Source of the DNA: Membranipora membranacea
Lineage: Eukaryota > Bryozoa > Gymnolaemata > Cheilostomatida > Membraniporidae
Direction of reading: 5' to 3'
NCBI GenBank assembly: GCA_914767715.1
Contig: OU612067.1
Coordinates: 21,240,162-21,304,161 of the forward strand
DNA: 64,000 bases
Numbering within the stretch: the first letter of the stretch is position 1; the number at the start of each line of letters is the position of its first letter. The notes beneath the pieces are model-generated. The model was not told where the DNA came from. It worked only from the letters and a program-made list of their open reading frames with translations, and did not search any database. The translations under genes and the position numbers were made by a program. Shown here piece by piece: positions 1 to 64,000 of this stretch.

Positions 1-3000
1 TTTATGTTAGGATCTTCATATTCTGGAATTTGAATGAGGCCAATGAGGCCATCAACTGGTCTGAGTTGGAAAGAATTCCGATTGTTATTTAAATTTTTTA
101 CCCTGCGTTTGGCATGTTTTTTAATGACAAAAGTGGCCCCCGTTAAAAATGTCGCTGACGCCAAACTAAAAGGGGCAGCCCAAAACGGGTTTCAGTTCCT
201 AAGTCAGCATGAAATTCCCTACGGTTTAGAGTAGGTTATGAGGAAATCTATTTTTTGAACTGGCCGTAAAAAAGCAAAGGGTCCTCCCTTTGTTACTTTT
301 TTTAATTTTAAAATCGCTCTCATTTCCGTTCTATTTATCGTAGGATCTTCATATTCTGGAATTTGAATGAGGCCAATGAGGCCATCAACTGGTCCGAGTT
401 TGAAAGAATTCCGATGGCTATTTAAATTTTTTACCCTGCGTTTGGCATGTTTTTTAATGACAAAAGTGGCCCCCGTTAAAAATGTCGCTGACGCCAAACT
501 AAAAGGGGCAGCCCAAAACGGGTTTCAGTTCCAAAGTCAGCATGAAATTCCCCACGGTTTAGAGTAGGTTAGGAGGAAATCTATTTTTTGAACTGGCTGT
601 AAAAAAAGCAAAGGGTCCCCCATTTGTTACTTTTTTTAATTTTAAAGTCGCTCTCATTTCCGTTCTATTTATCGTAGGATCTTCATATTCTGGAATTTGA
701 ATGAGGCCAATGAGGCCATCAACTGGTCCGAGTTTGAAAGACTTCCGATGGCTATTTAAATTTTTTACCCTGCGTTTGGCATGTTTTTTAATGACAAAAG
801 TTGCGCTCGTTAAAATTGTCGCTGACGCCAAACTAAAGGGGGCAGCCCCAAACGAGTTCTAGTTCCAAAGTCAGCATGAAATTCCCCACGGTTTAGGGTA
901 GGTTATGAGGAAATCTATTTTTTGAACTGGCCGTAAAAAAAGCAAAGGGTCCCCCCTTTGTTACTTTTTATAATTTTAAAGTCGCTTTCATTTCCGTTCT
1001 ATTTATCGTAGGATCTTCATATTCTGGAATTTTAATGAGGCCAATGAGGCCATCAACCGGTGCGAGTTTGAAAGAATTCCGATGGCTTTTTAAATTTTTT
1101 ACCCTGCGTTTGGCATGTTTTTTAATGACAAAAATGGCCCTCGTTAAAAGTGTCGCTGACGCCAAACTAAAAGGGGCAGCCCCAAACGGGTTTCTGTTCC
1201 AAAGTCAGCATGAAACTCCCCACGGTTGAGAGTAGGTTAGGAGGAAATCTATTTTTTGAACTGGCCGTAAAAAAAGCAAAGGGTCCCCCCTTTGGTACTT
1301 TTTGTAATTTTAAAGTCGCTCTCATTTCCGTTCTATTTATCGTAGGATCTTCATATTCTGGAATTTGAATGAGGCCAATGAGGCCATCAACTGGTCCGAG
1401 TTTTAAAGATTTCCGACGGCTATTTAAATTTTTTACCCTGCGTTTGGCATGTTTTTTAATGACAAAAATGGCCCTCGTTAAAAATGTCGCTGACGCCAAA
1501 CTAAAAGGGGCAGCCCCAAACGGGTTTCAGTTCCAAAGTCAGCATGAAATTCCCCACGGTTTAGAGTAGGTTAGGAGGAAATCTATTTTTTGAACGGGCC
1601 GTAAAAAAATCAAAGGGTCCCCCCTTTGTTACTTTTTTTAATTTCAAAGTCGCTCTCATTTCCGTTCGATTTATCGTATGATCTTCATATTCTGGAATTT
1701 GAATGAGGGCAATGAGGCCATCAACTGGTCCGAGTTTGAAAGAATTCCGATGGCTATTTAAATTTTTTACCCTGCGTTTGGCATGTTTTTTAATGACAAA
1801 AGTGGCCCCCGTTAAAAATGTCGCTGACGTCAAACTAAAAGGGGCAGCCCGAAACGGGTTTCAGTTCCAAAGCCAGCATGAAATTCCCCACGGTTTAGAG
1901 TAGGTTATGAGGAAATCTATTTTTTGAACTGGCCGTAAAAAAAGCAAAGGGTCCTCCCTTTGTTACTTTTTCAAATTTTAAAATCGCTCTCATTTCCGTT
2001 CTATTTATGTTAGGATCTTCAAATTCTGGAATTTCAATGAGGCCAATGAGGCCATCAACTGGTCTGAGTTGGAAAGAATTCCGATGGTTATTTAAATTTT
2101 TTACCCTGCGTTTGGCATGTTTTTTAATGACAAAAGTGGCCCCCGTTAAAAATGTCGCTGACGCCAAACTAAAAGGGGCAGCCCAAAACGGGTTTCAGTT
2201 CCAAAGTCAGCATGAAATTCCCTACGGTTTAGAGTAGGTTATGAGGAAATCTATTTCATGAACTGGCCGTAAAAAAGCAAAGGGTCCTCCCTTTGGTACT
2301 TTTTGTAATTTTAAAGTCGCTCTCATTTCCGTTCTATTTATCGTAGGATCTTCATATTCTGGAATTTGAATGAGGCCAATGAGGCCATCAACTGGTCCGA
2401 GTTTTAAAGATTTCCGACGGCTATTTAAATTTTTTACCCTGCGTTTGGCATGTTTTTTAATGACAAAAATGGCCCTCGTTAAAAATGTCGCTGACGCCAA
2501 ACTAAAAGGGGCAGCCCCAAACGGGTTTCAGTTCCAAAGTCAGCATGAAATTCCCCACGGTTTAGAGTAGGTTAGGAGGAAATCTATTTTTTGAACGGGC
2601 CGTAAAAAAATCAAAGGGTCCCCCCTTTGTTACTTTTTTTAATTTCAAAGTCGCTCTCATTTCTGTTCTATTTATCCTAGGATCGTCATATTCTAGAATT
2701 TGAATGAGGCCAATGAGGCCATCCACTGGTCCGAGTTTGAAAGAATTCCGATGGCTATTTAAATTTTTTACCCCGCGTTTGACATGTTTTTTAATGACAA
2801 AAGTTGCGCTCGTTAAAATTGTCGCTGACGCCAATCTAAAAGGGGCAGCCCCAAACGGGTTTCAGTTCCAAAGTCAGCATGAAATTCCCCACGGTTTAGA
2901 GTAGGTTATGAGGAAATCTCTTTTTTGAACTGGCCGTAAAAAAAGCAAAGGGTCCCTCCTTTGTTACTTTTTTTAATTTTAAAGTCGCTCTTATTTCCGT

Positions 3001-6000
3001 TCTATTTATTGTACGATCTTCACATTCTGGAATTTGAATGAGGCCAATGAGGCCATCCACTGGTCCGAGTTTGAAAGAATTCCGATGGCTATTAAAATTT
3101 TTTACCCCGCGTTTGGCATGTTTTATAATGACAAAAGTTGCGCTCGTAAAAAATGTCGCTGACGCCAAACTAAAGGGGGCAGCCCCAAACGAGTTTCAGT
3201 TCCAAAGTCAGCATGAAATTCCCCACGGTTTAGAGTAGGTTATGAGGAAATCTATTTTTTGAACTGGCCGTAAAAAAAGCAAAGGGTCCCCCCTTTGTTA
3301 CTTTTTTAAATTTTAAAATCGCTCTCAGTTCCGTTCTATTTATTGTAGGATCTTCATATTCTGGAATTTGAATGAGGCCAATGAGGCCATTAACTGGTCC
3401 GAGTTTGAAAGAATTCCGATGGCTATTCAAATTTTTAACCCTGCGTTTGGCATGTTTTTTAATGACAAAAGTGGCCCCCGTTAAAAATGTCGCTGACGCC
3501 AAACTAAAAGGGGCAGCCCAAAACGGATCTCAGTTCCAAAGTCAGCATGAAATTCACTACGGTTTAGAGTAGGTTATGAGGAAATCTATTTTTTGAACTG
3601 GCCGTAAAAAAGCAAAGGGTCAACCCTTTGTTACTTTTTTTAATTTTAAAATCGCTCTCATTTCCGTTCTATTTATCGTAGGATCTTCATATTCTGGAAT
3701 TTGAATGAGGCCAATGAGGCCATTAACTGGTCCGAGTTTGAAAGAATTCCGATGGCTATTTAAATTTCTTACCCTGCGTTTGACATGTTTTTTAATGACA
3801 AAAGTGGCCCCCGTTAAAAGTGTCGCTGACGCCAAACTAAAAGGGGCAGCCCGAAACGGGTTTCAGTTCCTAAGTCAGCATGAAATTCCCCACGGTTTAG
3901 AGTAGGTTATGAGGAAATCTATTTTTTGAACTGGCCGTAAAAAAAGCAAAGGGTCCTCCCTTTGTTACTTTTTTTAATTTTAAAATCGCTCTCATTTCCG
4001 TTCTATTTATGTTAGGATCTTCATATTCTGGAATTTGAATGAGGTCAATGAGGCCATCAACTGGTCTGAGTTGGAAAGAATTCCGATGGTTATTTAAATT
4101 TTTTACCCTGCGTTTGGCATGTTTTTTAATGACAAAAGTGGCCCCCGTTAAAAATGTCGCTGACGCCAAACTAAAAGGGGCAGCCCAAAACGGGTTTCAG
4201 TTCCAAAGTCAGCATGAAATTCCCTCCGGTTTAGAGTAGGTTATGAGGAAATCTATTTTTTGAACTGGCCGTAAAAAAGCAAAGGGTCCTCCCTTTGTTA
4301 CTTTTTTTAATTTTAAAATCGCTCTCATTTCCGTTCTATTTATCGTAGGATCTTCATATTCTGGAATTTGAATGAGGCCAATGAGGCCATCAACTGGTCC
4401 GAGTTTGAAAGAATTCCGATGGCTATTTAAATTTTTTACCCTGCGTTTGACATGTTTTTTAATGACAAAAGTGGCCCCCGTTAAAAGTGTCGCTGACGCC
4501 AAACTAAAAGGGGCAGCCCGAAGCGGGTCTCAGTTCCAAAGTCAGCATGAAATTCACTACGGTTTAGAGTAGGTTATGAGGAAATCTATTTTTTGAACTG
4601 GCCGTAAAAAAGCAAAGGGTCCACCCTTTGTTACTTTTTTTAATTTTAAAATCGCTCTCATTTTCGTTCTATTTATCGTAGGATCTTCATATTCTGGAAT
4701 TTGAATGAGGCCAATGAGGCCATCAACTGGTCCGAGTTTGAAAGAATTCCGATGGCTATTTAAATTTTTTACCCTGCGTTTGGCATGTTTTTTAATGACA
4801 AAAGTGGCCCCCGTTAAAAATGTCGCTGACACCAAACTAAAAGGGGCAGCCCAAAACGGGTTTCAGTTCCAAAGTCAGCATGAAATTCCCCACGGTTTAG
4901 AGTAGGTTATGAGGAAATCTATTTTTTGAACTGGCCGTAAAAAAAGCAAAGGGTCCCCCTTTGTTACTTTTTTAAATTTTAAAATCGCTCTCATTTCCGT
5001 TCTATTTATTGTAGGATCTTCATATTCTGGAATTTGAATGAGGCCAATGAGGCCATTAACTGGTCCGAGTTTGAAAGAATTCCGATGGCTATTCAAATTT
5101 TTAACCCTGCGTTTGGCATGTTTTTTAATGACAAAAGTGGCCCCCGTTAAAAATGTCGCTGACGCCAAACTAAAAGGGGCAGCCCAAAACGGGTCTCAGT
5201 TCCAAAGTCAGCATGAAATTCACTACGGTTTAGAGTAGGTTATGAGGAAATCTATTTTTTGAACTGGCCGTAAAAAAGCAAAGGGTCAACCCTTTGTTAC
5301 TTTTTTTAATTTTAAAATCGCTCTCATTTCCGTTCTATTTATCGTAGGATCTTCATATTCTGGAATTTGAATGAGGCCAATGAGGCCATCAACTGGTCCG
5401 AGTTTGAAAGAATTCCGATGGCTATTTAAATTTTTTACCCTGCGTTTGGCATGTTTTTTAATGACAAAAGTGGCCCCCGTTAGAAATGTCGCTGACGCCA
5501 AACTAAAAGGGGCAGCCCAAAACGGGTTTCAGTTCCAAAGTCAGCATGAAATTCCCTACGGTTTAGAGTAGGTTATGAGGAAATCTGTTTTTTGAACTGG
5601 CCGTAAAAAAGCAAAGGGTCCTCCCTTTGTTACTTTTTTTAATTTTAAAATCGCTCTCATTTCCGTTCTATTTATTGTAGGATCTTCATATTCTGGAATT
5701 TGAATGAGGCCAATGAGGCCATCAACTGGTCCGAGTTTGAAAGAATTCCGATGGCTATTTAAATTTTTTACCCTGCGTTTGACATGTTTTTTAATGACAA
5801 AAGTGGCCCCCGTTAAAAATGTCGCTGACGCCAAACTAAAAGGGGCAGCCCGAAGCAGGTCTCAGTTCCAAAGTCAGCATGAAATTCACTACGGTTTAGA
5901 GTAGGTTATGAGGAAATCTATTTTTTGAACTGGCCGTAAAAAAGAAAAGGGTCCACCCTTTGTTACTTTTTTTAATTTTAAAATCGCTCTCATTTCAGTT

Positions 6001-9000
6001 CTATTTATCGTAGGATCTTCATATTCTGGAATTTGAATGAGGCCAATGAGGCCATCAACTGGTCCGAGTTTGAAAGAATTCCGATGGCTATTTAAATTTT
6101 TTACCCTGCGTTTGGCATGTTTTTTAATGACAAAAGTGGCCCCGTTAAAAATGTCGCTGACGCCAAACTAAAAGGGGCAGCCCAAAACGGGTTTCAGTTC
6201 CAAAGTCAGCATGAAATTCCCCACGGTTTAGAGTAGGTTATGAGGAAATCTATTTTTTGAACTGGCCGTAAAAAAAGCAAAGGGTCCTCCCTTTGTTACT
6301 TTTTTAATTTTAAAATCGCTCTCATTTCCGTTCTATTTATCGTAGGATCTTCATATTCTGGAATTTGAATGAGGCCAATGAGGCCATCAACTGGTCTGAG
6401 TTTGAAAGAATTCCTATGGCTATTTAAATTTTTTACCCTGCGTTTGGCATGTTTTTTAATGACAAAAGTGGCCCCCGTTAAAAATGTCGCTGACGCCAAA
6501 CTAAAAGGGGCAGCCCGAAACGGGTTTCAGTTCCAAAGTCAGCATGAAATTCCCCACGGTTTAGAGTAGGTTATGAGGAAATCTATTTTTTGAACTGGCC
6601 GTAAAAAAAGCAAAGGGTCCTCCCTTTGTTACTTTTTTTAATTTTAAAATCGCTCTCATTTCCGTTCTATTTATCGTAGGATCTTCATATTCTGGAATTT
6701 GAATGAGGCCAATGAGGCCATCAACTGGTCCGAGTTTGAAAGAATTCCGATGGCTATTTAAATTTTTTACCCTGCGTTTGGCATGTTTTTTAATGACAAA
6801 AGTGGCCCCCGTTAAAAGTGTCGCTGACGCCAAACTAAAAGGGGCAGCCCAAAACGGGTTTCAGTTCCAAAGTCAGCATGAAATTCCCCACGGTTTAGAG
6901 TAGGTTATGAGGAAATCTATTCTTTGAACTGGCCGTAAAAAAGCAAAGGGTCCTCCCTTTGTTACTTTTTTTAATTTTAAAATCGCTCTCATTTTCGTTC
7001 TATTTATCGTAGGATCTTCATATTCTGGAATTTGAATGAGGCCAATGAGGCCATCAACTGGTCTGAGTTTGAAAGAATTCCTATGGCTATTTAAATTTTT
7101 TACCCTGCGTTTGGCATGTTTTTTAATGACAAAAGTGGCCCCCGTTAAAAATGTCGCTGACGCCAAACTAAAAGGGGCAGCCCGAAACGGGTTTCAGTTC
7201 CAAAGTCAGCATGAAATTCCCCACGGTTTAGAGTAGGTTATGAGGAAATCTATTTTTTGAACTGGCCGTAAAAAAAGCAAAGGGTCCTCCCTTTGTTACT
7301 TTTTTTAATTTTAAAATCGCTCTCATTTCCGTTCTATTTATCGTAAGATCTTCATATTCTGGAATTTGAATGAGGCTAATGAGGCCATCACCTGGTCCGA
7401 GTTTGAAAGAATTCCGATGGCTATTTAAATTTTTTACCCTGCGTTTGGCATGTTTTTTAATGACAAAAGTGGCCCCCGTTAAAAATGTCGCTGACGCCAA
7501 ACTAAAAGGGGCAGCCCGAAACGGGTTTCAGTTCCAAAGTCAGCATGAAATTCCCAACGGTTTAGAGAAGGTTATGAGGAAATCTATTTTTTGAACTGGC
7601 CGTAAAAAAGCAAAGGGTCCTCCCTTTGTTACTTTTTTTAATTTTAAAATCGCTCTCATTTCCGTTCTATTTATCGTAGGATCTTCATATTCTGGAATTT
7701 GAATGAGGCCAATGAGGCCATCAACTGGTCCGAGTTTGAAAGAATTCCGATGGCTATTTAAATTTTTTACCCTGCGTTTGGCATGTTTTTTAATGACAAA
7801 AGTGGCCCCCGTTAAAAATGTCGCTGACGCCAAACTAAAAGGGGCAGCCCGAAACGGGTTTCAGTTTCAAAGTCAGCATGAAATTCCCCACGGTTTAGAG
7901 TAGGTTATGAGGAAATCTATTTTTTGAACTGGCCGTAAAAAAAGCAAAGGGTCCTCCCTTTGTTACTTTTTTTAATTTTAAAATCGCTCTCATTTCCGTT
8001 CTATTTATCGTAGGATCTTCATATTCTGGAATTTGAATGAGGCCAATGAGGCCATCGACTGGTCCGAGTTTGAAAGAATTCCGATGGCTATTTAAATTTT
8101 TTACCCTGCGTTTGGCATGTTTTTTAATGACAAAAGTGGCCCCCGTTAGAAATGTCGCTGACGCCAAACTAAAAGGGGCAGCCCAAAACGGGTTTCAGTT
8201 CCAAAGTCAGCATGAAATTCCCTACGGTTTAGAGTAGGTTATGAGGAAATCTATTTTTTGAACTGGCCGTAAAAAAGCAAAGGGTCCTCCCTTTGTTACT
8301 TTTTTTAATTTTAAAATCGCTCTCATTTCCGTTCTATTTATCGTAGGATCTTCATATTCTGGAATTTGAATGAGGCCAATGAGGCCATCAACTGGTCCGA
8401 GTTTGAAAGAATTCCGATGGCTATTTAAATTTTTTACCCTGCGTTTGACATGTTTTTTAATGACAAAAGTGGCCCCCGTTAAAAGTGTCGCTGACGCCAA
8501 ACTAAAAGGGGCAGCCCCAAACGGGTTTCAGTTCCAAAGTCAGCATGAAATTCCCCATGGTTTAGAGTAGGTTAGGAGGAACTCTATTATTTGAACTGAC
8601 CGTAAAAAAAGCAAAGGGTCCCCCCGTTGTTACTATTTTCAATTATAAAGTCGCTCTCATTTCCGTTCTATTTATTGTAGGATCTTCATATTCAGGAATT
8701 TGAATGAGGCCAATGAGGTTATCAACTGGTCCAAGTTTGAAAGAATTCCTATGGCTATTTAAATATATTTCCCTGCGTTTGGCATGTTTTTTAATGACAA
8801 AAGTGGCCCTCGTTAAAAATGTCGCTGACGCCAAACTAAAAGGGGCAGCCCCAAACGGGTTTCAGTTCCAAAGTCAGCATGAAATTCCCCACGGTTTAGA
8901 GTAGGTTAGGAGGAAATCCATTTTTTGAACGGGCCGTAAAAAAAGCAAAGGGTCCCTCCTTTGTTACTTTTTTTAATTTCAAAGTCGCTCTCATTTCCGT

Positions 9001-12000
9001 TGTATTTATTGTACGATCTTCACATTCTGGAATTTGAATGAGGCCAATGAGGCCATCCACTGGTCCGAGTTTGAAAGAATTCCGATGGCTATTAAAATTT
9101 TTTACCCCGCGTTTGGCATGTTTTTTGATGACAAAAGTTGCGCTCGTAAAAAATGTCGCTGACGCCAAACTAAAGGGGGCAGCCCCAAACGAGTTTCAGT
9201 TCCAAAGTCAGCATGAAATTCCCCACGGTTTAGAGTAGGTTGGGAGGAAATCTATTTTTTGAACTGGCTGTAAAAAAAGCAAAGGGTCCCCCATTTGTTA
9301 CTTTTTTTAATTTTAAATTCGCTCTCATTTCCGTTCTATTTATCGTAGGATCTTCATATTCTGGAATTTGAATGAGGCCAATGAGGCCATCAACTGGTCC
9401 GAGTTTAAAAGAATTCCGAAGGCTATTTAAATATTTTACCCTGCGTTTGGCATGTTTTTTAATGACAAAAGTTGCGCTCGTTAAAATTGTCGCTAACGCC
9501 AAACTAAAGGGGGCAGCCCCAAACGAGTTCTAGTTCCAAAGTCAGCATGAAATTCCCCACGGTTTAGAGTAGGTTATGAGGAAATCTATTTTTTGAACTG
9601 GCCGTAAAAAAAGCAAAGGGTCCCCCCTTTGTTACTTTTTATAATTTTAAAGTCGCTTTCATTTCCGTTCTATTAATCGTAGGATCTTCATATTCTGGAA
9701 TTTTAATGAGGCCAATGAGGCCATCAACCGGTGCGAGTTTGAAAGAATTCCGATGGCTTTTTAAATTTTTTACCCTGCGTTTGGCATGTTTTTTAATGAC
9801 AAAAATGGCCCTCGTTAAAAGTGTCGCTGACGCCAAACTAAAAGGGGCAGCCCCAAACGGGTTTCAGTTCCAAAGTCAGCATGAAATTCCCCACGGTTTA
9901 GAGTAGGTTAGGAGGAAATCCATTTTTTGAACGGGCCGTAAAAAAAGCAAAGGGTCCCTCCTTTGTTACTTTTTTTAATTTCAAAGGCGCTCTCATTTCC
10001 GTTCTATTTATTGTACGATCTGCACATTCTGGAATTTGAATGAGGCCATCCACTGGTCCGAGTTTGAAAGAATTCCGATGGCTATTAAAATTTTTTACCC
10101 CGCGGTTGGCATGTTTTTTGATGACAAAAGTTGCGCTCGTAAAAAATGTCGCTGACGCCAAACTAAAGGGGGCAGCCCCAAACGAGTTTCAGTTCCAAGG
10201 TCAGCATGAAATTCCCCACGGTTTAGAGTAGGTTGGGAGGAAATCTATTTTTTGAACTGGCTGTAAAAAAAGCAAAGGGTCCCCCATTTGTTACTTTTTT
10301 TAATTTTAAAGTCGCTCTCATTTCCGTTCTATTTATTGTAGGATCTTCATATTCTGGAATTTGAATGAGGCCAATGAGGCCATCAACTGGTCCGAGTTTA
10401 AAAGAATTCCGATGGCTATATAAATATTTTACCCTGCGTTTGGCATGTTTTTTAATGACAAAAGTTGCGCTCGTTAAAATTGTCGCTGACGCCAAACTAA
10501 AGGGGGCAGCCCGAAACGGGTTTCAGTTCGTAAGTCAGCATGAAATTCCCCGCGGTTTAGAGTAGGTTATGAGGAAATCTATTTTTTTAACTGGCCGTAA
10601 AAAAAGCAAAGGGTCCCCCCTTTGTTACTTTTTTTAATTTTAAATTCGCTCTCATTTCCGTTCTATTTATCGTAGGATCTTCATATTCTGGAATTTGAAT
10701 GAGGCCAATGAGGCCATCAACTGGTCTGAGTTTGAAAGAATTCCGTTGGCTATTTAAATTTTTTACCCTGCGTTTGGCATGTTTTTTAATGACAAAAATG
10801 GCCCTCGTTAAAAATGTCGCTGACGCCAAACTAAAAGGGGCAGCCCCAAACGGGTTTCAGTTCCAAAGTCAGCATGAAATTCCCCATGGTTTAGAGTAGG
10901 TTAGGAGGAAATCTATTTTTTGAACTGGCCGTAAAAAAAGCAAAGGGTCCCCCCTTTGTTACTTTTTTTAATTTTAAAGTCGCTCTCATTTCCGTTCTAT
11001 TTATTGTAGGATCTTCATATTCAGGAATTTGAATGAGGCCAATGAGGTTATCAACTGGTCCAAGTTTGAAAGAATTCCTATGGCTATTTAAATATATTTC
11101 CCTGCGTTTGGCATGTTTTTTAATGACAAAAGTGGCCCTCGTTAAAAATGTCGCTGACGCCAAACTAAAAGGGGCAGCCCCAAACGGGTTTCAGTTCCAA
11201 AGTCAGCATGAAATTCCCCACGGTTTAGAGTAGGTTAGGAGGAAATCCATTTTTTGAACGGGCCGTAAAAAAAGCAAAGGGTCCCTCCTTTGTTACTTTT
11301 TTTAATTTCAAAGTCGCTCTCATTTCCGTTCTATTTATTGTACGATCTTCACATTCTGGAATTTGAATGAGGCCAATGAGGCCATCCACTGGTCCGAGTT
11401 TGAAAGAATTCCGATGGCTATTAAAATTTTTTACCCCGCGTTTGGCATGTTTTTTGATGACAAAAGTTGCGCTCGTAAAAAATGTCGCTGACGCCAAACT
11501 AAAGGGGGCAGCCCCAAACGAGTTTCAGTTCCAAAGTCAGCATGAAATTCCCCACGGTTTAGAGTAGGTTGGGAGGAAATCTATTTTTTGAACTGGCTGT
11601 AAAAAAAGCAAAGGGTCCCCCATTTGTTACTTTTTTTAATTTTAAAGTCGCTCTCATTTCCGTTCTATTTATCGTAGGATCTTCATATTCTGAAATTTGA
11701 ATGAGGCCAATGAGGCCATCAACTGGTCCGAGGTTAAAAGAATTCCGATGGCTATTTAAATATTTTACCCTGCGTTTGGCATGTTTTTTAATGACAAAAG
11801 TTGCGCTCGTTAAAATTGTCGCTGACGCCAAACTAAAGGGGGCAGCCCCAAACGAGTTCTAGTTCCAAAGTCAGCATGAAATTCCCCACGGTTTAGAGTA
11901 GGTTATGAGGAAATCTATTTTTTGAACTGGCCGTAAAAAAAGCAAAGGGTCCCCCCTTTGTTACTTTTTATAATTTTAAAGTCGCTTTCATTTCCGTTCT

Positions 12001-15000
12001 ATTTATCGTAGGATCTTCATATTCTGGAATTTTAAAGAGGCCAATGAGGCCATCAACCGGTGCGAGTTTGAAAGAATTCCGATGGCTTTTAAAATTTTTT
12101 ACCCTGCGTTTGGCATGTTTTTTAATGACAAAAATGGCCCTCGTTAAAAGTGTCGCTGACGCCAAACTAAAAGGGGCAGCCCCAAACGGGTTTCAGTTCC
12201 AAAGTCAGCATGAAATTCCCCACGGTTTAGAGTAGGTTAGGAGGAAATCCATTTTTTGAACGGGCCGTAAAAAAAGCAAAGGGTCCCTCCTTTGTTACTT
12301 CTTTTAATTTCAAAGGCGCTCTCATTTCCGTTCTATTTATTGTACGATCTTCACATTCTGGAATTTGAATGAGGCCAATGAGGCCATCCACTGGTCCGAG
12401 TTTGAAAGAATTCCGATGGCTATTAAACTTTTTTACCCCGCGTTTGGCATGTTTTTTGATGACAAAAGTTGCGCTCGTAAAAAATGTCGCTGACGCCAAA
12501 CTAAAGGGGGCAGCCCCAAACGAGTTTCAGTTCCAAAGTCAGCATGAAATTCCCCACGGTTTAGAGTAGGTTGGGAGGAAATCTATTTTTTGAACTGGCT
12601 GTAAAAAAAGCAAAGGGTCCCCCATTTGTTACTTTTTTTAATTTTAAAGTCGCTCTCATTTCCGTTCTATTTATCGTAGGATCTACATATTCTGGAATTT
12701 GAATGAGGCCAATGAGGCCATCGACTGGTCCGAGTTTGAAAGAATTCCGATGGCTATTTAAATTTTTTACCCTGCGTTTGGCATGTTTTTTAATGACAAA
12801 AGTGGCCTTCGTTAGAAATGTGGCTGACGCCAAACTAAAAGGGGCAGCCCAAAACGGGTTTCAGTTCCAAAGTCAGCATGAAATTCCCTACGGTTTAGAG
12901 TAGATTATGAGGAAATTTATTTTTTGAACTGGCCGTAAAAAAAGCAAAGGGTCCCCCCTTTGTTACTTTTTTTAATTTTAAATTCGCTATCATTTCCGTT
13001 CTATTTATCGTAGGATCTTCATATTCTGGAATTTGAATGAGGCCAATGAGGCCATCAACTGGTTCGAGTTTGAAAGAATTCCGATGGCTATTTAAATTTC
13101 TTACCCTGCGTTTGACATAAAAATGACAAAAGTGGCCCCCGTTAAAAGTGTGGCTGACGCCAAACTAAAAGGGGCAGCCCGAAACGGGTTTCAGTTCCTA
13201 AGTCAGCATGAAATTCCCCACGGTTTAGAGTAGGTTATGAGGAAATCTATTTTTTGAACTGGCCGTAAAAAAAGCAAAGGGTCCCCCCTTTGTTACTTTT
13301 TTAATTTTAAAATCGCTCTCAATTCCGTTCTATTCATTGTAGGATCTTCATATTCTGGAATTTGAATGAGGCCAATGAGGCCATCAACTGGTCTGAGTTT
13401 GAAAGAATTCCAATGGCTATTTAAATTTTTTACCCTGCGTTTGGCATGTTTTTTAATGACAAAAGTGGCCCCCGTTAAAAATGTCGCTGACGCCAAACTA
13501 AAAGGGGCAGCCCGAAACGGGTTTCAGTTCCAAAGTCAGCATGAAATTCCCCACGGTTTAGAGTAGGTTATGAGGAAATCTATTTTTTGAACTGGCCGTA
13601 AAAAGAGCAAAGGGTCCTCCCTTTGTTACTTTTTTTAATTTTAAAATCGCTCTCATTTCCGTTCTATTCATCGTAGGATCTTCATATTCTGGAATATGAA
13701 TGAGGCCATTGAGGCCATCAACTGGTCTGAGTTTGAAAGAATTCCGATGGTTATTTAAATTTTTTACCCTGCGTTTGGCATGTTTTTTAATGACAAAAGT
13801 GGCCCCCGTTAAAAATGTCGCTGACGCCAAACTAAAAGGGGCAGCCCAAAACGGGTTTCAGTTCCAAAGTCAGCATGAAATTCCCTACGGTTTAGAGTAG
13901 GTTATGAGGAAATCTATTTTTTGAACTGGCCGTAAAAAAGCAAAGGGTCCTCCCTTTGTTACTTTTTTTAATTTTAAAATCGCTCTCATTTCCGTTCTAT
14001 TTATCGTAGGATCTTCATATTCTGGAATTTGAATGAGGCCATTGAGGCCATCAACTGGTCCGAGTTTGAAAGAATTCCGATGGCTATTTAAATTTTTTAC
14101 CCTGCGTTTGACATGTTTTTTAATGACAAAAGTGGCCCCCGTTAAAAGTGTCGCTGACGCCAAACTAAAAGGGGCAACCCGAAACGGGTCTCAGTTCCAA
14201 AGTCAGCATGAAATTCACTACGGTTTAGAGTAGGTTATGAGGAAATCTATTTTTTGAACTGGCCGTAAAAAAGCAAAGGGTCCACCCTTTGTTACTTTTT
14301 TTAATTTTAAAATCGCTCTCATTTCCGTTCTATTTATCGTAGGATCTTCATCTTCTGGAATTTGAATGAGGCCAATGAGGCCATCAACTGGTCTGAGTTT
14401 GAAAGAATTCCGATGGTTATTTAAATTTTTTACCCTGCGTTTGGCATGTTTTTTAATGACAAAAGTGGCCCCCGTTAAAAATGTCGCTGACGCCAAACTA
14501 ATAGGGGCAGCCCAAAACGGGTTTCAGTTCCAAAGTCAGCATGAAATTCCCTACGGTTTAGAGTAGGTTATGAGGAATTCTATTTTTTGAACTGGCCGTA
14601 AAAAAGCAAAGGGTCCTCCCTTTGTTACTTTTTTTAATTTTAAAATCGCTCTCATTTCCGTTCTATTTATCGTAGGATCTTCATATTCTGGAATTTGAAT
14701 GAGGCCAATGAGGCCATCAACTGGTCCGAGTTTGAAAGAATTCCGATGGCTATTTAAATTTTTTACCCTGCGTTTGACATGTTTTTTAATGACAAAAGTG
14801 GCCCCCGTTAAAAGTGTCGCTGACGCCAAACTAAAAGGGGCAACCCGAAACGGGTCTCAGTTCCAAAGTCAGCATGAAATTCACTACGGTTTAGAGTAGG
14901 TTATGAGGAAATCTATTTTTTGAACTGGCCGTAAAAAAGCAAAGGGTCCACCCTTTGTTACTTTTTTTAATTTTAAAATAGCTCTCATTTCTGTTCTATT

Positions 15001-15122
15001 TATCGTAGGATCTTCATATTCTGGAATTTGAATGAGGCCAATGAGGCCATCAACTGGTCCGAGTTTGAAAGAATTCCGATGGCTATTTAAATTTTTTACC
15101 CTGCGTTTGGCATGTTTTTTAA
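1..15122 (+). repeat. Satellite array, left arm (333/334-bp monomers)
   Basis: About 45 head-to-tail monomers of 333 or 334 bp run from the window edge to 15122, all in one orientation. Nearly every monomer carries an EcoRI site (GAATTC) followed by CCGATGG, an A/T-rich block, and a short inverted repeat (CAAAGGG...CCCTTTG) that could fold. At least two subfamilies are interleaved: one reads GTGGCCCCCGTT, the other GTTGCGCTCGT or ATGGCCCTCGTT at the same place. Some monomers lack 9 bp because a GAGGCCAAT direct repeat has slipped (for example near 10038). The last monomer stops in mid-unit at 15122, where the large transposon begins, and continues at 44900. Short open frames occur on both strands of most monomers, but I see no sign that they are genes. 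Confidence 0.97.
15115..15122. repeat. Target-site duplication, left copy, of the 29.8-kb element
   Basis: TTTTTTAA is the last satellite sequence before the element. The same 8 bp begins the satellite on the other side (44900-44907). In uninterrupted monomers this motif occurs once, between GGCATG and TGACAAAAG, so removing the element plus one copy rebuilds a normal monomer. Confidence 0.85.
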
Positions 15123-15480
15123 GGAAAACATTGAAAATGACCCAGAATGAAAATGACCTGAGTATGAAAACAACCTTAAGTTGACCTTGACATATATATA
15201 AAATGGTGCAAGGAGATTAAATCAGTCTATAACCGGAAATAAAAATGACCCAACCAATCAGACACCTACATGAAAATGACCCAACCAATCAGACACCTAC
15301 ATGAAAATGACCCAACCAATCAGACACCTACATGAAATGACCCAACCAATCACACCCATATATGAAAATGACCCAACCAATCCTTGAAGGTATTCATAGT
15401 TAAAGGTAAAGTGAGGAATATTTACACAGCCTTGGGAGGCTGTTTGGGGTGGGGTTACAAACCCCCTCGACAAGAGAGTT
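15123..15480 (+). repeat. Left terminal inverted repeat with internal tandem repeats
   Basis: The outer end carries GAAAATGACCCAGAATG and then GAAAATGACCTGAG, both found in reverse complement at the right end. Inside is a cluster (about 15243-15382) of roughly 31-bp repeats built on TGAAAATGACCCAACCAATC, three or four of them nearly identical. A shared block around ATAGTTAAAGGTAAA and GGTGGGGTTA ends the similarity near 15475. The stretch 15170-15230 has no clear partner on the right. The repeated subterminal motif is a candidate transposase-binding array (inference). Confidence 0.85.
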
Positions 15481-17057
15481 AGCCTAGGCTAATTACACAC
15501 ATGTATCAGTTTCACTTTGGTAACAGCTGCTATTATGTTGACTCTTGATCAATGAACCTCTTCATTGATTTTATGGTGGACATACAGTATTGTTTTTATG
15601 ATAAAATATACATAGTAAGAATACACCACACATTTTGCTGTCTATAACATAGCAGCATTGTGTATTTTGGATAGCTTAAGATATTTTCAGCAGCTCAAAA
15701 GTCATAACAAAATCTGAATTCCTAACTTTTGATGACTATTCATAATTCTCTAAACATATTAACTTCAACATTAGCATTGAGTAGCATATATATTTTTTGC
15801 GTGTTATTGCAGGTGAAATTACTGGGGCAAGGCTATCTGATTGCTGTAATATCTTTGACAGTCATGTGGCTCGTCACACACTCCAATTTTCTAGCGATGA
15901 TGGCAACAGAAAGCGATCAATAGTTCAGGAATTTTGTATTGTTGTTGGGTTTTTCACCCGTTTTGCACGTTGTCACATTTTGTGCAGAGTTTTGTTACAT
16001 TTTGCACATGGTGTCATGTTGAGTGCATTTGTCACTTTTGTCCTCAAACAAGCAAATGAAAACTCCAATTCAGTCATCAAACATTGGCAACCACAAAGGT
16101 CGTATACTGACTAAATGTGATGTTATAGCTGATATCGAGCATTGTTCTCACCTCTCTACGATCAACACTCTGATGACTAATCAACGTAAGACCCTCTCTC
16201 TCAGATATATACATGATAAATGTCACTTTACAAATGAATTTGTGATAGATTGTCAATCCGGACGCTACTGCACAACATATAATAAGGACTATAGAAGCGC
16301 TTCGAACAGCAATAGTATTTTGCGCTATGTAATTTATTCTTTAATTATGATTTCTTTTTCTATGTTTCTTGGTTTTTTTAGTTTGAAATTTTGATATATG
16401 ATATTTAACACCGATCAAATCAAGGAGCAAATATGACCATTGTATTTGTAAACAACAACAAAAAAAGAAACAATAAGAAAAAAGGTATTGATGTAGTTAG
16501 GTGTATTTATAAAAAAGGCTTTTTCCGCAAAGAGCTGTGTTGAATTAAGGGAGGGCCGGGGTTTTGTGATGTGACAGGGTTTGAATGTAGGTAATGGTGA
16601 AATGGATGGCTGGTGTGCTCTGTTACATTATGGACATAGTTTATTCTCGAACACTGCCAAAAGACAGCCACTAAGATTATTTATACTGATATTGAATGTT
16701 ATGAAGAACGGTTATCACTTCTAAACTTGACTACTGTCAATGAATTTTTATTTTCTATGTCACAAAATTATTTTAAAAAGATTAGCAACAATCTGAGCCA
16801 TTGATTTTTTAGTCATATAAGATTCAACACTTGTAGAACATCCTCTTGCAGACATATGGTTAATAAAGCTGAAAGTGTAGGACTGAGAAGAGAAAGAACA
16901 GCTTTATCAGTTTCTTATGAGACACAACAACTCATAAGCCTAATGTGATGGTTATTGCAATGATAGATGGTTCAAAATACACATACAATACAATACAATA
17001 GTTGGGGTATCAAATGTTCTGTTAAATTCAATGCCGCAAGCCGCTCATCATGACATT
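15481..17057. other. Element interior without a recognised gene
   Basis: This lies between the left TIR and the reverse-transcriptase remnants. Two overlapping plus-strand open frames (15797-16114 and 16023-16394) follow a plausible splice acceptor near 15811. The second is cysteine-containing and ends in a hydrophobic stretch of about 25 residues that could be a membrane segment. I recognise neither and see no repeat of them elsewhere, so I do not call a gene. The rest is AT-rich with simple CAATA-like runs near 16980. Confidence 0.3.
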
Positions 17058-17258
17058 CTACATATGGCAAGATTTACGGACAACACTTAAGGCATAATTT
17101 CTCAAGCCCTTCAAGTCTCTCCTTGTCCCCTTTTGACAATAGTATGGAAACCAACTTGGAGCCGCGTATGAGTTCACTGACAGAATCCTCGATCTATAGA
17201 TTGTGATCAGACTAGATGAGGAGATGCCAACTTCCCTAAGCCCGGTGATGGCGTCCAC
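17058..17258 (-). pseudogene. Non-LTR retrotransposon reverse-transcriptase C-terminal fragment
   Basis: The minus strand encodes a 66-residue piece whose middle (LITIYRSRILSVNSYAAPSW) resembles the stretch after the palm domain in non-LTR retrotransposon RTs, where an IYR..I..V..YA.P.W pattern is common. There is no catalytic motif, no endonuclease and no continuous frame either side. It sits downstream of the transposase gene in the same orientation, near a second RT fragment, and is most simply an insertion remnant. The clade (CR1-, Rex- or Jockey-like) cannot be settled here. Confidence 0.55.
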
Positions 17259-17413
17259 AGCTGGCCTTCACTTGATTTATCAACACAGAATCAACTTGTT
17301 TTGGTTTGGTTTGGTTATTATAACAATCAACAGGCGATAAGATTGGATTGGTACATGAAAATGAACATTTTAAATTCTGTTGTGAGCTGACAGAAAGTAT
17401 GGAAAAAATCTCT

Positions 17414-18047
17414 TTAAACGCTTCGGTGGGCGACAGATGGTATGTAGGCGAAAGGATACCTTTGCACAGTTAAAAACAACACGACTAAAAAGAGGAGATG
17501 GTCTTCATCAGACGCAATTTTGTTGAAAACAGTTTTAGACATCTCAGAAATAAAATCACAGAGAGTAGGCAGCTCTAAAAATTCTTTCAAGTCTTTCAGC
17601 ATAATCAATGTCTGGCTCTATTATTTTAGTGGCTGAATCCTGTACATGTTCCAATTTGAGCTTCGATGTGTTGGATAAAAATTGGAAAAATACCGGGGAT
17701 ACATAGGATGAAACAGAACGTATGTCCGCACAATAGAATGTCTTTAAACCAACGTGGTCCATTCCAATCTTTCGTAATTGGCGCATTAAAAACAACTTTG
17801 AGTTGCATTTATCGAATAAATGTTCTACATCATCTAAAAAGGTAAGGTGGTTATCAACTAAAATTCCAAAAAATTTAGCAGCCTTGCTTGTGTTGAGGAG
17901 CATATTGTTCTCAGCGGACCATACCTGCGTTTGTTGTATAGCAGGCGAGATATAAGTGCTGCTATTTTTGGGAACAGTCACATAGAAGGATGGGTCATAT
18001 GCATATTTTGCAGATTTATAGCCATCTACTTGAGCACTGAATCTCAT
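17414..18047 (-). pseudogene. Degraded non-LTR reverse transcriptase (palm to thumb)
   Basis: The minus-strand frame 17556-18047 (163 residues) shows RT landmarks in order. The catalytic YxDD box reads YAYD, so the first catalytic aspartate is lost. A WSAENNMLLNTSKA stretch follows, then FFGILVDNHLTF, then a MRQLRKIG...TFYCADIRSV..Y..P block. Continuation of the same protein family (LKEFLELPTLCDF...) appears in another frame at 17414-17608, so there is also a frameshift near 17590. This is an inactive fragment nested in the large transposon. Confidence 0.7.
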
Positions 18048-18652
18048 ATGATTGTCAAAACACCCCCTCCCAAAAGTTTGATTGATGAATTATGTAAGCG
18101 AGTGTTGTCATTTATCTTGATAGGATCACAAATTACGTTCTTTTGAGGAGTGAAAGTCAGTGATAGCGACTTAGGATTGAATTGTCTCCACACCAGCCTG
18201 CTGTTACAGAGAGGACAACTACATTTGCTTAGCCACTCATTATTGGCAGTTAACATAATATTATTTATGTTATTACTGATTACACCATACCTGACAAGTC
18301 TCCCCTATTTGGTAGGGAGGCACCCAGTCTGTTTAGGGGTAATTCCCATCCCCTCCCTATCTCCTTTTTTTCAGCCTCCTTCACTCAGAAAATTTCTGAA
18401 ATTCCTTTTTGCAAGTTAAACTGTTTTCCTGTACCTCCACAGTACACATGCCTATGTATTTGCTTATTACCAGTACTGCTTGTATGCAGCAATGCAATAT
18501 CTGAGCTTAACCTACCAATGATGTTAGGGCTGTTAGGGAGGATAAAAAAACCTGCGTTCTGCCAAGTATTGTCACTTTTGAAGGTGCAAAATGCCTTGTG
18601 CATTAACAGTTAGGTCTTGGGGAACGGAGTGACATGAACACAATACACAAAT

Positions 18653-18662
18653 TTTATTTATT
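18653..18662 (-). promoter_or_regulatory. Candidate poly(A) signals of the transposase gene
   Basis: Two overlapping AATAAA hexamers on the minus strand lie about 130 nt beyond the transposase stop codon at 18789-18791. The position suits the 3' end of the transcript, but in AT-rich DNA such hexamers are frequent. Confidence 0.4.
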
Positions 18663-18788
18663 TTATAATAGAATGAACTGGTAGATGGGAATAAAAAAAT
18701 GGATATAGCAAAACCATCGCTGTATAAAAATAAGTATAAAAATGTATTGCAATAATAAAATAAAATGTGTCTTTGTAGTTGCAATCAA

Positions 18789-21700
18789 TCAATCAGCAAA
18801 CTCTAAAATCTTCTCCTGAATTGTGGTTCTGTATCGGCCCATGTCTGCCTACAATGTAAAAATGTTGATATTGTTGTCATTTGATCTTAAAGAGTCAATC
18901 TTAAAAATGCAAAAAAAAATTCAATGACCCTTCAATTATATATATTTACAGTTATTTTCAATTTATTTAAAAATTCATTAAACAGATATTTGTATGGCCG
19001 CTCATATAAAATCTTCTTATGTTCTGAAAAAACTGACCTGGCAGAAATCCATTTCACGTTCTTCAGCTAAGCATTCCGCGTATCGACAGACGAAAACTCC
19101 GCAGTCACTGCCATTCTCCTGCCTAGGTATGTCCTGAAAACATCAGATCATTATTTCGGGTAAACTAGTGATTGTACTGTTCTAGACTGAATAATAGCAT
19201 GATAATAATTTCTTTTTCCAAACATTTATTGACAAACAATCTTCATCATTAAAATGATGTTCTTCCGAATGAGCCAAAACAAATCATTTAATAAATATAA
19301 GAAGAAATATGGAAGATAAAAACTAACAATTAAAATGATTATGTCTTAGACATGAAATGCATAAATGCATGCTGCCGAAATACCTTCAAATTTTTTGCAG
19401 ACTTGATCTGTTGTGGAAGGCTATTGAATACAATTGAAAGATTGCAAAGATAAGTATTTGATTGAGGTTTCAGGAATTAATGTGTATCTCTCATCGGAAA
19501 GCGATGTATAGTCAACGAAAATTGCTCACATATATAACCTGGAGCCAACTGGGCAAGCTGTGGGAAGGGGAGAAGATTTAAGGATCTTGAAAGATCCTGA
19601 GTATATATCAGATGTTTTGGAATAAAATGTACCAAGGCGATAAGCCTAAAAGCCCGCTTTTGTTAAAAATCTATATCATAGAGAATTAACATATATTGAT
19701 TCAGTGAGAAAATTTGCTATTCCTAAATTCATACATACCCTCATTTGTCTTGACTTCCACATGCCACCGTACACAGAGGTGAAAAATTTCTCCATCTCAC
19801 TGGTACATTGTGTATTTTCTCCCATGGTGGAGTTGAAATAACTCAGTGTGTGATCTCTTGTTGAGGCAACCTAAATAAAATTAACTAACATCAAAGCCCA
19901 GATATCTACAGTGATAGAGAAAGCAAAGGTGAACGAGTGAGGATGACTTCTTGAACATTCAATACATTCATGATGGTGTTGATAGTGTCAAAGTTACTAA
20001 TAGTAAAATCAATACAGTCTGTAATTTGTATACAATTGTCTCAATTTAAAGTGTTTGTATGAATGGTTCTGTCATGCTTTAAACCATATTTCGTTCAAAT
20101 TTGAATAATCGGGATACTTACCAACAAAGTCCAGTGACCTGGCTCATGGATAGGCAGTAGGATCAGCCATCTCTCTGGCTGGCTCAGAGCTGGTCGAAAC
20201 TCCGCAATGGCCCTTTCCTGGCCAAGGCTTCTTAACATGACATAAAGAAATGTCGAGAGCGCACAGACATGTTTGTGTTGTTGGCTCAGTATTAACAAAT
20301 ACATATTTATGATCTGAAAATTAAAATAGCAATTGGCAGGTCGTAATATTTTTTGATTTATTAGAATCAAGGAAAAATTTTATCCTTGATAGGACAGCAC
20401 TGGTAGAGTTTAGAACAAGAGGACACCTATAATGGCATGGTGGAAACATAATTTGTCTTTTGATGTGGCCAAATATATTGATATGTTGTCTTGGCATTAC
20501 TTTTATGGGTATTCAAATTGATGGAAATAAGCATAAATGAATTCCACCCAAATTGTGTTTTGTTGAATGATATTAGCAAACTTTTTTGATCAGGATGCAG
20601 CTGATGTGTCCAACAATATCTTTACAACTGTTTTTCTCTTTATTGACAAAGGGCATGATTAGATTGTTTCAAGAAAAGATTTCTCTTCTGTCTTTTTCTT
20701 CTTACCTGATCATTTAGCCACTGTCCTGGAAGAAGAGTGTTTAGATCAGTTCTTCTTAGTGTAACTCCTCTGAATGATACCTGCCAGTTTGATTTCTAAA
20801 ACAACCATGTAACAAAATTGCCAAAAACATTTCAAAAATATTTATCATGCCAGTATACACTCCCAACACGCAGTTAAATTCAGACAGATTAGGTTTTGCA
20901 CTATCAATATTACCTGGTGTACCTCAATTGTTTTGTATCATGGGGAAATGTGGTAAATGTTTGGTAAATAATTGGATAAATATTATTATATATAAAGTAT
21001 TATTTTCTCAAGTGATTCTATAATTAATAATGGTTAGGCGTTTATAACATGCTTGATGTTATTCAACACAACAATTCTTCATCAGACTCTTCTTTGAAAA
21101 TCTACCCTTAGCGCTAAGAAGCAGTTTATTTTTGCTGACCCATCTTAGTGGATAATGTTCACCACATTACCTGTTCATTTAATAACTGGCCGGGCAGCAA
21201 CGTGTTGGGGCTAACAATCCATCTTCCACTGTCTATCTTGACCTGAAAAAACAAAAATATTGAAGCCCAAAGTTTTACACATTGTAATGCAAACATAATT
21301 CATCAAGTTGTCTTCTTTTTTTATGTACAAAGACAATTTAACTCCTTGCTGTTAGGCATGTTAACTTTTATCCATAGACTTAATACTAAACCTGGCCAAA
21401 CCTAGACAGGACATCATATACAGCTGAAGTGAGGCACTTAATTGTGGGCGACGTAACAACATAAGGAAGGTGTAGTTCATTGATTTACTGTGCACAATCT
21501 AGGATTTTTGTTTATAACACAATCAATTTTGATCGGATCTCGAGTTGGAAATTTGCTTTACTATCAGCAACATCTTGATATTAATTTGATGTTATTACTT
21601 CTTCAAAAAATCTTTTTTGCCTAAAATTTGTATCAAACTGTTCAGAACAAGCTGCTTAATCTATTGTAATTTTCAAACTCAATATCCAATCGAAATTGTT

Positions 21701-22190
21701 CTCAAGTTATCAACAAAAACCTGGATTTTGGACAGTAAATCAATGTAAAATTATTGCTTTTACACCTTCCAATGTCGTTACGTCACCCACAATTAAATGC
21801 CTCAATGCTAATGCTCCATTTAGTGTCCTGTCTAGGTTTAATATCAAGTCGATGGTTTCATCCGAATACTAAGATATAACACTGCTGCTCCTTAAATCTG
21901 TACAAAACACAGGAAATACAGCTTATAATTCAATTATACACATCAATTGTATTGCAAGCCGTCTAAAGATCACCCTCTGCCTGTTTGAAAAAAAAAGAGT
22001 AGCTGGTTACGGCAGGCAAAGGTGTATAGGGTCACTAACGTTAAATAGGACGGTCAAATATGACAGGTGGATAGAGCAAAAAAAGTCATGACAGAGATTC
22101 TGCTGCGATAAATGACATGTGAAAAATTTTAGATACGTTTAACATACCACATTTTTCATAGCCACCCCCTCGTCTTCATCTTCTGTTCCA
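18789..22190 (-). other. ULP1/SENP-type cysteine protease domain (residues about 1276-1502)
   Basis: Seven exons (22148-22190 down to 18789-18848). In order: an acidic TEDEDEG link, a first LLPGQLLNEQ exon, a second TLLPGQWLNDQ exon, IINMYLLILSQ, LLPIHEPGHWTLLV with catalytic His1403, SYFNST, then RQENGSDCGVFVCRYAE with oxyanion Gln1456 and nucleophile Cys1462, and ADMGRYRTTIQEKILEF before the stop. This is the C48 fold (SUMO/NEDD8-type deconjugases). The third triad residue, normally Asp in a YFDS-like strand, reads Asn1420 here, so the triad would be His-Asn-Cys. The two LLPGQ exons (21171-21242 and 20706-20795) are in phase 0 and either could be used alone or both together. ULP1 domains occur in some plant MULEs; a C-terminal fusion in one reading frame is the unusual point. 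Confidence 0.92.
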
Positions 22191-25100
22191 CTAGAAACGT
22201 ATAAGTTTGTGTTTGAATATATTGGTGTGATAAAATTGACGCAAGGACAAAGGATTTTCCCTTTTGTCCTCATTAATATTGCAGTAACAGCAAAATCATT
22301 GCATCAAATTTCAATGTTTAACATATTGTGGTGCAATAAACTTCAAATAAGAAAAAAGCACAGCCTATCAGTTTGTTGAGACATGCTTCCTGATATACAC
22401 GATTGTCTGAGTGAGTATTTCCACAAGCTAAAAGCCTTGTTGAAAAACTGCCAAAGTCTTCAACACCTACCTCTCAGGCACCCCAGCCATGACTGGCTCC
22501 AAATCCATCTTTGTACATTGGTATGACCCATACCTCAGCAGCTTCAAGATATTTTGTTCTTTTTCGAAGTTGGAAAAAGCAGTTGAAAGAGCCTTCTCAG
22601 TATTCCTCTGTTTTCGTGAAACGATTCTGCTGGTCTGCCCGATTCCAATTGTCTCCAGCTCATTTGAAAATGATATTTCTTGCTGAAGAAGCCTCTCTAC
22701 CAGCACCCAAACATTATGGTGTTCACCAATGAGGCGATTTATCTCATTGTGATATCCTTTGAAATAAATTAATTTTGTCAAATTCAGTAAGGTGCTATGT
22801 CTAAGACTATATGTCTATTAGATAATCTTATAATTATGTACGTACAAGACCTACAGGTGTAAAGTGATCGCCGCAGAAATGGCTTGATTTACAGATAGCT
22901 TGCATTTTCACACCCTCTTCCGAGCCAAAAGAGTGATAGCTACCAATAGGTCAAACTCAATCTAGCTAAACTAGACTTAAGCTAACACTTACAATATTAT
23001 AATGTCGGTATTTGGATATAAATCAGAGCACACAAACTTAACTACTGGGTCTTTCAATTATTATTGAAACATTATTTTGCTCAATCACATGCTTACCTTC
23101 TAAATCATTATTCGTACGTATCTTCCTACGAAAAACACTGAATGCATTGACCGTCCATTTCTTGATCCAGTTCTTTTCGTAGTATTCCAACAGCCTTAGT
23201 GCTGCAGCTGAGCTTGCTATAGTCTTCAGCCAGGCAAATGTCTGGCCTATGACCTCTGGCGGAAGGATGGCCAAGCTCATCACCATGTGGATGAAATTCC
23301 TGGTATCATAGTCACCTCTGTAGGCAGCATACCAGCCTTCAAAGAATGAGATATTATTCATATAGCTGATTATTTCTATCATTGACACCACTAAGAGTCG
23401 GATGTAGGCCTAATGAAATCAAAAGGACTTTTCCTGGTATTTCTCATCGCTGAAATTATTTTACTATGTATTAAATCCTTCAGAACGTCCAATCTACCTT
23501 CAAACGGAGAACGAACTGGTGCATTTATTGCAGCTTCACCTCCCAAGGCGAGACCTATTATCCAAAGATAAATCTTTGGCAAATTCGGGGAACAGATCCA
23601 TTCAAATAACGACAAAATTAAGGAACATCAATATTTTAGTTTATGCATTTTCCAAAAGGTTTAGAAATATTAAAACAGATAACCTTTACTTTTAAATAAT
23701 CTGGTTTAACGTAAAGGGTGTCCTCACCTTTGTTACTCTTGACAAACTTCATAATGGCCTGTTTGTGGTGATATAAGCAGCCATGCATCACTACTGACGG
23801 GAACACTTCTCTTACAGCCGCCCAAAGACCTAAATAAAATTAACCAGTCATTGGATGGAATCACAACATTATTGAAATACATTTTTGTCAATAAGTGTTG
23901 CATATATTATGTTATGAGTCCATTTGAGAGTGATGTGGAAAGAAGACACATTGTGGCAATCTTTAAATGTAAATTCAGTTCAAATACAGTTGTCTTACCC
24001 ATTTCAAAATCTGCCGTTATCACTTCCACATCATAGGTCATCAGGGATTTTATGAAGTTAAGCACCTGTAATACACAGGACACACATGTAGATTCAAGCT
24101 TATAAATATGAAGCCTATGCCCTCAGTTTGTTACCCAAGTCAGACTGCAGGTGATTTATCAATCCTGCTTATCAATAGTAGACTGAAACACTCACACTGC
24201 AAACTCATCAATGCCAGTTGTCTAAAGCAGCGCACAATTTGTCTCATATTGAAGTCGATTGATTGACACTAGGGTCTGAAAGTTTTATGTGCGTCCGAGA
24301 ACCAAGACAGTCGTGTCAGAATCCCACCAGGAAACAAAATAACAGGGAAACTCCTCGATTAAACTGCCAGTTGACGTGTTTTTATACTCACTGCAATATA
24401 GTCTTCCTTCTTCCTCTTGGCCATGATAACATACAAAAAGGGAAGCTGCTTCATAGCATCCCCCTTTCTCACAAAACAGTTTATAGTTAATAGTTGGCAG
24501 AATGGTTTCCTGACTACTTTGAACGTGCCATCAATGTACCTGCAACACGAAACCATTACATTACACCACAAATGGGTCTCTTGAATGAATAAGGTAAGGC
24601 ATGTCGAAAATCTTCACCTGACTCTCACTATATATAATGCATTATTAAAGCAAGAACCAAGAGGCAAAGATACACTTCTTGCAGACTTGTGAAGAATAGA
24701 AAACAAAAATTTTCCAGTTTATTCTGCGACATCCCATAGATCATGATTTTGTTTTCTGTTTTGTTATTATAATGGCTATGTTAGATGGTTTTTGTATACA
24801 CGCGTTCACATGCACAACCCTCCTCAATACCATGTATGATGAATCCTAACAACAAAACTCACAATTTGAGGTATCAATTCTTTGCATGTGTTTATAGTCA
24901 TTACTACTTCATATCAAGCTACATACCAGTGTTTTCGAGACTGCAGAAGATCCATCTGCTTCTTTGTACTCACAAATATATGTTTATTGTCTCCTACAAC
25001 AATTTCCTGCACTACTGTGTCTTCTGAATTGAATTTGTCTGGTATCTGCAAAATGAGATATTTAATTTCACAGTGGTCTGGATGTCTTAGTCGGGGATCC

Positions 25101-28100
25101 CGGGGTCAAAATCCATGTTGAAAGTGTAAAAGCTGAGTTTCATACATTATTGAGTATAAGTGTTATATTTTTGTATTCCAACCTCAGAACAGGTATCACA
25201 AGGGAGGTTTCATGGAATTTTACTCATGTTAATCAGGGGGGACAACTTTTTCCATAATCAACCTTTCAGAACATATCTTTAACTTGTGATAAAAGTTCTC
25301 AATATTTTGAGCTAATGCTCTGGGTATGGTTTCCTGATACCATAAGCTTTTCATAGAAATTAAAAATCACTTAACCAGAATGTTGATGCGCTGCTAAACT
25401 TTTGTGTTTGTCATCTTTAAAGTTTTTTTTGCAATTATCTATGGGCTTGTCAGATAAACTGAATCAGCAGAAATTTTTATAAATGTCTAGAGAATGATCA
25501 TTGAAAAATTTATTCAGATATCTCTGATCAGTTGGAAATTATAATGAATTCAATCCGAGTATGCCCCTTTATGAATGGAGTGAATTGACGTAACGCTATA
25601 CAATGCTGATGGTATTGTGTGCAATTGTTGCAAATTCTAGGTGTTTAGCTGTTTTTATCTTCCAGCGATGTTGTAGGATGGGATAGGATGGGATGGGATG
25701 GGATGGGATGGGATGGGATGGGATGGGATGGGATGGGATGGGATGGGATGGGATGGGATGGGATGGGATGGGATGGGATGGGATGGGATGGGATGGGATG
25801 GGATGGGATGGGATGGGATGGGATGGGATGGGATGGGATGGGATGGGATGGGATGGGATGGGATGGGATGGGATGGGATGGGATGGGATGGGATGGGATG
25901 GGATGGGATGGGATGGGATGGGATGGGATGGGATGGGATGGGATGGGATGGGATGGGATGGGATGGGATGGGATGGGATGGGATGGGATGGGATGGGATG
26001 GGATGGGATGGGATGGGATGGGATGGGATGGGATGGGATGGGATGGGATGGGATGGGATGGGATGGGATGGGATGGGATGGGATGGGATGGGATGGGATG
26101 GGATGGGATGGGATGGGATGGGGTTTAAATGACTGATGATGGCCTATTTAAAAAACGAATACAGCTGGTATAAAACTATCATGGTATCAAGTAGTTCTAG
26201 TTTTGGCACTGAAAAAAGATTGTCTACCACTATATATAACAATGATTGAGAATGTGATTTAGCCTTTATACAGTGTAGTTATTTCCTGTATACTCAATGA
26301 ATTTTCTTGTTATATTTAAATATAAGCCCAAACCTCAAAGCCATAGTTGTTTGGATGTTTAGCAATCTCTTTCTTCCTGTGGTATCTAATCAGTTGCTTG
26401 CAGTTTATCTTGTTCTTGCAGGAGCGGCTTGGCAACTTGCCTCCGGAGTTTTTCATATCGACAAATTTTTCATGGAGCATTATTGCTGGTCTGGTGTGAC
26501 TCTGGCCTGTAGCCTGATTTCTAAGCTGAAACAATCAGTCAATAAATTGATGGTTGAAGATCCGAGAAAGATTTTGTTACCAATAGTTGAGCAGTCTGTC
26601 ATGTTTCTACACTCAATAAGTTATTACCTAGTTTTAGGGATCCAAATGATGAATGCTGTTATTAGATAATGGAATGCTATAAAATAAGGCTTGCAGAGCA
26701 GCTGAAGCTACCATTGTTTTTTTTAAAAAAAAAAATTAATTTATATTCTTACAGTAAGTCGAAATAGAGAGTCTTCCATAATGTTGGGGTTTGCCTCATG
26801 ACTGGTGTGTGTCCTTCCATTTTCAACAAACCTGCCACTCTGCTTACACATCCTAACAACCACTTTACAGACTGGTCTCCGACTGCATCGGAATGTAGTC
26901 CAGAACTAAAAATAAATGCATAACAGATTGTTGGGTAAAAAAGCTGATGTGAGAACCCTCAGAGGTAAAGGATAAATCCTGGGGATGTTATATTTGCTGG
27001 CAAATCCAGTTAATACAGGATAAACATCATCTAGCGTTTTTTTTGCAACACATTTAAGCTACATTTAAGCTAAGTTTCCCACGCCGGGGGCTGTCGGGCG
27101 GTGGGCAAAAGTCTGGGGGGGGGGGGGGGGGGGGGGCTCAGACTACAATTAAAGCTGGTTGTTGCGGGTTAAGGTATATTACCCTATACAAGTGACCAGA
27201 GCTTCCAAGACATCAAAAATTGACTCACTTCTGAAGAGTCTGACTTCTCAGTCAGCTTGTAACCTCGTCTATCAATCAAGACACGATGGCCTTTATTTGA
27301 TCCTTTATCCACAACAACATATGGTTCACTGATATCTTCATCTTCAAAGTTTCCTTTCTCAGGAAATGGGTCAGATATTTCCTCGTCCCTGCAATTACAT
27401 TCAAAGGGTCATTTCATGAAGCGATAAATCTAAAAATCTCAGATTTGGAAAAATGAATATTATCTCTATATTGAGATTCACAATTTAAATTGATCGAAAA
27501 TCTATTTTTGAATCTAAATTTAATTACATTTTGAGCAGGAACTAACTCCAGTTTTGGGTTTTTTACACATTACAGCACTTTCTATAATGCTGTCTGTTTA
27601 CCATCACATACATAAGATATTGAATAAATAACGTTTTGCCAACCTTTCTTGAGGATCCGGTGGTATTGAATAATTGGTTATGGCAATCAGTGGATTACTG
27701 GAATCATCCTTGAAATAAATAAATAAACATTATTAATCCTTCGATATCCTAAAGGATCAACTATTAGTTTAACCTTTCTCCGGTCCATTATACCTCATAA
27801 AAAGTCCAATCCATAATTGTGATTCACAGGGTTATCCACTCATAAAGAAAGAGGGGACAACTTTAAAAAAAGATACTCAGAAAAAAATTAAGAACCATCA
27901 TTATGAACAATCACGATACACAATCAAACAATCAATGCTGAACTCTGCTGGCTAGATCTAAACCAAAGTGATTGAGTAAGATGAACATGTCTGGTGGAAC
28001 AGGGAGACAGGCAAAAAGCGACATTCATACCAATAAAGCAGTGGTTGGCTGGTCCTCAGGCAGTTCATTCTTTGTAGTTTGTGATGACTTTCTAAGATCA

Positions 28101-31100
28101 CCTTGTAGTGTTTCTTGTTCCTGCGTTAATTGATTCTGATCTACTGCCAGCTGAGTTAGAGGAGTTAGAGGAGTTAGAGGAGTCAACGGTCCCTGATCTG
28201 CTAGGGTCTGTTTTTGAGGAGTGTGTAGCTTTGTGCTCACCAACGGACTCTTATCTGCTAGGGTCTGTGTTAGAAGAGTGTGTAGCTTTGTGCTCACCAA
28301 CGGACTCTTATCTGCTAGGGTCTGTGTTTGAAGAGTGTGTAGCTTTGTGCTCACCAATGGTCTCTTATCTGCTAGTTTCTGTTTTTGAGGAGTGTGTAGC
28401 CTTCTGATCACCAACGGACTCTTATCTGCTAGTTTCTGTTTTTGAGGAGTGTGTACTCCAGGGTAATAAGGTAACTGGTTCGGAATTGCCCTCTCACGTT
28501 AAAACCTTCCAAAATGAAGAGTTGCCCTCTCTCTTCGAATTTTCACAGGCTTTGATATGATTGGCCCATTACATCTTACTTTTTTCTTATTGGCCTGTTC
28601 AATGACTTCATACTGATTACAATATCTGTGTTGGGGAACACTGAGTTAGTTATCGATATTGCTAGTAGTCAACTTTCTGAACAGCAGTCGGACTCAGTGG
28701 CACCAATCAGTTACTTCACAGACACATAAGACCACGATGAAGAGATGATGAGCCAACTCAGCTTCACAAGAAGAAGAAGAATGAAATTAGAACAGCTGTG
28801 AATGGACTTGATTGAATCAATTTGTTGTAGCTCTCAGTCTCAGCAGGTCTCAGCTGGTCTCAGGTATGGTAAATAAATGTTATTTAGTATTTATATTTGG
28901 TACACTACTATTCTACTACTCAGTTGTGAGTGAAAAATGAGTAGACTAACTAAGAAGTCTAGCTAGTAACTGTTAGTTACTATCACTACTAGTAACTTTC
29001 TGTAGTTTGCCAATGGTACCAGTCCAATGTACATGTGCAGTGTAATATCAAGCAAGGAGAAGGACTCCTAAGAGTTGTAAGAGGGGGGGGGGGGGGAAGG
29101 CTCATACAAGTCCAAGGAGTTTACTCCTTACTCTTCGCTTTGTTGTTTGTTGGTGGTGGCATGTTTAGGTGGGCAACTCTCGTGCAACTAATTGTCTAGA
29201 ACTGTTATTGCTAATCTACTATGGCTACATGTAGGCCTACATACTTTACATTGTAAGGAAATGCCCCCTCTCTTTACTACAACTACAGCCTATGTAGGCT
29301 GGGTCTTGTATTTGTATAAAGTGTGTGCATAGGCTTTGCCTCGGCGCAACTGACGGATCATTATTGCTTTATGTCAACCATTCCCAACTGTCTGAGACTG
29401 GTGGGGTCACCCTTAAATACAAACAGCAAAACTATATACATATTAGTATACACTTTATTTACTGATCAAGCATGCGCATATATGACCAAGTGGTACATCA
29501 TCATCTAGCTTAGTAGGCGAGACCTGCTTTTAGCTTCGTTCGAGAATTGGCCACTAATCAATTGAACTATGCTCACTCTTGTGTGAACTATTTGCGAACA
29601 AATTTATCTAAGGAGCGAGGATATTGAGCATTTAAGTTGTAATGATCTTTTGGTTTACAAAGCACAGCTCATGCTAATTGAAATATTCCCTGGTCTATAA
29701 TGTAATAAAGAATATACCAACCCCGATCACCAGAGGAAGGAAACCAGTGCAGACCTTGCCTTTTGCCAATGGTATTGAATTCAAATGATTTGTTGGCTGT
29801 ACAGAGTCTCAACTGCGTCACAGTGGTCATTTCATTATAATAAGCAGTGATCAGGGAGGGGGGCGGATTGCATATAATATTACATGTGTGGGCTCTTTGA
29901 GTTGCAAGCATGTACTTCGCCTTAATTCAGGGTCAACCACTGACAACCATTGGTTATAGTGGTCTGTAGTTGGAGAGTAGAGAAATTGGTTACTGAGAGA
30001 AACTAGACCATTGCCAGCTTGCACACAATTGCAAAAGTTTCCCATATGTAAATCTTCATCAATAGAATGGTGTGTTCAAGTGTTGTAGAGGTACTAGCTC
30101 TCTAGAGTATAACGCTGGTTTAATTATTCGTCTTGTTAATTTGGGAAAAAAGTAGATAGGCCTAGATACAAGAAATGACTCCTTTTGATTGCAGATTTTT
30201 TTGTATTTTAGTCTACATTGTAAAGCAACACAGACCGCAAAATAGTACTGAGAACAGTACAATGAAGAAGAGAGTGTTTGGGTGGTTTATAGCAGATGTG
30301 ATACAACTCGTAGTATCAATAGTCGTTCAGCTTACTCAATTCAAACAGGTAAGCAGACAATCAAATTTTCAATTTCGGTTGTAAAATTTGATTAAGTTGC
30401 AGCAGGGAACTGACCCAGAAAGGCTTGAGATGGCTGGGGTTATAAGCATCGATATCTCCACTGTTACACTTGCATCGAGCATCGTTAGTAATATAATGAT
30501 ATAAATGTCAGGTGATATGTGTAGGCTAACTGATGATAATTGCGTCGGTGTAATCGTTGAAGTATCATGGCATAAATTTGGTAAAAACTGCTTGAACACT
30601 GGCAGGCCTCAGCAAGAATTTTTCATTGAAGCCAGCCAGTTAGTGTAATTAGGAGTTCAGTGACTATCGGAGTTGTGCTCTTTTTTTCATGGAGGGAACA
30701 ACTCATTCCATCTCGCAACATCAAGTCACCTCTTCCCTATATTCCACCCTCCTTGCCACAGCTCATTATCTTGAATGATCATTTTAGTTACAAATTTGCT
30801 GGCGTTATGTGCTGATCAAACCTATAGATCGAGTGTTTCCATTCCAAGACACCAGATATAAAACTTCACAAACTTCTTCACCAACGGCTGGCAAATCTGT
30901 TTCCATCATAGGGATTGTAGATTTAACCAGGTCTTTAAGTGTTGTGTTATTTGTAATTTGGCAACATGCTAGAATCAGGCTCTCAATGCAGAGAAAATTG
31001 AAGGGTCCAGGGATGAACCTTGTAGCAGCAAAGCCTTGTTATAAGACTGCAGATAATTTGAATGCAAATAATGTACTTAGGACATTGGAATGTATTATAT

Positions 31101-34100
31101 TCATACTTTATCACATCATCAACTAAATATTTGTTGCAGAGAATACAGGAGAAAGACTGATTCAGTATGGCATGATAATGGCAGAGTTACGCATCAGAAC
31201 CTTTGGTGGTTTGAATTCTGTCCTGAGAAATCTTGATGTACCGAGTGAGTGTCTGAGTGTCAAATAGTTACATTATTATGATTCATGATGGGTCATGATA
31301 TACTCTTAGCTACCCTGACGCAGTGATCATTTGTATTTGATTGTCCAAATCAAGGATACCATCGGTAGCCTAATTGGTAACCATATCTCATACTCAACCT
31401 AATTAGTGGTTAACTAATTAGATTGATAAGGTAGATTGCAGGTGAAGGAAGGGGGGGGGGGTGAATGAAATGATAATGAAATCTGTCTCTTAAAGTATTG
31501 TCAATTGTTCGATTGTGGTTATCATGGGGCATTTAACTTCCCAACATATGTTGGTGTGTGGGTAATTCTAGGTCACAGGCCCTAAAAAAAATTAAACAGC
31601 ATAAAACTTGTTTCTAATCTATAGTCAACTAAACGTATAGCCTTGTGAGTAAGTATTAGCTAAAGTTTAGTTTAGCTAGTCTTGAGATGACTTAATGTAA
31701 GCTAGCATTAAATTTTGGCTAGTGAAGGTTGAAGTCCATAAAAAGAAAAAAAGGGTGGGCGTATGTTTGCTACTCTTGAAGTTAGCTTTCTCAAGCCTGC
31801 GCAAAATGAAGAAAATTTCCTCCTATGAATACTTTACTCCTCTATGGAACTTTTTATGAACATTATATCTGCTTGATTTTGATTACTGTACCTTACATTT
31901 TAGAACGTACCGGAGGCATTGGATTAGCAGGATGTTGGCATCTATTGACATTTGACTACCGCGTCAAACAACTTGAAGGCAGTTAGTGTAGGAAGAACAA
32001 GTATTCATCAGATAAAGTGGTAAGCTACTCTCACACTACTCTGCAAGTCTACTCATTCTTCACGACTGAGTAGTAGAGTGGTACTCTACTACTCAGTCGT
32101 GAAGAATGAGTAGACTAACTAAGAAGTCTAGCTAGTAACTGTTAGTTATTATCACTACTAGTAGCCTTCAGTAGTTTGCCAATCAGGGGTGTCTTTCAAT
32201 TAGAAAGAGCGATACTTTACTAAAGCAATTTATCACTATCGCATTACTCGAAATTATTGCCCACTTGGTCTTTCAATTAGACAAAATCACTCCCAAATCG
32301 CTTCTCAGAATGTATATAGTTCAATCATTGACTGAACGATTTGAAACTGAGACCCCTAGCAGGTATTGCTCACTCACCTGGTGAGCGATCAGATTGTGAT
32401 TTTGGTTTTTAAGTGTTGTGTTATTTGTAATTTGTTAAAATGTTAGAATCCGGCTCCAAATGCAATGATCTCAGTGCCCTAACTTCATATCTAGATAGGG
32501 TGAAAGAAAGAGGGCTTTCACGGTTTTCATCAGTAATAATACATCTGGTAAAAAAATCCAAAACTAAGAATTGCGAAAAAAATTTATCCTCAGCCAATCA
32601 TATTTGTTGAGCCGACCTCAGCTGTTTCAGGGGAAACAATTGGTCCATAGTCAATATATTATATAATATGTGCCGAAATGTGAGTTGCTGGCATTTAATG
32701 TAACATTGTGTATACCCTAAGAGAGTTAAGTATTTGCAGCAGGGAAAATTCACAAATAGCTACATTTAAAGCAAGCTAACATTTGCTCTCATTTCTTCAT
32801 ATAGACTCCCACCTCCGCTAGAGGAGTAATTTACTGCAAATCATCTTTAGACAACTATCCTGAATATTATGTAAGATCAAGTTTATCGTCCTATTGTATT
32901 TAGAGTGATATATGAATATCTCAAAAAACTCAATATTCACACCCGTTTATATATATAATATGTGGTTTTAGATCAGAAGATGATTTGATGGTATTCAGTA
33001 GCTAATAAACCATGGCTTCCCGCCAGAAATTGCCAGAAGATTAAACCGTGAGTTACTTCAATACCATTGGACCCCACTTTCAATGATGGGATTACTCTAG
33101 TGGAGTAATGTTAGTTCAATAGGAAAAGTTTGCATTTCGAGGAAATGGCTTGAAGTAATAAAATTATGGCTAGCCAACATTTTCTCAACTCCGTCACTTG
33201 ACATTAACTTCCAGTGGGTGACCTCACGTTCAAAGTTTTAAGATACTTGGGTTTAAATGAGCTCATTGGATGGTTGTGACAGGGTTGTCACATCCAATTC
33301 TTGAGAAAGGCACCCAAGTGCCTTCGGAGTTCTCCTCTATTACAAAAACTAAGTGCAGACAACCATTGCAGTACTAACAGTCTGCTGAATAACAATAAAA
33401 AAGCATGGCTGTAAATGCTGTTGGCAAATTCCCACATGATTATAATATAAGTTGTATGTCAATTAAAATATTATCACCCCTGCATTTCCGGTTGCTCCAA
33501 TCCTAGTAAAATCCAAGTAAAACGATGTTGTCTTGTGTTGATGGCTGGAGGGGGAGCAGCTCCAAATATATGCAAATTAGATTAAAATTTTTCTTGAGGT
33601 AGAGAATGTTTTACTTTTTGTCACCATGCTCAGTAAATAACCTAACAAAGAGTCAAGTAGATGTCGAGCACATAGTGCTTGCTTTCCAATCTAGTCAATG
33701 CAATGTCACAGTGTATGTTATGTCATTATCCCTATCGTTTTATCCAATTTTTCTGCATTTGGATTCGCTTCTGGTGTCACCAGTAAAATGGGAGGAACTT
33801 GAAATGTAGGCATTTATCACAGAACTTCTAATGGTTCTGGATCAAAGAAAGAAGAAATATGTCGTCATCCAACCAACTTAACATTATTGATGGCCAACCA
33901 CCCAACCAACGCTACTCCATATTGAATAGTTTCCCCACTCCTGATTGCTAAAAGGAATTATTCTGAGCCATGATTTTTGCGTCATATTGTGTACTCTGAT
34001 CTAAACTTCAACAGTGCCTCTGTTAGAAGGGAATTAGGGGGGGGGGGGTTATTGTATGACACCTGAAGCTTTTGAACAAACCATCGGAGTGAGCATTTGC

Positions 34101-37100
34101 TAATGTTGTTTCACCTTGGGCCTGACACTGAGCTTATATATATTGCTTTCGCTTTGCATACTTTTGTCTTTTGTGATAGTATGGTACTTCAAAAAGTGCT
34201 GTTTTGATGTGGCCGTGTGGGCCTACATACATCTCAATTCGGAGTTTAGTGGACAGTCATAGCTTCATCATAATCTATAGACGGCATACAATAGATAGCT
34301 GTCAGGACGTCATTTCTCACAGATATACTCATATATGGTGTCCCAAACTCCGCACATAATTTTTTTCTACAACAATCTTACCGTTGTTTTGACTTCACAT
34401 CATGAAATTTCTACATACAAGATTATTTTTTACAGTTTTACTATTTGGAGGAGTGAACGTAGAATGGGGACAGTGACTCAGAAGATATACGACAGAGCAT
34501 CATACTCAGCAGTTTTCTCACACCTTGTCACCCACCACCAATAACTCCAGCTTCAAAGAAGCACACTCTGCTGATGCTCTCTTTGTTACACTTGGAACTG
34601 AAGTTGTGAAGACAACAGGGACAAATACCCCCCCCCCCCCCACCCAAGGTATGTATGGGCTTGCATGATCACCAATGCTTATCTATCAATATTTCGGGAG
34701 TCATCAGCAAAATTATTATGTCAAACAATGTAATCCTCTGATTCATGATTGTTGCTACATCACTTAGGCGCGTATTATATATAGTTTTTTTTGGTGATGG
34801 CATCACAAATCAGTAAAATAATGTGTAGGCACATTTTCTTTTTAGCAGCAGCATGGCTTCGAATGGTCTGACACCACAAATTTTTATATCATTGGATTGC
34901 TCATCTTCTGAGGAACACAGTGGTTACTTTCTTTAGTAAACAAGGAAAATATCTATTAACATATCGAAAGCTTTATGGAAAACAGTTAAAAAATGATATA
35001 AATTGCTGCCCTGCTGCCGGCTTATGTATGCAATTATTCCACTTTCATGGGGGCAAAGAAATTCACAGTTTGTGAGTGTGTCCTGAAAATCTGAGGTCTG
35101 TAGCTAAATAATCGCTTATGCCAGCTACAAAAGAAGCTTTCTCTAAAGCATCACAAATCAGTAAAATAATGTGTAGGCACATTTTCTTTTGAGCAGCAGC
35201 ATGGCTTCGAATGGTCTGACACCACAAATTTTTATATCATTGGATTGCTCATCTTCTGAGGAACACAGTGGTTATTTTCTTTAGTAAACAAGGAAAATAT
35301 CTACCAACATATCAAAAGCTTTATGGAAAACAGTTAAAAAATTATATTAATTGCTGCCCTGCTGCCGGCTTATGTATGAAATTATTCCACTTTCATGGGG
35401 GGGCAAAGAAATACACAGTTTGTGAGTGTGCCCTGAAAATCTGAGGTCTGTAGCTCAATATTTTCTTATGCCAGCTACAAAAGAAGCTTTTTCTAAAGCA
35501 TCAAAAATCAGTAAAACAATGTGTAGCCAAATTATCTTTTGAGCAGCAGCATAACTTCTAAAGGTCTGACAGCACAAATTTTTATATCATTGGATTCCTC
35601 ATCTCCCGAGGAACATAGTGTTAATTTTTTTAGTAAAAAAGGAAAACATCTTCCAACATTTTGAGAGCTTTAGTGAAAACAGTTTGAAAATGATAAAATT
35701 GCTGCCCTGCTGCCGGCATATGTATGCAACTACTCCATTTTCATGGCGGGTATTTTTGAGTGTGATCTGAAAATCTGAGGTCTGTAGCTCGACAACTTAT
35801 TTTGTTTGCAACAAAAAAGGCTTCCTCTTTACAATCATTATGATTTATAGCCATATTGAGAGTATAAAAAATTTGTCACCAACTCGAACCTAGAGCTCTG
35901 CGTTGACGAAATAGAGAATTATCCACTGAGCTACACAGACATGTTGTATCAAAATAAGAGTGTCTGCCTTAAATTTAGTGGAGCATGAATTCTGTATTAC
36001 AATAATTACATTACATTACCGATGATGAATACACACACAATCAGCATATTTGTGCACAGCTAAATCATCACAAATCAATAAAATAATGTAGAAGCACATT
36101 TTCTTTTGAGCAGCAGCATGGCTTCAAATGGTCTGACACCACAAATTTTTATATCATTGGATTGCTCATCTTCTGAGGAACATAGTGGTTATTTTCTTTA
36201 GTAAACAAGGAAAATATCTACCAACATATCGAAAGCTTTACGGAAAACGGTTAAAAAATGATATAAATTGCTGCCCTGCTGCCGGCTTATGTATGCAATT
36301 ATTCCACTTTCATGGGGGGCAAAGAAATACACAGTTTGTGAGTGTGTCCTGAAAATTTGAGGTCTGTAGCTTGATAACTTTTTATGCCAGCCACAAAAGA
36401 AGTTTTTCGCTTTATAATTTATATGATTTTTGGCCTTTTCGACATGTGGAGATAACTCGGGTTCACAAAATTACCTTATATGCCCTGAGTAGCTTTGTGC
36501 TCACCAATGGTCTCTTATCTGCTAGTTTCTGTTTTTGAGGAGTGTGTAGCTTTGTGCTCACCAACGGACTCTTATCTGCTAGGGTCTGTGTTTGAAGAGT
36601 GTGTAGCTTTGTGCTCACCAACGGACTCTTATCTGCTAGGGTCTGTGTTTGAAGAGTGTGTAGCTTTGTGCTCACCAATGGTCTCTTATCTGCTAGTTTC
36701 TGTTTTTGAGGAGTGTGTAGCCTTCTTATCACCAATGGACTCTTATCTGCTAGGGTCTGTGTTAGAGGAGTGTGTAGCTTTGTGCTCACCAACGGTCTCT
36801 TATCTGCTAGGGTCTGTGTGAGTGGATTACTGGAATCATCCTTGAAATAAATAAATAAACATTATCAATCCTTCAATATCCTAAAGGATCAAATATCAGT
36901 TTAACCTTTCTCAAGTGCATTATGCCTCATAAAAAGTCCAATCCACAATTGTGATTCACAGAGTTATCCACTTATAAAGAAAGAGGGGACAACTTTAAAA
37001 AAAGATACTCAGAAAAAAATTAAGAACCATCATTATGAACAATCACAATACACAATCAAACAATCAATGCTGAACTCTGCTGGCTAGATCTAAACCAAAG

Positions 37101-40100
37101 TGATTGAGTAAGATGAACAAGCTTGGTGAAACAGGGAGACAGGCAAAAAGCGACATTCATACCAATAAAGCAGTGGTTGGCTGGTTCTCAGGCAGTTCAT
37201 TCTTTGTTGTTTGTGATGACTTTCTAAGATCACCTTGTAGTGTTTCTTGTTCCTGCGTTAATTGATTCTGATCTACTGCCAGCTGAGTTAGAGGAGTTAG
37301 AGGAGTTAGAGGAGTCAACGGTCCCTGATCTGCTAGGGTCTGTTTTTGAGGAGTGTGTAGCTTTGTGCTCACCAACGGACTCTTATCTGCTAGGGTCTGT
37401 TTTTGAAGAGTGTGTAGCTTGGTGCTCACCAACGGTCTCTGATCCGCTAGGGTCTGAGTTAGATGCGTTGGTGATAGACTTCTTGCTCTTAATGGGCTCT
37501 GATCTGCTAGGGTCTGAGTTAGATGCGTTGGTGATGGACTTCTTGCTCTTAATGGACTCTGATCTGCTAGGGTCTGAGTTAGATGCGTTGGTGATGGACT
37601 TCTTGCTCTTAATGGGCTCTGATCCGCTGGCGGCTGAGTTGGAGGTGTTGGTGATGGTCTGTTGACTCTAAATGGGATCTGTAGTACCGTTGATGAGCTT
37701 TGCAACTGGAGATCCAGATTATGATGTGGTTTCTGTGGTTTAGAATTGGTAGATACGAGCTACAATTTATGAAAATAGAATTCATCATTTCCTTCAATTT
37801 TTGAGTGGTTTGCTGAGAAAACTGCACACAAAAGCTGTAGTAATGAACAGTGTTATTTCTTTTACAAATTATAGATTCGTATCAAATCATAGTACTGACA
37901 TATTACTAGAAAGTCCCATATAACTTACCGAGGAAATGCTTGTAGCGATCTGACCGAATAGCATTTGTATCAACTCAAATTTGTTTGACAAGTCCTCAAG
38001 GACTGGATTTTCTTCCAACCGATAAATGACAAACTGGACATCCGCAAGGTTGATCACATCATACTGGTTCTATGAAAAACAAACATATCCAATAATTAAT
38101 GTTGAAACAATTTTAACTTTGTGGCTTCAATCTGCTATCAAGTCTGATCTAAACAAATTTACTTTGATCTACCCTTTCACTCAGGCGCTGAGATACATCT
38201 ATTCAGATGTAACAGTTGCACAACTGTTGTTAATATGACAAGGGAAGAACACCAACTCTGATTGTGAAAACTGAATATTCCAGTAATATTGATCACCCTT
38301 GTCAAAATCCAAGGTTGACACTGAGAGCAGTGTTAGCTGGAAACACATAATTACATACCTTTTTCAAGTCACTCTGTTTTATGACTTTTCCTGCAGCCAC
38401 AACTAGACAAATGTGATACTGGGTCTACAAAAACCATGAAGAATTATATGATGATATGATAGGTCATCGTCTAGCTAGACTCTAGAAAGATAGACGACAC
38501 TGGGAACTGGGTGACAGGGTATCCAAATGTAGGTGAATCTGCAGTCTGTATATTGGCAAGTCATTCTAGCCATAATTTTTAGGCCATGTTGACTAAATAT
38601 AGGACATATTAACAGTATGTAGGATAGATTGACATATTTTATCTAAAACAAATTTAGGTTCCAACACTGAAAAATGAATGAAATTCCAGTAAAAGTCTAC
38701 AGTCCAGCCAACAACCAATTCTTCCACAGATTCAGGTTAAATTTTAACTAAAAAATGGTAAAATCTAAATTCATCTCACTGTATTCAACTGAAGGTGACG
38801 AGGCAAAGATACATCCAACTTGATTCTCTTAGCATGAACTCTGAGACATAAAATGTCAGCCAAGCTATGTACATGAGTGGTAACCTTAGCTTCAACTACA
38901 TGATCACAACTGCAAAAAAAAAGATGTATCTAACATAAATATACATGCATTTGCTAGAGCAATTATCTGTCTGGTGTATGGGTCCTGGATATCTACGGTA
39001 AATGGTGGAGACTTGTTCTCAAATCATGCACCACATGTAAGAATGGTTTCAATTTAATTGATGTTTATGGAACATAAAATTAAACTTCCATAGCATCTTA
39101 CAATTCAGACATGACCATTTTGTCAGTAATAAGATCGAGAGCATTTACTACTCACTTTATACAGCTGTGTGCTGTGACTCTTTGCTGTTGGCCATAGTTT
39201 TGGATGGAGTTCTGGACATCGTCACTCTTCCCCTGCAATTTTAATCATTGTTAATTAGTGTGTTGTGACAATGGATGTTTTGGCTGTTTACCAGAATGAG
39301 CCAAAAACCAAAAAAGACAATTAATTTACAAACTATTCAAACACAAGATGAAATATGGCAGATATAGTTCCAGACAACAAATCCTACTTATTACACAATT
39401 AACATCACGAAGACATGGGTATAGGAAACTAGGTTTCAGAGTAGAGCATATAATGGGAAAGCAATAAATACACATGTATGTGACGACATTCGATTGCATA
39501 CATAAACATGAAGCGAAAGAACCAACTTACTTTTACTATAAGAGGAAATGAAAAGAGTTTCTTTTGCTCCTCTGTGTCCAGCTTGCAGTATGTGCACCTG
39601 GTTGTCCCGGTGGTGTTACTGCTGAGTTTATCAATGAATAACTCACTGCAAAGACACATGTGGAATAAATAACTGCAGCTTACTCATATCATTAGATATT
39701 GTAAAAGAGACTAGAAGGAATACTGCATGATGTTGTTGGTTATTCTGGCTTTGTTCTCACATTTATGTGATGATTTATTTCACAAGGTAAAAACATCTGC
39801 TAATCAATCAAAAGAAAACAATAATATTACATTGCAGTGCAACAGGTAGACATCGAAGTATCAGCTGCAAGTTTTCAGAAAACTCTCAATTCATAAACAG
39901 ATAGGTTTTGGGTGTTCTGCTCTTGGTTAATTAATAAACAAAAATACACTGAAAAATTTATCAAAGTGAGAGAAATAAGAAAGCTTTTTGGCCACCAGAG
40001 AGGTTCTCTAATAGTGTGCTTACCTTGAACAGTGTCTCGTTATTAACTCAACAACTGCTTCATACAAATCGCTGACATCGCAGCTGTCATCTATATCACC

Positions 40101-43100
40101 TAAAACAATTTAAGCAAAGCAGGTCGTAAATTGTTGTCAACATGTCATTGAATAATTGAATAGGTAATAGAGCTGAGGGCTTCTGTATTAAAAGAGGCGA
40201 ATCTTATTGCCAAACTGTTTGGAAAATCATTGTCGATTCTTAACAAATGATACAACAAAATGGCTCTGGATAACCGGGATAACCTCTCAGTCACAGGGGA
40301 CGGGAAATGATGATGCTGTGTCTCAACAGAGAGTCAAGTGTATTTACTGTGTTTTTTGCTGATGTCATTTGGCATGCGAGTAATTTCAATCCTTTAAAAA
40401 GCTGCCATCGGACTACAGAAAATCTACCGAGTTGGTATGAAAATCCTAAATGATTTGTGTATTTGAAGCCCTCAACCTTGAGTGTGAGTCAATACCATAA
40501 TGGACTAGCAGAAATCTCCATCCGAAAAACCAACATAAAAATTCTTAAATGCATGATGCATAGTTTTATATTTATGGTTAAGTATGGTATGGCAAGGGGG
40601 TCAGTGTTGCTTCCAGCTTAGAAAAATAGCTGTTCCAGTGCTTTTTCATTGGAGAGATTGGTAATGTGCAGTTTGAGCACTCCCTTGCAAATTCGTAATG
40701 AGCCATATTCTGTTCACTTGCAAGGATGGTGATTATCCATTTTATGTTTTGATGCGGCAAGTTAGTTTATTTGCTCTTTTCCTTGTATGCTCTTGATTGC
40801 AGAGGGAGGGTATTTCATTGACTGTGCTCAATAACAGAATATAACAACCCCTTTTCCTTCCAATTTAAATATGAAAATGCACCTTCAATGCATGCCGGAT
40901 AACCTCATAGTATTAATAAAGAATCTATTAGCTTCCTCAGATTGAGAGTTTCTTCCATGAAAACAATACCGCAACTCATATTTTTAAAGTATAAAAGATC
41001 TACAAAATTATGGTGAAGCTGACACAGGAGAGGTATACACCCGAGGGTGCTGGGGGCTGGAACAATCAACAATGAAAGCTCCCCCTGACACAGATCTAAT
41101 AATAGAAGATTTCAATAAGTGACTTAAGATAATGGGACATGGGGTAATAATGAACTGCTTCAGCTCATTTACTTTGTTCAAAATTTACTAGCAATACTTT
41201 ACGGTAAGTGTCAAAAGTTATTTTGAGAGTGACGGATTTCCAACAAGTGAATTGTGGAAAATCAAATTCTTTTTCCACAGTGCTGCACATTCAACTATTA
41301 TTTCATTGCTTGAATGTCTGTGAGAGCTGTGATTCAGAAAAAAAGTGACAATAATTTATTTGAGGCCAATTTGGTGCACCTGCTCTCGGGTTAGGCAAGA
41401 ATAGAGTAAGGTCCGAAAATGTGGCCTATTCCTATTCATTTGGTGCCCTATCAATCTGGGAGATACTAAATTTTGCCTTAATTTCATGGGGTGAGAATGG
41501 ATTGAGATTACAAGAAAATATTTATTGAAAACATTGAAATACATTTGGAAGAGGATCTTTGCGCATTAAATTAAAAAATGTTGTATTAAAAAGGGAGACA
41601 GAAACCCTGTTTGGAAATGTGATCAGGCACTTGGAGCAAACGTAGACCTGTTACAGTGCTATCTACCATCTGTATAATAAAGATACCATCATAGGATATG
41701 GCGCTAAAGAGATATCATCACTATGCTGAACTGGGCTTAACCAAGAAACTCATTATTCAATGTTTACCATAAACACAGTCTTATATGTGATATCTGGATT
41801 GGGTGAAACATACCAGCAAGAAAAGAAAATGCATTATACGTCGTAATTAGTTAATTATAATACAACCTTTCAAAAATAATAAGCACAATAATAGACACTA
41901 GCTTTGAGAGAGAAGATCAAAGACATTTACTTTAAAAATCTGTGGACATCACATTATCAATCTATGTAAAATCAGTTGCACTATCACCATTATTGTTCAT
42001 AAAATCCACACAGGGATTGTTTCATATCAAATGAAGGCCAGCCATCAGCACAAACAGCTGCAAATTCTTTTACTGTCATATGAGGAGATATAGGATCACA
42101 ATTTAGATGTCCTCCACCTACATATAGTAGGTGTTTCTGGACATCAAGTGAGTTGCCTTCTCTTTTGCAATGAAGGCAAAACTCTTAACAAGAATAGCAA
42201 TCAATGACCGTTGTTGAGCAATTGACAAGTTTATCCGGAGCGAATAATTTAATAATCATACATAAGTGGGCAAACAGAAACTTTTCCATTCAGCAGTTAA
42301 ATGCAAGCAAAACAGTTACTCATAACAAGTTTTTTTATTCCCAAGGCATTTGTACGTTTTATTACAATTGGATTTGTTTTGTGAATATTACACAAATCAA
42401 ATTATTATTCTCTTATACAAATAAACTTTTACAGCATTACCAGACAAACCAGGTTTGTTATAAAATTTTTGCGATGCAATGCATGGCAAATCAGTCACTG
42501 ATAGAGTGAACAGGAACCAGTGCGCAGGGTTTTTCCCAGTTTCAGCCTGTGATTCTTGAGCCGCAACTAAGTCGCTAGGATAAACGCTCCGATATGTTAT
42601 TGCTTTGGTATCTTATAACAACATTTCTGGTACTTGTACTCCTGTCCCATGACCATAGTTATAACATAAACTACAATAATGATGAATTGATTACATTTAA
42701 TATTATCAGAGATCATATATTGATAAAAATGACTCACTTTGGATAAGCTGACATGCAGGCTGTTCGGTCAAACAAAGCAAACATCGAGGGTCTACAAGCG
42801 AGAGCAGCGCTATAAACTGGCATGTAAATGAGATACGCTCTTAATATTTTCACATTATCAATGAATTATTATAAATATCAGACCTAGTCCATGGAAGAGG
42901 GGTTTGACAACTCCTAGTAATGAACAATTGACAACCACAACCAATACGAGTAATAATCAGCTACATGGTAATGTAAACCATTTTGATTTTAAGAAATTTA
43001 GGGTTTTCTAATCTGAAACTTCAAATATACATGTCATGGCCATGACTACAATCATAAGAAGTTTCCTAGGGAAATATCACATCTCATAGCACATATTGTT

Positions 43101-44204
43101 CTGCAGAACGGTATCATAAAGGCGCAGACATACCTGACTGCTGCTTACAAAGAACAATGACCATTACAAGTAGATTAGATTAATTACCTCTACAATTCTC
43201 TGTATTTTTCAGGTTCCTTTTTATCTCCTGCAATATAGTCAGGGCAATATCTCTAGAAAAGAAAAAGGGATAACTATCAAGCCGAGATCTAAAATCTGAA
43301 GTGAGCTCAGAAAGTGCACCGCTTGAGCTAGCTTGACTTGAGGTAACATCGAACAGAACTTGTCAAAACAGGCTAGGGCCCAGGACTTGAGTCCTTAAGG
43401 GGATCATGGTTTGGCTATTTCAAATGAAGCAAAACAAAAACAAAAAAGTGAAAGCATCAATATAGCAGTAACAGACTTACACTTTCTCTTTAGGCTTTAA
43501 AAGCAAATATAAGCATGACACAGCAAAATAAAACATGACATATATTGTGGAAACAACATAGAAAAAAAACTAATTTCTTCATCGCTATATCTCTATACAT
43601 TTCACTGTGTACCTGACAAACGTATTATTTGTTCTCACAGTTAGGAACTTATGGAGTCAACAAATTTAATGTTTATTTGACTTGGCAACTTATTGTGTAA
43701 AAGTAGAACACACAGGTGATCTACCCTAGATGAAATGGTGAATGGATGCGAATAACGCCATAGGCAAAACCAAGCTTAAAGCTTGCATCAGAATTTCTGT
43801 CCTTCAGGAAACAAATTAATATCATGTGTATCATACTTTAACGTGGTGCTTTAACCACAATTTTAAAGCATAACATTAGGATAACAACTCACCAGTTTGT
43901 TGCGGCGCATTGAGCGCTTCATCCTGAGGAGACTATTACACACACCTTTACCCTGGTACCTGTTGAGAATGAGAATATCATCTGTAGTGAGGGTGAAATT
44001 GACCGTGAAATGCTCTTTTGGCTGCACTCAGCTAATAAGCCGGATGTTGGCCATGGCTGGTCTGCCACACATTGCCCCTCTCCCCATTTCGAGCAATCAG
44101 GCCAACACATTGGCTTGCATGGGACTTCTTTCTGATAGGGATGCTATCATGTAGCCTTACTCCTTGCCTGACTTGAAGGGGAGGAAAGCAATTACCCAAA
44201 TCAT
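18789..44204 (-). CDS. USP-like / FLYWCH / MULE transposase / ULP1 protease fusion protein
   Basis: Exons (high to low): 44161-44204, 43893-43959, 43481-43494, 43188-43252, 42738-42809, 40024-40099, 39531-39645, 39156-39232, 38780-38909, 38359-38424, 37929-38069, 37163-37759, 36490-36840 joined across the nested insertion to 28031-28453, 27644-27708, 27229-27388, 26753-26905, 26334-26525, 24927-25045, 24392-24539, 23999-24065, 23728-23829, 23097-23390, 22471-22756, 22148-22190, 21171-21242, 20706-20795, 20122-20313, 19739-19870, 19038-19133, 18789-18848. Every junction is GT-AG and every phase matches, giving 4,509 nt or about 1,502 residues. That agreement over 29 junctions is the main evidence for a single gene. 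The start at 44204 is tentative; an in-frame Met at 43922 is the alternative. As it stands the gene is split by the 8-kb insertion at 28456-36489 unless that is spliced out. Role (inference): transposase of the host element, with two added peptidase-type domains. Confidence 0.75.
25679..26122 (+). repeat. (GGGAT)n microsatellite, about 88 copies
   Basis: A nearly pure 5-bp repeat of 444 bp lies in the intron between the 26334-26525 and 24927-25045 exons of the transposase gene. The plus strand has GGG runs every 5 bp, separated by AT. This is a strong G-quadruplex pattern; the transcribed RNA (minus) is the C-rich complement. Open frames of Met-Gly-Trp-Asp-Gly repeats in all three plus frames are by-products of the 5-bp period. 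Confidence 0.98.
27115..27136 (+). repeat. Poly(G) tract (22 G)
   Basis: A homopolymer run lies in the intron between the two FLYWCH exons. Similar G runs occur at 29083-29096 and 57913-57929, and a C run near 34629. Lengths of such runs are error-prone in assemblies. Confidence 0.9.
27709..28030 (-). repeat. Duplicated intron, downstream copy (322 bp)
   Basis: This intron follows the second linker exon and is the same length as 36841-37162, with only scattered substitutions between the two. Its acceptor leads into GATGATTCCAGTAATCCACTG, the start of the DDSSNPL... exon, as does the upstream copy. The pair marks a tandem duplication inside the transposase gene. Confidence 0.9.
28905..29003 (+). 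repeat. Dispersed repeat, copy 1
   Basis: A roughly 95-bp segment containing GAGTAGACTAACTAAGAAG and ending in AGTAGTTTGCCAAT recurs at about 32083-32180 with few changes. Both copies lie inside the 8-kb insertion in the same orientation. Confidence 0.75.
30262..31982 (+). other. Possible spliced exons, unrecognised
   Basis: Three plus-strand stretches have exon-like borders: ATG at 30262 to a GTAAGC donor at 30349 (29 residues, hydrophobic centre); 31139 to about 31243 between TTGCAG and GTGAGT; and about 31905 to a stop near 31981 after TTTTAG. The last two join in phase. I recognise no family and the first does not join the second cleanly, so this may be chance. A real small gene carried by the 8-kb insertion is the alternative. 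Confidence 0.2.
32046..32116. repeat. Perfect 34-bp inverted repeat with 3-bp spacer
   Basis: 32046-32079 and 32083-32116 are exact reverse complements separated by GGT, so a long hairpin could form. The right arm continues into the dispersed repeat also found at 28905. The structure looks like two ends of that repeat meeting head to head or a small fold-back element. Confidence 0.9.
32180..34800. other. No gene seen
   Basis: AT-rich filler within the 8-kb insertion. A 45-bp phrase around AAGTGTTGTGTTATTTGTAA is shared between about 30940 and 32405. The open frames at 33606-33809 and 34335-34544 show no recognisable domain or convincing exon borders. Confidence 0.4.
34801..36420 (+). repeat. 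About 350-bp tandem repeat, four copies, one disrupted
   Basis: Units begin at 34801, 35149, 35499 and 36066 with CATCACAAATCAGTAAAATA or a close variant, and share ATTGCTGCCCTGCTGCCGGC later in the unit. Copies 1, 2 and 4 are alike; copy 3 is more diverged. Between copies 3 and 4 lies about 245 bp of foreign sequence with a tRNA-like segment. No coding frame is conserved among copies. Confidence 0.88.
35875..35940 (-). pseudogene. tRNA-like remnant (probable tRNA-derived SINE)
   Basis: Read on the minus strand, this has an A-box-like TAGCTCAGTGG and, about 35 nt later, a B-box-like GGTTCGAGTTG, the internal promoter elements of tRNA genes. The anticodon arm does not pair properly and the acceptor stem cannot be completed, so it is not a working tRNA. 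It lies in the foreign segment that interrupts the 350-bp tandem repeat, as a short interspersed element would. Confidence 0.5.
36841..37162 (-). repeat. Duplicated intron, upstream copy (322 bp)
   Basis: Partner of 27709-28030: equal length, same splice borders, scattered substitutions. It separates the first linker exon (37163-37759) from the hybrid second linker exon, whose first seven codons (DDSSNPL) are copied from the exon at 27644-27708. Confidence 0.9.
37929..44204 (-). other. USP-type deubiquitinase-like domain (residues about 1-289)
   Basis: The first eleven exons encode a ubiquitin-specific-protease-like region. Seen: a Cys-box-like GKGVCNSLL (Cys22), then SDLYEAVVELITRHC, then a fingers-like block with CTYC (C130, C133) and FSFPLIVKG, VQNSIQNYG, and CINC (C175, C178). 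The paired CxxC motifs match the USP zinc ribbon. After this comes SLADILCLRVHAKR, in the place where USPs have the 'LP..L...LKRF' strand, then QYHICLVVAAGK and FVIYRLEE near the expected C-terminus. Missing: a recognisable GHY histidine box, and two residues of the Cys box, so deubiquitinase activity is doubtful. It may act as a ubiquitin-binding or scaffold domain. A 14-nt exon (43481-43494) is needed to keep frame. Alternative: an unrelated zinc-ribbon domain of similar layout. Confidence 0.55.
40100..42737 (-). other. Large transposase-gene intron, nothing else seen
   Basis: This 2.6-kb intron separates the QPACQLIQ exon from the DVSDLYEAVVEL exon. Open frames at 40578-40760, 41356-41544 and 42204-42509 have no recognisable domain. 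No second inverted repeat or RNA gene was noticed. Confidence 0.5.
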
Positions 44205-44544
44205 TACCAAACAGCCTGACAACCAAGGTTACTCATTGCTAACAACAATAAATTCCCATCACTCAATGTTTGCAAAAACATGTAGTTGTTGCGCATGGGA
44301 AAGTATTCCAGACACACAATACATATTTATTTATTAATTATACACATACATTTGCAAGGGCCATGGTTGAGTTCATTTTGATTTAACCTATGACTAAATT
44401 ACAACAAGAAAAATGATGTAATCTCTGCTAAAAAAAACTCTAGCTGTCAATAGTAGTATCACCTGTCAAATAGGTGTCACCACATATTTTGAATCTTCTA
44501 ACAGAAAAATGACAATTCTTGAACTGGTGAACTGGTAGGCAGGC
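44205..44544. other. Region between transposase start and right TIR
   Basis: A promoter and any untranslated leader of the minus-strand gene would be expected here. I see no convincing TATA box at a fixed distance, and no gene on the plus strand. Confidence 0.35.
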
Positions 44545-44899
44545 AGGAGTGGGGGGTCCATAACCCCACCCCAGATAGCCTACCATAGCTATGTATATAT
44601 TCCATATTTTACCTTTAACTATGACAAAAGTTAAATACTGTGTAGTAACATCTTCAGGGATTGGTTGGGTCATTTTCATATATGGGTGTGATTGGTTGGG
44701 TCATTTTCATATAGGTTTCTGATTGGTTGGGTCATTTTCATTTCCGGTTATAGACTTTTTGTGACCTGCCAATATCGGAATGAGTCGGACAGCCTAAGAT
44801 GACCCTGACCTCGGGTCATTTTCATTATGCAGGTCATCTTCATTCCAGGTCATTTCGATCTCAGGTCATTTTCATTCTGGGTCATTTTCATAGTGATTC
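44545..44899 (-). repeat. Right terminal inverted repeat
   Basis: Reverse complement of the left end, with the same CAACCAATC-containing subterminal repeats (about 44655-44745, two to three units). The segment 44790-44890 adds extra variants of GGTCATTTTCATT not all present on the left. The last 21 bp align to the left end base for base in length but with mismatches at the extreme tip. Confidence 0.85.
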
Positions 44900-44907
44900 T
44901 TTTTTAA
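44900..44907. repeat. Target-site duplication, right copy
   Basis: TTTTTTAA, identical to 15115-15122. The satellite continues directly with TGACAAAAGTGGCC, as in intact monomers. Confidence 0.85.
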
Positions 44908-47900
44908 TGACAAAAGTGGCCCCCGTTAAAAATGTCGCTGACGCCAAACTAAAAGGGGCAGCCCGAAACGGGTTTCAGTTCCAAAGTCAGCATGAAATTC
45001 CCCACGGTTTAGAGTAGGTTATGAGGAAATCTATTTTTTGAACTGGCCGTAAAAAAAGCAAAGGGTCCCCCCTTTGTTACTTTTTTTAATTTTAAAGTCG
45101 CTCTCATTTCCGTTCTATTTATCGTAGGATCTTCATATTCTGGAATTTGAATGAGGCCAATGAGGCCATCAACTGGTCCGAGTTGTAAAGAATTCCGATG
45201 GCTATTTAAATTTTTTACCCTGCGTTTGGCATGTTTTTTAATGACAAAAGTGGCCCCCGTTAAAAATGTCGCTGACGCCAAACTAAAAGGGGCATCCCGA
45301 AACGGGTTTCAGTTCCAAAGTCAGCATGAAATTCCCCACGGTTTAGAGTAGGTTATGAGGAAATCTATTTTTTGAACTGGCCGTAAAAAAAGCAAAGGGT
45401 CATCCCTTTGTTACTTTTTTTAATTTTAAAATTGCTCTCATTTCCGTTCTATTTATCGTAGGATCTTCATATTCTGGAATTTGAATGAGGCCAATGAGGC
45501 CATCAACTGGTCCGAGTTTGAAAGACTTCCGATGGCTATTTAAATTTTTTACCCTGCGGTTGGCATGTTTTTCAATGACAAAAGCGGCCCCCGTTAAAAA
45601 TGTCGCTGACGCCAAACTAAAAGGGGCAGCCCGAAACGGGTTTCAGTTCCAAAGTCAGCATGAAATTCCCCACGGTTTAGAGTAGGTTATGAGGAAATCT
45701 ATTTTTTGAACTGGCCGTAAAAAAAGCAAAGGGTCCCCCCTTTGTTACTTTTTTTAATTTTAAAATCGCTCTCATTTCCGTTCTATTTATCGTAGGATCT
45801 TCATATTCTGGAATTTGAATGAGGCCAATGAGGCCATCAACTGGTCCGAGTTTGAAAGAATTCTGATGGCTATTTAAATTTTTTACCCTGCGTTTGGCAT
45901 GTTTTTTAATGACAAAAGTGGCCCCCGTTAAAAATGTCGCTGACGCCAAACTAAAAGGGGCAGCCCAAAACGGGTTTCAGTTCCAAAGTCAGCATGAAAT
46001 TCCCCACGGTTTAGAGTAGGTTATGAGGAAATCTATTTTTTGAACTGGCCGTAAAAAAAGCAAAGGGTCCCCCCTTTGGTACTTTTTGTAATTTTAAAGT
46101 CGCTCTCATTTCCGTTCTATTTATCGTAGGATCTTCATATTCTGGAATTTGAATTAGGCCAATGAGGCCATCAACTGGTCCGAGTTTTAAAGATTTCCGA
46201 TGGCTATTTAAATTTTTTACCATGCGTTTGGCATGTTTTTTAATGACAAAAATGGCCCTCGTTAAAAATGTCGCTGACGCCAAACTAAAGGGGGCAGCCC
46301 CAAACGAGTTTCAGTTCCAAAGTCAGCATGAAATTCCCCACGGTTTAGAGTAGGTTAGGAGGAAATCTGTTTTTTGAATTGGCCGTAAAAACAGCAAAGG
46401 GTCCCCCCTTTGTTACTTTTTTAAATTTTAAAGTCGCTCTCATTTCCGTTCTATTTATCGTAGGATCTTCATATTCTGGAATTTGAACGAGGCCCATGAG
46501 ACCACCAACTGGTCCGAGTTATAAAGAATTCCGACGGCTATTTAAATTTTTTACCCTGCGTTTGGCATGTTTTTTAATGACAAAAATGGCCCTCGTTAAA
46601 AATGTCGCTGACGCCAAACTAAAAGGGGCAGCCCCAAACGGGTTTCAGTTCCAAAGTCAGCATGAAATTCCCCATGGTTTAGAGTAGGTTAGGAGGAAAT
46701 CTATTATTTGAACTGACCGTAAAAATAGCAAAGGGTCCCCCCTTTGTTACTATTTTCAATTTTAAAGTCGCTCTCATTTCCGTTCTATTTATTGTAGGAT
46801 CTTCATATTCAGGAATTTGAATGAGGCCAATGAGGTTATCAACTGGTCCAAGTTTGAAAGAATTCCTATGGCTATTTAAATATATTTCCCTGCGTTTGGC
46901 ATGTTTTTTAATGACAAAAGTGGCCCTCGTTAAAAATGTCGCTGACGCCAAACTAAAAGGGGCAGCCCCAAACGGGTTTCAGTTCCAAAGTCAGCATGAA
47001 ATTCCCCACGGTTTAGAGTAGGTTATGAGGAAATCTATTTTTTGACCTGGCCGTAAAAAAAGCAAATGGTCCCGCCTTGGTTACTTTTTTTAATTTTAAA
47101 GTCGCTCTCATTTCTGTTCCATTTATCGTAGGATCTTCATATTCTGGAATTTGAATGAGGCCAATGAGGCCATCAACTGGTCCGTGTTTGAAAGAATTCC
47201 GATGGCTATTTAAATTTTTTACCATGCGTTTGGCATGTTTTTTAATGACAAAAGTGACCCTCGTTAAAAATGTCGCTGACGCCAAACTAAAGGGGGCAGC
47301 CTGAAACGGGTTTCAGTTCGTAAGTCAGCATGAAATTCCCCGCGGTTTAGAGTAGGTTATGAGGAAATCTATTTTTTGAACTGGCCGTAAAAAAAGCAAA
47401 GGGTCCCCCCTTTGTTACTTTTTTTAATTTTAAAGTCGCTCTCAATTCCGTTCTATTTATGGTAGGATCTTCATATTCTGGAATTTGAATGAGGCCAATG
47501 AGGCCATCAACTGGTCCGAGTTTGAAAGAATTCCGATGGCTATTTAAATTTCTTACCCTGCGTTTGACATGTTTTTTAATGACAAAAGTGGCCCCCGTTA
47601 AAAGTGTCGCTGACGCCAAACTAAAAGGGGCAGCCCGAAACGGGTTTCAGTTCCTAAGTCAGCATGAAATTCCCCACGGTTTAGAGTAGGTTATGAGGAA
47701 ATCTATTTTTTGAACTGGCCGTAAAAAAGCAAAGGGTCCCCCCTTTGTTACTTTTTTTAATTTTAGAGTCGCTCTCATTTCCGTTCTATTTATCGTAGGA
47801 TCTTCATATTCTGGAATTTGAATGAGGCCAATGAGGCCATCAACTGGTCCGAGTTTGAAAGAATTCCGTTGGCTATTTAAATTTTTTACCCTGCGTTTGG

Positions 47901-50900
47901 CATGTTTTTTAATGACAAAAATGGCCCTCGTTAAAAATGTCGCTGACGCCAAACTAAAAGGGGCAGCCCCAAACGGGTTTCAGTTCCAAAGTCAGCATGA
48001 AATTCCCGATGGTTTAGAGTAGGTTAGGAGGAAATCTATTATTTGAACTTACCGTAAAAAAAGCAAAGGGTCCCCCCTTTGTTACTATTTTCAATTATAA
48101 AGTCGCTCTCATTTCCGTTCTATTTATTGTAGGATCTTCATATTCAGGAATTTGAATGAGGCCAATGAGGTTATCAACTGGTCCAAGTTTGAAAGAATTC
48201 CTATGGCTATTTAAATATATTTCCCTGCGTTTGGCATGTTTTTTAATGACAAAAGTGGCCCTCGTTAAAAATGTCGCTGACGCCAAACTAAAAGGGGCAG
48301 CCCCAAACGGGTTTCAGTTCCAAAGTCAGCATGAAATTCCCCACGGTTTAGAGTAGGTTAGGAGGAAATCCATTTTTTGAACGGGCCGTAAAAAAAGCAA
48401 AGGGTCCCTCCTTTGTTACTTTTTTTAATTTCAAAGTCGCTCTCATTTCCGTTCTATTTATTGTACGATCTTCACATTCTGGAATTTGAATGAGGCCAAT
48501 GAGGCCATCCACTGGTCCGAGTTTGAAAGAATTCCGATGGCTATTAAAATTTTTTACCCCGCGTTTGGCATGTTTTTTGATGACAAAAGTTGCGCTCGTA
48601 AAAAATGTCGCTGACGCCAAACTAAAGGGGGCAGCCCCAAACGAGTTTTAGTTCCAAAGTCAGCATGAAATTCCCCACGGTTTAGAGTAGGTTGGGAGGA
48701 AATCTATTTTTTGAACTGGCTGTAAAAAAAGCAAAGGGTCCCCCATTTGTTACTTTTTTTAATTTTAAAGTCGCTCTCATTTCCGTTCTATTTATCGTAG
48801 GATCTTCATATTCTGGAATTTGAATGAGGCCATCAACTGGTCCGAGTTTGAAAGAATTCCGATGGCTATTTAAATATTTTACCCTGCGTTTGGCATGTTT
48901 TTTAATGACAAAAGTTGCGCTCGTTAAAATTGTCGCTGACGCCAAACTAAAGGGGGCAGCCCCAAACGAGTTCTAGTTCCAAAGTCAGCATGAAATTCCC
49001 CACGGTTTAGAGTAGGTTATGAGGAAATCTATTTTTTGAACTGGCCGTAAAAAAAGCAAAGGGTCCCCCCTTTGGTGCTTTTTGTAATTTTAAAGTCGCT
49101 CTCATTTCCGTTTTATTTATCGTAGGATCTTCATATTCTGGAATTTGAATTAGGCCAATGAGGCCATCAACTGGTCCGAGTTTTAAAGATTTCCGACGGC
49201 TATTTAAATTTTTTACCCTGCGTTTGGCATGTTTTTTAATGACAAAAATGGCCCTCGTTAAAAATGTCGCTGACGCCAAACTAAAGGGGGCAGCCCCAAA
49301 CGAGTTTCAGTTCCAAAGTCAGCATGAAATTCCCCACGGTTTAGAGTAGGTTATGAGGAAATCTATTTTTTGAACTGGCCGTAAAAAAAGCAAAGGGTCC
49401 CCCCTTTGTTACTTTTTTTAATTTTAAAGTCGCTCTCATTTCTGTTCCATTTATCGTAGGATCTTCATATTCTGGAATTTGAATGAGGCCAATGAGGCCA
49501 TCAACTGGTCCGTGTTTGAAAGAATTCCGATGGCTATTTAAATTTTTTACCATGCGTTTGGCATGTTTTTTAATGACAAAAGTGACCCTCGTTAAAAATG
49601 TCGCTGACGCCAAACTAAAGGGGGCAGCCCGAAACGGGTTTCAGTTCGTAAGTCAGCATGAAATTCCCCGCGGTTTAGAGTAGGTTATGAGGAAATCTAT
49701 TTTTTGAACTGGCCGTAAAAAAAGCAAAGGGTCCCCCCTTTGTTACTTTTTTTAATTTTAAATTCGCTCTCATTTCCGTTCTATTTATCGTAGGATCTTC
49801 ATATTCTGGAATTTGAATGAGGCCAATGAGGCCATCAACTGGTCCGAGTTTGAAAGAATTCCGATGGCTATTTAAATTTCTTACCCTGCGTTTGACATGT
49901 TTTTTAATGACAAAAGTGGCCCCCGTTAAAAGTGTCGCTGACGCCAAACTAAAAGGGGCAGCCCGAAACGGGTTTCAGTTCCTAAGTCAGCATGAAATTC
50001 CCCACGGTTTAGAGTAGGTTATGAGGAAATCTATTTTTTGAACTGGCCGTAAGAAAGCAAAGGGTCCCCCCTTTGTTACTTTTTTTAATTTTAGAGTCGC
50101 TCTCATTTCCGTTCTATTTATCGTAGGATCTTCATATTCTGGAATTTGAATGAGGCCAATGAGGCCATCAACTGGTCCGAGTTTGAAAGAATTCCGTTGG
50201 CTATTTAAATTTTTTACCCTGCGTTTGGCATGTTTTTTAATGACAAAAATGGCCCTCGTTAAAAATGTCGCTGACGCCAAACTAAAAGGGGCAGCCCCAA
50301 ACGGGTTTCAGTTCCAAAGTCAGCATGAAATTCCCCATGGTTTAGAGTAGGTTAGGAGGAAATCTATTATTTGAACTTACCGTAAAAAAAGCAAAGGGTC
50401 CCCCCTTTGTTACTATTTTCAATTATAAAGTCGCTCTCATTTCCGTTCTATTTATCATAGGATCTTCATATTCAGGAATTTGAATGAGGCCAATGAGGTT
50501 ATCAACTGGTCCAAGTTTGAAAGAATTCCTATGGCTATTTAAATATATTTCCCTGCGTTTGGCATGTTTTTTAATGACAAAAGTGGCCCTCGTTAAAAAT
50601 GTCGCTGACGCCAAACTAAAAGGGGCAGCCCCAAACGGGTTTTAGTTCCAAAGTCAGCATGAAATTCCCCACGGTTTAGAGTAGGTTAGGAGGAAATCCA
50701 TTTTTTGAACGGGCCGTAAAAAAAGCAAAGGGTCCCTCCTTTGTTACTTTTTTTAATTTCAAAGTCGCTCTCATTTCCGTTCTATTTATTGTACGATCTT
50801 CACATTCTGGAATTTGAATGAGGCCAATGAGGCCATCCACTGGTCCGAGTTTATAAGAATTCCGATGGCTATTTAAATTTTTTACCCCGCGTTTGGCATG

Positions 50901-53270
50901 TTTTTTGAAGACAAAAGTTTCGCTCGTAAAAAATGTCGCTGACGCCAAACTAAAGGGGGCAGCCCCAAACGAGTTTCAGTTCCAAAGTCAGCATGAAATT
51001 CCCCACGGTTTAGAGTAGGTTGGGAGGAAATCTATTTTTTGAACTGGCTGTAAAAAAAGCAAAGGGTCCCCCATTTGTTACTTTTTTTAATTTTAAAGTC
51101 GCTCTCATTTCCGTTCTATTTATCGTAGGATCTTCATATTCTGGAATTTGAATGAGGCCATCAACTGGTCCGAGTTTGAAAGATTTCCGATGGCTATTTA
51201 AATATTTTACCCTGCGTTTGGCATGTTTTTTAATGACAAAAGTTGCGCTCGTTAAAATTGTCGCTGACGCCAAACTAAAGGGGGCAGCCCCAAACGAGTT
51301 CTAGTTCCAAAGTCAGCATGAAATTCCCCACGGTTTAGAGTAGGTTATGAGGAAATCTATTTTTTGAACTGGCCGTAAAAAAAGCAAAGGGTCCCCCCTT
51401 TGTTACTTTTTATAATTTTAAAGTCGCTTTCATTTCCGTTCTATTTATCGTAGGATCTTCATATTCTGGAATTTTAATGAGGCCAATGAGGCCATCAACC
51501 GGTGCGAGTTTGAAAGAATTCCGATGGCTTTTTAAATTTTTTACCCTGCGTTTGGCATGTTTTTTAATGACAAAAATGGCCCTCGTTAAAAGTGTCGCTG
51601 ACGCCAAACTAAAAGGGGCAGCCCCAAACGGGTTTCAGTTCCAAAGTCAGCATGAAATTCCCCACGGTTTAGAGTAGGTTAGGAGGAAATCTATCTTTTG
51701 AACTGGCCGTAAAAAAAGCAAAGGGTCCCCCCTTTGGTACTTTTTGTAATTTTAAAGTCGCTCTCATTTCCGTTCTATTTATCGTAGGATCTTCATATTC
51801 TGGAATTTGAATTAGGCCAATGAGGCCATCAACTGGTCCGAGTTTTAAAGATTTCCGACGGCTATTTAAATTTTTTACCCTGCGTTTGGCATGTTTTTTA
51901 ATGACAAAAATGGCCCTCGTTAAAAATGTCGCTGACGCCAAACTAAAGGGGGCAGCCCCAAACGAGTTTTAGTTCCAAAGTCAGCATGAAATTCCCCACG
52001 GTTTAGAGTAGGTTATGAGGAAATCTATTTTTTGAACTGGCCGTAAAAAAAGCAAAGGGTCCCCCCTTTGTTACTTTTTTTAATTTCAAAGTCGCTCTCA
52101 TTTCTGTTCCATTTATCGTAGGATCTTCATATTCTGGAATTTGAATGAGGCCAATGAGGCCATCAACTGGTCCGAGTTTGAAGGAATTCCGATGGCTATT
52201 TAAATATTTTACCCTGCGTTTGGCATGTTTTTAATGACAAAAGTTGCGCTCGTTAAAATTGTCGCTGACGCCAAACTAAAGGGGGCAGCCTGAAACGGGT
52301 TTCAGTTCGTAAGTCAGCATGAAATTCCCCGCGGTTTAGAGTAGGTTATGAGGAAATCTATTTTTTGAACTGGCCGTAAAAAAAGCAAAGGGTCCCCCCT
52401 TTGTTACTTTTTTTAATTTTAAATTCGCTCTCATTTCCGTTCTATTTATCGTAGGATCTTCATATTCTGGAATTTGAATGAGGCCAATGAGGCCATCAAC
52501 TGGTCCGAGTTTGAAAGAATTCCGATGGCTATTTAAATTTCTTACCCTGCGTTTGACATGATTTTTAATGACAAAAGTGGCCCTCGTTAAAAATGCCGCT
52601 GACGCCAAACTCAAAGGGGCAGCCCCAAACAGGTTTCAGTTCCAAAGTCAGCATGAAATTCCCCACAGTTAAGAGTAGGTAAGGATGAAACCTGTTTTTT
52701 TAACTGGCCGTAAAAAAAGCAAAGAATCCCCCCTTTGTTACTTTTTTAAATTTTAAAGTCGCTCTTATTTCCGTTCTATTTATCGTAGGATCTTCATATT
52801 CTTGAATTTGGATGAGGCCATCAACTGGTCCGATTTTTAAAGAATTCTGATGGCTTTTTAGTTTTTTCACCCTCCGTTCAGCATCCCTTTTATGACAAAA
52901 GAGGCCTCCTTGAAAATGTTGCTGACGCCAAACTAAGAGGAGCAACCCGAAGGGATTTCACATTTAAAGTCAGCCTGAAATTCTCCACGGTTTAGAGTAG
53001 GTTAGAAGGAAATCTATTTTTTAAAGTGGCTGTAAAAACGCCAAAGCTCCCACTTTGTTACTTTTTTGAGTTTTAAAATTGTTTACATTTCTGTTCTATT
53101 TATCGTAGGATCTTCATCTTTTGGAATTTGAATGAGGCCAATGAGGCCATCAACTGGTCAGAACTTGAAAGAGTTCTAAAGAGTTTTGATTTTTGACACG
53201 TCATAAATTTGATAATGATGCACCCTGATCTTAAAAAAAGACAAGGGGATCTCCGTTGTTACTTTTCCGT
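44900..53270 (+). repeat. Satellite array, right arm and its decaying edge
   Basis: About 25 monomers in the same orientation as the left arm. Monomer classes seen at 8.6-12.9 kb recur here (46.7-52.3 kb) with the same neighbours, about 2,328 bp apart. From about 52615 the units become more diverged, with indels. After 53171 only fragments remain recognisable, such as a TTAAAAAAAGACAAGGGG echo of the unit at 53232. This is typical of the frayed edge of a satellite block. Confidence 0.96.
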
Positions 53271-55709
53271 GTTTGAGCCGACATAGCATCTAAATATATG
53301 GCTAATAAGATGATGCAAACCAAAATCAAGCATTTAAGTCAGCATGTATATCTACAAGATATGGTACGGGTTGTGTTTTTGGCCCCTGTTAGAGATGAGT
53401 TGCTATTTTTCTCCCGGTTAAACTATGATTCCTTATTGCAGTATTGGCAACCCATCAAGCTTGTGTTTTTGGTTTGGGGTTTTGGGCTTGCGGTTTTGGG
53501 CTCGCAGCTTTGGGTTTTGGAATTTGGGTTCCAGGTTCCAGGTTCGGGTTTTGGGTTCGGGTTTGAGGTTCGTGCATCAAATTTACTTAAAGACAAGTTC
53601 TCAGATGCCCGAGCTGCTTCTTTTTTGAGCGGTTTACATCTTTTTTCAGTGTTTACACTGTATTTTGCGGATTATAAAATCATCATCATACTCTTCCTAT
53701 TAGTCAACCAAAGTTTTGCAGATTAACTTTCAAAGAAACAAAGACATTTTGAAATGAGCATGTATCATTAACCAAGGTTTTCCGCCCTCTTCATTTTCCA
53801 TGCGCTCTTTATCAGGCATAAAATCTCATCATCTCTAGTTAATATCTTTCATTAGTAATGATCGGCAATCAAACCACGTCATAACTTTGGAACAATTACT
53901 TTATGCCTAATGTTTAAAGGACTAACAAATAGTTATAACATCACTTCACTCCTCAAACTTCAAACATCTCAAATATTTAGAATGGGTCATGTAGCAATAA
54001 CCTGCCTCATAAAACAATGCCAAAATATCTCTGTCTGGTCAGGGTTTGATAGACTAATGATATCTTTTGACTCTTAGCCTTGGCTGTCAGTCAACTTGTA
54101 TCAGCTGCCAGCTCTAATTATATTCCATCTTACCTCTTCATAATGACATATGACACGTTTGCAAAGGATGGTATATGGATAATTAGTGTATTGAAGTCAG
54201 GCTTACCTTGGTTCTTTCAATTGTTTCTGGCGCTAAAGATTGTGATTGTTACCACTGAGGTTGATGACGATGATTGATGATATCCTAAATATGAATTTGG
54301 AGTACATAGAGAAAGGGTGTTCATATTTTGCTCATTAGCATCTTTGATGCTCATCAGCTGCACAATCCATTAGGCCTATCATTCATGTGACATTTCAAGT
54401 TTGATTAAAGGAGTATCTAGTTTCTTTACTCATTGACATCTTCTGTCAGTAGAGGTTTGAGAGCTTTAAAATTGTAATTGAAAAAACAGTAATAATATTA
54501 TATATTAGCCTTAACCTTTATTAAGGTTCATCTTGATTATTCTTATCAAGTTTTTGAATGAAACTGCCTTGAGATGCATGTGAATAATAATCCCATGCCT
54601 ATTACTTCTAGGCCATCCCAAGCATTCATAAGAATCCACGAATTAGTGGTGAAAAACACAGTATTGCTTTTGTGGAGAAAATATACCAGTTTATAACTTT
54701 GCTTCAGTAATTGGGTGTAATTGAAATTCTGACCGCTTAAGTGTTGTGAATTGACTGACGTCCCAATAACGACAATTAGAAACTCAGGCAAGCTACTTGA
54801 CAAATCTTTTCAAGAGGTCGGCTGTAGCACTACTGACTTTTTTGCCCAAACGAAGATGGGAAATTCTTCCCAACAATCATATATGCATTGCAGTATGCTC
54901 CGTCAGTGTCAGATATGTTTTCCTCAAACATCTGTCAGAAAGACTCTTATAGCAATATCATTTGGCCAGTGGAACAGATCAATTAACTTAGAATGCAAAT
55001 TTATATTTGTCATCAAGCATTTTTACAAAGCGATAACTGGACATTATTGGACTACATAGTTTTACAGAAGGATACTTTGGAGCAAGCTTATGGATTAAAA
55101 AACCTAAAAGGCTTCCTACCCAATGGTACACACCAGTTCAAGGCTTTCAGTAAAACATTAATCGGATTTATGAGCAGATCAAGTAACTGCTGAGGATTTT
55201 TCAGGTTTATCAGTAAACTGATTTTGTCATCAAATGCTATATTATATGTTACAATATTTTAACATAATCAATAATTCATTAAAATTTACTTTATGAATCT
55301 TGATACTCTTGCGATATGCACAATATGACTTTCTATTATCCTTATACCGCATTAATTATTCTATAACAGAGTGGTGACGATTATCTGCAGGCATAGCCCT
55401 AAGAGCAGGTATCATCACAGGTAGGGACAGGTTTTATAGTGTGATATACGCTAAATTATTTGGTGATTTATATTTTCATCATGGAGCAAATAGCTCCATG
55501 GAGTTCAAAAAGATGAGAATACTATTAAGTTACAAATAGTTTGTGTTTGTCAATTTCTCTGTCCGAGAAAGTCAAAAGTTAGAAAAACCTTTTTTTCGCA
55601 TTGAAATTAGAACTGAATTGGTTGGAAACAATTGGTGGGATGGGAAAATATTGTTTGTCCAAATAATCATTGCCAATTAACATATTATCATTTTTCTTAT
55701 TTATTACAG
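53271..55709. other. Host flank without a confident gene
   Basis: It contains a G/T-rich low-complexity stretch (53460-53575) of TTTGGGTTTTGG-like runs, which creates an artificial Gly/Phe-rich frame at 53298-53726. It also contains one copy of a dispersed repeat (about 54610-54705) that also flanks the 7.3-kb element. Frames at 54751-55193 are not recognisable proteins. Confidence 0.45.
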
Positions 55710-55717
55710 CCAACAAT

Positions 55718-56021
55718 ATGCCGAGGATCTGCCTAGTTTTGTGTGTTATTTTAATTGGCATAGCGAATGCACTTGGTATGGAGGCTGCCTTTGAGTCACA
55801 CTATATAGACAACATCCAACAGTCATCACTGCACTCCAAATCTGGTATTTCTTGTGGCAATGCTTGCCTACATGAAAATGATACATGCAAAGGATTCAGG
55901 CACCAAGATTCTGGTGATTATATAAATTGCTTCTTTTACCAATGGCTGACACTTGGAGGAGAAGAAACTGCAGCATTCATTATCAACAAGCCAGTCTACG
56001 TGACCCAATACATGATGTTAG
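55718..56021 (+). CDS. Secreted protein, signal peptide plus PAN/apple-like domain (first coding exon)
   Basis: The exon follows a TTATTACAG acceptor (55709) and ends at a GTAAGC donor (56022), giving 101 codons plus one base. ATG at 55718 opens a clear signal peptide (about residues 1-20: basic start, hydrophobic LVLCVILIGIA, small residues at the end). The mature part has the spacing SCGNACLHENDTCKGF...NCFF, like PAN/apple modules, which are disulfide-rich extracellular binding folds. The protein is incomplete: later exons were not found before 56649, where a transposon begins, so they may lie beyond the element or outside the window. Receptor or lectin roles are common for such proteins, but the ligand cannot be inferred. 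Confidence 0.6.
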
Positions 56022-56639
56022 GTAAGCACCATATTGTTCTCACAGATTAAAAAAAATATTAAACACTTTCTAATTTCAATATCTGAGTTTATTAATAGTG
56101 AGAGTCTTTGATTATCTAAAATTAATTTTTTTTTTTAAAAGGAATTTGTATCATAAATAATTAAGCTTCAATGTCTTGTGAATAATTAGTAGGCATTTTT
56201 TCTACCTTCATGAAATTTCTCGTCTATGATAGAAAGAAAAAGCAATTATTGATAGAAAGAATTATGATAGAAAGAAAAAGCAATTAAATTTATGTTATGC
56301 CTGAGACTAGATGCGTGCAGCCAATGCTCTCAATTTCAGACCTGCATAGTTCGGCTTCTTTAATGGAGAATTTTTCTGGGAGGCAACATCTTTTGTATTA
56401 TGTTTTATCTCTTGATGCCAGACGCATATTTTTTATTTGATACATTAATTAAAACCTCTCAAGTCAGCCTCTCTGAGATGAACTAAGATCCACACATTTA
56501 TGAATTTAATTAACCCTTTGCAATGTCATAATGGGATTTTAATTATACCCGGCTGCCATATGAGGAGTTACTATTAAGTATTTTATAATTTAGATGTGGC
56601 TGTTTTTCTTTGGGTATTGAACATCAATATGAATCAATG

Positions 56640-56648
56640 GGTTTGTGG
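56640..56648. repeat. Target-site duplication of the 7.3-kb element, left copy
   Basis: GGTTTGTGG, repeated exactly at 63946-63954. The boundary could shift by two bases, because TA occurs at both the element ends and the flank. Confidence 0.8.
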
Positions 56649-56749
56649 TAGTTAAAGAGCTCTAACTCCGGTGGTTCAGTGGCATTACATTATCATCTCC
56701 CCTCTCCGTTAGAGAAAACATCTCTATATATAAGGAGTTGTGTGCCCCT
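56649..56749 (+). repeat. Left TIR, 101 bp
   Basis: Exact inverted partner of 63845-63945. It contains an internal palindrome (AGAGCTCT) near the tip and the octamer TATATATA. Confidence 0.95.
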
Positions 56750-57132
56750 TTTTATCAAAAACTGAATATTCTAATTCACTGGAAAGTTCCTATCTGCAAT
56801 GCAATATAATTAGACACAATGGATGTAGAATTTTTCAAATATTCTGAAAATATCTATGGTTAGCTGGGCTGTTGCTTTTATGAGAATATAAATGCCAAAG
56901 AAAGAGTTTTGAAAAAATTCAGCCTAGAATTTCTAGCAAAATCATAAACTTTGTGATAGGGTGATCATTTTCAGATGGACTCGTTGTTTTCCTCTTTCAC
57001 ACTGTCTGCTTCACTCATCACAGGTCAGATTAGGTGAGACCTTGCACAGCTTGAGTTATAAAATTTCTGCAGGACTTTCTGACTTCATTTCTGTTTGTTC
57101 TAACTAGAGGATTTTCTTGCTCTACCAACACA

Positions 57133-60100
57133 ATGAACTCTGGCTCAATCAGATCTGTTTCCCTACAAGTGTTTGACTTTGAGCCTAAAGAAGAGCAGAT
57201 TGGCATAATTAAAAGTTATTGGAAAGGACGTGATAGTGTTGCAGTTGCTCCTACAGGATGGGGAAAATCTCTTATTTTCCAAATTGCTCCATTCTTGTTT
57301 GATGGGAGTAGGTACAATATCAAAGGTGATTCTCCAGATGAAATATGGCAGTCGAATGTCACTACTGACATCAGTGACTTGAGTAACTTTACTGTTGTTG
57401 TTGACGATGATGGTGACAATTATCCTCATATTCCAGTCAACTGTCATGATACTATAAGTCATAGCACCCCTAACAGGCCTGACAGAGACCTAGCTAATGA
57501 GGACATGCCTGATATTGAAACCCTATCTACCCTTATTGGAGATATCAGTCTACAAAGCAGTGATGACCCTGGTGCCTCAACATCCGGAAGCAGTAAGGTA
57601 TGGATGGATTGTTTTGATTATTTCAGCCAGCCATTCATATATAGCCTATTGTAGTACTTACATGGAAATTCAACACGAATTTTTGGCCGCCACTCGAAGG
57701 GTTTTTGATATACACTTTTGATACTTTCACATTTTGTAGAGCTATGTCATAATCCTCATCGAAATCCACCAAGCCAAATTTGCGATGCAGGCGGATAAAA
57801 AATGAATCTCAGAAGCCAGCTATCCTATACCTGTTAAACTCTCCACAGTGATGACTCAATGTAGGGCACAACGCTTTATTGGAACATTGCCAAGTCGTGT
57901 GTACTTATACTTGGGGGGGGGGGGGGGGGTTATCTAGGTGGATAATGTTATTAAAAGGGCCAATGTGTCTCTGTGATGAAAATATTAAGCTGACATTTGC
58001 TCTGTGTTTTCATGTTAAATACCCATGTAAGTATCACTATAGTTAGCTACACTATGACGGCACATAATTACTTGTGCCTCCAAACTAGGAAATCAAGCTG
58101 GAAACCCTAAAAGACAGAAAGCGAAAATATTCGACTATTCGTCTTACTTTGATTGCCGAGTTTGAGTTGGGACCATATAGAGATAATATTATCTCCATAG
58201 TTGGGACTATGCAGCTGCAAGTTGGTATGACGATCTGTGACCATTTTCAACGCTTTGCATATACATGTAGGTCTGACCGTTAGTGTCGCTCATAACATTA
58301 TTTCTTTTTCAAGATATCGGCACAGTTCATCGTGATTATGCCTCTCGTAGCCCTCATCAAGGATGCCATACTGAAGATAAAGGAAGTAATCCCACAGATA
58401 TCAGCTATCCACTTGACTACATCAACCCTTACAGAAGCTCTATCCGCAGTAATAATATTTTCAAGCCCGGAAAACATACTAAGTACCAGCTGTGGACGCA
58501 GAGTTATACAGAAGTTGGCAATCAAAGTGGTTTTCATAGATGAATTCCACATGGTTGAGGCATGGTAAGCTCCCATACAACATTTTTAATTTGAGTTACC
58601 TGTCCCGCTGATATGTTATATGTTATAAATGCTATATGCTATATGTTATATATGCTGATATGTTATAAATCACAAGAAGCCCTTGATGGACTGTAAAACC
58701 AACCAAATGTGTCCTAACATGTGTTGGGAGTTTGTGACAAGCCCGCCCCACAGCATGATTTTGAAAGCTATCCGGCTTATCTTTTTTATTCAATCTTCAT
58801 AGATGGGATTTTCCTTCTTGCATAGCATTGAGCTAGAAACACATACTACTGGCCTAGTCTGGTTTGACACTCAAACCTATAGGTCATAAAATTATGCTGC
58901 ATCCTTTGCTTTTTGTAGGGGCCTATCATCTGCTGACAAAACGGCATTCAGAAAGGCTTACGGTGAGCTGGGACAGCTAAGAGCTTTTATCAGTCATGCA
59001 CCATTTGTCTGCCTCTCGGCCACTGCACCAGATGATGTTATCGCTAGTGTGTCATCCTCATTACATCTGCGATCACCCAAGATCGTGAAAGTGGATATCA
59101 ACAAACGGAACATTACGTATGTATGAAACATATCACAAACTGAATAGATCATTCACCAATTTCATATCATCATATGATCACACAGATGCTCTTCTCCTAT
59201 CTTCAGATGTATAATTGTCATGCATACCACTACGTACGGTACACAATTGCAACAGCATAATTTGATACAATGGAGAATGTGTACTCTTGTCAGTTGCAAG
59301 TGGGAACAACTCCACTTCCATAGCAGACTAAATTGATTTTGAGTTGATACGTTCAGGGATATAAGGAGCACACGTCATTCAGTTAACCAGCCAACTGTGT
59401 AATCGGTTTACTGGCTATTTGTTTTATAGGTATCATACACTTGGTGTTAAAGGAGAAATACCTGAAGATTTCAGATGGCTGTGTGAGCTTGTACGCACAT
59501 CCGCCGCAGATCAGCTGCCTCGGATGCTGATATTCTTCAATAATCTAGATTATTTGACCAATGCATACCAATACGTCATGTATCACGGCAAACTACTTGG
59601 CAACAAGGAGAAAGTAGGCCTCTGTGTCATGTATCATCTATTAACTGACCATGATATCAAGCAAGATGTTATCGAGGATATGGCAAAGGCAGATGGAAAG
59701 ACTAAGATTGTGTTCTGTTCCAAGAGCCTTTCGATGGGAATAAACATGGCACAGGTCAAGTACGTTATTCATTATGGACCTCCAACTACAACTGATGCTT
59801 TCCTTCAAGAAACGGGAAGAGCTGCAAGAGAACCTAAAATACATGCCCATTCGATTCTCCTTACATTTCCGAGGATGGCAAGTGGCCGGACTCTTGATGA
59901 CACCATGGATGCGTATAGTAAAGTGAAAGTATCATGCTTACGTTCTAGTTTATTATCTAAGTTTCACTGTACAAAGCCCACTGATCAGAAACTTTGTTGT
60001 GATATATGCGAAGATGTGATATGCGAGGTAAAGGATTGTATACAAAATTCATATGATTCTTCTATCACTGAGTCATTCAGTGATAGTGAGCCGATCATCA

Positions 60101-60159
60101 CGGCTGATCAGCCGGAGGATCTGGAGGATGAGTACGATGAGAGTGTCTTTTATGAATGA
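57133..60159 (+). CDS. RecQ-like superfamily 2 DNA helicase
   Basis: Four exons: 57133-57597, 58314-58564, 58919-59116, 59430-60159. All are GT-AG and in phase, giving 547 residues. Seen: a motif 0-like FEPKEEQ (17-22), Walker A APTGWGKS (39-46), motif Ia IMPLVALIKD (163-172), Walker B DEFH (231-234) where RecQ proteins usually read DEVH/DEAH, motif III LSAT (271-274), then RMLIFFNN, motif V SMGINM (406-411) and motif VI QETGRAAREP (431-440) with arginine fingers. A RecQ zinc-subdomain-like run follows, with the pattern SSLLSKFHC...CCDIC, and then an acidic tail. ATP-driven 3'-5' DNA unwinding is the family's usual activity. A 100-residue acidic, Ser/Thr-rich insertion separates motif I from Ia. 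The gene converges on the DUF6589 gene. It is likely part of the transposition machinery rather than a host RecQ (inference from the TIRs). Confidence 0.88.
57913..57929 (+). repeat. Poly(G) tract (17 G) in helicase intron 1
   Basis: Homopolymer in the first intron of the helicase gene; length may vary with sequencing method. Confidence 0.9.
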
Positions 60160-60284
60160 CTTAGCATTTCAGCTTTGTCGTAAGTTGGTGTCAATGTTTG
60201 CTAGGCAATTTGCTATATAATTTTATCAAGTTTGACATCATTGTTATTATTGTTATATTCACAGATAGGCAAAGTTTAGTAGCT

Positions 60285-60866
60285 GGACATTCTCAGATTA
60301 TATTGAAACAGAAATACTAGTATGTACTGACGTTTTTGTTACCATGATGTGCACTGAGAACCTAATAATATCAAGGCTTTAAAATTTTGTTGTAGCATCT
60401 GTATTAAATATAAACAATAATGTCATAAATATCTGAAAATACTGAGATTTAAATCAATGATTGGATTAACTACACTGGGCGGTCGGCCCCACTCGGTATA
60501 TAAATTACCATATATGGATGAGGATGTACTATCAACAAAGGAGGCTGCCCGGCTGTACTGCTGATAATAGTGCCGGACATTCTCAGATAATATTGAACCA
60601 GAAATATTAGTATGACCTGACGTTTTTGTTTCCATGATGTGCACCAAAAACTAATCATAGCAAGGCTTTAATATTTTGTTGTAGCATCTGTATTAAAAAC
60701 ATTAACCATAATGTCATAAATATCTGAAAGCAGATTTGGATCAATGATTGGATTTACTACACTGGGCGGTCGGCCCACTCGGTATATAAATTACCATATA
60801 TGGATGAGGATGTACTATCAACAAAGGAGGCTGCCACCTGGCTGTACTGCTGATAATAGTGCCGAC
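60285..60866 (+). repeat. 290-bp direct tandem duplication
   Basis: Two adjacent copies (about 60285-60574 and 60575-60864) each start GGACATTCTCAGAT and contain CACTGGGCGGTCGGCCC and CAACAAAGGAGGCTGCC. They differ by scattered substitutions and short indels. The block lies between the convergent genes and supplies the 3' end of the DUF6589 frame. Confidence 0.92.
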
Positions 60867-63611
60867 ACTGATAAGTTCCATCCGACTGTCCATCCATTGA
60901 CGGAGAGATTTTCCGTTGGTGCCAGAAATAGGGTTTGCTGGCACAGTGAGCAGGGTTGGTGAATGGGATCTCGGAGATGTCGAAGATAGTGTTAGCAGGT
61001 CCTCTTTCTGATACTTCTCTGCCAGAAGTTTTATGTCATTCATTGACTTGTCGTCTCTCTTCACTGGTTTGGAACCTTGATGATAATCTAGTTCATGATC
61101 TAGTCGTTTGATTATTTTAACAAGGACTCCCCGAGCACAAGAAATCCTGTCAATGTGTGGCTGCGTGTAAACACCATAATAGGTCTTCAGTCTTTTCTTT
61201 AACTCCCGATTTTCATGTTCCAGCTAAAAAGGAAAAATAACACAATTGTTATAGTTTTGTGATGATAGAAAGTAGAACAGCAGCATTCAGAGTTGTCCTA
61301 TTATGATCGGAGTGTGTGGAGCAAGTCTACCTTAAAAAACTTTATTATCTCATATCGTTGACCAAGACTTCCAACCACAAACCAAACTTGCATAGTGTGG
61401 TATTGTTTAAACAAACAAATATACAGGCTAAATCATGCTTTCACAAGCGGAGGGCCAAATTCTATGATGGAACTTATGGACATTTATCCATACATAGATT
61501 GAAACGAGGTTAAGATAAATGAATTATGATGACCGATATGCACTTCAGGGCACACTGACCCATTCTTAGCACTGGGTGATGGCCGCCGCTTGTGATGGAT
61601 ATGGGCAGTGTGTTTATGATGGGCTTGAGTATTGTCTTTTCTATTCAACTTGTGTAAACTTTGATTGTATTCTGGTTTTTTTTCATGCCTTTGGTTTTGT
61701 GCCATTTTAAAACAAAAATAGAATGCGATCGCCAATATCATAAACTACACATAGTAATATAAGTCGTACCGCAAGATCGAGAGGTATATATTTATCTGAC
61801 TTCGAATACGAATTGAAAAACCGGTTCCATACAAGTCGGAGGCTCATTGATGCCGTTAGCACTTCAACCTGAATGAGTGTTTCCAGAAGCCCGCAACCAT
61901 ATTTGTATTTTCCAATTGCCATGAACATTATAAACATATACCTAAAGAAATAGAAAAAAGTGTAGAATGTTAAGAAGTTACAAACATAGACATTATACAA
62001 TATAATAGACGCCTGTATGACTACTAAACTAGCTACATGATGCGGTAGGTGGTCATCTGATATGTAAAAACGGTTAACAAACTGGAAGTAAGGGCATAAC
62101 TGCAAATCTCTTCGCTAAAAGCAATAACCTAGTAAATTGTTACCAATACTTATTATTATTTTATTAGGTTCTGGCTATAATCAGTGTTTTATAGAGGTGG
62201 TGTGCTCCTGAACTGTTGTGCGACAACTCCCATAATCACCGCTGGAGCTGAATCACTGCAAAATCACTGCAATTTGTGAAAGCTGTTGGCACACAACGGT
62301 TCAAGAGATCAGATCTCTTTAACTTACCTATAGAATAGCATAATCTGCTCTCCATTCCCTAGTTGAATTGATCTGTTGTGTAGAGATCTAAGCAGGCCGT
62401 AGACAATAACCAAGCACGTGTGATTAAACACAGCATCACCTTGCTCATCGTCAGTCATATCAAGGTCCGGATGCATCAGCTGGTGGTGCTTTCTGAGATT
62501 AGATTTTGTGGTGTACTTCTTCGGACAGTGACAACACCTACGACACATACAGCGACAAATAAAACCACAAGCAACACTGAATATACATCCGGGGAAAAGA
62601 GCACAGACCCATTTTTGGGATATCATCATATATGTGACCATGACCAGCATTTATTCTTCACATTGAGACACAACAATTCAATATAATGAAATAGTGGAGG
62701 TTCTATGGCCTATTTAAGTCATATCAAATTCTATATACATTTTTTACTGATAATTTCCCTCCAATGATTTTTGCTAGCTTACCTGATCTTTCCTGTTTCT
62801 TCTAAATCAGGCACTGATATATCTACATACATATCCATATCCAAAATTTTTATATTACCCATGTCAGATCTCCTCAGTAAATATTTTAATCATCCCATCA
62901 TGTGCCAGTTTTAGTTTTAGTCATAAAGACTGATAATAATGTATGGATCAGGATAACCAATCCATGTTATTTTTGGCTGACAAACTGACAGTAAGGTATT
63001 TTTCACAGTTTATTTAGACTAGACTTACATACCGATATGTCCTCAATTTTCTTGTTGTTCCTATTAGGAGGAGGTTGACTGGATTGCTGTTCCTGTCCAT
63101 CAGTTCCTTGATCCTCTGCTATACTCTCACTTTTAGTTTGACTAGTCTGCGGTTCTTGTCCATCAGTTTCATTATCCTCTGCCAGAATAATAGATCCAGT
63201 CAGAGTAACTGTATCCTCCACTGTAATGTAATCAAATAAATAAACTTTGATTTATAAATCCAACAGGAACATTCTTCTTAGCATAGACCCACTAGTCACT
63301 AGTAGCTAGGCCTACTAGCAGGACACAACAACATAGGTTGATACTCCCTGGTCTTATTATGTAGATAGGCTCTGCAATATATCAGTCATCTTATGTATCT
63401 TTTCTCATCTCAGATCACATAAATCTTAATATTAATAATTATAATCACACAGTCTCAGGACTAAGTTACCAACGCTCACTCAGTCTGAGTCTCCTCACAT
63501 TTTCTTTTTTATCTATCTATCTATCTTGACCCATCAATTTCAAAACAAAGAACATTTATACTCACTATTAGTAGAGACTTCCAGACTGCTAGTTCCTTCA
63601 CTCTCAGACAT
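60741..63611 (-). CDS. C2H2 zinc-finger / DUF6589 protein
   Basis: Six exons (high to low): 63566-63611, 63029-63220, 62783-62822, 62328-62537, 61770-61941, 60741-61223. All phases agree, giving 380 residues from ATG at 63611. The second exon uses the GTAAGT donor just before 63029, which the phase requires. The N-terminus is acidic and Gln-rich, with two TDGQE(P/Q)Q(T/S)SQ repeats. A single C2H2 finger follows (CCHCPKKY...HHQLMH). The C-terminal half resembles DUF6589: GLLRSL...IQLGNGEQI, YMFIMFMAIGKYKYG, LVWNRFFNSYS, IPLDLALEHENRELK, and a DxxRISCARGVL helix. DUF6589 proteins are multicopy in many invertebrates and are probably transposon-derived. The last 30-40 residues read into the 290-bp duplication and may be a recent replacement of the original C-terminus. 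Confidence 0.75.
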
Positions 63612-63844
63612 AATTCCATGAGGTGTATCAGTATCAATCAGAAATGATCAGAAGGAGATGGAAATAGGAGAATGTTAAAAAATTCTTCCTACCAATGAAT
63701 CAATGATGAATAAAAACCACCATTTTCCCTGGGAATTACCCAACAAAATGCTGATGAAATTCAGGGTCAAGGTCAAAATAAATTAGTGAAGCCCAAACTG
63801 GTTACTGGTTACTTAGGCTACAAATGAGTCATCAGGATTTATAC

Positions 63845-63945
63845 AGGGGCACACAACTCCTTATATATAGAGATGTTTTCTCTAACGGAGAGGGGAGATG
63901 ATAATGTAATGCCACTGAACCACCGGAGTTAGAGCTCTTTAACTA
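63845..63945 (-). repeat. Right TIR, 101 bp
   Basis: Identical in reverse complement to 56649-56749. Confidence 0.95.
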
Positions 63946-63954
63946 GGTTTGTGG
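63946..63954. repeat. Target-site duplication of the 7.3-kb element, right copy
   Basis: GGTTTGTGG. The following flank (TAAAATACACAGTATGGC) resembles 54640-54700, a related copy of the host repeat without the insertion. Confidence 0.8.
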
Positions 63955-64000
63955 TAAAATACACAGTATGGCTTTTCGTGGAGAAATTACATCAGTATAC

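What the first reader, a model, noticed from the sequence alone, without database searches (positions are those of the whole stretch)
18789..44204. One transposon gene fusing a USP-like domain, FLYWCH finger, MULE transposase and ULP1 protease
Seen: 30 exons with GT-AG borders, all 29 junctions in phase, total length an exact multiple of three, and domain motifs in a logical order. Known: ULP1 proteases occur in some plant Mutator elements and FLYWCH fingers in animal ones. I know of no description of a transposase flanked in one polypeptide by a deubiquitinase-like and a deSUMOylase-like domain. Inference: the element may edit ubiquitin and SUMO on itself or on host repair and chromatin factors at integration sites.
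Basis: partly seen in the sequence, partly recalled or inferred. Interest (0 to 1): 0.92.

Follow-up and report, generated by a model that had tools for sequence, protein, structure and literature searches.

The report
Bryozoan jumping gene carrying protease domains
In the genome of a sea mat (a bryozoan), a large Mutator-type jumping gene appears to encode one long protein joining its DNA-cutting enzyme to a SUMO-protease domain and a degenerate deubiquitinase domain, and related elements in the same genome carry intact-looking deubiquitinases at the same spot.

Summary
The gene is real and lies on the minus strand inside a 29,777-bp Mutator-like element (15123-44899) of Membranipora membranacea chromosome 3. 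The element sits in a 334-bp satellite array with an 8-bp target duplication. MULE transposase and ULP1 domains pass Pfam cut-offs. The USP-like part is weak alone (UCH_1 E=0.0026, below cut-off), but a second, multi-copy family (C) carries a clear USP (PF00443 E=9e-15) in the same place before FLYWCH and MULE, with a matching 115-nt exon. A third family (B) carries an OTU deubiquitinase there. So an N-terminal deubiquitinase slot looks real. In the window copy, however, the catalytic His is Gln and the Cys box is altered: probably a pseudo-enzyme. The ULP1 keeps Cys, His and Gln but has Asn for Asp. Joining of ULP1 to the transposase is likely, not proven: the unspliced transposase exon stops exactly at the splice donor. 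MULE+ULP1, MULE+OTU and Helitrons with interchangeable DUBs are in print; USP-FLYWCH-MULE-ULP1 was not found in my searches. New variant of a known kind.

The parts
15115..15122 (.). left target-site duplication TTTTTTAA in the 334-bp satellite
15123..44899 (-). whole element, 29,777 bp (gene runs on the minus strand)
   Evidence: ends and TSD; 26 other right ends elsewhere pair with a facing left end
44900..44907 (.). right target-site duplication TTTTTTAA
15123..15382 (+). left terminus GGAAAACATTGAAAATGACCC... with 31-bp subterminal repeats (15242-15382)
44659..44899 (-). right terminus GAATCACTATGAAAATGACCC... (read inward) with inverted 31-bp repeats (44659-44741)
44161..44204 (-). putative first exon with ATG; uncertain
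   Evidence: absent from the C4 copy
37929..43959 (-). USP-like region, exons 43893-43959, 43188-43227, 42738-42791, 40024-40099, 39531-39645, 39156-39232, 38780-38909, 38359-38424, 37929-38069
   Evidence: UCH_1 0.0026; BLASTP to family C 8e-4; second copy C4:8902940-8909323
37163..37759 (-). linker exon of 57/60-bp repeats
28456..36488 (.). stretch without match in the C4 copy, flanked by 57-bp repeats
27229..27708 (-). acidic exons 27644-27708 and 27229-27388 (start of FLYWCH-like finger)
26753..26905 (-). second half of FLYWCH-like finger (FRC-x5-C ... HTSH)
   Evidence: counterpart in family C is PF04500 5.7e-6
22471..26525 (-). MULE transposase, exons 26334-26525, 24927-25045, 24392-24539, 23999-24065, 23728-23829, 23097-23336, 22471-22756; D702, D767, E884 of the model
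   Evidence: PF10551 3e-9
22148..22190 (-). small acidic exon joining transposase to ULP1 (holds an in-frame ATG)
20706..21242 (-). two similar ULP1 first exons, 21171-21242 and 20706-20795
18789..20313 (-). ULP1 (C48) catalytic exons 20122-20313, 19739-19870, 19038-19133, 18789-18848; H1108, N1125, Q1161, C1167
   Evidence: PF02902 1.1e-19; SENP1 5.4e-25
21371..21857 (.). palindromic MITE inside an intron, matching both strands at over 30 places
   Evidence: 40 of 2222 candidates scored

Best explanation
A cut-and-paste Mutator-like (MULE) element of M. membranacea whose transposase gene is built as N-terminal deubiquitinase module, long linker, FLYWCH finger, MULE DDE core and, in this lineage, a C-terminal ULP1 module. 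Shown by computation: element ends, 8-bp duplication, MULE and ULP1 domains, recurrence of an N-terminal deubiquitinase module in two other families. Inferred: the finger and core bind the subterminal repeats, excise and insert the element and also mobilise the 2.6-5.8 kb derivatives; the protease modules strip ubiquitin or SUMO from the transposase itself or from nearby repair/chromatin proteins, keeping the complex stable. In this lineage ubiquitin cleavage appears lost (pseudo-USP, perhaps still a binding module) and ULP1 would supply the isopeptidase activity, if Asn can stand for Asp as in papain (recalled).
For: MULE and C48 Pfam hits; ends and TSD: 7 of 10 elements checked have exact 8-bp TSDs, 2 more have one mismatch (8 and 9 bp), 1 none; 27 of 30 right ends entered pair with a facing left end, 24 of them at 2.6-5.8 kb; USP PF00443 9e-15, FLYWCH 5.7e-6, MULE 5.2e-10 at one family C locus; OTU PF02338 3.4e-7 and MULE 4.6e-10 at one family B locus, OTU upstream of MULE at 3 near-identical loci; USP exon of 115 nt, phase 2 to 0, in both window and family C; shared intron positions in the MULE core, read by eye; low dN/dS for MULE (0.20-0.43 in 10 of 10 family A stretches) and ULP1 (0.14-0.57 in 6 of 8 stretches; 2 saturated); amphioxus LOC144928580 has MULE then C48 in one predicted chain.
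Against: No transcript data used. USP exons show no constraint against the C4 copy (dN/dS 0.88, 5 synonymous and 17 nonsynonymous changes, that copy being frameshifted). Unspliced, the last MULE exon reads VPER-TAG at the donor; relatives A1 and A2a lack that donor, A1 stopping six codons after VPE; A2b keeps it. ULP1 pieces occur without transposase. Only one intact full copy. In family C 12 of 14 USP loci match in two frames, so probably frameshifted; in family B only 3 of 18 close MULE loci have an OTU match, the rest also lacking the first MULE exon. The dN/dS stretches were picked by tblastn and lean low, and one ULP1 stretch is partly misaligned.
Confidence: 0.66

Rival explanations
1. 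Two genes in one element: a USP-FLYWCH-MULE transposase that ends at VPER-stop, and a separate ULP1 gene starting at the ATG in exon 22148-22190, as in plant MULEs with a separate ULP gene.
For: The stop codon overlaps the donor; relative A1 ends there without a donor, A2a lacks it too; decayed ULP1 pieces stand alone; plant KI-MULEs carry ULP in reverse orientation to mudrA (PMC2528002 passages).
Against: Donor AG|GTAGGT with in-phase continuation through six ULP1 exons after the joining exon; donor kept in relative A2b; MULE-then-C48 in one predicted amphioxus chain.
Confidence: 0.25
2. The element captured unrelated host exons (Pack-MULE style); the USP-like exons are passengers and not part of the transposase protein.
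For: Weak Pfam score, His to Gln, no constraint against the C4 copy.
Against: USP upstream of MULE in 10 of 14 family C loci, same exon size and phase, another deubiquitinase class at the same place in family B.
Confidence: 0.1
3. The N-terminal part is not USP at all; the resemblance is chance around a CxxC pair.
For: No hit in 697 candidate proteins at E<=1; the PDB sequence search gave one match at E=0.67 to another protein; PF00443 itself did not report it.
Against: UCH_1 was the only Pfam family reported at E<=10; collinear alignment to the clear USP of family C and the 115-nt exon match.
Confidence: 0.07

Closest known systems
Mutator-like elements with ULP1 (hydra, lancelet, plants)
   Same: MULE transposase and ULP1 in one element; MULE TSDs are 8-11 bp
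   Different: No USP-like module reported in the passages read
MuDR-6_HM (Hydra), MULE with an ovarian-tumour domain
   Same: MULE plus OTU, like family B here
   Different: Only its table row was seen; no zinc finger or ULP1 listed there
Ginger1 transposons
   Same: OTU or Ulp1 joined to a transposase, idea of ubiquitin/SUMO editing
   Different: Gypsy-integrase-like transposase, protease at the C-terminus
Helitrons with VTD and/or OTU deubiquitinases
   Same: Different DUB classes serve the same element type
   Different: Rolling-circle transposons (PMC9741609 passages)
T. vaginalis transposase_11 + Peptidase C19 protein
   Same: USP-class peptidase joined to a transposase
   Different: Other transposase family; cited in PMC2836005
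Amphioxus LOC144928580 (P0001)
   Same: MULE then C48 in one chain
   Different: FAR1/ZSWIM type, no USP in its Pfam list, keeps catalytic Asp

Membership tests
MULE superfamily | MULE DDE domain with D, D, E | tested here: met
   PF10551 3e-9; D702, D767, E884 placed by motif
MULE superfamily | TSD of 8-11 bp | tested here: met
   8 bp here; 7 of 10 exact; family B 9 bp CTCGTTCAC
MULE superfamily | terminal inverted repeats | tested here: met
   the outermost 9-10 bases differ between the ends
FLYWCH finger | PF04500 match, C-x5-C ... H-x-H | tested here: inconclusive
   not reported for the window; family B 0.038 below cut-off; family C 5.7e-6 above
USP / peptidase C19 | sequence match above Pfam cut-off | tested here: not met
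   UCH_1 17.9 bits, cut-off 22.2; family C relative met, 55.4 bits against 23.9
USP / peptidase C19 | catalytic Cys and His boxes | tested here: not met
   His position is Gln225; Cys box shortened (motif recalled)
ULP1 / peptidase C48 | C48 domain | tested here: met
   PF02902 1.1e-19; SENP1 5.4e-25
ULP1 / peptidase C48 | His-Asp-Cys triad | tested here: not met
   H1108 and C1167 kept, Asp is Asn1125; Asn also in the C3:30093 and C6:26415 pieces
Active element | transcription and transposition | not testable with these tools
   no RNA reads held

The most novel reading that the evidence does not exclude
Bryozoan MULE transposases have a fixed N-terminal slot in which deubiquitinases of unrelated families (USP, OTU) are exchanged, and in one lineage deubiquitinase activity has been traded for a C-terminal deSUMOylase in the same polypeptide, so removing ubiquitin-like modifiers is a conserved requirement of the transposase.
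Probability: 0.4. Interest if true: 0.82.

Novelty: new variant of a known kind. Interest (0 to 1): 0.64.

Why it matters
Protease domains turn up again and again in unrelated DNA transposons, and why is open. One genome with three related transposase families carrying a pseudo-USP plus ULP1, an intact-looking USP, or an OTU makes the question testable: remove the protease activity and measure excision. If the exchange is real, deubiquitination or deSUMOylation is part of how these elements move or survive host control.

Tried and rejected
Homologues by protein search: the MULE+ULP1 part gave 2 hits at E<=0.01 among 8000 scored candidates; the USP part none at E<=1 of 697 candidates; the family C FLYWCH-MULE part none at E<=0.001 of 1346 candidates. 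Candidates must share 5-residue words and have 0.55-1.75 times the query length, so absence means little.

dN/dS on USP against the C4 copy was uninformative. USP in family A: no match at E<=1 in the two loci read (A1, A2), which are decayed. Opposite-strand coding in the gene region: with repeats masked it falls to 46, within the shuffle range of 29-48. My first gene-finder chain took an exon from the MITE and was corrected by hand. Structure prediction was not tried: it takes only proteins that the DNA gives letter for letter, and this one is spliced. Rejected: that phase alone proves one gene (shuffles).

Not answered: DNA search with window:37700-44204, with window:44030-44408, and the PF00443 genome search.

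Full report
Where it is. Contig lengths of the window's assembly (e.g. 41,072,641 bp for the longest) match Membranipora membranacea GCA_914767715.1 (PMC10290214, passages); the window is on chromosome 3.

The element. A 334-bp satellite fills 1-15122 and 44900-53176. Between them lies a unit with inverted ends and 31-bp subterminal repeats, bounded by TTTTTTAA on both sides: 15123-44899, 29,777 bp. The left end has 52 and the right end 49 listed matches in the genome, 40 candidates scored each. I entered 32 of the 52 left and 30 of the 49 right matches, chosen by eye and leaving out mostly partial ones: 27 of the 30 right ends pair with a facing left end (28 combinations, one right end having two partners): 24 at 2.6-5.8 kb, two at about 14 kb, and the window at 29.8 kb. 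I read the outer ends of 9 pairs plus the window: 7 of 10 have an exact 8-bp duplication at the termini, one 8 bp and one 9 bp with a mismatch, one none (the two mismatch cases were read by eye from its output).

The gene. My model has 28 GT-AG exons and 1207 residues. Pfam: MULE 3e-9 and C48 1.1e-19 above cut-off, UCH_1 0.0026 below, FLYWCH not reported. The region 28456-36488 between those repeats has no match in the C4 copy. Two similar ULP1 first exons follow each other.

Other copies. USP exons occur once more, at C4:8902940-8909323, in the same order (one further weak match, E=0.17, on C7). That element is 91-96% alike over the long matched stretches, lacks transposase and ULP1, and is frameshifted. 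So the USP exons belong to the mobile unit. ULP1 matches outside the window lie at C3:30091-30094, C6:26415, C7:15241, C6:22286 and C1:7158 (kb); 7 of those 10 rows show stops, though some rows of the window's own exons do too. The first two places were read and show no transposase at E<=0.01.

Related families (124 of 317 candidates scored; the grouping is mine). Family A: about 60-75% identity over short stretches of the transposase, decayed, mostly on chromosome 7. Family B: about 50% in its best stretch, near-identical copies; B1 and B2 are 99.4% alike over 8.65 kb. At B1 the predicted N-terminus is OTU (PF02338 3.4e-7), followed by a repeat linker, a FLYWCH-like finger (0.038, below cut-off) and MULE (4.6e-10); the MULE match ends about 280 bp before the inverted terminal repeat, so no room for ULP1 there. 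OTU exons are intact at 3 loci, each followed by MULE exons; 15 of 18 close family B MULE loci have no OTU match and also lack the first MULE exon, as deletion derivatives would. B1 has 9-bp duplications CTCGTTCAC. Family C: at locus C1 UCH PF00443 9e-15, long linker, FLYWCH 5.7e-6, MULE 5.2e-10 in that order; 14 USP loci in the genome, of which 10 have a MULE exon 6.3-6.9 kb downstream on the same strand. In 12 of the 14 the first USP exon matches in two frames, so they probably carry a frameshift; C1 is one of the two that do not. Genes of B and C are predictions of my own script.

Homology of the USP module. Window exon 39531-39645 and family C exon 3276-3390 of the C1 locus are both 115 nt, phase 2 to 0, ending ...FPLIVK and ...LPLNVK. 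BLASTP of the two modules: 24% over 165 residues, E=8e-4 for a single comparison; GHY of family C stands against NQY of the window. The C4 copy has the same NQY. Hence pseudo-enzyme is the likeliest reading. In the ULP1, His1108, Gln1161 and Cys1167 are kept and Asn1125 stands for Asp, also in the two decayed relatives that I read. Papain uses Asn (recalled), so activity is open.

Selection. MULE stretches against family A give dN/dS 0.20-0.43 (10 of 10), against family B 0.14 (2 of 8, the other 6 saturated); ULP1 0.14-0.57 (6 of 8, 2 saturated). The stretches were chosen by tblastn, which leans low. The USP comparison (0.88) has no power.

The weak joint. Without splicing, exon 22471-22756 reads VPER-TAG, the TAG lying in the donor GTAGGT. 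Relative A1 lacks the donor and stops six codons after VPE; A2a lacks it; A2b keeps it. A separate ULP1 gene or two isoforms remain possible.

Literature (8 of 10 searches used). No paper held all of Mutator-like, transposase, ULP1 and FLYWCH. Ginger paper passages: Ulp1 in Mutator elements of hydra and lancelet, OTU or Ulp1 in Ginger1, a T. vaginalis transposase with peptidase C19, and the proposal that the ubiquitin pathway takes part in transposition. MULE survey PMC6446971, passages including part of Table 1: an ovarian-tumour domain in MuDR-6_HM, FLYWCH in several groups; the words ulp1, otu and peptidase are not in its main text. Arthropod MULE survey PMC13359780, passages: ulp1, otu, protease, ubiquitin and FLYWCH do not occur in its main text. 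PMC9741609, passages: Helitrons carry VTD and OTU deubiquitinases beside or instead of each other. Grapevine paper, passages: ULP in both orientations in MULEs. Most subscription papers are not held, so absence of USP-MULE fusions in print is only what these searches show.

Verdict.

Noticed in passing
G000 chromosome 7, 0.16-5.2 Mb: 12 of 14 family C USP loci lie on chromosome 7, all within its first 5.2 Mb; family A transposase matches are mostly on chromosome 7 too, further along. Local amplification or a region of little recombination?
   Followed up: no
window 21371-21857: Palindromic MITE in an intron, matching both strands at over 30 places.
   Followed up: partly
window 57055-60159 (+): Reading frames that to my eye belong to a RecQ-type helicase beside the satellite: DEAD 4.5e-4 (below cut-off) and Helicase_C 4.1e-13.
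   Followed up: no
window 25676-26122: 89 copies of GGATG in an intron.
   Followed up: no
window 17556-18089 (-): Open frame that to my eye resembles a non-LTR reverse-transcriptase end; no Pfam match at 0.1.
   Followed up: partly
L021-L023, joined offset 13977-15376: The family C locus C1 carries a family B 3' end (90% and 81% identity), and 8 C copies show a B-like match 2.7-3.3 kb downstream of the MULE exon, so the two families recombined.
   Followed up: partly
window 34820-36480: A stretch of about 400 bp seems to recur four times in the middle region (read by eye).
   Followed up: no
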